From Ottowia flava (GTDB taxonomy: Bacteria > Pseudomonadota > Gammaproteobacteria > Burkholderiales > Burkholderiaceae_C): a stretch of 64,000 nt of DNA. Shown in pieces: positions 1 through 64,000 of this stretch (its first letter is position 1; each line of letters opens with the position of its first letter). Both the position numbers and the translations under genes were made by a program. Location of the stretch: NCBI RefSeq assembly GCF_008017535.1, contig NZ_VRUA01000015.1:1-64000 (forward strand). Direction: 5' to 3'. Under the pieces are notes generated by a model, which made no database searches, had not been told where the DNA came from, and saw nothing but the letters and a program-made list of their open reading frames with translations.

Positions 1-779
1 GAGGCAAACTACTACCGGTGACTCGCCAGTCAGGCCACTGCGGTGATGGCCTGACTTAAACCAAACAGCCTCCCCGAATCCCGGGGCGATTCAGCAGCGC
101 TGGAATCATCACTACAACTGACATCGCCCGCATCAGGGTATCAGAGGCGTTGCCCCGATGACCAGACTTAACAGATCAAGAAATAACCTCTTGACGCTTC
201 ACGCCTAGCACTTGAGCGGGTGGGACATGCAGCTGACTTCTGTCGTACCAACTGGTCGCGTATGAATCGATGACTTATTCGGCTCGAACGGTTCGTGGAC
301 GGGTGCTTACTCAAAACGCTGCGCGAGATCGACGAGTGCGCAAGCGAATTCCTAGTCAGCCGAGCTGCTATCGGCTTTATTCGATGCACCTGATCTTGAC
401 GCTGTTCCTAGCTCAAGCGCATCTGCGGCAAACGCGAACATATTCAGTCCCAATCTCGGCCTCTCGGCAACCTTGAGCCGGGCGGAGAAATGACCTCACC
501 TCGCTTCGACAATCGGCCAGCCCTGCCGTCCGTCTCGACTGAGTGTCCCACCGAGATCTATTGCCGATGGCCGAGCTGTCCCAAAGCAACAGCTACTGGT
601 GCATTCGGATTAGGCGACTTCGCGCGCAATGGGAATCGGAGGACGTCTGACCTTTAGGCACCATCACACGCCGTGAAAAAAAGCCACTGCCCGTGACGGA
701 CAGTGGCTTTGTTTAATGTGGGATTCAATGTGGGACAAATCCCAAATATCTTCCTAACTTATTGATTTCATTGGGCAAC
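1..779. other. Gene-poor flank, possible mobile-element debris
   Basis: I find no convincing gene in this stretch. By eye it is clearly lower in GC than the rest of the window, and its short open frames lack the strong third-position GC bias of the real genes. Positions 29-55 form a hairpin (GTCAGGCC, 11-nt loop, GGCCTGAC), followed by a CCCCGAATCCCGGGG-like hairpin. From memory that pair resembles the 3' end of some IS3-family elements, but this is weak. The adjacent tRNA-Ser makes an old integration site plausible. No copy of the tRNA 3' end was seen here that could mark the other att site. Confidence 0.4.
673..710 (-). terminator. Rho-independent terminator after tRNA-Ser
   Basis: A 10-bp perfect stem (AAAGCCACTG / CAGTGGCTTT, 680-710) is followed on the minus strand by a run of seven T residues. 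It lies about 70 bp downstream of the 3' end of the minus-strand tRNA-Ser, which fits termination of that transcript. Confidence 0.75.
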
Positions 780-869
<90 letters not shown>

Positions 870-891
870 GCAAATTCGTGTCGAACGGGGG

Positions 892-897
892 ATTCTA
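892..897 (-). promoter_or_regulatory. -10 box of tRNA-Ser promoter
   Basis: TAGAAT on the minus strand lies about 23 bp before the tRNA 5' end. The same hexamer is the -10 of the tRNA-Leu promoter at 44742. It is followed by a C-rich discriminator, usual for stable-RNA promoters. The -35 is not clear. Confidence 0.5.
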
Positions 898-947
898 GCA
901 GGCTTGCAGTCGCCGTTTGCGCTGATCGGCGGAAATTTGCAGCCTGC

Positions 948-2357
<1,410 letters not shown>

Positions 2358-2430
2358 CTACCGAGCCAACCGCCATCGCGCGCCAGGACCACGCAAGCTG
2401 CGCACAACTGCGCACGCCCACACAACTTAA

Positions 2431-2497
2431 TTTCAAATGAAATCGGCCTCTGGCCCTGCAAGGGATTGCGCGGTCAGCTTCTCTATTGATAGCGCTT
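2431..2497 (-). repeat. Dispersed repeat copy R1
   Basis: One of 20 copies of a repeat of about 60 bp described in the findings. Strand is given so that the repeat reads TAGCTG...TGCGCAG...TAGGGC...GGCCGATTTT. This copy lies between the start of serS and the end of ispH. It keeps GCTATCAATAGAGAAGCTG at one end and AGAGGCCGATTTCATTTGAAA (to 2431) at the other. Confidence 0.85.
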
Positions 2498-2532
2498 CGC
2501 CGCGCATGGTGACTTGCGCGAAGGCACGCCCG

Positions 2533-3600
2533 TCAGCGCAGATGTTCCAGATTCACCTCGGCCGCGCCGTCCAAGCGCAGGCCTTTCGGCAGAGGGAATT
2601 TCACCGTCTCTTCGATCCCCGCGAGCGACCGGACCGACACCGCGCCCAGCGCGCGCAGCCGCTCGATCACCTGGCGCACCAGAATGTCTGGGGCCGACGC
2701 GCCCGCCGTGAGGCCAATGTGGCGCGCACCTTCGACCCATTCGGCCTGCAGCTCATCCGCGCTGTCGATCATGTAGGCGGCGGTTCCCAGCTTCTTGGCG
2801 ACTTCACGCAGGCGGTTGCTGTTGCTGCTGGTCGGGCTGCCGACGACGATGACCACGTCGACCTGTGGCGACAGCAGCTTGACCGCGTCCTGACGGTTCT
2901 GGGTGGCGTAACAAATGTCTTGCTGCTTGGGCTCGCGCACCTGCGGAAAGCGCGCCTTCACGGCGGCGGTGATCTCGGCTGCGTCGTCCACGCTCAGCGT
3001 GGTCTGCGTCACCACGGCCAGCAGCGCCTCCTGGGCGGGCTGGATCCGTGCCACGTCTTCCACGTCTTCGACCAGGTGGATGCCGTCGTCCAGCTGGCCC
3101 ATGGTGCCTTCAACCTCGGGGTGGCCCTTGTGGCCGATCATGATGAATTCGTAGCCTTCACGGCGCAGCTTGGCCACTTCGACGTGCACCTTGCTGACCA
3201 GCGGGCAGGTCGCATCGAACACCTGAAAGCCGCGCGCCTCGGCCTCGCGTTCGACGGCCTTGGGCACGCCATGCGCGCTGAACACCAGCGTGGCGCCCGG
3301 CGGCACGTCGGCCAGCTCTTCGATGAAGATCGCGCCCTTGGCCTTCAGGTCGTTGACGACGTAGGTGTTGTGCACGATCTCGTGGCGCACGTAGATCGGC
3401 GCGCCAAACTTGGCTAGCGCGCGTTCGACGATTTCGATGGCGCGGTCCACGCCGGCGCAGAAGCCGCGCGGCTCGGCCAAAACAATGTCTGCACCCGCCC
3501 CCACGCTCCGCATTGGCGTGTCTGCGCTGCCCCCCGCGGGGCCTGCCTTCGCCTTGGGGTGGTCCGGCGGCGAAGGCGGGAAGTTGGTCGCGTCTGACAT
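2533..3600 (-). CDS. ispH: 4-hydroxy-3-methylbut-2-enyl diphosphate reductase
   Basis: Last enzyme of the MEP isoprenoid pathway. It reduces HMBPP to IPP and DMAPP using a [4Fe-4S] cluster. The three cluster cysteines are visible in GFCAGVD, DATCPLV and ICYATQNR, along with the active-site histidines in HEIVHN and SAHGVP. I chose the ATG at 3600 (355 residues) because GGGGTG lies 8 nt upstream. A GTG at 3606 would add two residues and overlap the fkpB stop codon as GTGA. About 40 residues before the conserved core are low-complexity and may not be functional. fkpB lies directly upstream, so the two are probably translationally coupled; the fkpB-ispH pairing is common in proteobacteria. Confidence 0.96.
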
Positions 3601-3602
3601 GT

Positions 3603-4046
3603 TCACAGCACCCCGATGATCTGCACTTCAAACGTCACCGGCTGGCCGGCCAGCGGGTGGTTGAAGTCCAGGCGCAGCGCGCCGTCGTCGCGCACGGCCT
3701 GCACCACGCCGGCAAACTGGCCTTGGCCGTCGGGCGTGGGCAGTTGCACCACGTCACCGATCTCGTACCGCTCGTTCGGATCGCCCATGCTGTCCAGTTC
3801 GCGGCGGGCTAACCACTGGACCATGTCCGGGTTGCGCTCGCCAAAGGCGGCGCCGCCCGGCAGGTCAAAGCTGGCGTGGGCGCCCTCTTCCAGGCCGATC
3901 AGGCGCTCTTCCATGGCGGGCGACAGCTCACCCGCACCCAGTGTCAGCGTGGCCGGTTTGCCGCCGAAGGTGCTGACGACATCGCCCTGTGGGCCGGCCA
4001 GACGGTAATGCAACGTGAGAAAGGAGCCCGGTTCGACGGTGGTCAT
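3603..4046 (-). CDS. fkpB: FKBP-type peptidyl-prolyl cis-trans isomerase
   Basis: SlpA/FkpB-type prolyl isomerase of 147 residues with an FKBP fold interrupted by an IF (chaperone) insert, a cytoplasmic foldase. Visible family features are the N-terminal [18 protein letters not shown] strand and the [20 protein letters not shown] segment. [10 protein letters not shown] marks the start of the insert. It overlaps the alternative ispH GTG start by 4 nt and sits directly upstream of ispH, as in many proteobacteria. radC diverges upstream with only 56 bp between the two start codons. Confidence 0.93.
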
Positions 4047-4102
4047 AAACGTCCCAGATAAACTGCTCCGGATTGTAGGAAACCCCCGGCGTTGACCCGG
4101 TC

Positions 4103-4780
4103 ATGACGTTGAAAGACCTTCCGCCCGACGCGCGCCCGCGCGAGAAGCTGCTCGCGCGCGGTCCCGGCGCGCTGTCCGATGCCGAGCTGCTGGCGCTGCT
4201 GCTGCGCACCGGCACGGCGGGGCGCGGGGTCTTGCAGATGGCGCAGGAAGTGTTGGACGCCTTTAGCGGCCTGGCGGGCCTGCTGCACGCCAGCGCCAAC
4301 GATCTCAAGCGCGTCAAGGGCCTGGGCGGCAGCGCCAAACGTGCCGAATTAATGGCGGTGCTGGAACTCGCCCGCCGCGCGCTGGCCGAGCAGCTGCGCA
4401 CGCGCCCGGTGTTCGAATCGCCCACCGCGGTCAAGGACTACGTGCAGCTGCACCTGGGCCAGCGCCCGCACGAGGTGTTTGCCGTGCTGTTTCTGGACAG
4501 CCAGCACCGGCTGATTGCGCTGGAAGAGCTGTTTCGCGGCACGCTGGGCCAAACCAGCGTGTACCCGCGCGAAGTCGCCCTGCGCGCCCTGCACCACCAC
4601 GCCGCGGCCGTCGTGCTGGCGCACAACCACCCCAGCGGCAGCGTCACGCCCAGCCGCGCCGACGAGGTGCTGACGCAAACGCTTAAGACCGCGCTGGCAC
4701 TGCTCGACGTGCGCGTGCTGGACCACGTCATCGTGGGGCCAGGCCAGGCGCTGTCGATGGCGGAGCAAGGCCCGTGGTGA
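4103..4780 (+). CDS. radC: RadC family JAB/MPN domain protein
   Basis: A 225-residue protein of the RadC family. The N-terminal helix-hairpin-helix-like part ([26 protein letters not shown], cited in two pieces: [11 protein letters not shown] and [15 protein letters not shown]) precedes a JAMM metalloprotease-like domain with [14 protein letters not shown] near residue 173. EVFAVLFLD and LFRGTL segments are typical. The historical link to DNA repair is disputed, so the function is uncertain. The stop codon overlaps the start of the following smr gene. Confidence 0.93.
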
Positions 4781-5421
4781 AGGCGCGGTCACTGCAGGAC
4801 CTGAAGCTGATCAAGGCGCAAATGGCGCAGGCGCGCGAGCAGGCCGCGGCCGAAGCCGCGCGCCGCGCCCAAGCCGAGCGCCAGGCACGTGCCGAACAGA
4901 CCCTGTTCGCGCGCGCCGTCGGTCCTACCCAGCCGCTGCGCGCCCACGGCCGCGTACTGCACACGCCGGCGGCAACGCCGCCTGAACCACGCCAGCGCCA
5001 GATCGACGAACAGGCCGTGTTGCGCGAGTCGCTGTCCGATGAGTTTGACACCAGCACACTGTTGCACGTCGATGGCGACCTAAGCTACAGCCGGCCAGGC
5101 GTTGGCCCGGACGTGACAGCCAAACTGCGGCGCGGACACTGGGCGGTGCAGCGGCAGATCGATCTGCATGGGTTGCGCACCGACGAAGCACGCGAGGCGC
5201 TGGGCCAGTTCCTGCGCGAGGCGCAGCGCGCAGGCGTGCGCTGCGTGCGTGTGGTGCACGGCAAGGGCCTGGGCTCGCCCGGGCGCACACCGGTGCTCAA
5301 AGCCAAGGTCCACGGCTGGCTGATCCAGAAAAAGGAGGTGCTGGCCTTCGTGCAGGCCAAGCCGCTGGAAGGCGGTGCGGGCGCCGTGCTGGTGCTGCTG
5401 GCGAGTCCTGGGCGGACGTAG
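4774..5421 (+). CDS. Smr/MutS2 C-terminal domain endonuclease-like protein
   Basis: 215 residues. The N-terminal third is an Ala/Arg/Gln-rich helix, probably a coiled coil. The C-terminal domain is Smr, with its two signatures [12 protein letters not shown] (near residue 128) and [11 protein letters not shown]. Smr domains are nucleases acting on branched DNA or on RNA in stalled-ribosome rescue; the substrate here is not shown. The start is GTG at 4774 (GTGGTGA overlaps the radC stop), with a second GTG at 4777, so it is probably co-translated with radC. Confidence 0.9.
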
Positions 5422-5436
5422 CTTGTCCCTGCGTTC

Positions 5437-5505
5437 ATTCAAGAAAATAGTGGCTGTAGCCCATGCGCAGCAAGCGCAGAGAGCTCTCTATTTGGGAGCA
5501 ATTTC
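5437..5505 (-). repeat. Dispersed repeat copy R2
   Basis: This copy fills the gap between the convergent smr and MFS genes. It is one of the more diverged copies: GAGAGCTCTCTGCGCTTGC and GGGCTACAGCC are recognisable. It overlaps the end of the MFS gene by a few codons. Confidence 0.7.
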
Positions 5506-6741
5506 GTTCTTGATGAAGGTTTCTCGCCGCACCTGAAGTGCGCGCCAGATCAGCAGGATCAGCGCCAGCGCGGCCGGCACGGTCAGCGCGGCGAAGGCGA
5601 TGCGGTAGCTGCCGGTGGCCGAGGCCATCGCGCCGAAGGCGGGCGCGCCGGCCACCACCCCGAAGAAGGTGAACATCAGCGTGCCGCCGGTGGCCACGCT
5701 GGCCTGCCCGGGCGGCGCCTGGCGCGCCACTGCCGCCAGGTACACGCCGTTCCAGCCGATGCCTGATGCGCCCAGCAGCGCCACCACGGCCCACACTGCC
5801 AGCGTGGGCCACCCGGTTTGCAGCACGGCCACACCCACGCAGCTGAGCGTCATCAACGCCGACAGCAGGATCAACGTGTTGCGCGGGCCCAGGCCGCGGT
5901 CGGCCACCACACCCCAGCCGACGCGTGCGAACACCCCCGCGAACTGCGCCACCGCCAGCGCGGCACCGGCGGCGAGGAGCGTCATGCCCAGCACGTCGTG
6001 CAGGTAGGTGACGAGGTAGGACGTGGTCGAAATCTGCACCGCCGAATACAGGAACGACACCGCCGCCAACACCGTCAGCGAGCGGTGGCGCGCCACCAGG
6101 CGCAGCGGCTCGAACAGCGTGGCCAGCACCAGCGGGCGGCCGGGTTGCCGGTCGGTATCGAGCGGTGCGCGCAACGGCTGCGCCAGCAGCGCACAGCCAG
6201 CGCAGGCCAGCGCCACGAAGACCAGCGTCATCTGCCAGCCTGCCGCCAGCGCCGAGCCCGGCACCAGCGCACCGGCCAGCATGCCGCCCAGCGGCACGCC
6301 CGTCTGCTTGATGGAAAACACCAGCGACATGCGGTGCGCGGGCGTGGTGCGCGCCAGCAGGTGCGAACTGCCCGGGTTGATCGGCCCGTAGCCCGCGCCC
6401 AGCAGGAGCGCGCCCGGCACCAGCAGCGGCAGCCAGCCGCTGGCGCTGAGCAGCAGGCCTGCCGTGCTCATCAACAGCCCGACCTGGCTGGCGCGGATGG
6501 CGCCCATGCGCTGCACCATCGGCCCGCCCAGCAGGCTGAAGACCATCGCCGCCAGATAGCACAGCGCGACGTAGACGCCCACCAGTGCGCTCGACACGCC
6601 CAGCGCGCCGGCCGCCGCGGGCGCCATGGCGGGCAGCGTGAACATGCCCATCGACGCGATGGCCTGGATGGCGGTGGTGACGATCAGGGTCCACAGCGCA
6701 CTGGGCGCTGCCGGCGCGGCGGCGGGCGCCTCAGACGCCAC
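5488..6741 (-). CDS. MFS transporter
   Basis: Major facilitator superfamily membrane protein with about 12 predicted transmembrane helices. The open frame extends back into the globin gene, but the likely start is GTG at 6741 (V-A-S-E-A-P...), giving 417 residues. The hydrophobic core starts at LWTLIVTTAIQAIASMG. The loop-2/3 motif GGPMVQRMGAIRASQVG resembles MFS motif A. The substrate cannot be read from sequence. The start overlaps the end of the globin gene by 11 nt, so the two are probably one transcript. Confidence 0.85.
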   Translation of the reverse strand: MASEAPAAAPAAPSALWTLIVTTAIQAIASMGMFTLPAMAPAAAGALGVSSALVGVYVALCYLAAMVFSLLGGPMVQRMGAIRASQVGLLMSTAGLLLSASGWLPLLVPGALLLGAGYGPINPGSSHLLARTTPAHRMSLVFSIKQTGVPLGGMLAGALVPGSALAAGWQMTLVFVALACAGCALLAQPLRAPLDTDRQPGRPLVLATLFEPLRLVARHRSLTVLAAVSFLYSAVQISTTSYLVTYLHDVLGMTLLAAGAALAVAQFAGVFARVGWGVVADRGLGPRNTLILLSALMTLSCVGVAVLQTGWPTLAVWAVVALLGASGIGWNGVYLAAVARQAPPGQASVATGGTLMFTFFGVVAGAPAFGAMASATGSYRIAFAALTVPAALALILLIWRALQVRRETFIKNEIAPK

Positions 6742-7141
6742 GGTTGCGCATCCAGTCCGCCGTCTGGAAGAAGCTGCCGCGCAGCCGTTCGCGCAGCGGC
6801 GCGGGCACATCGGTTTCGCCCATGGCTTGGTCCATGCAGGCCAGCCACTGGTCGCGCTCCAGCACGCCAATGGAAAACGGCATGTGCCGCATGCGCAGGC
6901 GCGGGTGGCCGAAGCGCTCGACATAGTGGTCGGGCCCGCCCAGCCAGCCGCACAGAAACCAGAACAGCTTTTGCCGCGCATCGGCCAGCGTGCTGCCGTG
7001 CGTGGCACGCAGCGCGGCGTAGCCGGGCTCCAGGTCCATCAGGTCGTAAAAGCGCTCGACCAGCGCGTGCACGGCGGGCTCGCCGCCGATCTGCTCGAAC
7101 GGCGTGAGCTGCTCTGTCGCTGCACCAATTTCCTCAGACAA
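6731..7141 (-). CDS. Group II truncated haemoglobin
   Basis: 136-residue 2-on-2 globin. Family features are FEQIGGEPAVHALVERFYD at the N-terminus, FGHPRLRMRHMPF with the proximal His of helix F, and DQWLACM with Trp at position G8. Such proteins bind O2 or detoxify NO and peroxide. The start codon is TTG at 7141, with GGAGG five bases upstream. Both lie in repeat copy R3, so the repeat appears to supply the ribosome binding site. An in-frame TAG, also from the repeat, prevents a start further upstream. The MFS gene follows with an 11-nt overlap. Confidence 0.88.
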   Translation of the reverse strand: MSEEIGAATEQLTPFEQIGGEPAVHALVERFYDLMDLEPGYAALRATHGSTLADARQKLFWFLCGWLGGPDHYVERFGHPRLRMRHMPFSIGVLERDQWLACMDQAMGETDVPAPLRERLRGSFFQTADWMRNRGV

Positions 7142-7195
7142 ATCCGCCTCCAGCCCTTGATGGATCAGCGCAATCAGCTACTCAATGCATAGCAT
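7136..7195 (-). repeat. Dispersed repeat copy R3, supplies globin start region
   Basis: Reads in the same direction as the globin gene. The repeat motif GGAGGCGGATTTG contains the Shine-Dalgarno GGAGG and the TTG start codon of the globin. The repeat motif GTAGCTG supplies the upstream in-frame stop. Confidence 0.8.
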
Positions 7196-7249
7196 GTGCG
7201 CAAAGCCTTCATTCTAGGCGTCGGGCGCGTCCTTGCCCGCCGCGCGGTC

Positions 7250-8470
7250 TTAGCCACCGTCACCGCGGGGCCCATGTGCGCTGGAGGCGGCCTGCGTGGC
7301 CGCATCGGCCTCGCGCGCGGCGTCGGCCTGGGCTTCTGGCGTCCAGCGAAAGCGTGTCAGATCGGGCGCCGGCTCGACAGGCTCGGCAACGGGCGCTTCA
7401 GACTCCTCATCGGGCATCTCGAAGTCCAGTTTCAGCGGATCGCCGTAGTCGCGGTGCAGGTGGACGGTGCTGCGCTCGCCCACCGCGTCCAAGTGCTTGC
7501 GCAGCCACCGCGTGGCGCTTTCCTGGCCGATGGCGAACAGCTGCTCCAGCGTGGCCGGTTGGGGCGTGATCTTGCTGGCCGCGGGCATGTCGGCCAGCAC
7601 CTTGCCACCGTCGATGCGGTGCACGTGGATCGGCTTGAGGCCCGGGCGCGCGATGCCGCTGGCCACCATTTCATTGACCAAGGCAATGGTGCGCATCTGG
7701 GCGATCAGACTGGCGTTGAAGGTCAGGTCGTTCACGCGGTCGGTGATCTCGGCCATGGTGGTGGGCTTGCCCGGGCGGCGCAACGGGTTGATCTGCACCA
7801 GCAGGATGTCCTGGCTTTCACCCGATTCCACCAACGGGCCCAGTGCCGGGTTGCTGGCGTAACCGCCGTCCCAGTACAGCTTGCCGTTGATCTCCGGCGC
7901 CTGAAACAGCTGCGGCAGACAGGCCGACGCCATCACCGCCTGCGCCGTCAGGCGCCGGCCGCTGAAGATGGCGGCGCGCCCCGTCTCGACGTCGGTCGCG
8001 GCGACAAACACGCGCGGCGACTTGAGCCGGCCAATCCGGTCGAAGTCGATCGTCTCGGCGATCAGCTGGCGCAGCGGGTTGATGTCCAGCGGGTTGGTCT
8101 GGTAGGGCGAAAAGCGTCCCCACGCGCTGGGCAGCGCGCCCATCACGAGCCGCGCCATACGCGAGGCGCTCTCGCTCATCGCGCCCATGCCCATCACTTT
8201 GCGCCACACGTGCGCCAGCGCCGCGCGCGCGCCTTCGGCCGGGTCGTCACCCGCGGCCAGCGCCGTGGCCCAGCCGTGCGCCAGTGCGACGGCGTTGACG
8301 GCGCCTGCACTGGTGCCGCTGATGGCGCCAAAGCGCACGCGCCCGTCCAGCAGCAAGGTATCGAGCACGCCCCAGGTGAACGCACCGTGCGCGCCGCCGC
8401 CTTGCAGGGCCAGTTGCAGCGTCTTGGTGTTGTCCGAATCGGCCATCCGCCAAGTGAACCACAGCACCAT
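7250..8470 (-). CDS. Patatin-like phospholipase
   Basis: 406-residue serine acyl hydrolase. The oxyanion-hole glycines are in LQGGGAHGAF (residues 22-31), the nucleophile elbow is GTSAG (Ser near 54) and the catalytic Asp is in YWDGGYASN. These are the three signatures of the patatin/RssA family, which hydrolyses phospholipid or related acyl esters. Residues past about 330 are acidic and Ala/Pro-rich and probably disordered. A start at the Met in WRMADSD (8446) is possible. No signal peptide is seen. A patatin of this length is often linked to PHB metabolism in Burkholderiales, but that is inference. Confidence 0.9.
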   Translation of the reverse strand: MVLWFTWRMADSDNTKTLQLALQGGGAHGAFTWGVLDTLLLDGRVRFGAISGTSAGAVNAVALAHGWATALAAGDDPAEGARAALAHVWRKVMGMGAMSESASRMARLVMGALPSAWGRFSPYQTNPLDINPLRQLIAETIDFDRIGRLKSPRVFVAATDVETGRAAIFSGRRLTAQAVMASACLPQLFQAPEINGKLYWDGGYASNPALGPLVESGESQDILLVQINPLRRPGKPTTMAEITDRVNDLTFNASLIAQMRTIALVNEMVASGIARPGLKPIHVHRIDGGKVLADMPAASKITPQPATLEQLFAIGQESATRWLRKHLDAVGERSTVHLHRDYGDPLKLDFEMPDEESEAPVAEPVEPAPDLTRFRWTPEAQADAAREADAATQAASSAHGPRGDGG

Positions 8471-8576
8471 GACGCTGCCCGCCCCGTTGGTCGCGGACGC
8501 GGTCCCGACCTACAGAGTGCGGACTCTAATTTGGGGGCAACGCCCCTCTACCGCTGGTTGCCCAGGCCGTGACCTG

Positions 8577-8643
8577 ATTTCAAGCAAAAATCGGCTGTCG
8601 CGCTACATCCATCTGCGCAGACAGCTTCTTTTTTTGTAGCGCG
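8577..8643 (-). repeat. Dispersed repeat copy R4
   Basis: Intergenic copy between the patatin gene and the cpdB-like gene. The core AGCTGTCTGCGCAGATGG and CAGCCGATTTTTGCTTGAAA are well kept. Confidence 0.88.
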
Positions 8644-8736
8644 ACAAAGTTCAACGCAAGCTGCCGACGTCGTGCGTCCGCAGCTTCCCGGGCAGCCAAC
8701 GCACGGCGCAGCCGTTCCAGCCGCGCCCGCGCGAGC

Positions 8737-10860
8737 TCACTTGCCCAGGTCGATCCGGTACACCGAATAGCTGCCGGTGCCGCCGTTGATGCCGGTGTCG
8801 TCGGCCTTGTCCAAGCTGATGTTGGCCAGGCCTGCGTCCTGCGCCACCTGCAACTCGGCCTTGCCGGACTTGAACAGCACCTTGCCCGCCGTCGTGGCCT
8901 TGGCGAAACGCCAGCTGCTGGTGCTGCCGTTGGCCGCGCGCGTGACGTTCTTGCTGGCCTTGGCGAAGTTCAGCACCACCTCGCGGTTGGCGTCGGGCGA
9001 AGCCCAGACGATGTCGAAGGTCTTGCCCGTGCCCAGGATGTAGGGCGCGCTGCTGTTGGCACGGTAGTTGTTGGTAGCGACGATGAATTGCTGTGCCGGG
9101 TCGATCGGCTGGCCCTTGTAGGTCAGGTTTCTGATGCGCTCTTCGCCCGCCACCGGCTGGTTGACGTTGTACTTCGGCTTGGTCACGTCGATCTCGTACG
9201 CGATGTCGGGCGAGGTGAACACGTCGAAGTTGTAGCCCGGGAAGGCGCTGCCGGGTTGCACGCCGGTCTTGCTGTCGTTGATCAGCCACTGGTCCTCGGT
9301 CTTGGCCGGGTCGATCCGGTTGAAGCGGTTGGCCGCGTTCTCCAACCACAGCTTGATCTGCGCGCCGTTGACCTTGACAGCGTTGATGGTGTTGTTGTCG
9401 TACAGGTACAGGTCGGCCGCGGCGGCCACCGTCAGCTGACCGGCCTTAACGTCGGTGTAATCACTGGCGTTGCCGTAGCCGGCCTTGAACGGCGCGGTGA
9501 CGGACAGCACCGGCAGGTCCTTGTACTGCGGCAGGTTGGCCTGCACGTAGCGCGCCACGTGGTCCTGCTGCGCCTGGTTGACGATCTGCAGCGCGCCCAC
9601 GTCGCCCACGTCGGCGAACAGCGAGCTCAGGCGAAAGTCGCTGCTGCCGATGGGCGAGGCGACGTAGGCGCGGGTCTTGTCGTGCAATGCCTGCACGGCG
9701 GCGACCACGGCCGCGTCCGGGGCGACGAACTGGCCCTGCCCGGTCTGGGTGGTACGCACCTGCACGTCGGTCTTGGCGCGGTCGATCGACCACTTCTTGG
9801 TGCCGGCGTTCCACTGCAGCGCGTAGTTGATGACGCCCAGCGCCTTGCCCCACGAGCTGGCCATGACGGCCGGCACGCCATTGACGGCGCCCTTGGCGTT
9901 GTCGGCACCCGCGAACTTGTAGGCCGGTGTAGCGCCGCGGTCGGGGAAGGTGTTGTGCTCATGCCCCATGACGATGCCGTCGATGCCTGGCACGTCCTTG
10001 GTGATGTAGAAGCCCGGGTTCTCCATGCCCTGCGAATAGCCGTTGGCGCTCATGCCGCCGTGCAGCAGTACGAAGACCAGGTCAGCGCCCTTGGCACGCA
10101 CCTCGGGCACGTATTTCCTGGCGGTTTCCACCCCGTCCTGCGTGCTGACCTTACCGTCCAATTTGTCCTTGTCCCAGTTCAAGATGCCGGGCGTGGTGAT
10201 GCCGATCACGCCGATCTTGATCGGCAGCGTGCCGGGCTTGCCGTCGGCCTGGGTCACGGTCAGCTTGCGCTCCAGGATGACGTAGGGGTCGACCAGCGGC
10301 TTGCCCGACTTCAGGCTGGTGACGTTGGCCGTGACGATGGGAAAGCCCGGGCCTTTGTCCTTGCTGCCGATCTTCGGATCGACACCGGCCACATCCAGGC
10401 CGCCGCCCAGGATCTGGCTGAGGTACGGCAGCCCGAAGTTGAATTCGTGGTTGCCCAGCGTGCCCGCGTCGTACTTCAGCGTGGCCATCGCCTTGTACAT
10501 CGTCAGCTGCTGCGAGGCGGGAATCGGCGCGACCTGCGCCTCGTACGTGCCCAGCACCGTGCCCTGGATGGTGTCGCCGTTGTCGACCAGCAGCGTGTTG
10601 GCGAACTCCTGGCGCGCCTGGTGAATCAACGTGGCGGTGCGCTCCAGGCCAACGGTGTTGTCGGCCTTGTCCGAGTAGTAGTTGTAGCTGCGCGCGTAGT
10701 AGTGCAGGTCGGTCGTTTCCAGCAGCGCCAGCTGCGCCGTGGCGTTCTGGGACGAGCCGGACGAATCGTCGTCGTCACTGCCGCCACACGCAACGAGGCC
10801 AATGGCCAGCAGGCTGGCCAGCGCGAGACGGCCGAGAGAAAAAGAAATCAGCTGTGACAT
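8737..10860 (-). CDS. CpdB-like bifunctional cyclic-nucleotide phosphodiesterase/5'-nucleotidase lipoprotein
   Basis: Metallophosphatase of 707 residues that hydrolyses 2',3'-cyclic nucleotides and 3'-nucleotides. The start chosen is ATG 10860, which gives a lipoprotein signal (LASLLAIGLVACGG, Cys near residue 22), so the mature protein is probably membrane-anchored and periplasmic. E. coli CpdB is soluble. A longer frame back to 10959 lacks a signal peptide at its front. Metal-binding blocks are TTDLHYY, VDNGDTIQG, GTLGNHEFNFGL and GHEHNTFP. The C-terminal 5'-nucleotidase domain carries YLYDNNT and the substrate-contacting GYNFDVF. Single gene, no operon. Confidence 0.93.
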   Translation of the reverse strand: MSQLISFSLGRLALASLLAIGLVACGGSDDDDSSGSSQNATAQLALLETTDLHYYARSYNYYSDKADNTVGLERTATLIHQARQEFANTLLVDNGDTIQGTVLGTYEAQVAPIPASQQLTMYKAMATLKYDAGTLGNHEFNFGLPYLSQILGGGLDVAGVDPKIGSKDKGPGFPIVTANVTSLKSGKPLVDPYVILERKLTVTQADGKPGTLPIKIGVIGITTPGILNWDKDKLDGKVSTQDGVETARKYVPEVRAKGADLVFVLLHGGMSANGYSQGMENPGFYITKDVPGIDGIVMGHEHNTFPDRGATPAYKFAGADNAKGAVNGVPAVMASSWGKALGVINYALQWNAGTKKWSIDRAKTDVQVRTTQTGQGQFVAPDAAVVAAVQALHDKTRAYVASPIGSSDFRLSSLFADVGDVGALQIVNQAQQDHVARYVQANLPQYKDLPVLSVTAPFKAGYGNASDYTDVKAGQLTVAAAADLYLYDNNTINAVKVNGAQIKLWLENAANRFNRIDPAKTEDQWLINDSKTGVQPGSAFPGYNFDVFTSPDIAYEIDVTKPKYNVNQPVAGEERIRNLTYKGQPIDPAQQFIVATNNYRANSSAPYILGTGKTFDIVWASPDANREVVLNFAKASKNVTRAANGSTSSWRFAKATTAGKVLFKSGKAELQVAQDAGLANISLDKADDTGINGGTGSYSVYRIDLGK

Positions 10861-11045
10861 GCGACACGCATCCATGGTTTGAAGCAACCGCAGGATGCTG
10901 GACGGGCCATGTGACAGCGCGTTGAAACGGCGCAGCGACCGTGTAACCGGTGATGACACGTGCGTCGAGGCGCTGGTCTGCGGTCTTGCTTCTGCACCGA
11001 ATGGCGCGCGTCGGCGCGGCCACCCTCACGCGCCTCTAAAAGCGA

Positions 11046-11110
11046 TTGGAAATAAAAACAGCGTTCGCCCTACAACCACCTACGCGCATAGCTATTTATT
11101 CGTTAGCTTC
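11046..11110 (-). repeat. Dispersed repeat copy R5
   Basis: Intergenic copy. TAGCTATGCGCGTAGGTGG and TTGTAGGGC are kept, and GGCCGATTTT has drifted to ACGCTGTTTTTA. Confidence 0.82.
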
Positions 11111-11211
11111 AGATGGGCTGAACAGAACAACCCGGCTTGGCGAGCCGCGGCGTGCCCGGGAGGGTCAGGGCGCCGACTCCCGCCAGGGTGCGAACACGCC
11201 ACACCGCGCAC

Positions 11212-11240
11212 GGCGCCCCAGTGATCGCAGCTGGGGCGCC
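11212..11240 (-). terminator. GC-rich hairpin after ABC permease gene
   Basis: Perfect 10-bp stem (GGCGCCCCAG / CTGGGGCGCC) with a 9-nt loop, ending 6 bp past the permease stop codon. There is no T-run on either strand, so termination is possible but not certain. Confidence 0.45.
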
Positions 11241-11245
11241 GCCGG

Positions 11246-13768
11246 CTATTCCGCGGCTTGCCGGAGGGTTTCCACCACCGGCCGGCGCAACACCTCGCGT
11301 AGCCCCCACCAACCGGCGCCCAGCGCCAGCACCGCGCCAACCACGCTGCCGGCCAGCGGCACCCAGGGCGAGGCGTGCCATTCAAAGTCGAAGGCGTAGC
11401 GCGCCATGGCCCAGCCCACGGCCACCGCGACCACGCTGGCCAGAAAGCCGGCCAGCAGGCCGACGCCGACCAGCTCGGCCCGCTGCACCTGACGCAGCAG
11501 TTGGCTGCTGGCGCCCACCGCGCGCATGATGGCAAATTCGCGTGCGCGTTCCTCGCGCGTGGCGCTGACGGCGGCAAACAGCACGATGAGGCCCGCCACC
11601 AGGGTGAAGCCGAAGAGAAATTCCACCGCGCGGATCACCTGGTCCAGCACGCGCTGGACCTGGGCGATGGTGGCGCTCATGTCCACGTTGGTGATGTTGG
11701 GGAAGTCGCGCACCAGCGCGTTGTCGAAGCCCGGTTGGTTCGGCGCGCGGTAGGCCGCGATGTAGGTCACGGGCAGATCGGCCATGGCCGCCTGCGGGAA
11801 CATGACGAAGAAGTTGACGTGCATCGACGCCCAGTCCACCTTGCGCAGGGAGGTGATTCGGCCTTCGAGCGGCATGCCGCCGACGTCGAAGCGCATGCGG
11901 TCGCCCAGCTTCAGGCCGAGCGTCGTGGCCAAGCCTTCTTCTACGCTGACGGCATCGGCCTCGCCCGGCTGCCAGCGGCCGCCGACGACCTCGTTGTGTG
12001 GCGGCGCTTCGGCCGCGTTGGACAGGTTGAACTCGCGGTCGACCAGGCGCTTGGCGCGCTCCTCGGCGTAGTCGTCCATCGAGACGGCGCGCCCGTTCAC
12101 CGCCACCAGCCGCCCACGGAACATCGGGTACCAGTTGAGCCGCTGCACGCCGGCCTTGTCCAGCGCGGCGCGGAAGGCCTCGCTCTGGTCGGGCATGACG
12201 TTGATGACGAAGCGGTTGGGCGCGTCGGCCGGCGTGGCGGCGCGCCAGCTGCTGATCAGGTCGGTGCGCAGCAGCACCAGCAGCACCAGCGCCAGCAAGC
12301 CCACGGCCAGGCTGCTGACCTGCACCACCGCATACGCCGGCCGTGCCGAAATCTGGCGCGTGGCCAGTGCCAGCCAGCGCGGGGCGCGCGCTTCATTCAC
12401 AACGCGACGCAGCAGTTTGACGGCGACCCAGGACAGCGCGGCAAACACCGCCACCGCGCCGGCAAAGCCGCCCACGGCGATCAGCCCCAGCTTCAGGTCA
12501 GCGCTGACGGCCAACAGCAGGGCGGCAAAGCCCGCCACGCCCAGGCCCAGCACGGCAAGCGATGCGGCCTTCAGCCCGCCAACGTCGCGCCGGATCACGC
12601 GCAGCGGAGGCACTTGCGCCAGCTGCAGCACCGGCGGCAGGCCGAACGCCATCAGCAGCGTGAGCCCGATGCCCACGCCGAACAGCACCGGCCAGAAGCT
12701 GGCACCGGGCAACGCAGCTTCGACCAGCCCTGCCAGCAGCCATACGAAGACGTAATGCACCGCAAAGCCGATCAGCACGCCCAGCAGGCTGGCCGCCAGG
12801 CCGATCAGCAGGAATTCGACCGTGTACGCACCCGCGATGGCGCGCTGCGGCAGGCCGAGCACACGCAGCATGGCGCAGTCGTCCAGGTGCCGCGCCGCAA
12901 AGCCGCGCGCAGCCAGCGCCACCGCCACCGCCGACAGCAACGCCGCCAGCAGCGCGACCAAGTTGAGGAATTTCTCGGCCCGGTCCAGCGTCTGGCGCAT
13001 TTCGGGGCGGCCGCTTTCCAGCGATTCCAGCCGCACGCCGTGCACCTCAGGCTTTTTCAGCTCGGCCTCGGCCCAGGTCTGATAACGCTTGACGGCCTCG
13101 GGCGCGCCGGCCACGGCCAGGCGCCAGGTGATGCGGCTGGCGGGCTGCACGAGGCCCGTGGCGGGCAAGTCGGCCTCGTTGATCAGCACCCGCGGCGCGA
13201 AGCTCATGAAGCCGGAGCCTCGGTCCGGCTCCTGCGCGATCAATTGGCCGATGCGGAAGTCGGTGTCGCCCAGCAGCACGCTGTCGCCCAGCTTCAGGCC
13301 CAGTGCCTCCAGCAACGCGGCATCGACCCAGGCCTGCTTGGGTTGCGGAATGGTGCTGACCGGTGTGCCGACCAGGTCGCCCGTGGCCTGCGTCAGCCGC
13401 ACCTGGCCACGCAGCGGGTAACCGGCCCCGACAGCCTTGAGCGCAACGAGCCGGGTCGCGCCGCCTTGCGCATCCGCCGCGCGGCCCATGGTGGGGAAGC
13501 TGAGCGTCTGCGCCGTTTGCAGGCCCAGGGTGCGCGCCTGCGCGGCCCATTGCGGGGTGGGCGCGTTGTCGCTGACGATGACGGCGTCGCCGCCCAGCAG
13601 CTGGCGCGCGTCGCGCTGCAGACCGCCTTGCAGCCGGTCGGAGAAAAAGCCGACCGCCGTCAGCGCAGCCACGGCCAGCGTGACGGCGACCATGACCAGG
13701 CGCAACTCGCCCGAACGCAGGTCGCGCCACAGCGTGCGCCAGCCCAGGGTCCACAAGGAAATGTTCAT
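11246..13768 (-). CDS. ABC transporter permease, YbbP/FtsX family
   Basis: 840-residue inner-membrane protein with two FtsX-type permease cores and large periplasmic domains. An N-terminal helix (LVMVAVTLAVAALTAVGFF) is followed by a MacB-like periplasmic domain. A helix cluster around residues 260-480 is followed by a second periplasmic domain. C-terminal helices include LFGFTLVAGLIVLFAAVSA. YbbP-type permeases usually pair with the ATPase YbbA and sit near the thioesterase TesA; neither is visible in this window, so the partner must be encoded elsewhere. A role in lipid or lipoprotein extraction is family inference. Confidence 0.88.
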   Translation of the reverse strand: MNISLWTLGWRTLWRDLRSGELRLVMVAVTLAVAALTAVGFFSDRLQGGLQRDARQLLGGDAVIVSDNAPTPQWAAQARTLGLQTAQTLSFPTMGRAADAQGGATRLVALKAVGAGYPLRGQVRLTQATGDLVGTPVSTIPQPKQAWVDAALLEALGLKLGDSVLLGDTDFRIGQLIAQEPDRGSGFMSFAPRVLINEADLPATGLVQPASRITWRLAVAGAPEAVKRYQTWAEAELKKPEVHGVRLESLESGRPEMRQTLDRAEKFLNLVALLAALLSAVAVALAARGFAARHLDDCAMLRVLGLPQRAIAGAYTVEFLLIGLAASLLGVLIGFAVHYVFVWLLAGLVEAALPGASFWPVLFGVGIGLTLLMAFGLPPVLQLAQVPPLRVIRRDVGGLKAASLAVLGLGVAGFAALLLAVSADLKLGLIAVGGFAGAVAVFAALSWVAVKLLRRVVNEARAPRWLALATRQISARPAYAVVQVSSLAVGLLALVLLVLLRTDLISSWRAATPADAPNRFVINVMPDQSEAFRAALDKAGVQRLNWYPMFRGRLVAVNGRAVSMDDYAEERAKRLVDREFNLSNAAEAPPHNEVVGGRWQPGEADAVSVEEGLATTLGLKLGDRMRFDVGGMPLEGRITSLRKVDWASMHVNFFVMFPQAAMADLPVTYIAAYRAPNQPGFDNALVRDFPNITNVDMSATIAQVQRVLDQVIRAVEFLFGFTLVAGLIVLFAAVSATREERAREFAIMRAVGASSQLLRQVQRAELVGVGLLAGFLASVVAVAVGWAMARYAFDFEWHASPWVPLAGSVVGAVLALGAGWWGLREVLRRPVVETLRQAAE

Positions 13769-13830
13769 GCACGCACCTTAGCGCAAGCCGGCTGGGGCAT
13801 GGCCATGGAATGGGCTCGGCTGGCCGGCAG

Positions 13831-13893
13831 AATTTTGAATAAAACAGCGCTTCTGCCCTACACCCACCTGCGCAAGCAGCTACTCTTTCAATA
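13831..13893 (-). repeat. Dispersed repeat copy R6, forms the end of fdhD
   Basis: Well-preserved copy (GTAGCTGCTTGCGCAGGTGG, GTGTAGGGC). It reads in the direction of fdhD. Its TAG (in GAGTAGCTG) is the fdhD stop codon, and its first bases encode the last residues LLKE. Confidence 0.88.
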
Positions 13894-14737
13894 GTGCATC
13901 GTGGGCGGGTACCGCGTCCCACACCAAGCGCTCAGGTGCGCTGTAGCAAAGAAAGCGCTTGTTGATGGCCCGCCCGATGGCGCACAGACCCAGGCGCTGG
14001 GCGACTTCCAGCCCCATCTGCGTGATCCCGCTGCGCGAGACGACCAGGGGCACGCCCATCTGCGCCGACTTGATGACCATCTCGCTGGTCAGCCGGCCGG
14101 TGGTGTAGAACAGCTTGTCGCCGCCCTGCTGCACCGCCGGCGGCTGCAGCCACATCCAGCCAGCGATGGTGTCGATGGCGTTGTGGCGGCCTACGTCTTC
14201 GACGAAGAGCAGCATCTGATCGCCCTGGAACAGCGCGCACGCATGCACCGAGCCGGCCGACTTGTAGGTGCTTTCCTGCAGGCGGATGGCGTTCAGCACC
14301 GCGTACAGCGTGGTCTGCGTCAGCCGCGCATCGCCCAGGCAGATCTGGTCGACGTTGGCCATCAGGTCGCCAAACACGCTGCCTTGCCCGCAGCCCGTGG
14401 TCACCACCCGCTTGGCGGTGCGCTCTTCGATGTGTTCGATGCCGCCGCGCGTTTTGACGGCGGCGGCGCCCACCTCCCAGTCGACGGTGATGGATGCGAT
14501 GTCGTCCAGCGAAGCCACCAGGTGCTGGTTGCGCAGGTAGCCCAGCACCAGCCATTCGGGGTGCGCGCCCAGCGTCATCAGCGTGACCAGTTCACGCTTG
14601 TCGACGTAGACGGTCAGGGCGCGTTCGGCGGGGATCGAGGCGTCCTGCTCCTCACCCCGTTCATTGACGGCGCGGATGTCCTGCGTCAGCAGGGATCGCG
14701 CGTGGCTCAGGTGAGGCAATCGGGAATTCGGTGACAT
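13880..14737 (-). CDS. fdhD: Formate dehydrogenase accessory sulfurtransferase FdhD
   Basis: Transfers sulfur from a cysteine desulfurase to the molybdenum cofactor, which is needed to activate formate dehydrogenases. The loop with the sulfur-carrying cysteine is VVTTGCGQGS. Other family blocks are LGYLRNQHL, VEDVGRHNAIDT and RLTSEMVIKSAQMGVPLVVSR (cited as RLTSEMVIKSA and QMGVPLVVSR). The start is ATG 14737 (285 residues). A longer frame begins at a TTG at 14773. The last residues LLKE and the stop codon come from repeat R6. Last gene of the periplasmic formate dehydrogenase cluster. Confidence 0.95.
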   Translation of the reverse strand: MSPNSRLPHLSHARSLLTQDIRAVNERGEEQDASIPAERALTVYVDKRELVTLMTLGAHPEWLVLGYLRNQHLVASLDDIASITVDWEVGAAAVKTRGGIEHIEERTAKRVVTTGCGQGSVFGDLMANVDQICLGDARLTQTTLYAVLNAIRLQESTYKSAGSVHACALFQGDQMLLFVEDVGRHNAIDTIAGWMWLQPPAVQQGGDKLFYTTGRLTSEMVIKSAQMGVPLVVSRSGITQMGLEVAQRLGLCAIGRAINKRFLCYSAPERLVWDAVPAHDALLKE

Positions 14738-14826
14738 GCGTGCTGGCCACAAAATGACAGGCCGCCCCGGCAATGCCGACGCGGCCTGACGGTGCGGATG
14801 GGTCGCAGTCTAGCGCCGAACGCGGC

Positions 14827-15261
14827 TCACTTGGTGGTGGATGACGCGGACGCGGGAGGAGCCACGCTGGCCGGCGCAGACGCCGCGTTGGCCACCTCGG
14901 CCTGCGTCTGCGGCGTGGTGACGGGAGGCGTGCCGACCGCCGCCGCCGACGAGTGCGCACCGGCCGCTTCCAGCGGCTTCGGCGCTTCCGGCGTGTAAAC
15001 GAAAGGACCGGGGTCGGTACACGGCGGTGTGGTCAGGGCCGGCTGCACAGTCTTGCCGGCGGCCGCCGCACCGGCGCGGTACTTGGCCGCCACGCGGTCC
15101 TGGGCATTGCACAGCTGAAAGCCGTCCACCTTGGCCTGCCAGGCGGACTTGGCGGCGGCTTCGGCCGCCTTGGCCTTGGCCTCGGGTGTGGGCGCGGGCA
15201 ACTTGGCCCACGCACTGGCGCACAAGGCCGTGGCAGCGATCGCGGCGAGGTACTTGGTCAT
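14827..15261 (-). CDS. Small periplasmic protein of the formate dehydrogenase cluster
   Basis: 144 residues from ATG 15261, overlapping the end of the cytochrome b gene by 14-16 nt. It has a clear signal peptide (YLAAIAATALCASAWA) with cleavage after AWA. The mature part has an Ala/Lys-rich helix, then two cysteines (FQLCNAQDRV and TTPPCTDPG), then an Ala/Pro/Thr/Ser-rich tail that is probably disordered. I do not recognise a domain. Its position between the cytochrome b subunit and fdhD suggests a role in assembly or stability of the periplasmic enzyme, but nothing in the sequence proves it. Confidence 0.8.
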   Translation of the reverse strand: MTKYLAAIAATALCASAWAKLPAPTPEAKAKAAEAAAKSAWQAKVDGFQLCNAQDRVAAKYRAGAAAAGKTVQPALTTPPCTDPGPFVYTPEAPKPLEAAGAHSSAAAVGTPPVTTPQTQAEVANAASAPASVAPPASASSTTK

Positions 15262-15275
15262 GGCTACTGCTTCCT

Positions 15276-16514
15276 TCAAGTCGTCGATCCGGCAGGCGTC
15301 GGCGGCACCGGGTCCGGCGCACTCTGACCCGAGCGCTGCGCGGGGATCTTGCCGGCAACGATGTCGTCGTACCAGAGCTGGTGGTGCTCACGCGCCCATT
15401 CCTCACTCACGTAGCCGGTCTTCATGGCGGAATAGGCGCCGTACATGCCCACGGTGCCCATGTAGATGTGCCCGATCATCAGCGCCATCATGAACAGGCC
15501 GGCGGTCAGGTGGATCATGTGGGCGATCTGCATGTCGCCGCGCAGGTATTCCAGCCCCGGCACCAGCTTGTTCAGCACCAGGCCCGACGCCACGACGATC
15601 AGGCCGGGAATGGTCACGGCCCACCAGAAAATGCCCTTCTCGCCGGCGTTGAAACGGTGCGACGGCACCTGCTCGTGGGAGAACATGCCGCCCAGCTTGC
15701 GCAGCCAGGTGAAGTCGGCCAGGCTGGCGAAGTTGTCCTTGATGAAGGTCAGGATCACCACCAGCAGCGATACGGCGAACGCTGGCCCGACAAAGTTGTG
15801 CACGTACTTCAGCGCATAGGTCAGCCAGCCGGCCAGATGCAGGCCGAGCACCGGCTGAAGAAAGAACTTGCCGAACGCCATGGTCAGGCCCGAGATCGCC
15901 AGCGCCACAAACGCAGCGGCGTTGACCCAGTGCGCGGCGCGCTCGAACGGCGTGAAGCGCTCGATCGGGCGTGCCGTGTCTTTGGGCTCCTTGTGGCCCA
16001 GCGGCCCCGAGGTGAAGAACAGGATGGCCAGGGCCAGCACCACGATGCCCAGCAACGCCGCGCCGTAGGGCAACAGCCAGTGGTTGCGCACCTGTCGCCA
16101 GGCCTCGCCCGCGCTGGTGAACCGCGAACCGGGGTACTGCACCATCGGCTGGATCAGGTTGCCCGCTTCGGGCGCTTCGGATTTCGGCAGGCTGCTGTAG
16201 CCGGTGACCCCACCGCCGACCGCGCGCCACATGGGCGCGTTGTTGCCGGGTTGCACGCGGTTGCGCTCGCCGTTGGTCTGGTTCGCGTAACCGGGATCGG
16301 CTGCGGCATCCGGTCCGATCTCGAAGATGTTGGCGCTTTTCACGCCGGGCATGGCGGGTGCTGCGGCGGTCGCTGGCGTCGATGCGGGTGCCGCACTTTC
16401 GACAGCCGGTGCCGCCGCCGGTGCAGACGCTGCCTCAGGCGCGCTTTGCGCCCACGCCGCGCCCACGCACCCAAGGCTCAGCAAGGCTGCGCGCAGGAGC
16501 GAGAGCATTCTCAT
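15276..16514 (-). CDS. Formate dehydrogenase cytochrome b (gamma) subunit
   Basis: 412-residue membrane subunit that takes electrons from the Fe-S subunit to two b haems and on to quinone. An N-terminal signal sequence (LLRAALLSLGCVGAAWA) is followed by an Ala/Pro-rich periplasmic stretch of about 120 residues. Helices then start at about residue 145. The FDH gamma core begins at RFTPFERAAHWVNA, with haem-ligand candidates HWVNA, HLAGW, YVHNF, IAHMIHL and IGHIYMG. This long N-terminal extension is typical of beta/epsilon-proteobacterial forms rather than E. coli FdnI. It lies 13 bp after the small lipoprotein gene. Confidence 0.93.
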   Translation of the reverse strand: MRMLSLLRAALLSLGCVGAAWAQSAPEAASAPAAAPAVESAAPASTPATAAAPAMPGVKSANIFEIGPDAAADPGYANQTNGERNRVQPGNNAPMWRAVGGGVTGYSSLPKSEAPEAGNLIQPMVQYPGSRFTSAGEAWRQVRNHWLLPYGAALLGIVVLALAILFFTSGPLGHKEPKDTARPIERFTPFERAAHWVNAAAFVALAISGLTMAFGKFFLQPVLGLHLAGWLTYALKYVHNFVGPAFAVSLLVVILTFIKDNFASLADFTWLRKLGGMFSHEQVPSHRFNAGEKGIFWWAVTIPGLIVVASGLVLNKLVPGLEYLRGDMQIAHMIHLTAGLFMMALMIGHIYMGTVGMYGAYSAMKTGYVSEEWAREHHQLWYDDIVAGKIPAQRSGQSAPDPVPPTPAGSTT

Positions 16515-16527
16515 GGCTTTCCTCCGA

Positions 16528-16767
16528 TCAGGGCTTCACGACGCGCGTGTAGTCGTTCTGACCATATTGGCCGCGGGCGCGCAGTTCCTGCTGCCAGCTG
16601 TTGACGTCACCCGGCTTCCAGCCGGGCGCGGTGAACGCGGCCACGCCGGTGCCATCGAACGCTGGCTGGTCCAGCTTGGCGCCGGAGCGGTTGTCCTGCG
16701 GCTTCTCGCCGCAGGCGGCCAGCGCGACGACCGCCGCAGCGGCGATCCAAACCCAGGGACGGCTCAT
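16528..16767 (-). CDS. Small lipoprotein of the formate dehydrogenase cluster
   Basis: 79 residues with a lipoprotein signal (WIAAAAVVALAACGE, lipobox LAAC), so probably anchored in a membrane facing the periplasm. The mature part is only about 60 residues, without recognised domains. The start overlaps the end of the Fe-S subunit gene as ATGA, so it is translationally coupled. Function unknown; the position between the beta and gamma subunits suggests an accessory part of the complex. Confidence 0.85.
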   Translation of the reverse strand: MSRPWVWIAAAAVVALAACGEKPQDNRSGAKLDQPAFDGTGVAAFTAPGWKPGDVNSWQQELRARGQYGQNDYTRVVKP

Positions 16768-17387
16768 GACTTGCCTCCTTGCGTGCGCTCGCGGTTCTGA
16801 TGCTGGTTGCCGTAGGCCGTGCCCCAGCCCCAGACTTCAGCGCCCTTGCCGCGTGCGACGACGCGGGTACGGAAGATGTCGGCCACCATGTCGCCATCGC
16901 CGGCCAACAGCGCCTTGGTCGAGCACATCTCGGCACAGGCCGGCAGCTTGCCTTCGGCCAGACGGTTGCGGCCGTACTTCTCGAACTCGGCCTGGCTACC
17001 GTTCTTTTCAGGGCCACCGGCGCAGAACGTGCACTTGTCCATCTTGCCGCGTACGCCCCACTCGCCCTTGCTCGGGAACTGCGGCGCGCCGAACGGACAG
17101 GCGTAACTGCAATAGCCGCAGCCAATGCAGACGTCCTTGTCGTGCAGCACCACGCCTTCATCGGTGCGGTAGAAGCAGTTGACCGGACAGACCGCCATGC
17201 AGGGCGCGTCCGAGCAGTGCATGCAGGCCACCGAGATCGATTTCTCGCCCGGCACGCCATCGTTGAGGGTCACCACGCGACGGCGGTTCACGCCCCACGG
17301 CACCTCGTTCTCGTTCTTGCAGGCGGTGACGCAGCCGTTGCACTCGATGCAGCGCTCGGCGTCACAGATGAATTTCATTCTTGCCAT
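16764..17387 (-). CDS. Formate dehydrogenase Fe-S (beta) subunit
   Basis: 207-residue ferredoxin-like subunit passing electrons from the molybdenum subunit to the cytochrome b subunit. Cysteine clusters for four [4Fe-4S] centres are visible: CIECNGCVTACKNE, CMHCSDAPCMAVCP, CIGCGYCSYACPFG and CTFCAGG with CAEMC. There is no transmembrane anchor at the C-terminus, unlike E. coli FdnH. The small lipoprotein encoded next could take over anchoring, which is an inference. Confidence 0.95.
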   Translation of the reverse strand: MARMKFICDAERCIECNGCVTACKNENEVPWGVNRRRVVTLNDGVPGEKSISVACMHCSDAPCMAVCPVNCFYRTDEGVVLHDKDVCIGCGYCSYACPFGAPQFPSKGEWGVRGKMDKCTFCAGGPEKNGSQAEFEKYGRNRLAEGKLPACAEMCSTKALLAGDGDMVADIFRTRVVARGKGAEVWGWGTAYGNQHQNRERTQGGKS

Positions 17388-17397
17388 GACGTTTGCC

Positions 17398-20370
17398 TCA
17401 CGCTTTCTCGACGTTGCAGATGGTGGTCTTCGTTTCCTGCATCATGGTGACGCTGTCGTAGCCGTAGGTCGTACCCGTATTGACCGCCTCACCGCGCACG
17501 ATCGGATGTGCGCCCTCGGGGTAGTACTCGAGCAGATCCTTGCCTTCCCAGCGGCCCGAGAAGTGGAAGGGCATCCAGGTGGTGTCGGGCGCCACGCGCT
17601 CCGTCACCAGCGCCTGCACATTCAGGCGTGCGCCGGTGGGGGTCACCACCCAGCAACGGTCGCCGTTGCGGATGCCGCGCTCGCTGGCGGCCTTCGGGTT
17701 GATCTCGACGAAGCACTCCTGCTGCAGTTCAGCCAGCCAAGGGTTGGAGCGCGTTTCCTCGCCGCCGCCCTCGTACTCGACCAAGCGGCCGGAGGTCAGG
17801 ATCAGCGGGAATTTCTCGTACATCTTCTCGGCCACGTTCCGGTCCTGCACCGTCTTGAACAGCGTCGGCAGCCGCCAGAAGGTCTTCATGTCGTTGTGCG
17901 TCGGGTACTTGGCCACCAGATCCGGGCGCGTGCCGTACAGCGGTTCGCGATGCTGCGGAATCGGGTCGGGGAAGTTCCAGACCACGGCGCGCGCCTTGGC
18001 GTTGCCGAACGGGTGGCAGCCGTGGTTCTTCATCACCACACGGATGATGCCGCCAGACGAGTCGGTCTTCCAGTTCTTGCCCTCAGCCGCCTTCTTTTCG
18101 GCCTCGTTCAACTCGTCCCACCAGCCCAGCTTCTTGAGCAGGATGTGGTCGAACTCGGGGTAGCCGGTCGTGATGTCGGAACCCAACGAGTGCGAGCCGT
18201 CCTCGGCCAGCAGGTTGACGCCGTCGCGCTCGACGCCGAAGTTGGCGCGGAAGTTTCCGCCGCCGTCCATGACGTGCTTGTGCGTGTCGTAGAGGTTGGG
18301 CGAGCCGGGGTGGCGGAATTCGGGCGTGCCCCAGCACGGCCAGGGCAGACCGAAGTAGTCGCCGGTCATGTCGACGCCCGTCTCCTTGTCCTTGACGGTG
18401 CCCTTGGCCTTGAGCGTGCGCACGTCGAACGACGCCATGTTCTTCATGTGGGCCTTCAGGCGCTCGGGGCTCTGCCCCGTGTAGCCGATGGTCCAGACGC
18501 ACTTGTTGATCTCGCGCAGGATGTCATCGGGCAAGGGCTCGTCCATGCCCTTGATCTTCTGCATCTTGTAGTTCTTGACCAGTTCCTTGTCGAAGCCCAG
18601 CTTCTGCGCGAGCTGGTACATGATCATGTGGTCACTGCGGCTTTCCCACAGCGGGTCGATCACCTTCTCGCGCCACTGCAGCGAGCGGTTGGATGCGGTG
18701 CAGGAGCCGCTGGTCTCGAACTGGGTGCAGGCCGGCAGCAAATAGACCGCGCGGTTCGGGTTCACCTGGCCATCCTTGGCCGGCGGCATGGCGGCCATCG
18801 CCGCCGTGGCCGACGGGTATGGATCGACCACGACCAGCAGATCCAGCTTGTCCATGGCCTTCTTCATTTCGAGGCCGCGGGTCTGCGAGTTGGGCGCGTG
18901 GCCCCAGAAGAAGACGGCGCGCAGGTTATGGTCCTGATCGATCAGGTCGTTCTGCTCCAGCACCCCATCGATCCAGCGGCTGACGGTGATGCCGCTCTTG
19001 CCCATCATCGCGGGGCTGGCGTACTGCTTCTTGATCCACTCGAAGTCCACGCCCCAGGTGTTGGCGAAATGCTTCCACGAACCCTCGGCCAAGCCGTAAT
19101 AGCCTGGCAGCGAATCCGGGTTGGGCCCCACGTCGGTCGCGCCCTGCACGTTGTCGTGGCCGCGGAAGATGTTGGCGCCGCCGCCCGAGACCCCCACATT
19201 GCCCAAGGCCAGCTGAACGATGCAGGAGGCCCGCACCATCGCATTGCCAATGGTGTGCTGGGTCTGGCCCATGCACCAGACCAGCGTGCCGGGGCGGTTG
19301 TCCGCCATCATCTTGGCCACGCGGGCCATCTGCTCTTCCTTGACGCCGCAGGCCTCTTCCACCTTGTCGGGCGTCCACTTGGCCAGCACGTCTTCACGGA
19401 CCTTGTCCATGCCGAACACGCGGTCGTTGATGTACTTCTTGTCTTCCCAGCCGTTCTTGAAGATGTGGTACAGCAGGCCGAACAGGAAGGGAATGTCCGT
19501 GCCCGAGCGGATGCGCACGTATTCGTCCGCCTTGGCCGCCGTGCGCGTGAAGCGCGGATCGACCACGATCATCTTGCAGCCGGTTTCCTTGCTGTGCAGC
19601 ATGTGCAGCATCGACACCGGGTGCGCCTCGGCGGCGTTGGAGCCGATGTACAGCGCGACCTTGCTGTTCTGCATGTCGTTGTAGCTGTTGGTCATCGCGC
19701 CGTAGCCCCAGGTGTTGGCCACTCCGGCCACCGTGGTGCTGTGGCAGATCCGCGCCTGGTGGTCGCAGTTGTTGCTGCCCCACAGGCTCATCCACTTGCG
19801 CAGCAGGTACGACTGCTCGTTGCTGTGCTTGGACGAGCCGACCACGTACACGCTGTCTGGGCCGCTTTCCTTGCGCAACGCCAGCATCCGCTCGCTGATT
19901 TCCTTGAGCGCGTCGTCCCAGCTCATGCGCTGGTACTTGCCGTTCACCAGCTTCATCGGGTAGCGCAGGCGGTATTCGCCGTGGCCGTGCTCGCGGATCG
20001 ATGCCCCCTTGGCGCAGTGCGCGCCCAGGTTGATGGGCGAGTCGAACACCGGCTCCTGGCGCACCCAGACGCCGTTTTCGACCACCGCGTCCGACGCGCA
20101 GCCGACCGAGCAGTGCGTGCACACGGTGCGGCGCACTTCGACCTTGCCGCTGCCGTCGACCGACTTGGCGCCCTCGGCCGCACCGGCCTTTTTGACCAGC
20201 GCGAGTTGTGACGCGGCCAGACCCGCGCCCACGCCCAGACCCGAGCGGCGTAAGAACGCGCGACGGTCCATGGTGGGGACGGCCTGCGACAGGCCATGGC
20301 GCAGGCGGTGAACAAACGAAGAAGCGATCGGGGCACCTGCGCCGACGCCGGATTTCTTGGTAAGCAACAT
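17398..20370 (-). CDS. Formate dehydrogenase molybdenum (alpha) subunit, Tat-exported
   Basis: 990-residue catalytic subunit, oxidising formate to CO2 at a bis-MGD Mo or W centre. The Tat signal DRRAFLRRSGLGVG lies at residues 35-48, so export is folded and to the periplasm. A start at the internal Met (20271), right before this motif, is possible and would give a more usual Tat leader. The [4Fe-4S] binding block is CTHCSVGCASD plus HCAKG. The active-site residue usually encoded as selenocysteine in E. coli FdnG is Cys here (ARICHS, residue 209). The protein is therefore selenium-independent. Part of an operon with the Tat leader protein upstream. Confidence 0.96.
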   Translation of the reverse strand: MLLTKKSGVGAGAPIASSFVHRLRHGLSQAVPTMDRRAFLRRSGLGVGAGLAASQLALVKKAGAAEGAKSVDGSGKVEVRRTVCTHCSVGCASDAVVENGVWVRQEPVFDSPINLGAHCAKGASIREHGHGEYRLRYPMKLVNGKYQRMSWDDALKEISERMLALRKESGPDSVYVVGSSKHSNEQSYLLRKWMSLWGSNNCDHQARICHSTTVAGVANTWGYGAMTNSYNDMQNSKVALYIGSNAAEAHPVSMLHMLHSKETGCKMIVVDPRFTRTAAKADEYVRIRSGTDIPFLFGLLYHIFKNGWEDKKYINDRVFGMDKVREDVLAKWTPDKVEEACGVKEEQMARVAKMMADNRPGTLVWCMGQTQHTIGNAMVRASCIVQLALGNVGVSGGGANIFRGHDNVQGATDVGPNPDSLPGYYGLAEGSWKHFANTWGVDFEWIKKQYASPAMMGKSGITVSRWIDGVLEQNDLIDQDHNLRAVFFWGHAPNSQTRGLEMKKAMDKLDLLVVVDPYPSATAAMAAMPPAKDGQVNPNRAVYLLPACTQFETSGSCTASNRSLQWREKVIDPLWESRSDHMIMYQLAQKLGFDKELVKNYKMQKIKGMDEPLPDDILREINKCVWTIGYTGQSPERLKAHMKNMASFDVRTLKAKGTVKDKETGVDMTGDYFGLPWPCWGTPEFRHPGSPNLYDTHKHVMDGGGNFRANFGVERDGVNLLAEDGSHSLGSDITTGYPEFDHILLKKLGWWDELNEAEKKAAEGKNWKTDSSGGIIRVVMKNHGCHPFGNAKARAVVWNFPDPIPQHREPLYGTRPDLVAKYPTHNDMKTFWRLPTLFKTVQDRNVAEKMYEKFPLILTSGRLVEYEGGGEETRSNPWLAELQQECFVEINPKAASERGIRNGDRCWVVTPTGARLNVQALVTERVAPDTTWMPFHFSGRWEGKDLLEYYPEGAHPIVRGEAVNTGTTYGYDSVTMMQETKTTICNVEKA

Positions 20371-20394
20371 GGTGGGAGCCTTTGTGTCAGCGCA

Positions 20395-20607
20395 TCAGAT
20401 TCGGGTGGTCTTGTAGTAGCGCTGCACGTGCTCGCTCAGCGTGTAACCGCCGCCGCGCTCGGGCGCTGGCTTGGCGGGCGCCGCGGCGACCGGCGCCTGT
20501 GGCTTGACCAGGGGAAGCGCAGACGACACCGCGGCAACCGCCCCTGCGGTGCCCACGCCGGCAAACACCGCACGGCGCGACAGTTGCGAAGAGGATTTGG
20601 ACTTCAT
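20395..20607 (-). CDS. Small Tat-signal protein of the formate dehydrogenase cluster
   Basis: 70 residues from ATG 20607, preceded by a strong GGAGGTG 9 nt upstream. It has a twin-arginine leader (LSRRAVFAGVGTAGAVAA) and a short mature part ending in YTLSEHVQRYYKTTRI. This type of small Tat protein occurs just upstream of the catalytic subunit in many beta- and epsilon-proteobacterial formate dehydrogenase operons. It may ride with the catalytic subunit during export or be a subunit of the complex. It is the first gene of the structural operon; the promoter should lie in 20608-20818. Confidence 0.88.
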   Translation of the reverse strand: MKSKSSSQLSRRAVFAGVGTAGAVAAVSSALPLVKPQAPVAAAPAKPAPERGGGYTLSEHVQRYYKTTRI

Positions 20608-20673
20608 CGTGGACACCTCCTGAAGGCCGAATAGGAATTTGTTTGCATAGGTTACTCTCGAATGATAACGGTG

Positions 20674-20700
20674 CAACCCCATACTCACTGGGGGGTTATC
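20674..20700 (-). promoter_or_regulatory. Inverted repeat upstream of formate dehydrogenase operon
   Basis: AACCCC ... GGGGTT with an 11-nt centre lies about 70-95 bp upstream of the Tat leader gene, in the only sizeable gap of the cluster. It could be an operator or a terminator for the accessory operon upstream. No run of T follows on the minus strand, so a regulatory role is a guess. Confidence 0.3.
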
Positions 20701-20749
20701 CCGACAAGCACGGTGCGGCATTCGCGCACTGCTCCCATCGACCCCCATT

Positions 20750-20806
20750 TACTCTTATTTTTATAGCTTGCTGCGCTGTCCCCTGTAGGGAGCAAGCCTG
20801 AAAACG
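20750..20806 (+). repeat. Dispersed repeat copy R7
   Basis: Diverged copy between the Tat leader gene and the TorD-like gene. It keeps TATAGCTTGCTGCGCTGT and CTGTAGGGAGCAAGCC. Confidence 0.7.
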
Positions 20807-20818
20807 CTCTAAGCCGAA

Positions 20819-21436
20819 TCATTCGACCAGGTCGAACCCCTGGGCTTCAACCTCAGCGAACGCATACAGGAAATCCCCTACGGCCTGGTAGAAGGGCGCG
20901 GCCGGGCGTTCCCGCAGTTGCTCGGCCAAGCGCCCAATCCACGGTTGCAGGTGCCGCGTATAGAAGTGCTGTTGCTGCGCCAGGTTGGCGACAGCGACGT
21001 CGTCGCCGGCGATCAGGTAGCGCATCACCTCGCACAGGTAGGCGATGTGGTCTTCCGTGTTGCCCGTGGCCTCGTCACGCCCCAGACCGAGCTGGGCCAG
21101 ATCGGCACGCAACTGGGCCAGTGGCTTGTCGTTGAGAAAGCCGCTCATGAAGTGCGAGCCGTAGGGCAGGACGTCCGGCTTGCCCACGCCGCCAAACAGC
21201 GCGTCGTACTCGGTGGCGATCTCGGCATCGGTGCGTGCGCGGGCCGCGCCCACCAACTGGCGGAAAGGCTCTTCCAGAAACGCGCCGGGCACGGGCGCTT
21301 CGGTCACGGCCAGGCGCAGGTTGGCCAGCAGCTCAGGGGACGGCGGCGCCTGGAACAGCAGCGCCAGCAGGCCGTAGACCTCGGCACGCGCCACTTCTTC
21401 GTCCAGACCGTCATCGGTCAGTCGCAGTTCGCTCAT
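20819..21436 (-). CDS. TorD/DmsD-family molecular chaperone
   Basis: 205-residue all-helical redox-enzyme maturation protein, starting at MSELRLTDDG (ATG 21436). The family-typical segments are AEVYGLLALLFQAPPSPELL near the N-terminus and the central YDALFGGVGKPDVLPYGSHF. It probably holds the Tat leader of the catalytic subunit until the cofactor is loaded. The start overlaps the polyferredoxin stop as ATGA. The accessory genes (DUF3305, DUF3306, polyferredoxin, chaperone) form one tightly packed transcription unit upstream of the structural genes. Confidence 0.92.
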   Translation of the reverse strand: MSELRLTDDGLDEEVARAEVYGLLALLFQAPPSPELLANLRLAVTEAPVPGAFLEEPFRQLVGAARARTDAEIATEYDALFGGVGKPDVLPYGSHFMSGFLNDKPLAQLRADLAQLGLGRDEATGNTEDHIAYLCEVMRYLIAGDDVAVANLAQQQHFYTRHLQPWIGRLAEQLRERPAAPFYQAVGDFLYAFAEVEAQGFDLVE

Positions 21437-23574
21437 GGTTTCCACCCTCCGGGGCCAATGCGGTCGGGCACCTGGTCGATGCGCACTTCCTGTGCATCGG
21501 TGTAGATGTCGACCACGCGGCAATCGGCGCACATCTCCAGGCGCTCGAGTGCCGCGCCCTGGAACATGGCGTGTCCGGCCAGCCGGCCCAGCATCGCCTC
21601 GACCGCCTGCACGGTGCCAAACGGCTTGCCGCAGCGAATGCAGCCCCACGGCTGCGCCGCGTTCAGCTCGCGCGCCTGCTTGCGCTCGGGCGCCAGCGAC
21701 AGGCGCGGCTGCAGCGTGATGGCGTCTTCGGGGCAGGTCGTTGCGCACAGGCCGCACTGCACGCAGTTGGCTTCGATGAAGCGCAGCTCGGGCCGCTCGT
21801 GGTTGTCCAGCAGCGCGCCGGCCGGGCAGGCGCTGACGCAGGACAGGCACAGCGTGCAACGGCCTTTGTCGACCTGCACGGTGCCCAGCGGTGAAGCGGC
21901 CGGCAAGGCAATCGCCTCGGGCAGCGGATCGGCCAGCGCCTGCGCCACCAGGTGGTCCAGCGCGAGCGACAGGTTGGCGCGCTTGTCGGCCTGCGGCGCG
22001 AAGGTGGCGGCGCTGGCCGGGCGGCGCTGGCGCGTGTGGGCCAGCTCCTGCAGTTCGGCGTCCAGATCGGTCGGCGTGCGCGCCTGCACCAGCTTGAAAT
22101 GCGTGCCGGTGTAGCCCAGGCCGGCCAGCAGCGTCTGCGCCACGTCCATCTGCGCGCGCAGGCCGTCCAGGTACTGCGGCGCTTCTTCGTCGGTGGTCAG
22201 CACCACCACCTGCTGCGCGCCCCAGGCGATGGCGCTGAGCCACAGCTCGATCCCCACACTGGCGGTGTGCCACAGGCCGAGCGGGACCACGTGCGCGGGC
22301 ACGCCATGGGCCACGCGCAGTTGCGCGGCGCGGCCCAGTTCTTCGACCAGCGCCCTGCCCTGGTTCTGGCTGTGCAGCAGCAGCGTGGCCGCTTCGCCCT
22401 TGCCCGCCGCGACCTGCGCGTACGTGCCCAGCAGCGAGCGCAGCTGCGCGCCCATGTCGGTCGCGCCCGGGTAGGCGTAGGTCAGCGCGCCGGTCGGGCA
22501 CACCGTGGTGCAGGCGCCGCAGCCCACGCACAGGTGCGGGTTGACGTGGATGCGCTGCTCTTGCTTGCGGCTGCTGATGGCCTCGGCCGAACAGATGTCG
22601 ATGCAGGCCTGGCAGCCCACTTGCTCGTTGCGCGCGTGGGCGCAGATCGACGGCTTGTAATGGAAGAAGCGCGGCTTTTCGAATTCGCCCACCAGCTCGC
22701 GCAGCGTCAGCAGCGCCTGCGCATCGCGTCCGTCCCAGCGCACGTAGCCCTGCGGCAGCGCGTGTTGCAGGAAGGTGGGCGTGGCGTGGGCTACGCGCAG
22801 GTCCAGCACCAGGTCGAAGCGCTCGGTCTGCGCCTCGGCCACGCGGTCGAAATTGATCGCCCCGGCGCTGCCACAGGCGGCCACGCAGGCGCGGTGGTTC
22901 TGGCAGGCCGCCAGGTCGATCTGGTAATCCAGGCCGATGGCGTTTTCCGGACAGGCGGCGATGCAGGCGTTGCAGCGCGTGCACAGGTCCAGATCGATCG
23001 GGTTGTTGGCGCGCCAGCCGATGTCAAACGCGCCCAGCCAGCCGGTGAGCGACTGCAACTGCCCCGCCAGCACCGGCCAGCGGCGGTCCTGCGCGCCACC
23101 GGCGTTGCCGGCGCCGGTGCTGAACACGGTGACGTCCAGCACGTCCTGCACCAGCGCCGCAGCGCGCTCGGCCGCGTCGACGGGGCCGATGATCAGCAAC
23201 CGCCCCGCGCTGCGGTAGGTCACGGTGGCCACCGGCTGCGGTGCCGGCAGGCGCGCGGCCGCCAGCAGCGCGGCCATCTTGGGTGTGGCCTGCGCGGCAT
23301 CGCGGCTCCAGCCGCCGGTTTCACGGATGTTGACGAAGCGGATGGGCACGCCGGCCGCCGCGCCTTCGGTCTGTTCGGCCAGTTCGCTGAACAGGCGCTG
23401 CTCCTGCGTGCAGGCGACGGTGACAAGTTCGCCGCTGGCCAGCGCGCGCTGAAAGTCGGGCGCCTCGCGCCGGCACAGGGTGCTGTGCGGCGTCAGGCTT
23501 TCATTCAGTGCCTGGCCGATGCGCCGGGCGTCCAGCGGCATCGTGCTGTTGCAGTCGCAGATCAGCGTCGGCAT
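21433..23574 (-). CDS. Multi-cluster 4Fe-4S polyferredoxin of the formate dehydrogenase cluster
   Basis: 713 residues from ATG 23574. Many cluster-binding motifs are visible: CTRCNACIAACPE, CQNHRACVAACG, CQACIDICS, CVGCGACTTVCP, CTLCLSCVSACP and CVQCGLCATTCP, plus a C-terminal CIRCG ... CADC pair. A central region around residues 390-560 without cysteines contains WLSAIAWGAQQVVVLTTDEEAPQYL, cited as WLSAIAWGAQQ and VVVLTTDEEAPQ, and resembles the electron-transfer domain of heterodisulfide reductase/FdhE-associated ferredoxins. It probably moves electrons to or from formate dehydrogenase or serves assembly. The 5' end overlaps the 3' end of the DUF3306 gene by 74 nt. Confidence 0.88.
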   Translation of the reverse strand: MPTLICDCNSTMPLDARRIGQALNESLTPHSTLCRREAPDFQRALASGELVTVACTQEQRLFSELAEQTEGAAAGVPIRFVNIRETGGWSRDAAQATPKMAALLAAARLPAPQPVATVTYRSAGRLLIIGPVDAAERAAALVQDVLDVTVFSTGAGNAGGAQDRRWPVLAGQLQSLTGWLGAFDIGWRANNPIDLDLCTRCNACIAACPENAIGLDYQIDLAACQNHRACVAACGSAGAINFDRVAEAQTERFDLVLDLRVAHATPTFLQHALPQGYVRWDGRDAQALLTLRELVGEFEKPRFFHYKPSICAHARNEQVGCQACIDICSAEAISSRKQEQRIHVNPHLCVGCGACTTVCPTGALTYAYPGATDMGAQLRSLLGTYAQVAAGKGEAATLLLHSQNQGRALVEELGRAAQLRVAHGVPAHVVPLGLWHTASVGIELWLSAIAWGAQQVVVLTTDEEAPQYLDGLRAQMDVAQTLLAGLGYTGTHFKLVQARTPTDLDAELQELAHTRQRRPASAATFAPQADKRANLSLALDHLVAQALADPLPEAIALPAASPLGTVQVDKGRCTLCLSCVSACPAGALLDNHERPELRFIEANCVQCGLCATTCPEDAITLQPRLSLAPERKQARELNAAQPWGCIRCGKPFGTVQAVEAMLGRLAGHAMFQGAALERLEMCADCRVVDIYTDAQEVRIDQVPDRIGPGGWKP

Positions 23575-24289
23575 GGGCGCCCCCGGCAGGCGCCTGCGGC
23601 GCAGCGGCCTCGGGCAAGGTAGGTAAATCGTTGCATAGGACCGATGGTGCCACACCGGGGGCCTCAACGGCCGCTTCACCTGTGCGTTCCCGTCCTGTCA
23701 ACGGGGTGGTCGCCGCAGCTTGCGAATTTTCAACAGAATTGGCCTCCAGCCCTACACCCATCTGCGCTGGCAGCTCCTCTTTTTGAAGCTTTTCAGCGCC
23801 ATCCCCGCCGCGCAGCTGGCCCGTGTCAACCTCGCCTTCGGGCGCGTCAACCAGGTTCATGAAGCGTGCGCTCGCCAGCTGACCCAGCATGCTGGCGGGC
23901 ATTGGCGTCGGGTTGGAGTAATCGTCGATATAGATATCGAGCCCGTCCATCACGTTGAAGTGCGGGTCGGAAAACAGCTTGCGCATCGCCGCGTTGCGCA
24001 CCTCGGGCGAAACCGAGCGCGCCACGAAGGCGCTGTAATCCGACTCGCGCGTGAGCTTCGCCACGTCCTGCCGCGTCAGTTCGGGCGGTGCCTCGGCCGG
24101 TGGCGCATCTGCAGCGGGCGCCGCCGGCGTCAGCGCCGCGACCGCGCCGTCATCAGGGCGCTGTCCGACTGCTGGCACGGCAGGCGCGGCGGTTGCGGGT
24201 TCAGCACGCGCCGGCTCCTGCAGCACCTGCCCTTCACGCGCGCCCTGCTTGCGCCGCGACCAGCGACCCAGAAATCCTTCATCCGCCAT
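23501..24289 (-). CDS. DUF3306 protein with in-frame repeat, extended C-terminus
   Basis: 262 residues from ATG 24289 (MADEGFLGRWSRRKQG). The conserved DUF3306 part covers residues 1 to about 160: FLGRWSRRK, then a Pro/Ala linker, then LTRESDYSAFVARSVSPEVR and DGLDIYIDDYSNP. Repeat R8 supplies residues about 167-188 (KLQKEELPAQMGVGLEANSV). About 75 further residues after it look out of character, and the last 24 are encoded inside the start of the next gene in another frame. The repeat insertion may have removed or displaced the original stop codon. Function of the family is unknown; it accompanies formate dehydrogenase genes. Confidence 0.82.
   Translation of the reverse strand: MADEGFLGRWSRRKQGAREGQVLQEPARAEPATAAPAVPAVGQRPDDGAVAALTPAAPAADAPPAEAPPELTRQDVAKLTRESDYSAFVARSVSPEVRNAAMRKLFSDPHFNVMDGLDIYIDDYSNPTPMPASMLGQLASARFMNLVDAPEGEVDTGQLRGGDGAEKLQKEELPAQMGVGLEANSVENSQAAATTPLTGRERTGEAAVEAPGVAPSVLCNDLPTLPEAAAPQAPAGGAHADADLRLQQHDAAGRPAHRPGTE
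23725..23791 (-). repeat. Dispersed repeat copy R8, inside DUF3306 gene
   Basis: In-frame copy in the sense direction: GAGCTGCCAGCGCAGATGG, GTGTAGGGCTGGAGGCC. It is read in a frame that turns TGTAGGGC into GGT-GTA-GGG, which avoids the TAG. Confidence 0.88.
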
Positions 24290-24887
24290 GCGAAGCCCCT
24301 CCACTGCCGCCGCCACCACGGCGCTTTTCGCCAGTGGACACGCGCGCCGGGTTGCCAAAGCGGTCCTGCAGCGGCTGAAAGCTTTGCGGCCGCGCGCGGC
24401 GCTTGGGCTCGGCCTGGTAGTGGGCCCGCGCAAACGCGCTGATCCAGTCCACCACGTCGGGGGTTGCCGGCACCTGCTCGACCGTTTCCTGCGCGTCCAG
24501 CCAGCGGCCCGCGTCGTGGTAACTCAGGCTCACCGCCTGAGGCTGCGGGAAGGGCTCGCCGTCCGGCCCGTCTTCCATGCGCCACATCACGAACCAGCCG
24601 GGCGCGGGCGACGAGGCGTTCAGGTAATAGCCTTCGGCGTCGTCGCGGTAGAGCGTGACGCAAAAGCCCGGGAAGACCCAACTGGCGCCGCTGTCGTTGT
24701 CCACCAAAAGGCGCGGTGCGTCGCCGTGCTGCGGCTGCTGGGGCACCACATCGTCCAGCACCCAGCGCCACGCCTGCCACCGCGCGGCAGCGCCATGGTT
24801 GGCCACGCGGCGCATCAGCACCGAGACGTTAACGGTGGGGCGGCCCGGGGTGTTCGTGGCCGCGAGGGCTTGATCTGGCAATGTCAC
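24279..24887 (-). CDS. DUF3305 protein of the formate dehydrogenase cluster
   Basis: 202 residues. The family-typical start VNVSVLMRRVANHGAAARWQ is followed by WRWVLDDVVP and FPGFCVTLYRDDAEGYYLN. WFVMWRMEDG and RWLDAQETVEQVP follow. The C-terminus is a Gly-rich tail (GGGGSGGASHGG). DUF3305 and DUF3306 almost always occur together beside formate dehydrogenase, but their biochemical role is not known to me. It overlaps the DUF3306 start by 11 nt and is the first gene of the accessory unit. Confidence 0.88.
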   Translation of the reverse strand: MTLPDQALAATNTPGRPTVNVSVLMRRVANHGAAARWQAWRWVLDDVVPQQPQHGDAPRLLVDNDSGASWVFPGFCVTLYRDDAEGYYLNASSPAPGWFVMWRMEDGPDGEPFPQPQAVSLSYHDAGRWLDAQETVEQVPATPDVVDWISAFARAHYQAEPKRRARPQSFQPLQDRFGNPARVSTGEKRRGGGGSGGASHGG

Positions 24888-24971
24888 CAGACCATTATCG
24901 GCCGCGGCGAATGCATCGGCCCGGGTGGGTGTTTGTGCCTGCGCGCGCGCTGAGTGCGCAGGCGTGGCGAC

Positions 24972-25709
24972 TCAACGGCCCTTGAAGTCCGCTTTGCGCT
25001 TTTCCTTGAACGCGGCCACGCCCTCCTTGTAGTCGTCGCTTTGGGCGATCTCGGTCAGGTAGCCCATTTGCGGGTAGGCGATCTCGGCCGGTGACTTGGG
25101 CAGGGTTTCCAGCGTGGCGCGCTTGATGGTCTGGATCACCAGCGGTGCGGCGTCCGCGAGGCGTTCGGCCCACTCCAGCGCAGCCGCGTGCGCGCCGCCC
25201 TTGGCCGTCACGCGGTTGACCAGGCCGACCTCGTAGGCACGCGCTGCGGGCAGCGGCTCGCCCAGCATCAGGAATTCGAGCGCGACCTTCTGTGGGATGC
25301 GCGACACCAGGCCCGCCGTGATGCCGCCGAACAGGCCAAGCTTGGCCTCTGGGAACATGAACTGCGCGGTGTCGTCGACGATGCACAGGTCGCTCATCAT
25401 GGTCAGCGTGAAGCCCGCGCCCACCGCCCAGCCTTGCACGGCGCTGATCAACGGCTTTTCCAGCTTGACGCCGACGTTGGGCACGCCTTTCCAGGCTTCC
25501 TTGGACGGGTCGCTGACGTCCACGCCGGCACAGAAATGGTCGCCTTCGGCGCTCAGCAGCGCGACGCGCTCATCGCTGGCGGCAAAGCGCAACCAATATT
25601 CATTGAGCAGCGAACTCATCTCGGCGTTGAGCGCGTTGCGGCGCTCAGGCCGGCGCAGCGTGATGTGGGCGACGCGGCCCCTGGCTTCGTAGGTGATCGG
25701 AAGTGTCAT
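24972..25709 (-). CDS. Enoyl-CoA hydratase/isomerase family protein
   Basis: 245-residue crotonase-fold enzyme from ATG 25709 (MTLPITYEARGRV). The crotonase signatures are RPERRNALNAEM and the oxyanion-hole segments AEGDHFCAGVDV and GWAVGAGFTLTMMSDL. Only one of the usual acidic catalytic residues is obvious (Glu in FPEAKLGLFGG), so it could be a hydratase or an isomerase. It lies downstream of an acyl-CoA ligase gene in the same direction, separated by repeat R9, and probably acts on the CoA ester that ligase makes. Confidence 0.9.
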   Translation of the reverse strand: MTLPITYEARGRVAHITLRRPERRNALNAEMSSLLNEYWLRFAASDERVALLSAEGDHFCAGVDVSDPSKEAWKGVPNVGVKLEKPLISAVQGWAVGAGFTLTMMSDLCIVDDTAQFMFPEAKLGLFGGITAGLVSRIPQKVALEFLMLGEPLPAARAYEVGLVNRVTAKGGAHAAALEWAERLADAAPLVIQTIKRATLETLPKSPAEIAYPQMGYLTEIAQSDDYKEGVAAFKEKRKADFKGR

Positions 25710-25733
25710 ACGGTGATGTCCAGTCGATGCAAT

Positions 25734-25792
25734 GGTTTTGATAGCTGGCCGCGCAGATCCCCGTAGGGCCAGCGGCCGATTTCGTTCAAATT
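25734..25792 (+). repeat. Dispersed repeat copy R9
   Basis: Clear intergenic copy between the enoyl-CoA hydratase and acyl-CoA ligase genes: GATAGCTGGCCGCGCAGAT, GTAGGGC, GCGGCCGATTTCGTTCAAAT. Confidence 0.9.
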
Positions 25793-25806
25793 TGGTGCAA
25801 TTCCGA

Positions 25807-27942
25807 TCAGGCTGCGGCTTGCCACACGGCGCGCGCATCGGCCACAACGACCGTATCGCCCCGCGCCATGACGGGGTTGGCCTCGCACTCCGCCAGACGC
25901 GGCCCCAGCAGCGTGGCCAGCTGACCGAAGCGCAGCGCCAGATCGACCAACGCGTCCACGTTGACGGGCGGCTTGCCACGGTAGCCCGTCAACAGCGGGT
26001 ACAGGCGCAAGCCCTCGATGGCGCGGCGGATCGCTTGCGGCCCGGCATTGGCCGGCAGCAGCGCGGTGTCCTTCAGCAGCTCGACCAGCGTGCCGCCCAG
26101 GCCAATGGTCAGCATGGCGCCGAACTGCGCGTCCCAGTGCGTACCGATCAACAGCTCGGCATCGGCGCGCACCTGCTGCTGCACCAGCACGCCGTCGAAC
26201 TGCGCGCCGGGCACGCGGCCCGTGGCCTGCTCCAGCGCGACGAACTGCTGGCGCACCGCGGCCTCGTCGGCCACGCCCAGCACCACGCCGCCGACGTCGC
26301 TCTTGTGGCTGATCTGCGCGGACATGAGCTTCATGACCACCGGGTAGCTGATGGCGGCGGCGGCACGCACGGCGTCGTCGGCGCTGCGCACCCACTCGCC
26401 GCGCGTGGTCGGGATGCCGGCCGCAGCCAGCAGGCGCTTGGCCTCGAATTCCGACACCAGGCCGTCGGGCCACGCCGCCACGGCCTGCTGCACCGCGGCT
26501 GCGTCAAAGCGCAGCGCGGCCGGCGCTTCGTTCGTTGCGCTGGCGTAGGCGAGGCGGTTGCGCAGGTAGGCCAGCGCTTCCTTGATGTTGGCAAAGTTGA
26601 CCAGCCCTTGCGCCTTGAGCACAGCGCCGGCTTCGGTGCCGGCGCTGCTGGCCGCGTTGACGAAGGCCACCGGCTTCGACGACTCGCGGTTGATGTCCAC
26701 CACGGTCTGCGCCGTGGGCACCATCTCGGGCATCGTGGTCATCAGGAACAGGCCTGCGCCCACGTTGGGATCGCTCAGCATGGTGTCGAGCACCTTGCGC
26801 AGCCACTGCGGGTCGCCCGCGCGCTGGGGCGCAGGCACCGCCCCCAGATCGAACGGCAGGCGCGCGCCGGCTTCGGGCATGAGCGCGAGCAACTTCTGCA
26901 CCGTCTCGCTGCTCAGCGTGGCGGCTTCCAGCCCTGCTTCGCCGACCAGATCGCTCGCCACGGCACCGCCGCCACCGGAGCCCGACAGCACCGCCACCTG
27001 CGGGCCGCTGGGCGCAGGCAGTCGACCCCAGGCTGCGGCCTGGGCGACCAGCTCCAGAAAATCGTCCACCAGCACCGCTCCCGCGTGGCGCACGCTGGCT
27101 TCAAAAGCGCCGAATTCACCGGCCAGGCTGGCCGTGTGCGACTGCACCGCCTTCTGGCCCAGCGCCGTTCGGCCTGCCTTGACCACCAAGACCGGCTTGC
27201 CCGCCACGCGGGCAGCGCGCAGCAGTTCGAGAAAGCGGGCGCCGTCCTTGACGCCTTCTACGTAAAGCGCGATGACCTGGGAGTTTCGGTCGGCGATGGC
27301 GTATTCGAGGAAGTCGCACACCTCCAGATCCGCCTGGTTGCCTAGCGACACGCAGAAGCTGAAGCCCGCGCCCAGGTCGTAGGCTCGTGCCAGCATGGCG
27401 CCGGCCAGCGCGCCGCTCTGACTGATCAGCGCGATATTGCCCTTGATGAGGACGTCGTTGCGCATCAGCGCCTGCGCGTTGAGCAGGCACAGGTCGTTGT
27501 GGCTGCTGAAGTAGCCCATGCAGTTGGGGCCGATGATGCGCATGCCCGCGCGCCGAGCCACCTGCAGCAACTGCTCCTGCAGCGCCGCGCCTTCCGCACC
27601 ACTTTCGGCGAATTGCGAGGTGACCATGAGCACCACCTTCACGCCCGCCTTGGCGCAATCCTTGAACGCGGCCAGCGTGAGCGCCTGCGGCACCACGATG
27701 ACGGCCACATCCACAGGTTGACCGATCGCGCTCACGCTCGGGTAGGCCTTGAGGCCCTGCACGGTGTCCGCGCGCGGATTGACGGGGTAGATCGCTCCGG
27801 GGTACTTGAACTTGCGCAGCAGATTCAGGATGCTGCCGCCCCACTTCATCACGTCGTCCGACGCACCCAGAATCGCCACACCTCGGGGGTCGAGGGCGCA
27901 GCGCACCGCCTCGATCGAGGGGGCGGTCACGGCTTGCTCCAT
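25807..27942 (-). CDS. NDP-forming acyl-CoA synthetase family protein
   Basis: 711 residues with the fused ADP-forming acetyl-CoA synthetase layout. A CoA-binding domain (GVAILGASDDVMKWGGSIL) is followed by a succinyl-CoA ligase-like domain (IGPNCMGYFS, SQSGALAGAMLAR, SHTASLAGEFGAFEA). The C-terminal half from about residue 480 is an ATP-grasp domain (AISYPVVMKLMSAQISHKSDVGGVV, in two pieces: AISYPVVMKLM and SAQISHKSDVGGVV). The conserved phosphohistidine candidate is in SHTASLAG. The reaction is carboxylate + CoA + ATP to acyl-CoA; the substrate is not shown. A Bug protein and PLP lyase are encoded upstream, so the substrate may be an imported acid or a keto acid derivative. Confidence 0.9.
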   Translation of the reverse strand: MEQAVTAPSIEAVRCALDPRGVAILGASDDVMKWGGSILNLLRKFKYPGAIYPVNPRADTVQGLKAYPSVSAIGQPVDVAVIVVPQALTLAAFKDCAKAGVKVVLMVTSQFAESGAEGAALQEQLLQVARRAGMRIIGPNCMGYFSSHNDLCLLNAQALMRNDVLIKGNIALISQSGALAGAMLARAYDLGAGFSFCVSLGNQADLEVCDFLEYAIADRNSQVIALYVEGVKDGARFLELLRAARVAGKPVLVVKAGRTALGQKAVQSHTASLAGEFGAFEASVRHAGAVLVDDFLELVAQAAAWGRLPAPSGPQVAVLSGSGGGGAVASDLVGEAGLEAATLSSETVQKLLALMPEAGARLPFDLGAVPAPQRAGDPQWLRKVLDTMLSDPNVGAGLFLMTTMPEMVPTAQTVVDINRESSKPVAFVNAASSAGTEAGAVLKAQGLVNFANIKEALAYLRNRLAYASATNEAPAALRFDAAAVQQAVAAWPDGLVSEFEAKRLLAAAGIPTTRGEWVRSADDAVRAAAAISYPVVMKLMSAQISHKSDVGGVVLGVADEAAVRQQFVALEQATGRVPGAQFDGVLVQQQVRADAELLIGTHWDAQFGAMLTIGLGGTLVELLKDTALLPANAGPQAIRRAIEGLRLYPLLTGYRGKPPVNVDALVDLALRFGQLATLLGPRLAECEANPVMARGDTVVVADARAVWQAAA

Positions 27943-27945
27943 GTC

Positions 27946-28935
27946 TCAGTTCTCCAGTTTGATGTTCTGTTCGCGGATGACCTTGCCGTACTGCGCGTAG
28001 TCGTGGTCCCATTGCTTCTTGAACGCCGCCGGGCCGGCGTACGCGGGCTCCATGGCGTAGGGGTGCATGCGTGTGGCCACATCCGGCTGTTGAAGGGCGG
28101 CCTCGAACGCGGCAGACAGCTTGTCGACCACCGGCGCCGGTGTGCCCTTGGGCGCGAAGGCCCCGAACCAGGTGCCGCCGGTGCCCGGACTGGGCACGCC
28201 CGATTCGACCACCGTGGGCACGTTCGGGAAGTCGGGCAGGCGCTTCGGGTACTGCACCGCGAGCAGGCGTGCGCGGCCACTCTTCACGTACTGCAGCATC
28301 GTCACGTCGATGCTCATGTCCACCCGCCCGGCCAGCAGGTCGGTGGTGATGTCGGCCGCGCCCTTGTAGGGCACGTGCGTCATCTTGATGCCCCAGTTCT
28401 TCTGCAGGATTTCACCGGCCAGGTGCACCTGAGAGCCAACACCCGACGAGGCGAAGGTCACCTTGCCCGGATGGGCCTTGGCGTAGGCGATGAACTCGGG
28501 CAGCGTCTTGACCGGCAGGCTGTTGGCCACGATGTAGACGCTGTTGAATTCGGACAGCTTGGCCACCGGAATCAAGTCCTTTTGCGCGTCGTAAGGCAGC
28601 TTGCGCAGTTGCGGCGTGATCGCCATGATGCCGACCGGCCCGACGAACAGCGTGTAGCCGTCGGGCGCGGCGGTGGCGGCGGCGTTGGCGGCGATCGACC
28701 CACCGGCACCCGTGCGGTTGTCGACGATCACCGGCTGGCCCAGCGTGCGCTGCATGTGCTCGGCCATGCTGCGCAGCACCACCTCCATCCCGCCGCCCGG
28801 CGAGAAGGGGTACATGATGCGGATCGGCTTGTTGGGAAAATTGTCGGCGCCCTGCGCCCAGGCCGAAGGCCCCAGCAGCGCCATGCCGGCAGCGGCGCCG
28901 GCCACCAGCGCAGTTCTGCGCGAAAAGTAAGTCAT
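27946..28935 (-). CDS. Bug-family (TctC) periplasmic solute-binding protein
   Basis: 329 residues with a signal peptide containing SRRTALVAGAAAGMALLG (Tat-like) and cleavage near AWA. The family core is KPIRIMYPFSPGGGMEVVLR, VDNRTGAGGSIAANAAA, DGYTLFVG, HVPYKGAADITTDLLAG and FGAFAPKGTP. Bug proteins bind organic acids in the periplasm, usually for TctAB membrane partners; none are in this window. It is only 3 bp upstream of the acyl-CoA ligase gene. It is strikingly similar to the Bug protein at 30771-31760. Confidence 0.94.
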   Translation of the reverse strand: MTYFSRRTALVAGAAAGMALLGPSAWAQGADNFPNKPIRIMYPFSPGGGMEVVLRSMAEHMQRTLGQPVIVDNRTGAGGSIAANAAATAAPDGYTLFVGPVGIMAITPQLRKLPYDAQKDLIPVAKLSEFNSVYIVANSLPVKTLPEFIAYAKAHPGKVTFASSGVGSQVHLAGEILQKNWGIKMTHVPYKGAADITTDLLAGRVDMSIDVTMLQYVKSGRARLLAVQYPKRLPDFPNVPTVVESGVPSPGTGGTWFGAFAPKGTPAPVVDKLSAAFEAALQQPDVATRMHPYAMEPAYAGPAAFKKQWDHDYAQYGKVIREQNIKLEN

Positions 28936-28983
28936 CTTGTTCTCCTTTTATGGGAATGAATGCAGGGCATGGGCCCGCGCGGA

Positions 28984-30177
28984 TCAGCCGTGTCGGCGCA
29001 TGAAGTCCAGCGCCTGGCCCATGTCGCGCATCAGATCGTCGCAGTCCTCCAGCCCCGCGTGGATGCGGATCAGAGGTCCTTCAAAAGCCCATGGGCGTAT
29101 CGTACGCAGCGGTGCGTCCATCGGCAGGGCAAGGCTTTCAAACCCGCCCCAGGACAGGCCTATTCCGAACAGCTCAAGCGCATCGAACAGTTGGCACAAG
29201 GCGTCGCGGCCGACCGGCTTCAGCACGATCGCGAACAGCCCGCTGGCGCCGGTGAAATCGCGCGTCCACAGGGCGTGACCGGGGTCCGATGGCAGCGCCG
29301 GGTGCAGCACCTGGGCGACGGCCGGGTGCGACTGCAGGAACTCAGCCAGACGCAGCCCGCTTTCAGCATGCTGGCGCAGGCGGACCGACAGGCTGCGCAG
29401 CCCGCGCAGCGCCAGATAGATATCGTCGGCGCCGGCGGTCTGGCCGAAATCGTGCGCAGCGTTCTTCAGCAACGGCCAGGCACGCTCGTTCGCCGTGGCA
29501 GCGCCGAGGAGCGCGTCTGAGTGGCCCACGATGTACTTGGTGGCCGCCTGGATCGACACGTCCACGCCATGTTCGAACGCGCGAAAGTGCAGCGGCGTGG
29601 CCCAGGTGTTGTCCATCAGCACCAGCGCATCGACCGTGTGGGCGGCATAGGCGATGGCCGGCACGTCCTGCACCTCGAAGCTGACGGAGCCCGGCGATTC
29701 CACGTACACGACGCGCGTGTTGGGCCGCAACTGGCGCGCGATGCCCGCGCCAATGCACGGGTCGAAATACTCCACCGCAACGCCCAGCCGCGTGAGCACC
29801 CGGTCCGCAAAGGCGCGGGTCGGGCCGTAGACGCTGTCGCTCAGCAGCACGTGGTCGCCGCTGCGCACCATCGCCAGCAGGCTGTGGGTGCAGGCCGACA
29901 GCCCGGAGGGAAACACGATCGACTGGTAGCCCCCTTCGAGCCGAGCCAGCGCCGATTCGAAGGCGCGCGTGGTCGGCGTGCCGAATCGGCCGTAGGAAGC
30001 CATGGGGTTGTCGGGCTGCTTGCGCGACTCCCATTCCTCGAGCGAGTTGGACAGGATGGTCGAGCCACGAAAGATGGGCGTGTTGACCATGCCCGAATGC
30101 GCTCCTGGGTCACGCCCAGCGTGGATCAGCAAGGTGTCGTGGGAACGCTTGGGGGTGGATGAGGTGGTGCGGAGCAT
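28984..30177 (-). CDS. Cys/Met-metabolism PLP-dependent lyase (cystathionine beta-lyase-like)
   Basis: 397-residue fold-type I PLP enzyme. The PLP lysine is in IQAATKYIVGHSD. The N-terminal YGRFGTPTTRAFESALA, the cofactor-stacking FPSGLSACTHSLLA and the C-terminal SWGGFESLALP are typical of cystathionine beta-lyase (MetC). It probably cleaves cystathionine or another sulfur amino acid to a keto acid, a thiol and ammonia. Start ATG 30177. The Lrp/AsnC regulator diverges from it across 121 bp that carry a palindrome, which suggests amino-acid-responsive control of this gene and the genes downstream. Confidence 0.92.
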   Translation of the reverse strand: MLRTTSSTPKRSHDTLLIHAGRDPGAHSGMVNTPIFRGSTILSNSLEEWESRKQPDNPMASYGRFGTPTTRAFESALARLEGGYQSIVFPSGLSACTHSLLAMVRSGDHVLLSDSVYGPTRAFADRVLTRLGVAVEYFDPCIGAGIARQLRPNTRVVYVESPGSVSFEVQDVPAIAYAAHTVDALVLMDNTWATPLHFRAFEHGVDVSIQAATKYIVGHSDALLGAATANERAWPLLKNAAHDFGQTAGADDIYLALRGLRSLSVRLRQHAESGLRLAEFLQSHPAVAQVLHPALPSDPGHALWTRDFTGASGLFAIVLKPVGRDALCQLFDALELFGIGLSWGGFESLALPMDAPLRTIRPWAFEGPLIRIHAGLEDCDDLMRDMGQALDFMRRHG

Positions 30178-30238
30178 GCAGAAAGTCTAGGCATTCATCC
30201 GCAGAAAAAAGTCCTAAACTTTCGCTTGATTGCTCCCA

Positions 30239-30261
30239 AGATTGGAATTATTTTCCAATCT
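30239..30261. promoter_or_regulatory. Palindromic operator between Lrp regulator and PLP lyase
   Basis: AGATTGGAA - TTATT - TTCCAATCT is a perfect 9-5-9 inverted repeat in an AT-rich spacer between divergent genes. It is 38 bp upstream of the Lrp/AsnC start and 62 bp from the lyase start. The position and form fit a binding site for the adjacent Lrp-type regulator. Confidence 0.65.
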
Positions 30262-30298
30262 TTCACTTGAAAATAGAAACCACCCTCTGGCCGACGCC

Positions 30299-30757
30299 AT
30301 GGACAAGATCGACAAAGCCATCCTGGCCATCCTTCAGGACGACTGCACCACCCCGGTCAGCGATATCGCCGAGCGCGTGGGACTGACCACCACGCCCTGC
30401 TGGCGCCGCATCCAGCAGCTTGAGCGCGCTGGCGTGATCGAGCGGCGCGTGGCCCTGCTCAACCCCGCCCGCCTGAATGTGGGGGTGACGGTGTTCGTCG
30501 CGGTGCGCACCAGCGAGCACAGCGAGGCCTGGTTCCGCAAGTTCGCCAGCGTGGTGGCCGCCATTCCGCAGATCGTCGAGTTCTACCGGATGAGTGGCGA
30601 CACGGACTACCTGCTGCGCGTGGTGGTACCCGACATCGCCGCTTTTGACGGCGTGTACAAGCGCCTGATCCGCGACGTGAAGCTGTCGGACATCAGCTCC
30701 AGCTTCGCCATGGAGCAGATCAAGTTCACCACGGCGCTGCCCCTGGACTACGCTTGA
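30299..30757 (+). CDS. Lrp/AsnC-family transcriptional regulator
   Basis: 152 residues from ATG 30299 (MDKIDKAILAILQDD). An AsnC-type helix-turn-helix spans about residues 5-55 (PVSDIAERVGLTTTPCWRRI). The C-terminal RAM ligand-binding domain contains FYRMSGDTDYLLRVVVPDI. A longer frame from a TTG at 30230 would run through the palindrome and is unlikely. It is divergent from the PLP lyase, which is the usual layout for an activator or repressor of a neighbouring amino-acid catabolic operon. The effector is unknown, probably an amino acid. Confidence 0.93.
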   Translation: MDKIDKAILAILQDDCTTPVSDIAERVGLTTTPCWRRIQQLERAGVIERRVALLNPARLNVGVTVFVAVRTSEHSEAWFRKFASVVAAIPQIVEFYRMSGDTDYLLRVVVPDIAAFDGVYKRLIRDVKLSDISSSFAMEQIKFTTALPLDYA

Positions 30758-30770
30758 CCAGCGCGCGCGT

Positions 30771-31760
30771 TCACTGGTCGATCTTGATGCCCAATTCCTT
30801 GATGACCCGGCCATAGGAGGCGTAGTCCGCCTCCCACTGCTTGCGGAAGGCTGCCGGTCCGGCGAACGCGGGCTGCATGGCAAACGGCCGCATCTTGGCA
30901 GCCACCTCGGGCAGTTTGAGTGCCTTGTCGAACTCCGCCGCCAGCTTGTCCAGTACCGCCTGCGGTGTCCCCTTGGGCGCGAACGCGCCGAACCAGGTGC
31001 CGCTGCTCGTGCCGGACCTGGGCACGGGCAGTTCGGACACGGTGGGCACGTCGGGGAAGTCGGGCAGGCGCTGCGCATAGTCCACTGCCAGCAGGCGGGC
31101 CTTGCCTTGCTTGACGTACTGCAGCATGGTCACGTCGGCCGTGAAGTCGACCCGGCCGCCCAGCAAGTCGTTGGTGATGTCGGCAGCGCCCTTGTAGGGC
31201 ACATGCGTCATCTGAATGCCCCATTCCTTCTGCAGCATTTCGCCGCGCAGGTGGCCTTGGGAACCGATGCCCGAGGTTGCGAAGGTCACCTTGCCCGGGT
31301 TGGCCTTCGCGTAGGCAATGAATTCCGGCAGCGTCTTCACCGGCAGGTTGTTGGCCACCGTATAGGCCGAGTGAAATTCCGACAGCTTGGCCACGGGCTG
31401 CATGTCCCGCAGCGTGTCGTAGGGCAGCTTGCGCAGGTGCGGCGTGATCGCAGAGATGCCCACCGGCCCCACGAACAGCGTGTAGCCGTCCGGCGGCGCC
31501 GTGACCATCGCGTTGACCGCGATGGCGCCGCCTGCGCCGGTGCGGTTGTCGACGATGAAAGCCTGGCCGGTGGAGCGCTGCATCTGGTCAGCCATCACAC
31601 GCAAGACGAGCTCCATGCCGCCGCCCGGAGAGAAGGGGTACATGATGCGCACCGCCTTGGCCGGAAAAGCGTCCTGGGGCCACGCGGCCAGCGGCGCCAG
31701 CAGCGCGGCCCCGCCGAGACCTGCCAGCAGCGCACGGCGCGGCATCCTCGTTGCATGCAT
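30771..31760 (-). CDS. Bug-family (TctC) solute-binding protein, paralogue
   Basis: 329 residues from ATG 31760 (MHATRMPRRALLAGLGGAAL), with a Tat-like signal peptide. It aligns with the protein at 27946-28935 over the full length: VRIMYPFSPGGGMELVLR, VDNRTGAGGAIAVNA, SEFHSAYTVANNLPVKTLPE and ITNDLLGGRVDF are shared nearly word for word. It is therefore a duplicate flanking the lyase/regulator pair, convergent with the Lrp gene 13 bp away. Specificity may differ between the copies. No membrane transporter genes are nearby. Confidence 0.94.
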   Translation of the reverse strand: MHATRMPRRALLAGLGGAALLAPLAAWPQDAFPAKAVRIMYPFSPGGGMELVLRVMADQMQRSTGQAFIVDNRTGAGGAIAVNAMVTAPPDGYTLFVGPVGISAITPHLRKLPYDTLRDMQPVAKLSEFHSAYTVANNLPVKTLPEFIAYAKANPGKVTFATSGIGSQGHLRGEMLQKEWGIQMTHVPYKGAADITNDLLGGRVDFTADVTMLQYVKQGKARLLAVDYAQRLPDFPDVPTVSELPVPRSGTSSGTWFGAFAPKGTPQAVLDKLAAEFDKALKLPEVAAKMRPFAMQPAFAGPAAFRKQWEADYASYGRVIKELGIKIDQ

Positions 31761-31887
31761 CAATCGACTCTCCTCAGTGGGTGGTGACACGGGGCACAGT
31801 ACCGGCCCATTGTGCGGGTGGCTTGCGGTGCAGGCAATGCGGGACCGCACCGATGCGTTCACCTGCGCGACAGGCGTAGCGCCAAGC

Positions 31888-32715
31888 TCAACCGCCCGCT
31901 GGCCCGCCGGACCCGTGCACGCCCTCGTCGGGCGCTTCCAGTGACTGCTGCGCCATCTCCTCTTCGCCGACCCACGGCGTGGCGCGTGCCAACGCCATCC
32001 AGGTACCAAAGGGCAGCCGCTCGATGGCGCGCTGCGGCGCGCGGCGCAAGGCGTGCAGGCGTTCGCCGTCCCATTGCAGCACGCCGCATTCGGGCGGTAC
32101 TTCTTCGGGCTGGGCGATCGGGCGGCCGCGCGCGTCCAGGCCCAGCACGTACCAGCAAGCGCCACCCATCTGCAGGTAGGCAGCGCGCTTGTGCGGGCGC
32201 CGCAGGTCGCCCAGCAGGTCGGCGCGGCTAACCTTGATCTCGTGCACGACGGGCTCCAGGTACGCCTCGACGCTGGTGTGGCGCACGGAAAAAACGTCGG
32301 GCTGCGCCACCACCCAGCGCACGGGTGCTGCGTCCGGCGTTGCCTCAATCACTGTATTTTCAATAGCTGTCTGCGCAGATTCATCTAGGGCCGGCGCCAC
32401 ATTTTCTTCAGATTTTGGCAAAGGCACGCGCAACGCAATGCCGCGCCACACCAGACGCCCCGCCGCACACTGGGCCTGCGCCACACGCTGCACCAGCGCT
32501 TCGTGTGCGCTGAGCGCCTGCCGGTTGCCCACCGCGCCGTCGCGGATCGCGCGCAGGCCAGCGTCGGTCACACGCAGCGTGTCGCCACCTTGCGCGGCGG
32601 GCATGCGCTCGAGCAGCCCTGCCGCCAGCAACTCGACCTCCAGTACATCCTGAAACGGCCATCCGGCCGACCGGTACATGGCGCGCAGGCGTTGCTGGTG
32701 GCGACGGGTAAGCAT
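31888..32715 (-). CDS. MmcB-like putative PD-(D/E)XK nuclease
   Basis: 275 residues. The C-terminal half contains QPDVFSVRHTSVEAYLEPVVHEIKVSRADLLGD (key residues: D of QPDVF, E and K of HEIKVSRADLL), then KRAAYLQMGGACWYVLG. This is the pattern of PD-(D/E)XK nucleases, and closest by eye to the MmcB DNA-repair family. The N-terminal 90 residues form helices without a recognised domain. Repeat R10 lies in frame at residues about 101-121 (KSEENVAPALDESAQTAIEN) between the two parts, as a linker. The assignment is moderate. Confidence 0.65.
   Translation of the reverse strand: MLTRRHQQRLRAMYRSAGWPFQDVLEVELLAAGLLERMPAAQGGDTLRVTDAGLRAIRDGAVGNRQALSAHEALVQRVAQAQCAAGRLVWRGIALRVPLPKSEENVAPALDESAQTAIENTVIEATPDAAPVRWVVAQPDVFSVRHTSVEAYLEPVVHEIKVSRADLLGDLRRPHKRAAYLQMGGACWYVLGLDARGRPIAQPEEVPPECGVLQWDGERLHALRRAPQRAIERLPFGTWMALARATPWVGEEEMAQQSLEAPDEGVHGSGGPAGG
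32352..32415 (+). repeat. Dispersed repeat copy R10, inside MmcB-like gene
   Basis: In-frame copy, antisense to the host gene: CAATAGCTGTCTGCGCAGAT and TCTAGGGCC are kept. The encoded ALDESAQTAIEN matches the pattern of R12 (ALQPHAQPAIEF) and R13 (AGAATAQPAPD). Confidence 0.85.
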
Positions 32716-32772
32716 GGTGGTGAGAGCGGTGGCGCCAACGCGCGCAGCGCACGGTTCAGCCGCGGCGCGGCG

Positions 32773-33207
32773 TCAGTAACGCCCCGGCGTCTTCAGCACA
32801 GCCATGGTGACGCGCGACACGCAGGTCAGGCGGTCGGCCTCGTCGGTCAGGCGCACGTCCCACACGTGGCTGGAGCGGCCCAGGTGCAGCGGCCGCGCCA
32901 CGCCGTAGACCCAGCCGTCGGGCACGGCGCGCAGGTGGTTGGCGTTGATCTCCTGGCCGACGCAGTGGTACTGGGCCGGGTCGACCACGTAAGCCGACGC
33001 CCAGGATGCCAGCGTTTCGGCCAGCACCACCGACACGCCGCCGTGCAGCACGCCCGCCGGCTGGCGCGTGCGCGCGTCCACCGGAATGCGCCCGCGCAGG
33101 AAGTCGTCGCCCGCGTCCAGCAATTCAATGCCGAGGTGGCCGTTGGCACAGCCCTGGCTGCGCTCGTTGGCAGAAGCGATAGGAAAGGCGGTATGCCAGA
33201 TGGACAT
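32773..33207 (-). CDS. Hotdog-fold acyl-CoA thioesterase (PaaI/YdiI type)
   Basis: 144-residue thioesterase. LGIELLDAGDDFLRGRIPVD is followed by PAGVLHGGVSVVLAETLASWA, where the catalytic Glu/Asp and HGG are typical of YdiI/MenI-like enzymes that hydrolyse aromatic or fatty acyl-CoA. QEINANHLRAVPDGWVYG and HLGRSSHVWDVRL complete the fold. It follows the formate dehydrogenase fdsA gene after 9 bp in the same direction, but has no known link to formate oxidation. Confidence 0.9.
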   Translation of the reverse strand: MSIWHTAFPIASANERSQGCANGHLGIELLDAGDDFLRGRIPVDARTRQPAGVLHGGVSVVLAETLASWASAYVVDPAQYHCVGQEINANHLRAVPDGWVYGVARPLHLGRSSHVWDVRLTDEADRLTCVSRVTMAVLKTPGRY

Positions 33208-33216
33208 GCGGCGACC

Positions 33217-36147
33217 TCAGTGCGCGAACGTCGCGGGCTGCGGCGGCATATGGCCAGCAGGCAGCACACGCACCGCGCAATACTTGAACTCGGGAATCTT
33301 GCCGAACGGGTCCAGCGCGGCGTTGGTCAGCAAATTGGCCGCCGCCTCGCGGTAGGCAAACGGGATGAACACGCTGCCGACCGGCGTGCCGTCGTCGCGG
33401 CGCACGGTCAACGTCACCTCACCACGGCGCGACTGCACGCGCGCCTGGCCACCCGCCGTCAGCCCCAGGCGCGCCAGGTCGTCGCCATGCATCGACACCG
33501 TGGGCGACGGCTCCAGCGCGTCCAGCACGCTGGCGCGCCGCGTCATGGCGCCGGTGTGCCAGTGCTCCAGCTGGCGGCCGGTGATCAGCACCATGGGGTA
33601 GTCGGCGTCGGGCCGCTCGGCCGCGGGGATGATGTCGGCCGGCACCAGCTGCACACGACCGTTGGCGGTGGGCACGCCGTCGGTGAAGACGATCGGCTGG
33701 CCCGGGTCGGCCTCGTCCAGGCAGGGGTAGGTAACGCTGCTTTCGCGCGTCAGTCGGTCCCAGGTGATGCCGGCAATCGCGCCGTGCATGGCGCGCCGCA
33801 TCTCGTCGTACACCGCGGCCACGCCGTGGTACGTGGGCGATGTGGTTTCAAGCGAAATCGGCTTCTGACCCTCACCCAGATTGCGCAGCCAGCTACTGTT
33901 TTCATAGTCCCATGGCAGACCCAGGCGCGTGGCCAGCTGCTGGATGATCCACAGGTCGGCACGCGCCTCGCCCGGTGGCTGCAAGGCCTGCAGGCCCAAC
34001 TGCACCATGCGGTCGGTGTTGCTCACGGTGCCGGTCTTTTCGGGCCAGGCGCTGGCCGGCAGGATGACGTCGGCCAGCCAGGCGGTTTCGGTCAAGAAGA
34101 TGTCTTGCACCACCAGGTGCTGCAGGCTGGCCAGCGCGTGGCGCGCGTGGTTCAGGTCGGGGTCGCTCATGGCCGGGTTCTCGCCCATGATGTACATGCC
34201 GCGCACCTTGTGCGGGTCGCTGTCGTCGGCCAGCGCCTTGTGCATGATTTCAACGACGGTGTAGCCGGGCGTCTCGTCCAGCTTCGTGTCCCAAAAATCC
34301 TCAAACCACGCGTGCGCGGCACCGTTGTCCACGCGCTGGTAGTTGGGGAACATCATCGGGATCAGGCCCGCGTCGCTGGCGCCTTGCACGTTGTTCTGGC
34401 CGCGCAGCGGGTGCAGGCCGGTGCCCGGGCGGCCGATCTGGCCGGTGCAGGTGGCCAGCGCGATCAGGCAGCGCACGTTGTCGGTGCCGTGCACGTGCTG
34501 GCTGACGCCCATGCCCCACAGGATGATGCTGCTCTTGGCCGTGGCGTAGGCGCGCGCCACTTCGCGCAGCGTGGCGGCCGGAATGCCGCAGATCGGCGCC
34601 ATGGCTTCCGGGCTGTAGCCCTGCACGTTGGCGACCAGCGCCGCGTAGTTGTCGGCGCGCTCGCGGATGAAGGCTTCGTCCACCAGCCCCTCTTCCACGA
34701 TGACGTGCAGCAGCGCGTTCAGCATGGCGACGTCGGCGCTGGGCTTGAAGGGCAGCACGCGCCAGGCGTGGCGCGCGATATCGGTCACGCGCGGGTCGGC
34801 CAGCACGATCTTGGCGCCGCGCTGCGCCGCGTTCTTCATCCACGTCGCGGCCACCGGGTGGTTGGCCGTAGGGTTGGAGCCGATGATGAAGATCAGCTCG
34901 GCCTCTGCCACGTCGCGCACCGGGTTGCTGACCGCGCCCGAGCCCACGCCTTCCAGCAGCGCGGCCACGCTGCTGGCGTGGCACAGGCGCGTGCAGTGGT
35001 CGACGTTGTTGCTGCCAAAGCCGGTGCGCACCAGCTTCTGGAACAGGTAGGCCTCTTCGTTGCTGCCCTTGGCGCTGCCGAAACCGGCGAGCGACTTGGG
35101 GCCATGCGACGTTTTCAGATCGCGCAGGCCACCAGCAGCCAGGTCCAGGGCTTCTTCCCACGTGGCTTCGCGGAAGACCTCGCGCCAGTCGGGCGCGGCT
35201 TCGCAGTGCGCCACGTCTTTCGGCGCATCGGCGCGTCGGATCAGCGGGCGCGTCACGCGGTCGGGGCTGGCCACGTAGTCGAAGCCGAAGCGCCCTTTGA
35301 CGCACAAGCGACCTTCGTTGGCCGGGCCGCCGCGGCCGCTGACGCTGACGATGCGCTCGTCCTTCACCTTGTAGGTGATCTGGCAGCCGACGCCGCAGAA
35401 GGGGCAAACCGAATCGACCGCGCGGTCCACGCTTTGCGCACCCAGTTGCGTCTTGGGCATCAGCGCGCCGGTCGGGCAGGCCTGCACGCACTCGCCGCAG
35501 GCCACGCAGGTGCTGGCGCCCATCGGGTCGTCCAGGTCGAACACGATGCGCGCGTGGCTGCCGCGGCCGGCGTAGCCGATCACGTCGTTGACCTGCGCTT
35601 CGCGGCAGGCGCGCACGCAGCGCGTGCACTGGATGCAGGCGTCCAGGTTGACGGCCATGGCGGGATGGCTCAAGTCGGGCGCGGGTTCTTCGCGGCGCAG
35701 CGCCGCCAGCGCCGGGCGCACCTGCACGCCTTCGCGCGCGGCCCATTGGCTCAGCTCGCCGTGCGGCTCGGCGGGGTTGTCGTCCAGCCATTTGTGGCCT
35801 GCCTGAGGGACGTCGGCCAACAGCAACTCGATCACCATCTGCTGGCTGCGGCGCGCGCGTTCGCTGCTGGCGCTGACCTTCATGCCCGGCTGTACCGTGC
35901 GGCAGCAGCTGGGCGCCAGCGTGCGCTCGCCCGCCACCTCGACCACGCAGGCGCGGCAGTTGCCGTCGGGGCGCAGGCCGTCGGTGAAGCAAAGGCGCGG
36001 GATGTCGACGCCGTGGCGCTCGGCCGCTTTCAGAATGGTTTCGCCCGCGTGCGCGTGCACGGCGCGGCCATCGAGTTCAAATTCGATAGCTGGCTGCGCG
36101 TGTGGCTGTAGGGCTGCAGGCTGATTTTGTTCTAAAACGCTGCTCAT
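33217..36147 (-). CDS. fdsA: NAD-dependent formate dehydrogenase alpha subunit
   Basis: 976 residues from ATG 36147, overlapping the upstream gene stop as ATGA. N-terminal [2Fe-2S] domain (CFTDGLRPDGNCRACVVE, residues 53-70), His/Cys [4Fe-4S], then two ferredoxin clusters (CIQCTRCVRACRE, CVACGECVQACPTG). A NuoG-like [4Fe-4S] (CPFCGVGCQITY, residue 248 on) precedes the molybdopterin domain. Active-site Cys is in DHCTRLCHAS (residue 389), so not selenocysteine. The protein is cytoplasmic (no signal). Two repeats are in frame: R12 makes residues 4-23 (VLEQNQPAALQPHAQPAIEF) and R11 makes about 747-767 (YENSSWLRNLGEGQKPISLE). Confidence 0.95.
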   Translation of the reverse strand: MSSVLEQNQPAALQPHAQPAIEFELDGRAVHAHAGETILKAAERHGVDIPRLCFTDGLRPDGNCRACVVEVAGERTLAPSCCRTVQPGMKVSASSERARRSQQMVIELLLADVPQAGHKWLDDNPAEPHGELSQWAAREGVQVRPALAALRREEPAPDLSHPAMAVNLDACIQCTRCVRACREAQVNDVIGYAGRGSHARIVFDLDDPMGASTCVACGECVQACPTGALMPKTQLGAQSVDRAVDSVCPFCGVGCQITYKVKDERIVSVSGRGGPANEGRLCVKGRFGFDYVASPDRVTRPLIRRADAPKDVAHCEAAPDWREVFREATWEEALDLAAGGLRDLKTSHGPKSLAGFGSAKGSNEEAYLFQKLVRTGFGSNNVDHCTRLCHASSVAALLEGVGSGAVSNPVRDVAEAELIFIIGSNPTANHPVAATWMKNAAQRGAKIVLADPRVTDIARHAWRVLPFKPSADVAMLNALLHVIVEEGLVDEAFIRERADNYAALVANVQGYSPEAMAPICGIPAATLREVARAYATAKSSIILWGMGVSQHVHGTDNVRCLIALATCTGQIGRPGTGLHPLRGQNNVQGASDAGLIPMMFPNYQRVDNGAAHAWFEDFWDTKLDETPGYTVVEIMHKALADDSDPHKVRGMYIMGENPAMSDPDLNHARHALASLQHLVVQDIFLTETAWLADVILPASAWPEKTGTVSNTDRMVQLGLQALQPPGEARADLWIIQQLATRLGLPWDYENSSWLRNLGEGQKPISLETTSPTYHGVAAVYDEMRRAMHGAIAGITWDRLTRESSVTYPCLDEADPGQPIVFTDGVPTANGRVQLVPADIIPAAERPDADYPMVLITGRQLEHWHTGAMTRRASVLDALEPSPTVSMHGDDLARLGLTAGGQARVQSRRGEVTLTVRRDDGTPVGSVFIPFAYREAAANLLTNAALDPFGKIPEFKYCAVRVLPAGHMPPQPATFAH
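33845..33908 (-). repeat. Dispersed repeat copy R11, inside fdsA
   Basis: In-frame copy, sense direction: AACAGTAGCTGGCTGCGCAA and AGAAGCCGATTTCGCTTGAAA (33845 end). It encodes ENSSWLRNLGEGQKPISLET in the third possible sense frame. Confidence 0.85.
36078..36138 (+). repeat. Dispersed repeat copy R12, N-terminus of fdsA
   Basis: In-frame copy, antisense to fdsA, directly after the start codon: TCGATAGCTGGCTGCGCGTG, GTAGGGCTGCAGG. Encodes LEQNQPAALQPHAQPAIEFE just before the [2Fe-2S] domain. Confidence 0.88.
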
Positions 36148-37985
36148 GCGCCCTGCTCCTGTGCGCCGCCGACTTCGTGCGCGAAATAGCGTTGCACACT
36201 GCGCACCGGGTTGGGCGCAGCCTGGCCCAAGCCGCAGATGGAGGCGTCGGCCATCACGGTGTTCAGGTCTTCCAACGTAACGTTGTCCCACTGCGGCGAC
36301 TCCATCAGCAGCGCCGCCTTCGCCGTGCCGACGCGGCAAGGTGTGCACTGGCCGCAGCTTTCGTCGGCGAAGAACCGCATCATCGACAGCGCCGCGTCGC
36401 GCGCGCGGTCCTGGTCGCTGAGCACGATCACCGCCGCACTGCCGATGAAGCCGCCGTGCGGCTGCAGTGTGTCGAAGTCCAGCGGCACGTCGGCCAGGCT
36501 GGCCGGGAAGATGCCGCCGCTGGCGCCGCCGGGCAGGTAGGCGTAGAGCTGGTGGCCCTCGGCCATGCCGCCGCAGTGTTCGTCGATCAGCTCGCGCAGC
36601 GTGATGCCGGCCGGGGCCAGCTTCACGCCCGGCTCACGCACGCGCCCGCTGACGCTGAAACTGCGCAGGCCTTTGCGCCCGTGGCGGCCGTGGCCGGCAA
36701 ACCAGTCCGGCCCCCGCGTCAGGATGTCGCGCAGCCAGTGCAGCGTTTCCATGTTGTGCTCCAGCGTGGGGCGGCCGAACAGGCCGATCTCGGCGATGTA
36801 GGGCGGGCGCAGGCGCGGCTCGCCGCGTTGGCCCTCCACGCTTTCGATCATGGCGCTTTCTTCACCGCAGATGTACGCCCCCGCGCCGCGCCGCAGCTCG
36901 ATCGGCGGCACCGGCAGGTCCAGCGCGGGCGCGGCGGCCTGCAAATCCGCAATGGCGCGGCGCAGGATGGCGTGGCATTCGGGGTATTCGTCGCGCAGGT
37001 AGATGTAGATCGCCTGGCAGCCCACCACCTGCGCGGTGATCAGCGCGCCTTCCAGAAAGCGGTGCGGGTCGCGTTCCAGGTAGTAACGGTCTTTGAAGGT
37101 GCCGGGCTCGCCTTCGTCGATGTTGATGGCCAGCACGCCGAAGGCGCCGGGCGCGGCGCCAGACGGCGTGATGGGCCAACCCGGCAGTGGCGCGACCGGC
37201 TGCTGCGCGTGCCGCTCGGCGAGCGCCCGCACGAAATCGCGCACGATGCGCCACTTGCGCCCGGTGGGAAAGCCTGCGCCGCCCAGACCGCGCAGACCGC
37301 CGTGGTCCAACGCTTGCAACACGGCGTCGTGGCCCAGCTCGCCGCGCGCCACGCGCTGCGCGGTGGCGTAGCCGCCGTCCGCTTGGTACGCCGCCATCGC
37401 TATCACATCAGGAGCTGGTTGCGCAGTTGCAGCACCGGCTGCAGCCGCTTTCTTTACCAAATCCTCCAGAACGGCGGCACTGGCATGGCCGATGCCTTGG
37501 GTCTGTCCGTCCACCGTCAGCAGCGCGGCGGGCGCCTGCTCGCAGCGGCCCATGCAGGGGCCTCGCAGCACCCGCACGTCTTTCCCGGCATCGGCGCCCA
37601 GCGCGTCGGTCAGGCGCGCGATCAGCGCTTCGGCACCCGCCAACTGGCAGCTGAGCGAATCGCACACGCGCAGGGTGACGCGCGCGGGCGTGGCGTCGTC
37701 CTTCAGCACTTCAAAGTGGTGGTAGAAGGTCGCGACCTCGTACACCTCGGCCATGCCCAGGCGCATCAGCGCGGCCAGCGCAACCAGGTGGCGTTCAAAC
37801 AAGCCGCCATGGCGGTCGTTCAACCGGTGCAGGTATTCGATCAGCAGGTCGCGGCGGTAGCCTTCCGCGGGCGGCTCGCCGATCAGCGCGACGACGTCTT
37901 CGCGCGCGGCATCCGTCGGCTGGCGCCCCTTGAGCTGGTGGCGCGGGCGTCGCGGATGAATTTTGATGCTTGTCTCCGTGGGCAT
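36144..37985 (-). CDS. Formate dehydrogenase fused gamma-beta (NuoE-NuoF type) diaphorase subunit
   Basis: 613 residues from ATG 37985 (MPTETSIKIHPRR); an ATG 9 bp upstream is also possible. Residues 1-170 are NuoE/FdsG-like, with [2Fe-2S] cysteines in CDSLSCQ and CMGRCEQAP. Residues from about 200 are NuoF/FdsB-like: FMN/NADH binding in GLGGAGFPTGRKW, GEPGTFKDR, GAYICGEESAMIES, and [4Fe-4S] in ESCGQCTPCRVGT. It passes electrons from FdsA to NAD+. The two halves are joined by an Ala/Pro linker that matches repeat R13. No FdsD-like gene is seen next to fdsA. Confidence 0.93.
   Translation of the reverse strand: MPTETSIKIHPRRPRHQLKGRQPTDAAREDVVALIGEPPAEGYRRDLLIEYLHRLNDRHGGLFERHLVALAALMRLGMAEVYEVATFYHHFEVLKDDATPARVTLRVCDSLSCQLAGAEALIARLTDALGADAGKDVRVLRGPCMGRCEQAPAALLTVDGQTQGIGHASAAVLEDLVKKAAAAGAATAQPAPDVIAMAAYQADGGYATAQRVARGELGHDAVLQALDHGGLRGLGGAGFPTGRKWRIVRDFVRALAERHAQQPVAPLPGWPITPSGAAPGAFGVLAINIDEGEPGTFKDRYYLERDPHRFLEGALITAQVVGCQAIYIYLRDEYPECHAILRRAIADLQAAAPALDLPVPPIELRRGAGAYICGEESAMIESVEGQRGEPRLRPPYIAEIGLFGRPTLEHNMETLHWLRDILTRGPDWFAGHGRHGRKGLRSFSVSGRVREPGVKLAPAGITLRELIDEHCGGMAEGHQLYAYLPGGASGGIFPASLADVPLDFDTLQPHGGFIGSAAVIVLSDQDRARDAALSMMRFFADESCGQCTPCRVGTAKAALLMESPQWDNVTLEDLNTVMADASICGLGQAAPNPVRSVQRYFAHEVGGAQEQGA
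37402..37461 (+). repeat. Dispersed repeat copy R13 (diverged), diaphorase linker
   Basis: The weakest in-frame copy: GGAGCTGGTTGCGCAGTTG, CCGGCTGCAGCCGCTTTC. Support comes from the reading frame: AAAAGAATAQPAPDVI sits in the same register as R10 and R12. Confidence 0.6.
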
Positions 37986-38302
37986 GACATGCATTATTGT
38001 GCAAATAAGCAGGTAGTGGTGGGATTTGCGCGACGGTCCGCTCGTTTCCCAAGGCAGGGCTCGCAAGATGACTGTACCGAGGACGCTCGCAACGGGCTCA
38101 GGGTACCGGAACGAAGAGCCTTCGGTGCGCCATGCCGAGAGAAATGGTCACGCGTTGGCCGCACCGCCACCTTTTCGCCCAGCCGAAGTGAGCGCCAGCG
38201 CCTCCAGCGCGCCGCAACCGGCGCAAGGATGCCCCGCGACGGTCCGGACGGCCGCTGCGACAGGTCATACTGGCATCTCCCACAACACCGAGGAGACAAG
38301 CC
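37986..38302. other. Intergenic region between divergent formate dehydrogenase and ABC binding-protein genes
   Basis: 317 bp without a gene. It must hold the promoters of both divergent genes. An AT-rich stretch TGCATTATTGTGCAAATAAGC (37990-38011) lies just before the diaphorase start and is the best candidate for its -10 region. I see no repeat copy and no clear operator. Confidence 0.45.
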
Positions 38303-39214
38303 ATGAACCGAACGCTAGGCGTCAGCCCCATGAAATGGATCGCCGCCCTGTGTCTTTCCGCACTCGCCGTCGGTGCACACGCGCAGGGCGCGGGCGGCAC
38401 GCTGGAGAAGATCCGCAGCAGCGGCAAGGCCGTGATCGGCGTGCGCGAAGCTTCGCCGCCCATGGCCTATGCGCTGGGCGCGCACGAGAAGTTCACGGGC
38501 TACCACGTTGAACTGTGCGAGCGCATCCTGCGCAAGCTGGCGCCGCAGGCCAAGTTCGAATACTTCGCGATGACGCCGCAGAACACCATGCCGCTGGTGC
38601 AGAACGGCACCGTGGACATCGGCTGTGGCCCGGCCACCAACACGCTGGTGCGTCAGCAGCAGGTGGCGTTTGCCGTCACCACCTACATCAGCCAGGTCCG
38701 CATGGCCGTGCGCGCCGACTCCGGCATCACCGAATGGAAGCAGCTGGACGGCAAGACCGCGTCGGCCACCACCGGCACCACCGCCGTGCAGCTGCTGCGC
38801 AAGCTGGAACGCGACCTGAACATCAAGGTCAACGTCGCGCAGCAGAAGGACAACATCGAAAGCCTGCTATCGGTGGAGACCGGCCGCGCGGTGGCCTTCG
38901 TGCTGGACGACAACCTGCTGGCCGGCATCGTGGCCAACTCGCGCGACCCCAAGCAGTTCCGCCTGGTCGGCACCTCGCTGCAGTCCGAGCCCATCGCCAT
39001 CCTGTTCCGCAAGGACGACCCGGCTTTCAAGCAGGCGGTGGACGCCGAGCTGAAGGCCATGACGGCGTCGGGCGAGATGGCCAAGCACTACGACAAGTGG
39101 TTCATGCAGCCCATCCCGCCGCGCAACACCAGCCTGAACCTGCCGCTCAGCGACGCCCTGAAAGCGCTGTTCGCCAAGCCCAACGACGAGCCCCTGGAAA
39201 GCTACAACAAATAG
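38303..39214 (+). CDS. ABC transporter substrate-binding protein, amino acid type
   Basis: 303-residue periplasmic binding protein (SBP_bac_3 family, GltI-like) with signal peptide WIAALCLSALAVGAHA. Core blocks are SSGKAVIGVREASPPMAYAL, YHVELCERILRKL, NGTVDIGCGPATNT and DGKTASATTGTTAVQLLRKL. Relatives bind glutamate/aspartate. RBS GAGGAG is 8 nt before the ATG. No permease or ATPase is encoded next to it; the following gene is a ureG relic on the other strand. The stop codon TAG is the first triplet of repeat R14. Confidence 0.92.
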   Translation: MNRTLGVSPMKWIAALCLSALAVGAHAQGAGGTLEKIRSSGKAVIGVREASPPMAYALGAHEKFTGYHVELCERILRKLAPQAKFEYFAMTPQNTMPLVQNGTVDIGCGPATNTLVRQQQVAFAVTTYISQVRMAVRADSGITEWKQLDGKTASATTGTTAVQLLRKLERDLNIKVNVAQQKDNIESLLSVETGRAVAFVLDDNLLAGIVANSRDPKQFRLVGTSLQSEPIAILFRKDDPAFKQAVDAELKAMTASGEMAKHYDKWFMQPIPPRNTSLNLPLSDALKALFAKPNDEPLESYNK

Positions 39215-39260
39215 AGCTGCCAGCGAAGGTGGCTGTAGGGCCTGCGGCCGATCAGGCTTG
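39203..39260 (+). repeat. Dispersed repeat copy R14 joining two gene ends
   Basis: ATAGAGCTGCCAGCGAAGG, GGCTGTAGGGC and GCGGCCGATCAG are kept. Its TAG is the stop codon of the binding-protein gene and its GATCAG contains the stop (TGA, minus strand) of the ureG relic. The repeat thus forms the ends of two convergent reading frames. Confidence 0.82.
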
Positions 39261-39684
39261 CAGCAGGCCTTTCTGCTCGATGAACTGGATGACCTCCTGC
39301 AGACCACTCTGGGTCTTCAGGTTGGTCATGACGAAGGGCTTCATGCCCTGCGGCGTGCTGCGCATGCGCTCGGTGTCGCTCTTCATCACGTCGAGGTTGG
39401 CGCCCACATGCGGCGCCAGGTCGGTCTTGTTGATGACGAACAGGTCGCTCTTGGTGATGCCGGGGCCGCCCTTGCGCGGAATCTTCTCGCCCGCCGCGAC
39501 GTCGATCACGTAGATCGTCAGATCGCTGAGTTCCGGGCTGAAGGTGGCGGCCAGGTTGTCGCCGCCACTTTCGACGAAGACGATGTCGGCATCGGGAAAC
39601 TCGCCCAGCATGCGGTCGATGGCCTCCAAGTTGAGGACGCGTCCTCTCGAATCGCCGTGTGCGGGCAGCCGCCCATTTGCACGG
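39252..39684 (-). pseudogene. ureG: Urease accessory GTPase UreG, truncated and frameshifted
   Basis: The C-terminal two thirds of UreG are readable: [38 protein letters not shown] and [18 protein letters not shown]. Upstream, [13 protein letters not shown] is in another frame; restoring one base near 39634 (TCC-ATC-AAC-TTG) would rejoin it as [12 protein letters not shown]. The N-terminal GTP-binding P-loop part is missing: before 39684 the sequence is unrelated. No other urease gene is in the window. The gene is therefore a relic of a lost urease cluster. Confidence 0.88.
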
Positions 39685-39900
39685 CTGCGTGTTCATCCAG
39701 GGAGTGCTGAAGCAACCGGTTTGGCTTGACAACCTCCATCTTGCTTCGACATGCTCCTGGTCCCAAACAGGCACTCATCATGCCGGGCGCGCTGTTCCCA
39801 AACGGTTCGAAATCCTTGGATAGGGTCACTGACCATCTGCATCCCCATTCTGATCGCAGCCACCTCACGCGCTACGCCGGCCGCCATGCACAATCCCTGA

Positions 39901-41451
39901 ATGCCCTACCGCCTGGACCTGAACTGCACGCAACCGCTGTTCGACGTGGCGGCCACGCGCCGCTTGGAACAGGCGGCCATGGCGGCGCTGCCGGCAAACA
40001 CGCTGATGCAGCGCGCAGGTCTGGCCGTGGCGCGGCTGGCGCTGGCCGTGGCGCCGCACGCGCGCACGGTGTGGATCGCGTGCGGGCCGGGCAACAACGG
40101 CGGCGACGGGCTGGAGGCGGCCCTGCACCTGCAGCGCTGGGGGAAGGCGCCTTGGGTTACCTGGGCCGGCGACCCGGAGCGCGCGCCAGCAGACGCACGC
40201 GCGGCCTGGGCGCGGGCACAGGCGGCCGGTGTGCGGCTGGCCGATGCGCCGCCGCCTTTGTCGGCGCTGGGGCCGCAGGACTTGTGCGTGGACGCGCTGC
40301 TGGGCATTGGCGCGGCGCGGCCGGTAAGCGGACGGATGGCCGAGTGGCTGGCGCACATGGCGGCCAGCGCGGCGACGCGCCTGGCGGTCGATGTGCCGAG
40401 CGGATTGAACGCCGACACGGGCATATTCTCCGCACCGGATACTCCTGAAATCGTAGCTGTCTGCGCAAGCAGCACTAGGGCCATCGGCATTTTTGATTCA
40501 TATTCTCGGCGCCACACGCTGAGCCTGCTAACGCTCAAACCCGGCCTGTTCACCGCCGACGGGCGAGACGCTTGCGGACATCTGTGGCACGACGACCTGG
40601 GCGTCGCTGCCGACGAAGCGCCAACGGCTTGGCTGAACGGCGCGCCGGCCGCCGCCGTGCGGCCGCACGCCAGCCACAAGGGCACGTTTGGCGACGTGGC
40701 GGTGATCGGCGGTGAAGTGGACGCCGCCGGTGGCATGGCGATGGCGGGCGCTGCCCTGCTGGCTGGCCGCGCGGCGCTGCACGCGGGCGCGGGGCGCGTT
40801 TACGACAGCCTGCTGAATCAGTCACCGCACGGTGCCGCGCCGCTGCTGGACGTGACGCAGCCCGAATTGATGTTCCGCTGCGTCGAATTGCTGGACCTGC
40901 CGCACCTCACCGTCGTCTGCGGCTGTGGCGGCGGTGACGCAGTGGCGGGCGTGCTGCCGGCCGTGCTGGCGCAGGCCGCGCGCCTGGTGCTGGACGCCGA
41001 TGGCCTGAACGCCGTGGCGGCCGACGCGGCCCTGCAGCGCGCGCTGCGCGAGCGGGCGGCGCACGCCCATCAACCCACCGTGCTGACCCCGCACCCGCTG
41101 GAGGCCGCGCGCCTGCTGGCCACCACCACCGCCGACGTGCAGCGCGACCGACTGGCGGCGGTGCAGGCCTTGGCCAAGCGCTTTGGCGCGGTGGTCGTGC
41201 TGAAGGGCAGCGGCAGCGTGATCGCCGCGCCGGGCACCGCGCCTCGCATCAACCCCACCGGCAACGCGCGTCTGGCCACCGGCGGCACGGGCGACGTGCT
41301 GGCTGGCCTGGTCGGTGCGCGCTTGGCGGCGGGCGCGGACGCTTTCGGCGCCGCTTGCGCGGCCGTGTACCAGCACGGCGCGGTGGCGGATGCGTGGCCA
41401 GTGGGTCAGACCTTGACGGCCAGCGCGCTGGCGCAAGCGCTGAAGGCGTGA
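39901..41451 (+). CDS. nnrD: Bifunctional NAD(P)H-hydrate epimerase/ADP-dependent dehydratase
   Basis: Repairs hydrated NADH/NADPH: the N-terminal YjeF_N domain (residues 1 to about 230) epimerises, the C-terminal carbohydrate-kinase-like domain dehydrates using ADP. Landmarks are GPGNNGGDGLEAALHL, DVPSGLNADTG, VDALLGIG in the first domain and HASHKGTFGDVAVIGG, NPTGNARLATGGTGDVLAGL in the second. Repeat R15 adds about 20 residues (EIVAVCASSTRAIGIFDSYS, residues 182-201) between DVPSGLNADTGIFS and the strand HTLSLLTLKPGLFT. 516 residues in total. Confidence 0.94.
   Translation: MPYRLDLNCTQPLFDVAATRRLEQAAMAALPANTLMQRAGLAVARLALAVAPHARTVWIACGPGNNGGDGLEAALHLQRWGKAPWVTWAGDPERAPADARAAWARAQAAGVRLADAPPPLSALGPQDLCVDALLGIGAARPVSGRMAEWLAHMAASAATRLAVDVPSGLNADTGIFSAPDTPEIVAVCASSTRAIGIFDSYSRRHTLSLLTLKPGLFTADGRDACGHLWHDDLGVAADEAPTAWLNGAPAAAVRPHASHKGTFGDVAVIGGEVDAAGGMAMAGAALLAGRAALHAGAGRVYDSLLNQSPHGAAPLLDVTQPELMFRCVELLDLPHLTVVCGCGGGDAVAGVLPAVLAQAARLVLDADGLNAVAADAALQRALRERAAHAHQPTVLTPHPLEAARLLATTTADVQRDRLAAVQALAKRFGAVVVLKGSGSVIAAPGTAPRINPTGNARLATGGTGDVLAGLVGARLAAGADAFGAACAAVYQHGAVADAWPVGQTLTASALAQALKA
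40445..40506 (+). repeat. Dispersed repeat copy R15, inside nnrD
   Basis: In-frame sense copy: AATCGTAGCTGTCTGCGCAA, ACTAGGGCCATCGGCATTTTTGATTCA (40471-40500 region). Read as GTA-GCT-GTC-TGC-GCA, the same frame as R17 and R18; TAGGG becomes ACT-AGG. Confidence 0.85.
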
Positions 41452-41491
41452 CGCGATGGCGGCAAGGCCGCCGCGGCCGCCTACCAGCCCA

Positions 41492-42256
41492 TCAACCGCG
41501 CCCGACGAAGGGCATCTTGGTCGCCATGACGGTGTGGAACAGCACGTTCACGTCCAGCGGCAAATTGGCCATGTGCAGCACCGCCTGGCCGACCTGCGCC
41601 ACGTCCATCATTGGCTCGACGGCGATCTCGCCATTGGCCTGCGGCACGCCCTTGGCCATGCGCGCGGCCAACTCGGTCATGGCGTTGCCGACGTCGATCT
41701 GGCCCACGGCGATGTCCCACCGGCGTCCGTCCAGCGCGGCGGTCTTGGTCAGGCCTTTGACCGCGTGCTTGGTCGCCGTGTAAGCGGCCGAGTTGGGCCG
41801 CGGCGTGGTGGCCGAGATGGAGCCGTTGTTGATGATGCGGCCACCCTGCGGCGTTTGCGCCTTCATGGTGCGAAAGGCCTGCTGCAGGCAGAAGAACATG
41901 CCGTTCAGGTTGACGTCGACCACGCCCCGCCATTGCTCGGGCGTCCAGTCTTCAAACGGGCCGGGCGGGTTGTTGACGCCCGCGTTGTTGAACAGCAAAT
42001 CGACCCGGCCAAAGCGCGCCACGGTCTGGTCGAACAGCGCTTTCACTTCGGCCGGCTGGCTGACGTCGGTCGGCACGGCCAACGCGCGGTCGCCCGCGCC
42101 GGATTCGGCCGCCACGGCCTGCAGCGGCTCGGCCCTGCGCCCGGCCAGGGCGACTTGCCAGCCGTCGTTCAGCAGAGCCAGCGCCGCCGCGCGGCCAATA
42201 CCGCTGCCGGCGCCCGTCACGATGGCCACGCGGGCCGGGGGCGAAGTCGTGTTCAT
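41492..42256 (-). CDS. Short-chain dehydrogenase/reductase
   Basis: 254-residue classical SDR. The nucleotide-binding motif is [10 protein letters not shown] (residues 15-24), the Asn is in NNAG, and the catalytic Ser/Tyr/Lys are in NNGSISATT and YTATKHAVK. The arginines after the second strand (AGRRAEPL) suggest NADP(H) preference. Substrate unknown. The start ATG 42256 is preceded by GAGGG, which begins right where repeat R16 ends. Confidence 0.92.
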
Positions 42257-42264
42257 GAAACCCT

Positions 42265-42332
42265 CATTTCAAGCAAAAACGGCCTGCAGCGCTACAACCA
42301 CCTGCGCGACCAGCTACTCACTTCATAGCGAA
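42265..42332 (-). repeat. Dispersed repeat copy R16
   Basis: Among the best-preserved copies: GAGTAGCTGGTCGCGCAGG, GGTTGTAGCGC, GCAGGCCGTTTTTGCTTGAAA. It lies just upstream of the SDR start, same direction, with the ribosome binding site at its border. Confidence 0.92.
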
Positions 42333-42406
42333 ACGTGTCGCCATCCAAGCGACGCTGCAGCGGCCAGCGGCCCAGCGATGCACCGCACGGCGCGCGCCAC
42401 CGTACC

Positions 42407-44725
42407 TTAACGGCGCGACTTGCGCGACTTGGCGCTGCCCTTCGCACTGGGCTTGCCAGCGCCGCCCTTGGCGCGCGCCGCGGCCTTCTTGACCGAGGCG
42501 CGCAAGGCGTCGATCGGCGACGGCGTGGGGCGCGAGCGGTCGTTGCCGCGCTCGGCATCGCGCGCCTTGCGGGCGGCGCGCTTGGCCGACTGCTTGGCGG
42601 GGGCGCCCCGTTCACCGGCGTTGCCGCCAGCGTTCTTGCCCTGGCCGGTGCGCGTGCCCAGCTCGTCGCCTTCGTTGACCAGGCGGAAGTCGATCTTGCG
42701 ACCGTCCAGGTCGACACGGCTGACCTGCACGCGCACCTTGGTGCCGATGGCGTAGCGGATGCCGGTGCGTTCACCGCGCAGCTCCTGACGCACCTCGTCG
42801 AAGCGGAAGTACTCGCCGCCCAGTTCGGTGATGTGCACCAGGCCTTCGACGTACAGGTCGCCCAGCGTAACGAACAGGCCGAAGCTGGTCGCGGCCGACA
42901 CGGTGCCGTTGAACTCTTCGCCCAGGTGCTCCTTCATGTACTTGCACTTAAGCCAGGCCTCGACGTCGCGGCTGGCCTCGTCGGCGCGGCGCTCGTTGGC
43001 GCTACAGTGCAGGCCTGCGGCTTCCCAGGCCAGCATCTCTTCGGACAGGCGCTTGGGCGGTTGGTCGTCGTCTTGGCGGCGCGCGGCGCTCTGCTTTTGC
43101 AAGCGGCGGCTGAGCTTCTCATGCGCCTCGCCGGGCGTCGGCAGCGCGGGCAGCTGGTACTTCTGCTTGCCCAGAATCGCCTTGATGACGCGGTGCACCA
43201 GCAAATCGGGGTAGCGCCTGATCGGGCTGGTGAAATGCGTGTAGGCCTCGTAGCCCAGGCCGAAGTGGCCGCTGTTGACGGGCGTGTAGATCGCCTGGCT
43301 CATCGAGCGCAGCAGCATCATGTGGATCTGCTCGGCGTCGGGCCGGTCCTTGGTGGCGTCGGCGATGCGCTGGAATTCGCCCGGGTGCGGATCGTCACTG
43401 ATCGACAGGCCCAGGCCCAGCACCTTCAGGTAGGCACGCAGGATGTCCTGCTTTTCGGGCGTGGGGCCTTCGTGCACGCGGTACAGGCCCGGGTGCTTGC
43501 TGCCCAGGATGAAGTCGGCGCTGCAGGTGTTCGCGGCCAACATGCATTCCTCGATCAGGCGGTGCGCGTCGTTGCGGGTGCGCGGTTCGATGCGTTCGAT
43601 GCGGCCGGACTCATCACAGACGATCTGCGTTTCCACGGTGTCGAAGTCCACCGCGCCGCGTGCGTGGCGCGCCTTGAGCAACGCGCTGAAGACGTCGTGC
43701 AGGTTCAGCAAATCCTGCACGCGGTCCTTGCGGCGCGCCGCTTCGGGGCCGCGCGTGTTGGCCAGGATGGCGGCGACTTCGGTGTAGGTGAAGCGCGCGT
43801 GGCTGTGCATCACCGCCGGGTAAAACTGGTAGGCGTGCACGTCGCCCTTGGCGGTGATCAGCATGTCGCACACCATGCACAGGCGGTCGACGTCGGGGTT
43901 GAGCGAGCACAGGCCGTTGCTCAGCTTCTCGGGCAGCATGGGGATCACGCGGCGCGGGAAGTAGACGCTGGTGGCGCGGTCGTACGCATCGATGTCGATC
44001 GGGCTGCCGGTCTTGACGTAGTGGCTGACGTCCGCAATGGCCACCAGCACGCGCCAGCCATTGGGCTTCTTGCCGCGGCCGGTGACGACGGCGGGCTCGC
44101 AGTACACGGCGTCGTCAAAGTCGCGCGCGTCTTCACCGTCGATGGTGCACAGCGGCACATCGGTCAGGTCGATGCGGCCGCCCCAGTCGCCCTTTTGCAC
44201 GGTGTCGGGCAAGGCGCGCGCCTCGGCCAGCGCGCCGGGCGAGAACTCGTGCGGCACGCCGTACTTGCGCACGGCGATCTCGATCTCCATGCCGGGGTCG
44301 TCGATGTCGCCCAGCACTTCGCGCACGCGGCCGGTGGGCTGGCCGTACAGCGCGGGCGGCTCGGTCAATTCGACGACGACCACCTGCCCCGTCTTGGCCG
44401 CGCCGATGCCCGCCTTGGGAATCAGCACGTCCTGCCCATAGCGCTTGTCTTCGGGCGCCACCAGCCAGATGCCGCCCTCGTTCAGCAGGCGGCCGATGAT
44501 CGGGTGCGGCGGGCGTTCCACGATCTCCACCACGCGGCCTTCAGGGCGCCCGCGGCGGTCGTAACGCACCACGCGCACCTTCACGCGGTCGCGGTGCAGC
44601 ACCGCGCGCATCTCGTTGGGCGGCAGGTACAAATCGGGCGAACCATCGTCGGGCGTCACGAAACCGTGCCCGTCCCGATGGCCTTGAACCACTCCCTCAA
44701 TTTCTTCTAACAACGTATTGCTCAT
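42407..44725 (-). CDS. rnr: Ribonuclease R
   Basis: 772-residue processive 3'-5' exoribonuclease of the RNB family, active on structured RNA. An OB-fold cold-shock part (YLPPNEMRAVLHRDRVKV) is followed by the RNB catalytic domain with IDGEDARDFDDAVYC carrying the metal-binding aspartates. FTSPIRRYPDLLVHRVI and an S1 domain (GEEFNGTVSAATSFGLFVTL) follow. A Lys/Arg/Ala-rich C-terminal tail completes the protein, as usual for RNase R but not RNase II. Its start codon overlaps the -35 box of the divergent tRNA-Leu promoter. Confidence 0.96.
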   Translation of the reverse strand: MSNTLLEEIEGVVQGHRDGHGFVTPDDGSPDLYLPPNEMRAVLHRDRVKVRVVRYDRRGRPEGRVVEIVERPPHPIIGRLLNEGGIWLVAPEDKRYGQDVLIPKAGIGAAKTGQVVVVELTEPPALYGQPTGRVREVLGDIDDPGMEIEIAVRKYGVPHEFSPGALAEARALPDTVQKGDWGGRIDLTDVPLCTIDGEDARDFDDAVYCEPAVVTGRGKKPNGWRVLVAIADVSHYVKTGSPIDIDAYDRATSVYFPRRVIPMLPEKLSNGLCSLNPDVDRLCMVCDMLITAKGDVHAYQFYPAVMHSHARFTYTEVAAILANTRGPEAARRKDRVQDLLNLHDVFSALLKARHARGAVDFDTVETQIVCDESGRIERIEPRTRNDAHRLIEECMLAANTCSADFILGSKHPGLYRVHEGPTPEKQDILRAYLKVLGLGLSISDDPHPGEFQRIADATKDRPDAEQIHMMLLRSMSQAIYTPVNSGHFGLGYEAYTHFTSPIRRYPDLLVHRVIKAILGKQKYQLPALPTPGEAHEKLSRRLQKQSAARRQDDDQPPKRLSEEMLAWEAAGLHCSANERRADEASRDVEAWLKCKYMKEHLGEEFNGTVSAATSFGLFVTLGDLYVEGLVHITELGGEYFRFDEVRQELRGERTGIRYAIGTKVRVQVSRVDLDGRKIDFRLVNEGDELGTRTGQGKNAGGNAGERGAPAKQSAKRAARKARDAERGNDRSRPTPSPIDALRASVKKAAARAKGGAGKPSAKGSAKSRKSRR

Positions 44726-44747
44726 ATGGATTTTTTTGGTATAGAAT
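44718..44747 (+). promoter_or_regulatory. Promoter of tRNA-Leu
   Basis: -35 TTGCTC (44718-44723) and -10 TAGAAT (44742-44747) with an 18-bp AT-rich spacer, 14 bp before the mature tRNA. The start codon of rnr on the other strand overlaps the -35 box. Confidence 0.7.
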
Positions 44748-44761
44748 CTCGGATTCCTGAT

Positions 44762-44846
<85 letters not shown>

Positions 44847-44857
44847 AAATTTGATGA

Positions 44858-44888
44858 GGGTCTGCACTGCAAGGTGCAGACCCTTTTT
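44858..44888 (+). terminator. Rho-independent terminator of tRNA-Leu
   Basis: Perfect 10-bp stem GGGTCTGCAC / GTGCAGACCC with a 6-nt loop followed by TTTTT, 11 bp after the tRNA. Confidence 0.9.
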
Positions 44889-44895
44889 CAATGCT

Positions 44896-44931
44896 GCCGC
44901 CTTGTTCTGACGAACGGGGCGGCTTTTTTTT
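44896..44931 (+). terminator. Second tandem terminator
   Basis: GCCGCCTTGTTC, loop TGAC, GAACGGGGCGGC (two G-U pairs) followed by eight T. Directly follows the first terminator, giving tandem termination after tRNA-Leu. Confidence 0.8.
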
Positions 44932-45267
44932 GCCACGCGCGGCGACGTCGGCAGCGACAACACAGACAGGCAAATGGTGGCGCTGCGGCGCCAAACAAGA
45001 GCGGCGCCCCAACCGCAGGGTATGTTCAAGCCGCGGCCGGACAACGTGGTCATGCAGCGCACGGCGGCGGGGCGGTCATCGGTGGACGCATGCCGACAAG
45101 GGTACACGATCGCGTTGGGCGCCTCGAAAAAGATAGCGCCGGGCCAGCGCGCTGAAAATGTCGAGCGATTGGCGTGTGCGCGCGCCCGTCGAGCGCACAT
45201 TGGGGTGTCGGCGCTGCGCGTCCGCGGTATCCGCGCAGCGCAGTCTGGCGATAAACGCGCGCGCGCC
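44932..45267. other. Intergenic region after tRNA-Leu
   Basis: About 336 bp between the tandem terminators and the end of rimO. Short open frames exist on both strands but none has a credible start, codon bias or family. I see no repeat copy and no strong palindrome. Confidence 0.5.
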
Positions 45268-46689
45268 TCAGATCGGCACCGCCACCAGGTCGTGCCCTTG
45301 CGTGCCGACGATGCGCGCACGGGTGAATTCGCCTACCTTCATTTGCTTGCTGAGCTTTTCGGGCGGCAGCAGCTGCACCACGCCGTCGATCTCCGGTGCG
45401 TCGGCGTAGCTGCGCCCGACTCCGCCCTTGCGGCCCTGGGCCGGTGCCGAATCGACCAGCACCTGCATCGTCGCGCCGACACGATCGCGCAGCTTGGCGG
45501 TGGACACGGCTTCGGCCACTTCCATGAAGCGGGCGCGGCGCTCTTCGCGCAGCTCGGCCGGCAACATGCCGGGCAAGTCGTTCGCGGTGGCGCCTTCAAC
45601 GGGCGAATAGGCGAAGCAGCCGGCGCGGTCGATGCGGGCTTCGCGCACGAAGTCGAGCAGGTGCTCAAACTCGGCTTCGGTCTCGCCCGGAAAGCCGGCG
45701 ATGAAGGTAGAGCGCACGACCAGCTCAGGGCAGATCTCGCGCCAGCGCGCCAGGCGCTCCAGGTTTTTCTCGCCGCTGGCCGGGCGCTTCATGCGGCGCA
45801 GCACGTCGGGGTGGCTGTGCTGAAAGGGCACGTCCAGGTAAGGCAGCACACGGCCTTCGGCCATCAACGGCAGGATCTCGTCGACGTGCGGGTACGGGTA
45901 AACGTAGTGCAGACGCACCCAGGCGCCGTGCGGCTCGGCCAGCTCGGACAGCGCTTGCACCAATTCGAGCATGCGCGTCTTGACCGGGCGACCGTCCCAG
46001 AAGCCGGTGCGGTACTTCACGTCGACGCCGTAGGCCGAGGTGTCCTGGCTGATCACCAGCAGCTCTTTCACGCCGCCTTCAAACAGCGCGCGCGCCTCCT
46101 TCAGCACATCGCCGATCGGGCGGCTGACCAGGTCGCCGCGCATCGACGGGATGATGCAGAAGGTGCAGCGGTGGTTGCAGCCCTCGCTGATCTTCAAATA
46201 AGCGTAGTGGCGCGGCGTGAGCTTCAGGCCCGCTTCGCCAAAGGCGCCAGGCACCAGGTCGATGAAGGGGTCGTGCGGCTTGGGCAGGTGCTGGTGCACC
46301 GCGTCCATCACCTCCTGCGTGGCGTGCGGGCCGGTGACGGCCAGAACGGACGGGTGCAGGCTGCGCACCAGATTTTCATCGTCTTTTTGTCGTTCCGCCC
46401 TAGAACCATCAGCGCGACCAGCTATCGTTTTTGCACCAAGGCAACCGGTGACAATGACTTTGCCGTTGACCGACAAGGCCTCGCCGATGGTGTCCAGGCT
46501 TTCCTTGACGGCCTCGTCGATGAAGCCGCAGGTGTTGACGATGACGAGGTCAGCGCCTTCAAAGGTCTTGCTGGTGGCGTAGCCCTCGGCCGACAACTGG
46601 GTCAGGATCAGTTCGGAGTCGGTCAGCGCTTTCGGGCAGCCCAGGCTGACAAATCCGATGCGCGGGGCCGGCGTGGTGGTTTCACTCAT
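45268..46689 (-). CDS. rimO: Ribosomal protein uS12 methylthiotransferase RimO, with repeat insertion
   Basis: 473-residue radical-SAM enzyme that methylthiolates an Asp of ribosomal protein S12. Domains: UPF0004 with [17 protein letters not shown] and VTGCLGA (three cluster Cys); radical SAM with [16 protein letters not shown]-terminal TRAM ([24 protein letters not shown], in pieces). The normal distance from VTGCLGA to [16 protein letters not shown] is filled with an extra segment, residues about 86-107 ([20 protein letters not shown]), encoded by repeat R17. It lies on a loop right after the third cluster cysteine, so the protein is probably still active. Confidence 0.96.
46370..46434 (-). 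repeat. Dispersed repeat copy R17, inside rimO
   Basis: In-frame sense copy: ACGATAGCTGGTCGCGCTGA, GGTTCTAGGGC. Read as ATA-GCT-GGT-CGC-GCT-GAT-GGT-TCT-AGG-GCG, the same frame as R15 and R18. Confidence 0.87.
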
Positions 46690-46740
46690 CCCGCGATTGT
46701 CGCAGCCTGGGCCCCGCTGCGCTGCCGCTGGTGCGAGTCT

Positions 46741-47355
46741 TCAGCGCTTGAGGCCGAAGGCGCCCCACATCTGCTCGGTCTGCTTGGTCATTTGCTCCTG
46801 CATCTGCAGGAACATGTTCTTGGACTGTTCGAGGTAATTGCCCATCACGCCCTGCATCAGCGGCGACTGCATGCGCATGAACTGCGACCACAGTTCGGGT
46901 GACAGGCCTTGCGACTGTTCGGACAGCTTGGCCTGGATCTCGATGAAGGACTGGATGTTCTTTTCGAGGTACGAGCCCATGAAGCCCTGCAGCGCGTGGC
47001 CGTAGAAGCGGATGATGCTGGACAACATGGTCTCGGTGAACATCGGCGCGCCGCCGGCTTCTTCTTCCAGGATGATCTGCAGCAGGATGCTGCGCGTGAG
47101 GTCTTCGCCGCTCTTGGCGTCGCGCACCACGAAGAGTTCGCGGTCCATCACCAACTGGCGCACCTGGGCCAAGGTGATGTAGCTGGAGCTGGCGGTGTCG
47201 TACAGGCGCCGGTTGGGGTATTTCTTGATGACGCGCAAGCCGTCGTCGGCTGGCTGCGCGGGAGGCTTGGAAGCCTTGCCGCTTTTTGGGTTCGGCGCGG
47301 CGGCAGGGGAGGAACTACGGCTCATCTGGGGGCGTCGTGCTGCATTGCGATTCAT
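46741..47355 (-). CDS. phaR: Polyhydroxyalkanoate synthesis repressor PhaR
   Basis: 204 residues. The PHB/PHA accumulation regulator DNA-binding domain begins at RVIKKYPNRRLYDTASSSYI (about residue 42). The following PHB_acc repeats include TETMLSSIIRFYGHALQGFM and MQSPLMQGVMGNYLEQSKN. It represses phasin and its own gene and is released by binding PHA granules. A start at the next Met (47325, MSRSSSP) is also possible; the first 40 residues are Pro/Ser/Lys-rich. Indicates PHA storage, although no PHA synthase is in this window. Confidence 0.95.
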   Translation of the reverse strand: MNRNAARRPQMSRSSSPAAAPNPKSGKASKPPAQPADDGLRVIKKYPNRRLYDTASSSYITLAQVRQLVMDRELFVVRDAKSGEDLTRSILLQIILEEEAGGAPMFTETMLSSIIRFYGHALQGFMGSYLEKNIQSFIEIQAKLSEQSQGLSPELWSQFMRMQSPLMQGVMGNYLEQSKNMFLQMQEQMTKQTEQMWGAFGLKR

Positions 47356-47554
47356 TCTAGACGGCCAACCCCAGCCGCCTCGCCATGGCTAACCCTGATG
47401 TTAAAAGTGCTGAAAGTACGCGCAGTTGCGTGATTTTCAGTTGCGATGAGGCGCCCCAGCAAGGTAGGTCAACGCCCCGACAGCCTCGCCGCTTGCTGCG
47501 CCGCACACGGTCGCAGCCTTCCGGCGAGGGCTCGCCCAGCGACCGGGCCATCGC

Positions 47555-48751
47555 TCAACCGCCGTACAGCCAAGGGACGTCGAGCAGCCGCTCGCCGAGC
47601 AGGCGCATGGAGGCATCTCTGCCCACGCGCACCAGACCCGTGGAATGAAAGATCTGACCGTTGCGCCAGGCCCGCGCCTGAACACGGGCCACGCGCTGCC
47701 AGCGCGCGAGGGCGTAGCGCTGCAAGCGGGTCGGTACGTCGACCGCATCGATGCCGATCGCACGCGCGAGTTCGGCTGCATCCTCGATCGCCATGCCCGC
47801 CCCCTGCGCCAGGAACGGCACCATCGGATGCGCCGCATCGCCCAGTAAAACCGCGCGCCCGCGCACCAACTGGTTGGTTGCCCTCACTGGTGGTCTGCCC
47901 GCCAGCGCCCACAGGCGCCAGACATAGGGATTCACGCTCGCCTCTGGCGCGGCATCGATCAGCGCCCGCAGAGGCGCACACAGAGGGCCCAAGGCACGCG
48001 CCAGGTCGGCAGCGTGGCCGCCGTGGTCCCAGTCCTGCGCATTGGCAGGCGGCGACCCCAGCACAATGGCCACCACGTTCACCCACGCGCCACCGCGCAC
48101 TGGGTACTGCACCACATGCAAACGAGGGCCAAGCCAGGCGGTCACCTCGTTGCCGCGCAGGCCGGCCGGCAAGGCGTCGCTGCGCAGCATGGCGCGGTAG
48201 GCCAGATGGCCTGTCAGGCGCGGCGGTCCATCGTGCAGCAACTGCTCGCGCACAGCGCTCCAGACGCCGTCGGCACCCACCAGTACGTCGCCCTCGACAT
48301 CGACGCCACGCGAGGTGCGCAGGGTCACTGCGTCTGCGTCGACGGCGCAGCGGACAACTGCATGGTCCAGGCACAGATGCACACGCTCCTGCTGCAAGAG
48401 AGCACGCGTCAGCACCTCGTGCAGATCGGCGCGATGGACCGTGGCGTAAGGCGCGCCATAGCGCGCCGCCATGCGCGCGCCCAGCGCCAAGCGACCCAAC
48501 TCAGCCCCGCTTGCCGCGTCGCGCACCCGCAGGGCTTCAGGGAAGGCGGCCACGCCCTTCAGCGCATCGCCCAAACCCCACTGAATCAGCACCCGAGTGG
48601 CATTGGGGCCAAGCTGAATACCCGCCCCGACCTCGCTGAACACAGGAGCGCGCTCGTAAAGGCGCACCTCGCAACCGGCGCGCGCCGTGGCCAGCGCTGC
48701 CGCAACCCCGCCAATGCCGCCTCCCGCGACCAATACCTCCAACGCACTCAT
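47555..48751 (-). CDS. FAD-dependent aromatic monooxygenase (salicylate hydroxylase type)
   Basis: 398 residues. FAD-binding GGGIGG (residues 10-15) in VLVAGGGIGGVAAAL, the middle motif VLVGADGVWSAVR and the C-terminal GRAVLLGDAAHPMVPFLAQG are the three signatures of class A flavoprotein hydroxylases. These use NAD(P)H and O2 to hydroxylate phenolic acids. FSEVGAGIQLGPNATRVL is close to salicylate and 3-hydroxybenzoate 6-hydroxylases. No partner genes for ring cleavage are nearby, so the substrate is open. Confidence 0.9.
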   Translation of the reverse strand: MSALEVLVAGGGIGGVAAALATARAGCEVRLYERAPVFSEVGAGIQLGPNATRVLIQWGLGDALKGVAAFPEALRVRDAASGAELGRLALGARMAARYGAPYATVHRADLHEVLTRALLQQERVHLCLDHAVVRCAVDADAVTLRTSRGVDVEGDVLVGADGVWSAVREQLLHDGPPRLTGHLAYRAMLRSDALPAGLRGNEVTAWLGPRLHVVQYPVRGGAWVNVVAIVLGSPPANAQDWDHGGHAADLARALGPLCAPLRALIDAAPEASVNPYVWRLWALAGRPPVRATNQLVRGRAVLLGDAAHPMVPFLAQGAGMAIEDAAELARAIGIDAVDVPTRLQRYALARWQRVARVQARAWRNGQIFHSTGLVRVGRDASMRLLGERLLDVPWLYGG

Positions 48752-48815
48752 GCGCCGATTGTGCCGCCTGAACCACCGCGGCTGCGGTGCGCCATGGCGT
48801 CAGACATAAGAAAAA

Positions 48816-48841
48816 CCCCGGCAGCGCATGCGCTGCCGGGG
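48816..48841 (-). terminator. Rho-independent terminator of acnA
   Basis: Perfect 10-bp stem CCCCGGCAGC / GCTGCCGGGG with a GCATGC centre, followed on the minus strand by TTTTT. It lies 27 bp after the acnA stop codon. Confidence 0.9.
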
Positions 48842-48868
48842 CATAGGCAAGGCGTGCCCGATGGCCCG

Positions 48869-51781
48869 TCAGGCCAACAACTGCCGCAGCACGTAGGGCA
48901 GGATGCCGCCGGCGCGGAAGTAGTCGACCTCGATCGGCGTGTCGATGCGCAGCGTCAGCGAAGCTTCGTCCTTGGTGCCATCGGCGCGCGTGATCACCAG
49001 ACGCGCGTCGCTTTGCGGCGTCAGTTGCTCGTCGCAGACGATCTCAACCAGCTCGTCGCCCTTCAGCCCCAGCGATTCCCAGGATTCGCCGGCCTTGAAC
49101 TGCAGGGGCAGCACGCCCATGCCCACCAGGTTGCTGCGGTGGATGCGTTCGAAGCTCTTGGCGACCACGGCCTTGATGCCCAGCAACTGCGTGCCCTTGG
49201 CGGCCCAATCGCGGCTGGAGCCGGTGCCGTACTCCTCGCCTGCGAACACCACCGTGGGCACGCCTGCGGCGATGTACTTCATGGCCGCGTCGTAGATGTA
49301 CTGTTTGGTGCCCTGCAGCGCGCCGGGTTGCTGGAACAGCGTGAGGCCGCCCTCTTCGCGGCTGCCGCTTTCCAGCGGCGGCAGCATCAGGTTCTTGATG
49401 CGCACGTTGGCGAAGGTGCCGCGCATCATGACTTCGTGGTTGCCGCGGCGCGCGCCGTAGCTGTTGAAGTCGGCCTTCTGCACGCCGTGGTCCAGCAGCC
49501 ACTGGCCCGCGGGCGAACTGTCCTTGATGCTGCCGGCGGGCGAGATGTGGTCGGTGGTGATGCTGTCGCCGAACAGCGCCATGATGCGGGCGCCGCTCAC
49601 GCGATGGGCATCATTTTGGCCGCCAGCCCCTGTCAGATCTGCGCGGGCAGCTCCTGATTCGTTAGCAAAATCGGCAAAGAACGGCGGCTCGGCAATGTAC
49701 GTGCTGGTGGGCCAGTTGTAGACCTGCCCGGTCACGCCCTCGATGCGCTCCCACAGCTTGCCCGGCTCGGTCGCGACCTTGGCGTAGTTCTCGCGGAAGG
49801 CCTTGCCCTTCATCGCGTACTTCAGCAGCTTGTTGATCTCGTCGCTGGTCGGCCAGATGTCGCCCAGGAACACATCCTTGCCGCCTTTGCCCTTGCCCAC
49901 GGGCTGGGTCATCAGGTCGACCATCATGTTGCCGGCAATGGCGTACGCCACCACCAGCGGCGGGCTGGCCAGGAAGTTGGCCTTCAGGTTCGGGTGGATG
50001 CGCGCCTCGAAGTTGCGGTTGCCCGACAGCACGGCCGCGGCCACCAGTTCGTTGCGGGTGATGGCCTCGTTGATCTCGGGCGCCAGGTCACCCGCGTTGC
50101 CGATGCAGGTGGTGCAGCCGTAACCGGCCACGGCAAAGCCCAGCTTTTCCAGGTAGGGCAGCAGGCCGGTTTCGGTCAGGTACTCGGTGACGATGCGCGA
50201 GCCGGGGGCCAGCGAGGTCTTGACGTGCGGCTTGACGGTCAGCCCCGCCTGCACCGCCTTCTTGGCCAGAAGACCGGCGGCCAGCAGCACGCTGGGGTTG
50301 CTGGTGTTGGTACAGCTGGTGATGGCGGCAATCAGCACGTCGCCGTTGCCCAGCGAGTATTCGCTGACCGAGATCGGCTCGACCACATCGGCCTCGGCCA
50401 GCGCGGCGGCCAGCGTCGACTTGTTGGCCACCATTTCGACCATGGCGCGCGGCGCGCCCAGCGGCGTGGGCGCCTCGGCCGGTGCGCGCTCGTCCGCATC
50501 CGGCACGTTGTCGCGCGTGACGTGCACGCGGGTGTGCAGCAACTCGGCCGGGCGGTTGAAGCCGTTGTCGCTCATCGGCTTGGAGAACAGCTCGACAAAC
50601 TGGCGCGAGACGTTGCCCAGCTCGATGCGGTCTTGCGGGCGCTTGGGGCCAGCGAGGCTCGGGGCCACGGTGCCCAGGTCCAGCGTGATGACCTGCGAAT
50701 AGTCGATTTCGCCCGCCTTGGGGATGCCGAACAGCTTCTGCGCCTTGAAGTAGGCCTCGAACGCGTCGATCTCGGCCTTGGTGCGGCCCGTGCCCTGGAA
50801 GTACTCGATGGTGCGCTCGTCCACCGGGAAGAAGCCCATGGTTGCGCCGTATTCGGGCGCCATGTTGCCGATGGTGGCGCGGTCGGGCAGGCTGAGCGTG
50901 CGCGTGCCTTCGCCGAAGAATTCGACGAACTTGCCGACAACCTTGTGCTGGCGCAGGATCTCGGTCACCGTCAGCACCAGGTCGGTGGCGGTGCAGCCTT
51001 CGCGCAGGCGGCCTTTCAGCTCAAAGCCCACCACATCGGGCGTGAGGAAGTACACCGGCTGACCCAGCATGGCGGCTTCGGCCTCGATGCCGCCCACGCC
51101 CCAACCCACCACGCCGATGCCGTTGATCATGGTGGTGTGGCTGTCGGTGCCGACCAGGGTGTCGGGGTAGTACACGCCGTCGGCGCGCTTGTGCACGCCG
51201 CGCGCCAGGTATTCCAGGTTGACCTGGTGCACGATGCCGAAGCCCGGCGGCACCACGCCGAAGGTGTCAAACGCCTGCATGCCCCATTTCATGAACTCGT
51301 AGCGCTCGCGGTTGCGCAGGAATTCGAGCTTCATGTTCAGGTCGAGCGCGTTCTTCTTGCCGTAGTAGTCGACCATGACCGAGTGGTCGACCACCAGATC
51401 CACCGGCACCAGCGGCTCGATCTTCTTGGGGTCCTTGCCCATCGCAGCGGCGGTCGAACGCATCGCCGCCAGGTCGGCCAGCAGCGGCACGCCAGTGAAG
51501 TCCTGCAGCACCACGCGGGCGACGGTGAAGGGAATCTCGTCGGTGCGGGCGGCCTTGGGCTGCCAGTTGGCGAGCTGGGCGACGTGCTCGGCGGTGACTT
51601 TCTTGCCGTCGCAGTGGCGCAGCACCGACTCCAGCACGATGCGCAGCGACACCGGCAGGCGCTTGATGTTGGGGTACTTGCGGGCCAGCGCGGGCAGCGA
51701 GTAGAGCTGACCGGTCTTGCCGGAGCCGAGCTTGAACGGTTGGCGGGTGGAAGCGAAAGCGTGGGATTTTTGGGTAGCCAT
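48869..51781 (-). CDS. acnA: Aconitate hydratase A, with repeat insertion
   Basis: Isomerises citrate to isocitrate with a [4Fe-4S] cluster, in the TCA and glyoxylate cycles. Start ATG 51781 (MATQKSHAF), RBS AGGA upstream; 970 residues, about 80 longer than E. coli AcnA. Cluster cysteines are in [13 protein letters not shown] and [12 protein letters not shown]; the swivel domain has [16 protein letters not shown] and [16 protein letters not shown]. Repeat R18 adds about 20 residues ([20 protein letters not shown], 705-724) in the linker between the catalytic core and the swivel domain, just before [17 protein letters not shown]. Confidence 0.96.
49609..49668 (-). repeat. Dispersed repeat copy R18, inside acnA
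   Basis: In-frame sense copy: TCAGGAGCTGCCCGCGCAGAT, AGGGGCTGGCGGCCAAAATG (49609-49668). Same frame as R15 and R17 (GGA-GCT-GCC-CGC-GCA-GAT). Confidence 0.82.
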
Positions 51782-51879
51782 GACGTCTTTCCTGGAGTTG
51801 TGGGCGCTCGCCGTAGCGATCACCGCCCATTGTGTCAGCACTCTAAAAGCCCTGCCACCCGACAACATCTCGCCACTCA

Positions 51880-51950
51880 TTTACAAGACAAATCGGACTC
51901 CCGCCCTACAACCATCTGCGCAGACAGCTCTCCATATGATAGCAAAAAGA
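51880..51950 (-). repeat. Dispersed repeat copy R19
   Basis: Well-kept intergenic copy upstream of acnA and in the same direction: GCTATCATATGGAGAGCTG, TCTGCGCAGATGGTTGTAGGGC (51885-51943), GTCCGATTTGTCTTGTAAAT. Confidence 0.9.
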
Positions 51951-52092
51951 AATTACTGGGCGATGCGCCCAGCCAAGGGACGCTGGCCCGGCGCCCCTGG
52001 CGCGATCGGCCGAGCCGCTGGCGGGACAACGGCGGCCCGCCAGCGCCTTGGTCTGCGCGGGAAAACGGCCGATGCGGGGACAATAGGCGCCC

Positions 52093-53481
52093 ATGAAAGC
52101 CCCTGAATTGCTGCTGCCGGCCGGCAGCCTCGACAAGATGCGCGCCGCCTACGACTTTGGCGCCGACGCGGTCTACGCCGGTCAGCCGCGCTACTCCCTG
52201 CGCGCGCGCAACAACGAATTCCGCCTGGAGCAGCTCGCCCAGGGCATCAACGAAGCGCATGCGCGCGGCAAGAAGTTCTTCGTCACCAGCAACCTGATCG
52301 CCCACAACGACAAGGTGCGCACCTACCTGCGCGACCTGGAGCCGGTCGTCGCGCTCAAGCCCGACGCGCTGATCATGGCCGACGCGGGCCTGATCATGCT
52401 GGTGCGCGAGAGGTGGCCGCACATCCCGGTGCACCTGTCGGTGCAAGCCAACACCACCAACTGGGCGGCGGTGAAGTTCTGGCAGAAGATGGGCGTGGCG
52501 CGCATCATCCTGTCGCGCGAGCTGAGCCTGGCCGAGGTCGAGCAAATCCGCCAGGAATGCCCCGATATGGAGCTGGAGGTGTTCGTGCATGGCGCGCTGT
52601 GCATCGCCTACAGCGGCCGTTGCCTGCTGAGTGGCTACTTCAACCGGCGCGACCCCAACCAGGGCACCTGCACCAACGCTTGCCGCTGGAACTACAAGAC
52701 GATGGACGCCGCGGTCGACCCCAACACCGGCGAGGCGCTCGCGCGCGGCGAGCAACTGGTCGGCTTCAACTTCGGGGCCGAGCAGGAACGTGCGGAAGAC
52801 GCTGCGGGATCGACCTGCGGCAACGGCCAGCGCCATCCTTCTGCTGACAAGGTCTACCTGATCGAGGAAGAAGGCCGGCCGGGCCAGCTGATGCCGATCA
52901 TGGAAGACGAGCACGGCACCTACATCATGAACAGCAAGGACCTGCGGGCGGTCGAACTGGTCGAAAAGCTGGCGAAGATCGGCGTCGATTCGCTCAAGAT
53001 CGAGGGCCGCACCAAGAGCCAGTACTACGTCGCGCGCACCGCGCAGGTGTACCGCCGCGCCATCGACGACGCCGTGGCCGGCCGCGCGTTCAACCCGCAA
53101 CTGATCACCGAGCTGGAAGGCCTGGCCAACCGCGGCTACACCAGCGGCTTTCTGGAGCGCAGGCCATCGCAGGACTACCAGAATTACGAGACCGGCCATT
53201 CGGTGGCCGCGCGCAGCCAGTTCGTGGGGGAAGTCAAGGCGCTGCAGGACGGCTGGGCCGAGGTCGAGACCAAGAACAGGTTTTCGGTGGGCGACTGGAT
53301 CGAGATCATCCACCCCAGCGGCAACCGCACGGTGCGCCTGGACCGGATGAAAAACCCCGAGGGCGAAGCGATCGAGGTGGCGGCAGGCAACCCGCTGCGC
53401 GTCTGGATTCCGGTGGACGGACCGGCCGAGCACGCGCTGATCGCCCGCCTGAGCCAGGCGCCCGCCGAAGCGACAGCATGA
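52093..53481 (+). CDS. U32-family peptidase/tRNA hydroxylation protein TrhP-like
   Basis: 462 residues of the U32 family, which includes YegQ/TrhP and RlhA. MKAPELLLPAGSLDKMRAAYDFGADAVYAG is the family N-terminus. The signature VFVHGALCIAYSGRCLLSGYF and TCTNACRWNY provide the Fe-S-type cysteines. TrhP makes 5-hydroxyuridine at the wobble base of some tRNAs, using prephenate; orthology is likely but not proven. Between LVGFNFG and VYLIEEEGRPG there is an unusual stretch (residues about 227-252) that does not match the dispersed repeat. Confidence 0.9.
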   Translation: MKAPELLLPAGSLDKMRAAYDFGADAVYAGQPRYSLRARNNEFRLEQLAQGINEAHARGKKFFVTSNLIAHNDKVRTYLRDLEPVVALKPDALIMADAGLIMLVRERWPHIPVHLSVQANTTNWAAVKFWQKMGVARIILSRELSLAEVEQIRQECPDMELEVFVHGALCIAYSGRCLLSGYFNRRDPNQGTCTNACRWNYKTMDAAVDPNTGEALARGEQLVGFNFGAEQERAEDAAGSTCGNGQRHPSADKVYLIEEEGRPGQLMPIMEDEHGTYIMNSKDLRAVELVEKLAKIGVDSLKIEGRTKSQYYVARTAQVYRRAIDDAVAGRAFNPQLITELEGLANRGYTSGFLERRPSQDYQNYETGHSVAARSQFVGEVKALQDGWAEVETKNRFSVGDWIEIIHPSGNRTVRLDRMKNPEGEAIEVAAGNPLRVWIPVDGPAEHALIARLSQAPAEATA

Positions 53482-53789
53482 CCCGGCAGCACAGAAGCAG
53501 GCGCTCGGAAATTTCCAGCGAAATCGCGCCCCACCCCTACAACCACTTGCGCAATCAGCTTCTCATTTGATAGCGTTTCAGCGATGACTGCGCAGCGCCG
53601 CCAGCTCGGTTCCGGCGATGGGTGCCAGGATTCTTGACGCTGGCCGGACCCCGCAGCGCTGTGACGTGGCTTTGCCACGCGATTGCTGGGTCAACCCTGC
53701 GCAGATGTTTACACTTTGACATCAAATGGATCGCCTCGGCGCCCTGTGCTCCGACCTCTCCCGACCGAACCCTCGCACCACGCTTTCGC
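53482..53789. other. Intergenic region with repeat R20
   Basis: 308 bp between the U32 peptidase and the zinc-ribbon gene. It holds repeat R20 near its left end. The right part contains TTGCTG ... GTTTACACTTTGACA (53682-53720), which may include the promoter of the zinc-ribbon gene, but spacing is not convincing. No gene is visible. Confidence 0.45.
53509..53578 (-). repeat. Dispersed repeat copy R20, the rightmost found
   Basis: AACGCTATCAAATGAGAAGC, TGATTGCGCAAGTGGTTGTA and GCGCGATTTCGCTGGAAAT are kept. No copy was found to the right of this one. Confidence 0.9.
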
Positions 53790-54623
53790 ATGTCGCTGAT
53801 CTGCCCCCAGTGTGGCGCCGAGAACCGGGCGCACGCCAAGTTCTGCCTCAAGTGCGCAAAACAGTTGGTGACGTTGCCCCCCACGCCGGAGGAACTGACT
53901 CGTGATGCGCGGCGCCGCAAGCGTCGCCGCCGCAGGGAAGCGCAAGCCTGGGCGGCAGACGCCGCGTCAGAATCCGCGCAAGCCATGGCAGACGCTCGAG
54001 CGCGGTCGCGTATGCGCTGGGGCGCGCCCGCGGCACTGGTGACGGCCGGTCTGGCGGCGCTGGCCCTCGCCGCCATTCTGTGGACGAACGCTCGTGACCG
54101 CGGTTCACCGCAGACCGATGCCGCGCTGACAGCCATCACTCCCGCGAGTGCAGCGTCGCCCGCCACAGCAGCGTCAGCGGAAAGTACTTCGTTGCGCGTC
54201 CCGGGCTCGGCTGAAGCCACCTCATCGTCCCCAGCTGCTGTGCTGGCCGCGGGCGAGGCAGCCTCAGCAGCCCTGAACGCCGCCCCCACGAGCGCCGGCG
54301 TTCGGCAGCCACCTGTCGCTGCGGTTGCGGCTGCGGCGCCTGCGCCGACCCGTCCCGCGTCCAAAACCAGCCGCCGGGCGCCGGAGCGTGCGCCCTCGGT
54401 CGTCGAAGTGGGCCCGTCCGCTGCGCCGACTGCTCCCGTTGCGCCTGGGCCTGCGCCCGCGGCTCCAACTGCGCCGGCCCCGTTGTGCGCCGACCGTGCC
54501 TTCATTTCGCGAGCGATCTGCCTGCAATCGGAATGCAACAAGCCCGCGCTGCGGCAGCATCCCAGCTGCATTCGCATGCGCGAGCAACAGGATGCCTTGA
54601 AGCACGCCAGTGGCGGGGGCTGA
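53790..54623 (+). CDS. Zinc-ribbon membrane protein of unknown function
   Basis: 277 residues from ATG 53790. An N-terminal zinc ribbon (CPQCGAENRAHAKFCLKC, residues 5-22) is followed by a strongly basic stretch (RDARRRKRRRRREAQ). One transmembrane helix lies at about residues 78-94 (LVTAGLAALALAAILW). A long Ala/Pro/Ser-rich linker precedes a small C-terminal Cys-rich part (CADRAFISRAICLQSECNKP ... SCIRMREQQ). The zinc ribbon would be cytoplasmic and the Cys domain periplasmic. I do not recognise the family; similar zinc-ribbon/TM proteins are common in Burkholderiales. Confidence 0.75.
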   Translation: MSLICPQCGAENRAHAKFCLKCAKQLVTLPPTPEELTRDARRRKRRRRREAQAWAADAASESAQAMADARARSRMRWGAPAALVTAGLAALALAAILWTNARDRGSPQTDAALTAITPASAASPATAASAESTSLRVPGSAEATSSSPAAVLAAGEAASAALNAAPTSAGVRQPPVAAVAAAAPAPTRPASKTSRRAPERAPSVVEVGPSAAPTAPVAPGPAPAAPTAPAPLCADRAFISRAICLQSECNKPALRQHPSCIRMREQQDALKHASGGG

Positions 54624-54679
54624 AGGCAAGGGCGCAACGTTCGCCGTGCGGGCGCGCTGCCCCCTCCCGCCTGCCGGTG

Positions 54680-55693
54680 TCAGGCGTTCTCGTCTGCGAC
54701 GCGCACCAGTTGCTTGCCCAGGTTCTTGCCGGTCAGCATGCCCATGAAGGCCTCAGGCGCTGAACGCAGCCCGTGGGCGATGCTTTCGCGGTAGCGCACC
54801 TTGCCTTCCTTGATCCACTGCGCGATCTCGGCGAACGCGCCCGGCCAGTGGTCCATGTGTTCGCTGATGATGAAGCCGGTGAGCGAAGCGCGCTGGCGCA
54901 CCAGCTCGAAAACCTCGAACCCGGTGCTGCGGCTGGCGGTGTTGTACTGGCTGATGGCCCCGCACAGCACGACGCGTGCGTGGGCGTTCAAACGCCCCAT
55001 GACCATGTCCATGATCGGGCCGCCGACGTTCTCGAACGACACGTCCACGTAGTCGGGTGTGGCGGCAATGAAGCGCTCGACCAGATCGGGCGCGCGGTAG
55101 TCGAGGCAGGCGTCGAAGCCCAGTTCTTCGATCACGTAGCGGCACTTTTCGGGCCCGCCAGCGATGCCGACCACGCGGCACCCCTTAATCTTGGCGATCT
55201 GGCCAACCAGGCTGCCCACAGCGCCCGACGCCGCACTGACCACGACCGTGTCGCCCGGCTGTGGCTTGCCCAGCTGCGTGAGGCCGTAGTGCGCCGTGGC
55301 GCCGGGCATGCCGAGCACGCCGACCGCCGTTGAAACCGGGCCCAGTCCGCTGTCGATGCGGCGCACAGCGGCGGCGTCGAGGCTGGCAAATTCCTGCCAG
55401 CCGAAGCGTCCCGCGACATAGCTGCCCACAGGCAGAGCGTCCGAATCGCTCTTCAACACGCGACCGACGCCAAAACCCGGCATCAGGTCGCCCGGGTTCA
55501 AGTGGGGTACGTACGAACGCACCGGATCCATCATGGGGCGCACGTACGGGTCGAGCGACAGGTAGAGCTGTTGCGCCAGCAAGCCGCCCGGCGCCATGGT
55601 GGGCATGTCGGCCTCGACCACGCTGAAGTCGTCGGCACACAGCACGCGGTCAGGGTGGCGCGCCATGCGCACCTGCAGTTGCTTCGCGCTCAT
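54680..55693 (-). CDS. NADP-dependent MDR oxidoreductase (CurA type)
   Basis: 337-residue medium-chain reductase without catalytic zinc ligands, of the leukotriene B4 dehydrogenase/CurA group that reduces double bonds of enones with NADPH. LAQQLYLSLDPYVRPMM is the typical N-terminal segment, VVSAASGAVGSLVGQIAK the nucleotide-binding loop, and YVDVSFENVGGPIMDMVMG follows. The start overlaps the amidohydrolase stop as ATGA. It is the last gene of the LysR-flanked cluster. Confidence 0.92.
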   Translation of the reverse strand: MSAKQLQVRMARHPDRVLCADDFSVVEADMPTMAPGGLLAQQLYLSLDPYVRPMMDPVRSYVPHLNPGDLMPGFGVGRVLKSDSDALPVGSYVAGRFGWQEFASLDAAAVRRIDSGLGPVSTAVGVLGMPGATAHYGLTQLGKPQPGDTVVVSAASGAVGSLVGQIAKIKGCRVVGIAGGPEKCRYVIEELGFDACLDYRAPDLVERFIAATPDYVDVSFENVGGPIMDMVMGRLNAHARVVLCGAISQYNTASRSTGFEVFELVRQRASLTGFIISEHMDHWPGAFAEIAQWIKEGKVRYRESIAHGLRSAPEAFMGMLTGKNLGKQLVRVADENA

Positions 55694-56619
55694 TGGGCTT
55701 CCTCCAGTTTCAGCAGGCGGGCGGCGTTGCCGTACATGTAGGCGCGCAAAGCGTCAGGTTCGATACCCAGCTCGAGTGTGCGACGCACAGGCGTTTCGAT
55801 GCTCGAGAAGGCGTAGGCCGAGGCGTAGATGAAGCGCTCGGGCATCATGCGGATGCCCTCGACGAAGGCCGAGCCGCCGGGCGTGAACACGTATACGTCG
55901 GGCGACAGGTACACGTTCATCACGCCAGTCGCTTCGCTCTTGTAGGCCAGTGCAATCGCTTCGTTGACGTAGGGGTAGGCGCCGTGGCCCAGCACGACGG
56001 GCATCTTCGGAAAGCGGCGCGCGACGCGCTCGAAATGCACCGGGTCGGTGTAGGTGTTGTCGGGGCCGGAGAGCGGGCCCGACATGAACAGCAGGGGCAC
56101 GCCCAGGTCGTTGACGCGCTGGTAGATGGGCATCAGGCTCTCGTCTTCGGCGTACATCGGCGTACGGGCAAAACCCGGTTCGATGCAGACACCGCGCATG
56201 CCCAGTACCTTGACGGCACGCTCCAGGCCGAGCAGCAACTCCTCCATCGGCAGGTCGAGGTCAACGCCCGCCAGCGACACCATGCGGCCGTGGGTTCGGC
56301 CCTCCAGTTCGTGCAGGTAGTCGTCGCCGATGTGCACGGGCACGGCGCGGTTGGGCGAATGGCGGCCATTCATGACGCCCAAGCGAACACCGGCGCGGTC
56401 CATTTCCTCGAACAACAGCTTGAGCGCGTGCTCGTCGGCATCGTCGCCGCCTGCCAGGCTCGCCGCATACGAGGCAGGCATGCCGTCATCGCCCCACATG
56501 CGACCCAGTCGCTCGACCAGCGCCGGGGTGAAGAAGTCGCGGTAAGGGCCGGTGGGCGGGCGCAGGCGGAAGTCAATGATCTTGCCGTGCAGATCTTCTA
56601 AGCGAAGGGGTGCAGTCAT
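55690..56619 (-). CDS. Amidohydrolase-2 family protein lacking the HxH motif
   Basis: 309 residues resembling the ACMSD/amidohydrolase-2 TIM barrel: CIEPGFARTPMYAEDESLMP, VPLLFMSGPLSGPDNTYTDP, PKMPVVLGHGAYPYVNEAIA and the C-terminal NAARLLKLEE. The strand-1 metal motif DxHxH is replaced by IDFRLRPPTGPYRD, so the usual metal site is incomplete. Such variants include enzymes that work without the full metal set. The conserved His in GHGAYP remains. Probably a decarboxylase or hydrolase in a catabolic route with the neighbouring reductase and Bug protein. Confidence 0.82.
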   Translation of the reverse strand: MTAPLRLEDLHGKIIDFRLRPPTGPYRDFFTPALVERLGRMWGDDGMPASYAASLAGGDDADEHALKLLFEEMDRAGVRLGVMNGRHSPNRAVPVHIGDDYLHELEGRTHGRMVSLAGVDLDLPMEELLLGLERAVKVLGMRGVCIEPGFARTPMYAEDESLMPIYQRVNDLGVPLLFMSGPLSGPDNTYTDPVHFERVARRFPKMPVVLGHGAYPYVNEAIALAYKSEATGVMNVYLSPDVYVFTPGGSAFVEGIRMMPERFIYASAYAFSSIETPVRRTLELGIEPDALRAYMYGNAARLLKLEEAQ

Positions 56620-56719
56620 GTTGCGAACGTGGTTGAGAGAAGGGAAAGGAAGAGCCGCGCGCCCTGGATGGGGGCGCGTTGCGCGGGTGGAATGGCTGGG
56701 CGCTGGGCGCCGGGATCAA

Positions 56720-57700
56720 TCAGTCGGGCGTCATGCGCGACTCGGTGACGATGGTTCGCCACTTGTCGCCTTCGGCCTGGAACAGCTTGGCGAACGCTGC
56801 GCGCGAAGGGCTGGCCGCCGGGATCGTGTGAAACAGCTTGGCCGACTGCAGATGCGCCTTGCTTTCCACGGCCTGCACGGCCGCGGCATAAAGCTTGTCG
56901 AGGATCTGCGGTGGTGTGCCCTTGGGTGCGAACAACGCCGTCCAGCTGTCGGCCAGGTAGATGTCGTCCTTGAAGGCTTCCGCCAGCGTGGGAACGTCGG
57001 GCCATTGGGGAAGGCGCTTGCTCGACGTGACCGCGAGCGGACGGACGTTGCCCCGGTCGATCTGCGCGGCGCCCACGCCCGTGACCGGCAGGGCAAACCC
57101 GATGTCACCGCGCGTGAGCATGGGACCGAGATCGGCCGTGAGCGTGCGCAGCGGAATGTGCGTCACATTCAGCTGGTTGCGCTGCCCGATCATGGCCGCC
57201 AGCAAATGCGAGGCCGAACCCACGCCGCCCGAGCCGTAGTTCATGCCCTGGGGACTCTGCTGGATCCACGAGACGAAGCTGGGGATGTCCTTGGCAGGGC
57301 TGTTCTTGGAGACGACCAGCACGCTGGGCATCCAGAACATCATGGTGATGGGCGCGAGGTCGCGCACCGGATCGAGCTTGGCGCGAGGATGGATCTGCTG
57401 GTGGATGAAGTTAGCGTTGCTGCCCGCCAGCAGCGTGTAGCCATTGGGCTCGGCCTTGGTGGCAACCTCGTAGCCGATCTGGCTGCCAGCGCCGACCTTG
57501 TTCTCGACGATCACCGGCGTTTTCAGCGCCTTGCCGAACTCGTCAGCGAATTGCCGCACCTGCACGTCGATGCCGCTGCCCGCACCCCACGGCACGATGA
57601 TCTTGATCGGCCGGCTTGGAAAGGTGTCCTGTGCCAGCGCAGTTCCAAAAAAGCAAGCTGCCGCAACCGCAGTCGCCACCAGTTGGAAAGTCTTTCTCAT
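56720..57700 (-). CDS. Bug-family (TctC) solute-binding protein
   Basis: 326 residues, signal peptide VATAVAAACFFGTALA. Core motifs: RPIKIIVPWGAGSGIDVQVR, VENKVGAGSQIGYEVATKA, NGYTLLAGSNANFIHQQIH and FAPKGTPPQILDKLY. It is less similar to the other two Bug proteins here. First gene of an operon with the amidohydrolase and reductase, divergent from the LysR regulator, so it probably captures the substrate they degrade. No TctAB partner in the window. Confidence 0.93.
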   Translation of the reverse strand: MRKTFQLVATAVAAACFFGTALAQDTFPSRPIKIIVPWGAGSGIDVQVRQFADEFGKALKTPVIVENKVGAGSQIGYEVATKAEPNGYTLLAGSNANFIHQQIHPRAKLDPVRDLAPITMMFWMPSVLVVSKNSPAKDIPSFVSWIQQSPQGMNYGSGGVGSASHLLAAMIGQRNQLNVTHIPLRTLTADLGPMLTRGDIGFALPVTGVGAAQIDRGNVRPLAVTSSKRLPQWPDVPTLAEAFKDDIYLADSWTALFAPKGTPPQILDKLYAAAVQAVESKAHLQSAKLFHTIPAASPSRAAFAKLFQAEGDKWRTIVTESRMTPD

Positions 57701-57802
57701 GCTTGTCTCCTGTCTTCTCGTTGGACTGCTTTTTCCGCCTCGTTGGACGCGATGATGGGTCAGCTACCCATTGCCGTCCAATGAGTTAAATTGCCATGAT
57801 TC

Positions 57803-57818
57803 ATAACCAATTGGTTAT
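57803..57818. promoter_or_regulatory. Perfect palindrome, probable LysR operator
   Basis: ATAACCAATTGGTTAT is a perfect 16-bp palindrome, 6 bp before the LysR start codon and about 100 bp from the Bug start. In LysR systems such a site between divergent genes is normally the regulator's recognition site and gives autoregulation. Confidence 0.7.
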
Positions 57819-57824
57819 TTCTAA

Positions 57825-58793
57825 ATGGGACCATTGAATCTGGCGAGGCTGCGCACGTTTTGCGAGGTGGCCGATGCGTCGAGCTACACGGTGGCTGCGG
57901 CGCGACTCTTTCGCACCCAACCTGCCGTGTCGAAGCAGGTGGCCGAATTGGAAGCCGAATTGGGCCTGCGCCTGTTCGAGCGTCAGGGCCGCAACATTCG
58001 TCTGACGCCACCCGGAGTGACCCTGTACGAACGTGCTCGGCGCCTGCTGGAGGAGGCCGCGGAATTCGAGGCGAAGGCCAGCGCGCTGGCGCGGGGCGAG
58101 CAAGGCGCCTTGCGCATCGGCGCCCATACCTTGCTGTTTCGCCAGACCCTGCCGCGCCTGCTGACGGCGTACGCGAAAGACTGGCCAACCATCGACGTGT
58201 CGATCGTCGAGGACAGCGCCGAACGCCTGGCCATGCGCGTGGAATCGCGCGAACTGGATTTTGCCTTCGCACGCTACATGAGCAGCGACACGCTGATGGC
58301 GCGCCGCCTCTTTCCCATGTACGTTGTCGTCGTCGTCGGACTGGAGCACCGCTTCGCGCAAAGCGAAAGCGTCGACGTAAGCGACTTGGCCGGTGAAGCC
58401 TTGCTGCTGATGCCGCGCGACTCAGGCAGCCGCATCCTTCTGGATCAGGCGTGCCAGGCCGAAGGCATCCGCCTGCGCAACGCGAAGATGGAGACCAACT
58501 CACCCGAGGGTTTGGTCAACATGGCGGCCGCCGGCCACGGGGTTGCGCTGCTGCTGACCATGGCGTCGGTGGAGGCTGAAGGCGTGCGCGCCGTCCCGCT
58601 GCTGCACCACGGGCGCCATCTGGCGACCTGGTCGTCAATCTTGTGGGCGCGACGCAGGGAGTTGCCGCCCTACGCCAAGGCCCTGATCGAATTGGCCAGC
58701 GTGCAATTGCGCATGGGTTTTCCGGGTGAACAGTTCCGTTTTCCGGCCAACGCTGGAGACGACGCTGCAGGTCCACCAGATTCACCCATGTGA
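57825..58793 (+). CDS. LysR-family transcriptional regulator
   Basis: 322 residues. The N-terminal winged helix-turn-helix (LARLRTFCEVADASSYTVAA, RTQPAVSKQVAELEAELG) is followed by a long linker helix. The periplasmic-binding-like effector domain follows (GALRIGAHTLLFRQTLPRLL ...). It diverges from the Bug/amidohydrolase/reductase operon, which it most likely controls, with the operator palindrome in between. Effector unknown. Confidence 0.93.
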   Translation: MGPLNLARLRTFCEVADASSYTVAAARLFRTQPAVSKQVAELEAELGLRLFERQGRNIRLTPPGVTLYERARRLLEEAAEFEAKASALARGEQGALRIGAHTLLFRQTLPRLLTAYAKDWPTIDVSIVEDSAERLAMRVESRELDFAFARYMSSDTLMARRLFPMYVVVVVGLEHRFAQSESVDVSDLAGEALLLMPRDSGSRILLDQACQAEGIRLRNAKMETNSPEGLVNMAAAGHGVALLLTMASVEAEGVRAVPLLHHGRHLATWSSILWARRRELPPYAKALIELASVQLRMGFPGEQFRFPANAGDDAAGPPDSPM

Positions 58794-58823
58794 TGCTCCG
58801 CGGACACGCTCTGCCGCCCTGTT

Positions 58824-60785
58824 TTACTGCGACGCCGCCGTAGCCGCCGGCGTCGCAGCCACCTGGGGAGTGCTCGCAGGTACAGGCACCAGGATCTTGG
58901 CCTTGTACTTGGCCTTCAACGTCTCGTAATAGCTCACCGTCTCGGACAGCGCCCAGAGCTGCTCGTAGCGCTGCAGGTTCTGCGCGGCGACTTCCTTGGA
59001 TTCGCTCGCGCGCGGAACGACCTTGTCGACGCGCGCCACCACGAAACCTTCGGCACCCAAATTGACGCCGACCAGCTTGGGCAGCTTGGCTGGGTCGGCA
59101 CGCAACGCTGCTTCGACCAAGCTCGGCGGCTGGCCCTCCGGCTGATCGCGGGACACCGTCACCACTTGGGTCAGATCGGGCGTAGCGCTTTCTGGCTTGG
59201 CCTCCCAGGCCTTCAGGCGCTCTTGACCTGCCTTCAACGCCTGCTCGGCGCCTTTTTGCGCGACGTAGGCAGCGCGCACCTCGGCCTTGACCTCGGCGAA
59301 TGGGCGGGCGTGCGCCGGCGCATGGGAGACGACCCGTCCCGACGCCAATTCGTTTGCGCCGACTTCCATTGCTTCGGTGTTGCGCTTCTTCTCCAGCGCG
59401 TCAGGGCTGAACAGTGCCCCCAGGAACTTGGCGTTCGCCAGCGCACCGATCGCGCCCGAGGCGGGGGTGCGAGTCACGTTGTCAGCAGTCTGGATGCTCA
59501 GTTTCAACTTGTCGGCCGTTGGCTTGAGGCTGTCCGACTGCTCGTACACGCCGTTGCGGAATTCCTCAGCCAACTCGCCAAAGCGCTTTTGCGCTTCCTG
59601 CACGCGATACTGATCTTCAAGTTTCGCGCGCGCCTGCTCAAACGGTGGCACGCCAGACGCCTTGATCTCGGTCAGGCGCACGATGTGGTAGCCAAAATCG
59701 GACTCGACCAGCCCGCTGACATCGCCCGCCTTCGCGAGCGAGAAGGCGGCCTTGGCAATGGCCGGATCGGTCCCGCGATCACTGCGGAAAAATCCCAAGT
59801 CACCGCCGCTGGCCGCGCTGACATCGTCCTGCGACGACTTCCTGGCCACTTCGGCAAACGTGTCCGGCACCTTGCGCAGTGCATCCAGCAGGCCTTGCGC
59901 CGTGGACTTGGCCTTCTCACGCTCGGCAGCAGGCGCGTCCTTGGGTGCCATGATTAGGATGTGCGCGGCGCGGCGCTCTTCAGGTTGCCCCAATGTGGCG
60001 CTGTTCTGCTCGTAATACTTGCGCAGGTCCTGCTCGCTCACCTCAATAGCCTTCTTGACCGGCTCCAGTCCTAGCACCAAGTATTCGATCTTTGCCGATT
60101 CAGGCGCTTGATAGCGGCCGAGGTTGTCTTTGTAGAAGGCCTCCAGCTCGGCTTCGGTCGGGTTCAGCTTGGCGGCGTAGTCGGCGGTAGCGAACTTAGT
60201 CAGGCGGATCTCGCGGCGCTCAAGGAATGCGTTCATTGCCACGTCGGCCTCGGCCTGCGTCGAGAAGCTACTGTTGGCCACGCCGCCAAGCACCTGACGC
60301 CGCGCCATGTCCTGTCGCACGCTGGCCTCGAATGCCTCGGGCGTCAGCCCCTGCGCCGACAGCGCACGGCGGTATTCGTCCATGTTCAGCGTGCCATCCG
60401 CACGGCGCAGCGAAGCCATGTTGGGATCGCTTTGTAAGTAGGACACCAAGCGTGCATCGCTCACGCTGAGGTGTTCGTCCGCCGCAGCCGCTGCGAGCAC
60501 CCGCTCGCGCACCAGTTGATCCAGCGAGGCGTATTTGATTTGAGGCGAATCCAGCAGGTTCAGATCGATCTGAGGATTGTTGGCGCGCAGACGATCAACT
60601 TCGGCGCGATGGGCGTTGTCCCACTCGGTCTGCGTGATCGACTTGCCGTTGACGCTGGCCACCGTGGTGCTGGCATCGCTCATGCGCGAATAGCCGTCAA
60701 TGCCGAACAGCACGAACGATGGAATGATCAGCAGAAACAGCACCCCCATCAGCAGCTTGGTGTGTTTGCGGACGGTATCGAACAT
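58824..60785 (-). CDS. ppiD: PpiD-like periplasmic folding chaperone
   Basis: 653 residues: a short cytoplasmic N-terminus, one transmembrane anchor (LLMGVLFLLIIPSFVLFGI), a SurA_N-like helical domain, a parvulin (PpiC) domain (about residues 270-370: RRAAHILIMAPKDAP, GGDLGFFRSDRG, SDFGYHIVRL) and a C-terminal helical domain. It assists folding of proteins leaving the Sec channel. The last codons form an inverted repeat GCGACGCC / GGCGTCGC that could help termination. The prophage attachment site lies directly upstream. Confidence 0.94.
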   Translation of the reverse strand: MFDTVRKHTKLLMGVLFLLIIPSFVLFGIDGYSRMSDASTTVASVNGKSITQTEWDNAHRAEVDRLRANNPQIDLNLLDSPQIKYASLDQLVRERVLAAAAADEHLSVSDARLVSYLQSDPNMASLRRADGTLNMDEYRRALSAQGLTPEAFEASVRQDMARRQVLGGVANSSFSTQAEADVAMNAFLERREIRLTKFATADYAAKLNPTEAELEAFYKDNLGRYQAPESAKIEYLVLGLEPVKKAIEVSEQDLRKYYEQNSATLGQPEERRAAHILIMAPKDAPAAEREKAKSTAQGLLDALRKVPDTFAEVARKSSQDDVSAASGGDLGFFRSDRGTDPAIAKAAFSLAKAGDVSGLVESDFGYHIVRLTEIKASGVPPFEQARAKLEDQYRVQEAQKRFGELAEEFRNGVYEQSDSLKPTADKLKLSIQTADNVTRTPASGAIGALANAKFLGALFSPDALEKKRNTEAMEVGANELASGRVVSHAPAHARPFAEVKAEVRAAYVAQKGAEQALKAGQERLKAWEAKPESATPDLTQVVTVSRDQPEGQPPSLVEAALRADPAKLPKLVGVNLGAEGFVVARVDKVVPRASESKEVAAQNLQRYEQLWALSETVSYYETLKAKYKAKILVPVPASTPQVAATPAATAASQ

Positions 60786-60824
60786 GCGGGGAAACTCTCT
60801 GAAACTGGGCTGGGCAACAGCAAA

Positions 60825-60848
60825 AAAGGCGAACCTGAGTTCGCCTTT
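60825..60848 (-). terminator. Rho-independent terminator of tRNA-Val
   Basis: AAAGGCGAA, loop, TTCGCCTTT followed on the minus strand by TTT. It lies 9 bp after the 3' end of the truncated tRNA-Val and upstream of ppiD, as a leftover of the original tRNA transcription unit. Confidence 0.85.
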
Positions 60849-60856
60849 GCTTCGTG

Positions 60857-60907
60857 TGGTGGGTGCTGACAGTCTCGAACTGCCGACCTACTCCGTGTAA
60901 AGGAGCC
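60857..60907 (-). other. Truncated tRNA-Val(TAC) 3' half, prophage attachment site
   Basis: The minus strand reads the anticodon arm (CTCCTTTACACGGAG, anticodon TAC), T-arm (GCAGTTCGAGACTGTC) and acceptor AGCACCCACCA of a valine tRNA, but the D-arm and 5' acceptor half are missing. Phages often integrate in the 3' part of a tRNA gene; the intact tRNA is rebuilt at the far end and this copy remains at the near end. The prophage genes follow immediately. Confidence 0.85.
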
Positions 60908-61003
60908 GGATTTTTATATAAATCAAGCACTTACCATGTCAACCGACTGACGCCACCAACTGCGGGTCATAGCGATGCGTGATTTTACTCGGTAGCGCGG
61001 GCT

Positions 61004-61168
61004 CTACTTGACTGCGCTGCGGGCGTTCAGCAGCGCCTGGGCGCGATCGACCAAGCGCTGGATGCGCGCCCAGGCGGCGATGGTGGCCTGCTGGGCGGCG
61101 AGCAGGTTGGTCTGAGCGGTGGCCAGGGCCTGTTGGTCTACGGGCGGGATGGGGTCGCCGTTATGGTC
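61004..61168 (-). pseudogene. Prophage gene remnant without start codon
   Basis: 54 codons open on the minus strand: PVDQQALATAQTNLLAAQQA, TIAAWARIQRLVDRAQALLN, ending ARSAVK-TAG. There is no ATG, GTG or TTG in frame before the upstream TGA, which lies in a 7-1-7 inverted repeat at 61166-61180. It looks like the 3' end of a phage gene, cut at the attachment-proximal border. Family not recognised. Confidence 0.5.
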
Positions 61169-61180
61169 TCAAATTGAGAC
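61166..61180. repeat. Inverted repeat at the prophage border
   Basis: GTCTCAA-A-TTGAGAC, a perfect 7-1-7 inverted repeat between the lysis genes and the attachment site. It could be an operator or a junction of past recombination. Confidence 0.5.
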
Positions 61181-61198
61181 TATTGCAAGACCTTTTTA

Positions 61199-61221
61199 AA
61201 CCCGACTGTCTTTGTCGGGTT
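61199..61221 (-). terminator. Terminator-like hairpin after the lysis genes
   Basis: AACCCGAC, 7-nt loop, GTCGGGTT, 10 bp after the Rz stop codon. The minus-strand flank TTTAAAAA gives only a short T-run. Confidence 0.6.
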
Positions 61222-61231
61222 CACCCATCCA

Positions 61232-61831
61232 TCAAGGCGGCGGCGCCGAGGCCACCGCACCCGGTGGCGCAGCATGCCCCGCCACAAACCCCGCCTGCTG
61301 CGCGCGCGCATCGTCCAGATCGGCGTAGCACTTCAGCAGGCCCTTGCGGATCACTTCACCCCTGGCAGCTTCCCCGACAAGAAAGTGTCCATCCTCCCGG
61401 TAAAGCTGGGCGCCAGTACATCCTGGGGCAGCTGTTTGGTCGGTGGGATCGCCGGGCAGGTTGCGATCGCGTGGGGGACCGCCTGCGGGGCGCTGGGGGC
61501 GGTTTCGCAGGCGCTCAAGAGCAGCATCACGCTCGCGAGTAACAGTAGTGATTTCATCGTCCAGTTCCTTGGTTCGTTGGTTAAAAGAGCCCTGCATGAC
61601 GCCGCCGACGCGGTAGGCCTCGGCCAGCAGGGTGGTGCTGCGGGTGATCAGCTCGCCCTTGAATGTGTCGTACTGCACCTGCACACGGTGCGCACCGGCC
61701 TTGTCGCCGGCGGCGTAGCCGCGCTTTTCAGCGGCGCCCACGCGCCAGGCGTGGGCGCCCCACAGGCCGGCGAGCAGCGCGAGCAGGATCAGCCAGCGGT
61801 AGGGGTTGAGGAGGTCGAGTAACTTGCTCAT
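61232..61831 (-). CDS. Rz-like inner-membrane spanin
   Basis: 199 residues: one N-terminal membrane anchor (YRWLILLALLAGLWGAHAW) and a long charged helix with coiled-coil character (residues about 45-110, TKELDDEITTVTRERDAALE). This is the i-spanin layout of phage Rz. It joins Rz1 across the periplasm to fuse the two membranes at the last step of lysis. Its start overlaps the amidase stop as ATGA. The Rz1 gene is nested inside it in another frame. Confidence 0.82.
   Translation of the reverse strand: MSKLLDLLNPYRWLILLALLAGLWGAHAWRVGAAEKRGYAAGDKAGAHRVQVQYDTFKGELITRSTTLLAEAYRVGGVMQGSFNQRTKELDDEITTVTRERDAALERLRNRPQRPAGGPPRDRNLPGDPTDQTAAPGCTGAQLYREDGHFLVGEAARGEVIRKGLLKCYADLDDARAQQAGFVAGHAAPPGAVASAPPP
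61351..61557 (-). CDS. Rz1-like outer-membrane lipoprotein spanin, nested in Rz
   Basis: 68 residues, entirely inside the Rz gene in another reading frame. Lipoprotein signal SLLLLASVMLLLSACETAPS with lipobox LSAC and a mature part rich in Pro (SAPQAVPHAIATCPAIPPTK). This matches phage o-spanins, which are short, proline-rich lipoproteins. The nested arrangement as in lambda Rz/Rz1 strengthens both calls. Confidence 0.82.
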   Translation of the reverse strand: MKSLLLLASVMLLLSACETAPSAPQAVPHAIATCPAIPPTKQLPQDVLAPSFTGRMDTFLSGKLPGVK

Positions 61832-62355
61832 GTCGCCACTTCATCCAGCACGTCCGCGATGGCTTGGGCCACGGCGCGGGGATTGGCCAGGTAGCGCTCG
61901 CGCTCCGTGGGGTTGGTCAAGAAGAAGGTCTCAAGAATGACGCCTCCGCCGTTGACATAGCCCAGGCGGCCCCGTGCAGATTGGCTCTGGTCGATCCAGC
62001 CGCTGTCGCCGCGCACGCGGGTGCGCAGTGCCGAGGCCACGCGCTGGGCGAGCTGGCGGGCGACGGCGCGGTGCGGCGGCAGGCTGATGGCTTCGACCCC
62101 ATGAGCGCTGGGGTTGTCGGATGCGTTGAGGTGCAGCTCGACGGCGATGGCGCCCTGCCCGATCAGGCTGATCGCGTAACGCAGCGGCAAGTTATCGCCA
62201 TCGGCGCCATCTTCGATGACGACGTGGCCCATGCTGCGCAGCAGCTCGGCCGTGAGGTCGCGCAGCTCAAGGGCGATCTCGGCTTCGGTGAAATCGGCGG
62301 CGACGGCGCCGGGGTCGGTGGCCGAGTGGCCTGCGGTCAAGACGATCACGCTCAT
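61828..62355 (-). CDS. Phage endolysin, N-acetylmuramoyl-L-alanine amidase
   Basis: 175-residue Amidase_3 domain enzyme without signal peptide. The zinc ligands of this family are visible: LTAGHS (first His), TEAEIALE (Glu), VELHLNAS (His), and the catalytic Glu in ILETFFLTN. It cuts the bond between MurNAc and L-Ala. Lacking its own export signal, it needs the holin encoded upstream. Confidence 0.9.
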   Translation of the reverse strand: MSVIVLTAGHSATDPGAVAADFTEAEIALELRDLTAELLRSMGHVVIEDGADGDNLPLRYAISLIGQGAIAVELHLNASDNPSAHGVEAISLPPHRAVARQLAQRVASALRTRVRGDSGWIDQSQSARGRLGYVNGGGVILETFFLTNPTERERYLANPRAVAQAIADVLDEVAT

Positions 62356-62358
62356 GGT

Positions 62359-62922
62359 TCATGGCTCCATGTCATCGGGGTTTTGAAGGGACGATTGGTC
62401 TGGCGAGGGGGTAAAGCTGGTTGGGCTAGGCGGCCCAGGCCGACCCGGCGCGCCGGGGGCGCCCATGCCACCGTGGTGGCGCCAGCGCGGATTGGCGGCA
62501 ATGCGGATACGGTCGGCGATGCTTTCGACCGTGGTGTCGGCTAGGTGGGTGGCGCGGCCCTCTGTCCAGCTGAGAAAGGCGCCGCGCGCCCAGCCGGCCG
62601 CGAACAGCAGGGGCATGGCCAGCAGGAAGTGCGGCGGTGTAAACACAGCGCCCCAGGCGCCAATCGCGAGGTACATCACCACGCCTGCTATCGCGGCGGC
62701 GACGCCGTCGCGCCACAGCTCTTTCATGACCGAGAGAACGGCGATGCGCGTGGACGAAAGGGTGAAGGCTGTCTTGAACGCCGCGCCGACCAGCGAGGTG
62801 GCGACCGCGTAGCCCAGACTCTCCCAGTCGTAACCTTGAACGCCCAGCGCGAAGGTGTTGGCGGCTGCCGCGAGCGGCCACGATGCGGCCAGCGCCCACA
62901 CGATCAGGTACTGCCAGCGCAT
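62359..62922 (-). CDS. Putative prophage membrane protein (holin candidate)
   Basis: 187 residues from ATG 62922 (MRWQYLIVWALAASWPLAAA), with GGAG 5 nt upstream. A longer frame begins at 62967 but overlaps the previous gene. Three or four hydrophobic segments: residues 4-18, 35-55, 75-95 (GVAAAIAGVVMYLAIGAWGA) and 100-118. The C-terminal third is Pro/Gly-rich and polar. Position directly before the endolysin suggests a holin or class I pinholin role, but the size is large for a holin and the family is not recognised. Confidence 0.6.
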   Translation of the reverse strand: MRWQYLIVWALAASWPLAAAANTFALGVQGYDWESLGYAVATSLVGAAFKTAFTLSSTRIAVLSVMKELWRDGVAAAIAGVVMYLAIGAWGAVFTPPHFLLAMPLLFAAGWARGAFLSWTEGRATHLADTTVESIADRIRIAANPRWRHHGGMGAPGAPGRPGPPSPTSFTPSPDQSSLQNPDDMEP

Positions 62923-62923
62923 A

Positions 62924-63451
62924 TCACTCCAGGGGCACACGGTTGGATTCGTCCTTGAAGTCATCAAGTCCGTGCGCGGTGCGCAGGTCAGCGTTCAAGC
63001 CCGTGCCAATCAGCAACATCATCGCCACGCACACCAACCCTGAGCGGGCATAGACCAGGCGAATGATGTCCAGGTCGGCATGACGCGCAGCGATGAACAG
63101 CATCAGGAACAGCGCGCCGCCAAGGCCCAGCCCGGCCATGGCCAGCATGGCGTGAAAGCGCCTGCGACGGCGCACCCACAGGCACAGTTCAGCCAAGGCA
63201 AAGGGCAACACCGCCACCGAAAGCACCAGGAAGGCCACGCCGACCGGCACGCGCCCCAGCAGCGAGGCAATGACGGCTGATTGCGACTTGAGCGACCACA
63301 AGGTCAAGGTGCCAGCGTCCCACAGGTCACCAGCCAACATGAAAGCCAGCACCGCGTAGAGAACGCGGTTGAGCACGTTGCGCGCGCTCTCGCGCTGCGC
63401 GGCCTGGATAGCGGCGACTTTCTCGCGCAACCAACGCAGCAGGCGCGCCAT
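62924..63451 (-). CDS. Putative prophage membrane protein
   Basis: 175 residues. An amphipathic start (RLLRWLREKVAAIQAAQRES) is followed by four hydrophobic helices (VLYAVLAFMLAGDLW, VGVAFLVLSVAVLPFALAEL, LAMAGLGLGGALFLMLFIAA, GLVCVAMMLLIGTGL). Probably an inner-membrane protein working with the neighbouring membrane protein, perhaps as holin/antiholin pair. Family not recognised. Confidence 0.6.
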   Translation of the reverse strand: MARLLRWLREKVAAIQAAQRESARNVLNRVLYAVLAFMLAGDLWDAGTLTLWSLKSQSAVIASLLGRVPVGVAFLVLSVAVLPFALAELCLWVRRRRRFHAMLAMAGLGLGGALFLMLFIAARHADLDIIRLVYARSGLVCVAMMLLIGTGLNADLRTAHGLDDFKDESNRVPLE

Positions 63452-63455
63452 GGCT

Positions 63456-64000
63456 TCAGGCCCCCTTCCACCGTTTGTACGAACATCCGATGGCGACGGC
63501 CGCCACGCGCCCGAGCGCGTCGTCGCCGCGCATCTTGGTCACTTCCAGCTTGTAGCCAACGCTGCGGATCAGCGCGCACTGCACGCCCAGCAAGCGCACC
63601 TTGCTCACGATTTTGTAGTGGTACGTGTCGCCGTCGCGCAGCAGGAAGTGGCCTTCCTTGCTGCTGTGGATCTCAAGGTCGCCACTCAGCAGCACCGGGC
63701 GCGCGGCCACGTCGACGCCCAGGTCAACCGACATTTGGCTGGCGCGGTTTCGCAGGCCGGCCCACCCCCAGCGGGCGAGCCAGGATCGCGGTTTAACCTT
63801 CAAACCGAGCACCTTGAAGTACAAGGGGCCGGTGAAGTCGGGGTCGTCGTAGGTGACGACGCGCTCGCCGGGCAGCGCTTCGATGCCGTCGCGCAGCGAC
63901 AACCACTCGCCATCGCGCAGCACGGCCAGTCCGTCGCCGTTGATGCTGATGTTGTTGTCCCACTTGCGCGCCCAGCGCGGCAGGTGCGTTGCGGTCTTGC
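63456..64000 (-). CDS. Prophage protein, partial at window edge
   Basis: The frame is open to the end of the window, so the 5' part is missing. The 181 visible residues include WLSLRDGIEALPGERVVTYD, YFKVLGLKVKPRSWLARWGW, LLSGDLEIHSSKEGHFLLRD and the C-terminus AVAIGCSYKRWKGA. No domain is recognised. It is probably a structural or late phage gene just upstream of the lysis genes. Confidence 0.65.
   Translation of the reverse strand, partial: KTATHLPRWARKWDNNISINGDGLAVLRDGEWLSLRDGIEALPGERVVTYDDPDFTGPLYFKVLGLKVKPRSWLARWGWAGLRNRASQMSVDLGVDVAARPVLLSGDLEIHSSKEGHFLLRDGDTYHYKIVSKVRLLGVQCALIRSVGYKLEVTKMRGDDALGRVAAVAIGCSYKRWKGA

What the first reader, a model, noticed from the sequence alone, without database searches (positions are those of the whole stretch)
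23725..49668. The repeat is read through as protein in preferred frames
Eight copies (R8, R10, R11, R12, R13, R15, R17, R18) sit inside open frames without breaking them. The repeat contains TAG triplets in one frame in each direction, so only some frames are open. All three antisense copies use the same frame (pattern A-L-x-x-x-A-Q-x-A-I-E); three of five sense copies share another (pattern I-A-x-x-A-D-x-x-R/G-A). That implies selection for frame and length. Rickettsia palindromic elements are the known precedent for repeats inserted in this way.
Basis: partly seen in the sequence, partly recalled or inferred. Interest (0 to 1): 0.85.

Follow-up and report, generated by a model that had tools for sequence, protein, structure and literature searches.

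The report
Dispersed DNA repeat translated inside proteins
A short DNA repeat scattered through a bacterial genome, apparently of the Comamonadaceae, sits inside some genes without breaking them and adds about twenty amino acids to linkers of ordinary proteins, in reading frames that selection appears to have filtered.

Summary
The window has 20 copies of a ~60-nt repeat. The eight copies named lie in open frames of seven host ORFs: three read ..ALxxxAQxAI.. (frame A), three IA..AD..xA (frame D), two otherwise. Orthologues show in-frame insertions that coincide with the repeat (FdsA, YjeF, a DnaE2-like polymerase) or length-variable linkers that contain it (AcnA, FdsB).

In 1.264 Mb of the same genome, 242 of 293 copies are intergenic and 48 internal to genes. 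Stop codons explain frame D. They do not explain frame A: frame B is nearly as often stop-free but almost unused (strong sense copies of three genomes: 1 of 24 seen, 9.6 expected, P = 8.5e-5). Unused frames are rich in Cys/aromatic residues, so peptide-level selection is the likely filter.

No hairpin covariation was found in three species. The core is nearly invariant; copies stay in the same gaps between species while the centre follows a species consensus. RPEs and intragenic REPs are the precedents; this is a new variant. Its mover or binding protein is unknown.

The parts
23723..23796 (+). repeat copy R8, frame E, C-terminal read-through of the DUF3306 ORF
23501..24433 (-). host ORF with DUF3306 domain (residues 53-178)
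32344..32418 (-). repeat copy R10, frame A (..VAPALDESAQTAIENTV..)
31888..32715 (-). host ORF of R10, no family match
33841..33910 (+). repeat copy R11, frame F, insert in FdsA between Molybdopterin and Molydop_binding domains
36075..36140 (-). repeat copy R12, frame A, N-terminal leader of FdsA if the ATG at 36147 is used
33217..36147 (-). fdsA, formate dehydrogenase alpha subunit (host of R11 and R12)
37395..37464 (-). repeat copy R13, frame A, linker between NuoE-like and NuoF-like parts of FdsB
36144..38066 (-). fdsB, formate dehydrogenase beta subunit (host of R13)
40437..40508 (-). repeat copy R15, frame D, linker between YjeF_N and Carb_kinase domains
39901..41451 (+). bifunctional NAD(P)H-hydrate epimerase/dehydratase (host of R15)
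46393..46441 (+). repeat copy R17, frame D, in RimO
45268..46689 (-). rimO (host of R17)
49603..49673 (+). repeat copy R18, frame D, between Aconitase and Aconitase_C domains
48869..51880 (-). acnA, aconitate hydratase (host of R18)
2426..2498 (+). intergenic copy
5435..5504 (+). weak copy, not found with the final model
7135..7200 (+). intergenic copy
8572..8644 (+). intergenic copy
11043..11114 (+). intergenic copy
13827..13903 (+). mostly intergenic copy, overlaps the end of the predicted gene at 13880-14719
20743..20816 (-). intergenic copy
25727..25796 (-). intergenic copy
39194..39263 (-). copy between convergent predicted genes
42264..42336 (+). intergenic copy, also present in the orthologous gap of genome G130, same orientation
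51879..51946 (+). intergenic copy
53507..53581 (+). intergenic copy

Best explanation
The repeat is a ~55-70 nt asymmetric DNA element. It is mostly intergenic and rare in gaps between divergent genes. Some copies inserted into genes long ago and are kept where they add about 20 residues to interdomain linkers or loops in a readable frame; they are then inherited by descent (shown by orthologue alignments for several hosts). Two filters set the frame. First, stop codons close most of the other frames (shown). Second, purifying selection on the encoded peptide: frames rich in Cys/aromatic residues with poor helix propensity (B, F) are rejected, while Ala/Gln/Pro/Ser-rich (A) or Glu/Leu-rich (E) helix-compatible frames are kept (inferred from frame statistics). 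The insertion process itself need not be frame-aware (inferred).
For: Insert and repeat coincide. FdsA: 79 orthologues cover the site, 71 have at most a third of the insert's length (alignment). YjeF: 28 cover it, 13 lack it, 11 have two thirds or more; six of these loci have a repeat hit there, antisense, reading IA..A as in frame D. DnaE2-like polymerase, second site: frame A peptides (..AQAAI.. or similar) in L257, L258, L263, L266, L267, none in e.g. L265, L268, L269, L270. FdsB linker: 7 loci with a hit at E<0.01, 7 of 7 in frame A (Acidovorax, Polaromonas, Rhodoferax).

Frame bias, own genome: sense A 23, B 0, C 2 against stop-free intergenic copies A 168, B 142, C 46 of 229. Three genomes, strong copies: A 20, B 1, C 3 seen, 11.5/9.6/2.9 expected, P(B<=1)=8.5e-5; D 19, E 9, F 3 seen, 18.8/2.7/9.5 expected (from my counts on the lists).

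Peptide filter: seen/expected per frame falls with Cys+Trp+Tyr+Phe content and with helix cost (Spearman -0.89 each, six frames), not with GC3 (-0.09).

Site filter: in FdsA (R11), FdsB, YjeF and AcnA the copy lies between Pfam domains; in RimO it starts at the last residues of one (UPF0004, 11-86) and ends before the next. The FdsB model dips to pLDDT 63 at residues 211-220.
Against: Some hits inside domains may be chance: UbiA, LysR, DAO and KsgA hits (19.5-26.4 bits) lie in Pfam matches with no extra length; even four stronger ones (SelO 43.5, TruB 41.1, amidase 37.0, PurK 29.2 bits) lie in matches not clearly longer than the profile. I set the bit cut-offs (35 own, 30 relatives) after seeing the lists. 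Copies are not all independent: one search finds 7 orthologous host genes with a copy in both own and a relative (YjeF, RimO, AcnA and others); none is among the strong sense copies by my check, but G130 was not compared with G015. The correlation has n = 6 and uses composition from the own genome only. Frame C is Leu-rich yet not depleted. In AcnA only 1 of 26 orthologues has a third or less of the insert, and at the first DnaE2 site 0 of 16; at the second only 5 orthologues met the coverage rule, 1 of them short. A target preference tied to codon phase would give the same bias. There is no translation evidence.
Confidence: 0.68

Rival explanations
1. Frame preference reflects stop codons alone; no selection on the peptide.
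For: Antisense frame D: 18 of 23 internal copies, as the 170:33:20 stop-free counts predict.
Against: Sense frame B is stop-free in 142 of 229 intergenic copies but used by 0 of 25 internal copies in the own genome and by 1 of 24 strong sense copies over three genomes. In the two same-genus genomes frame F is about as often open as D (46 against 63, 42 against 39) yet rarely used, and E is over-used.
Confidence: 0.1
2. The insertion machinery prefers a target whose position relative to codons is biased, so the frame is set at insertion.
For: The same frames recur in several genera.
Against: No precise junctions could be read because the linkers are diverged. It does not predict the link with Cys/aromatic content.
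Confidence: 0.15
3. The element is a sequence-specific DNA site kept by selection or by an uptake-like drive (in the manner of DNA uptake sequences with dialects). In-gene copies are kept for the DNA site and the peptide is a by-product.
For: Core GCT intact in 180 of 180 and GCG nearly so in full-length own copies beside near-random positions; nearest neighbour at most 0.89 in the own sample. Copies picked by the left half alone carry AGCT in 137 of 140 and GCGC in 129 of 140. Gaps shared with G130: both 14, neither 17, G130 only 6, own only 0 of 37; 15 of 15 pairs (14 gaps) in the same orientation. The centre follows the species consensus in 15 of 15 G130 members and 13 of 15 own members, one own copy counted twice.
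Against: The element is much longer than known uptake sequences and enters genes as an insertion. Orthologous elements are only slightly more alike than their flanks (0.73 against 0.69; random flanks 0.59). AcnA in G015 lost the motif but kept the length. Gap length is not controlled. In G015 only 4 of 6 shared pairs had the same orientation, and one G015 copy has an identical neighbour, so recent copying is not excluded there. Spacing is not more even than random.
Confidence: 0.3
4. REP-like element moved by a REP-associated tyrosine transposase (RAYT).
For: One RAYT gene in the own genome (NF047646, 82.3 bits against cut-off 80) with a copy 5 nt after its stop and another, in opposite orientation, about 0.7 kb upstream beyond a predicted gene. 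G130's RAYT has a copy on each side, one partial (E 4e-4), G072 and G010 one weak copy. Gaps occupied: convergent 66/122, tandem 128/408, divergent 17/162, like the REPs of PMC3733652.
Against: A RAYT match occurs in 40 of 40 family genomes tested (19 over the curated cut-off: 11 of 19 repeat-rich, 8 of 21 with few or no pattern matches). RAYTs of G004, G085 and G143 have no copy at E<=1 in their 4-kb stretch. At the repeat's density a flanking copy is not rare by chance. No hairpin covariation; few dimers (8 of 211 occupied gaps).
Confidence: 0.25

Closest known systems
Rickettsia palindromic elements (RPE)
   Same: Short repeat inserted in frame in many unrelated genes, read as peptide (passages of the review PMC10969869; the original papers were not read).
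   Different: RPEs are given there as ~150 bp and are palindromic; this element is 55-70 nt and shows no base-pair covariation in three genomes. Most copies here are intergenic.
GTAG- and CGTC-tagged REPs inside ORFs (PMC3733652; abstract, section 15 and passages seen)
   Same: Mostly between convergent and co-directional genes; some inside genes. The paper lists DnaE2, tRNA synthetases and TruB among hosts; here hits lie in a DnaE2-like polymerase, TruB (41.1 bits) and, weakly, leucyl-tRNA synthetase (23.8 bits).
   Different: REPs are 20-40 bp stem-loops with a GTAG or CGTC tag, often dimers or clusters; here no covarying stem and few dimers.
Beta-proteobacterial repeat element BRE (PMC3110155; passages and section 14 read)
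   Same: Dispersed repeat in Bordetella and Comamonadaceae, mostly intergenic, some entirely within coding sequences.
   Different: ~90 bp, average G+C 69% in Bordetella, at most 29 copies in a genome, tandem groups. Here the consensus is 50% G+C by my count, ~290 copies in 31% of the genome, few in tandem. BRE letters were not available, so homology is untested.
DNA uptake sequences / USS and their dialects (PMC3630211, PMC2346458; passages seen)
   Same: Hundreds to thousands of copies, dialects between species, orientation or location bias inside genes.
   Different: Uptake sequences are about 9-12 bp (recalled; 8-12 bp in the passages); this is a ~60-nt insertion. No uptake data.

Membership tests
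Rickettsia palindromic element | in-frame insertion into protein-coding genes | tested here: met
Rickettsia palindromic element | palindromic, hairpin-forming sequence | tested here: not met
   no Watson-Crick excess beyond noise over 180, 79 and 68 copies; RNAalifold on 80 copies finds only a 2-bp stem, -0.78 kcal/mol (column shuffles down to -0.16)
Rickettsia palindromic element | sequence relation to an RPE family | not tested
   no RPE sequences fetched
REP (GTAG/CGTC) | 20-40 bp stem-loop | tested here: not met
   the G015 consensus does contain a dyad (GCGCTTG..CAAGCGC) but without covariation
REP (GTAG/CGTC) | terminal GTAG or CGTC tag | tested here: inconclusive
   the 3' end reads TAG or GAG with a variable first base; not a fixed tag
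REP (GTAG/CGTC) | dimers or clusters | tested here: not met
   8 of 211 occupied gaps hold two or more copies
REP (GTAG/CGTC) | RAYT gene flanked by the repeat | tested here: inconclusive
   copy next to the RAYT in own, G130, G072 and G010, none in G004, G085, G143; RAYT match in 40 of 40 genomes regardless of repeat
BRE | sequence match to BRE | not testable with these tools
   sequence only in a figure or supplement of PMC3110155
DNA uptake sequence | near-invariant core with species dialects | tested here: met
DNA uptake sequence | raises DNA uptake | not testable with these tools
   needs a transformation assay
Rfam RNA family | match at gathering score | tested here: not met
   only two tRNAs in the window; in 42000-54000 none of 7 matches at E<=5 overlaps a copy

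The most novel reading that the evidence does not exclude
Roughly a thousand copies per genome (extrapolated from 31%) of a ~60-nt asymmetric DNA site, held at the same places and orientation across species by selection on the site, whose central 'dialect' is rewritten in concert in each species, and which leaves its translation as linkers inside polymerase, tRNA-modification and central-metabolism proteins. This would be an unknown genome-wide DNA-recognition system of Comamonadaceae.
Probability: 0.25. Interest if true: 0.85.

Novelty: new variant of a known kind. Interest (0 to 1): 0.6.

Why it matters
It gives a free-living, easily sequenced group in which the old RPE question, whether translated repeats are tolerated junk or selected peptide, can be tested by numbers: the intergenic copies of the same element serve as the neutral control. 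The conserved core and concerted centre also suggest a genome-wide DNA-recognition system that I did not find described (searches over the held open-access library only).

Tried and rejected
RNA hairpin or terminator: not supported as a conserved structure. Codon usage as cause of the frame bias: GC3 does not correlate and frame A has the lowest GC3. Even genome spacing: not found over 340 kb, 85 copies. Presence of a RAYT as the explanation of which genomes have the repeat: not discriminating. Phage carriage: no match among 50,697 phage records; 2 of 72,556 plasmid records matched, one Diaphorobacter copy supplying the stop of cobN. The FdsA model is poor (mean pLDDT 59.6); its low values at the insert (31-33) are only suggestive. 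Searches for a described Comamonadaceae repeat gave no paper that I could match to this element; the passages of PMC3164672 shown do not mention one.

Rows dropped: the strong-copy frame test leaves out own internal copies under 35 bits and relatives' under 30 bits, N- and C-terminal copies, opposite-strand duplicates in G130 and G015, and copies without an anchor base. The count of all internal sense copies is also (A 34, B 1, C 8 seen; 20.5/17.2/5.3 expected), one opposite-strand duplicate removed by me. The FdsB linker print came out empty, and the diagnostic-column identity for G130 is undefined (too few columns).


Full report
What is there. An iterated profile search finds 20 copies of a ~60-nt repeat in the window. 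The genome (4.12 Mb, 53 contigs) is unnamed; the nearest FdsA relatives are Variovorax, Acidovorax, Polaromonas and kin, so I take it for a member of the Comamonadaceae (inferred). In the window plus 60 stretches of 20 kb (1.264 Mb, 31%) classes 293 copies at E<=1e-3: 242 intergenic, 48 internal to predicted genes, 3 C-terminal, against a predicted coding fraction of 0.826. So genes are strongly avoided. Gene models are from my own simple finder.

The eight copies. Three copies on the strand of their gene (R10, R12, R13) use frame A, three on the opposite strand (R15, R17, R18) use frame D; R8 uses E and R11 uses F. The host ORFs are DUF3306, an unknown ORF, FdsA (two copies), FdsB, the YjeF-type enzyme, RimO and AcnA. 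R8 is a C-terminal read-through and R12 an N-terminal leader; the other six are internal.

Are they insertions? FdsA: of 79 orthologues that cover the site, 71 have at most a third of the insert's 23 residues and one (L076) has a longer, different insert. YjeF: of 28, 13 have a third or less and 11 two thirds or more; six loci have a repeat hit there, all antisense. A DnaE2-like polymerase elsewhere in the genome (my naming; a second, 1211-aa frame in the same genome matches it at 38%) has two copies. At the second, five loci of the genus carry frame A-like peptides while others go straight to the conserved RPAVRLGL; under the strict coverage rule 5 orthologues count, 1 short and 4 long. At the first, 0 of 16 is short. 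AcnA: frame D-like peptides across the genus and in G004; the six loci of other families (L176-L181) are about 10-16 residues shorter by my count, but only 1 of 26 falls under a third. RimO could be compared only with two loci of the genus, both with the peptide. FdsB: Acidovorax temperans, A. delafieldii, three other Acidovorax, a Polaromonas and a Rhodoferax locus have the repeat in the linker, 7 of 7 hits in frame A.

Frame statistics. Intergenic copies give the neutral expectation. Stop-free counts in the own genome, of 229: A 168, B 142, C 46, D 170, E 33, F 20. Internal copies: sense A 23, B 0, C 2; antisense D 18, E 4, F 1. Same-genus genomes G130 and G015 (480 kb each, 151 hits each, opposite-strand duplicates included) behave alike. 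Pooled strong copies: A 20, B 1, C 3 against 11.5/9.6/2.9; D 19, E 9, F 3 against 18.8/2.7/9.5. Thus the preference for D is a stop-codon effect; avoidance of B and F and excess of A and E are not. Seven host genes are shared between own and a relative, so the pooled copies, antisense ones above all, are not all independent. Over the six frames, seen/expected falls with Cys+Trp+Tyr+Phe content and helix cost and not with GC3. I read this as purifying selection on the inserted peptide; a codon-phase bias at insertion is not excluded.

Doubtful rows. Several internal hits lie in Pfam matches of normal length (UbiA, LysR, DAO, KsgA at 19.5-26.4 bits; SelO, TruB, amidase, PurK at 29.2-43.5 bits). 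Some may be chance resemblance or replacements rather than insertions.

What the element is. It is asymmetric. Over 180 own, 79 G130 and 68 G015 full-length copies no pair of columns shows a Watson-Crick excess beyond noise (largest z 3.3, 2.2, 3.0). Information is concentrated in short blocks: GCT 180 of 180 and the two central bases of GCGC 179 of 180 each, beside nearly random columns; no two own copies are closer than 0.89, though one G015 copy has an identical partner. Copies picked by the left half alone still carry AGCT in 137 of 140 and GCGC in 129 of 140, so the core is not a product of the search. Gaps between convergent genes are occupied in 66 of 122, co-directional 128 of 408, divergent 17 of 162.

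Between species. Of 37 conserved gaps between own and G130, 14 have a copy in both, 17 in neither, 6 in G130 only, 0 in own only (P = 6e-6); 15 of 15 pairs, in 14 gaps, have the same orientation. For G015: 6 both, 20 neither, 2 own only, of 28; 4 of 6 pairs same orientation. Gap length was not controlled. Yet 15 of 15 G130 members and 13 of 15 own members at these places (one own copy counted twice) match their own species' centre. Overall identity of the orthologous elements (0.73) is little above their flanks (0.69; random flanks 0.59). The pattern (place kept, core kept, centre rewritten by species) resembles the dialects of uptake sequences, or sites that follow a changing binding protein; none of this is proven.

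Distribution. A strict core pattern occurs in 57 of 250 family genomes, with 3 matches in total for the reversed control; content is patchy within genera (78 against 0 in g152, 44 against 0 in g145). The pattern finds only 42 places in the own genome, so a zero does not prove absence. A RAYT gene exists in the own genome with a copy 5 nt behind it and one 0.7 kb upstream, but RAYT matches occur in 40 of 40 genomes tested, 19 over the cut-off, without a clear difference between rich and poor genomes.

Literature seen. PMC3733652 (abstract, section 15, passages): REPs inside ORFs, including DnaE2, TruB and tRNA synthetases, and the suggestion of linkers or loops. PMC10969869 (passages): review with RPEs. 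PMC3110155 (section 14, passages): BRE, some inside coding sequences. PMC3630211 and PMC2346458 (passages): uptake-sequence dialects and intragenic bias. PMC3164672 (passages): nothing on this repeat. The original RPE papers were not read (one not held).

Noticed in passing
window:42264-42336 and orthologous gaps of G130/G015: Copies keep place and mostly orientation between species while the centre of the element follows a species-wide consensus (concerted change).
   Followed up: partly
L019:9986-10684 (+), copies at L019:9215-9269 and 10689-10738: Single RAYT gene (NF047646) with a copy 5 nt after its stop codon and another, in opposite orientation, about 0.7 kb upstream.
   Followed up: partly
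window:27946-28935, 30771-31850, 56720-57700 (-): Three predicted genes sharing repeated DNA segments (families D2, D5, D7), probably paralogues; not identified.
   Followed up: no
L316:4001-4063 (Diaphorobacter plasmid NZ_CP049911.1): A plasmid copy of the repeat overlaps the end of annotated cobN and supplies its stop codon.
   Followed up: partly
family genomes: Counts of the strict core pattern differ from dozens to none between members of one genus, so the element may be gained or lost on that scale.
   Followed up: no
L030:9772-13467 (-): A DnaE2-like polymerase carries two copies in two different frames and orientations.
   Followed up: partly
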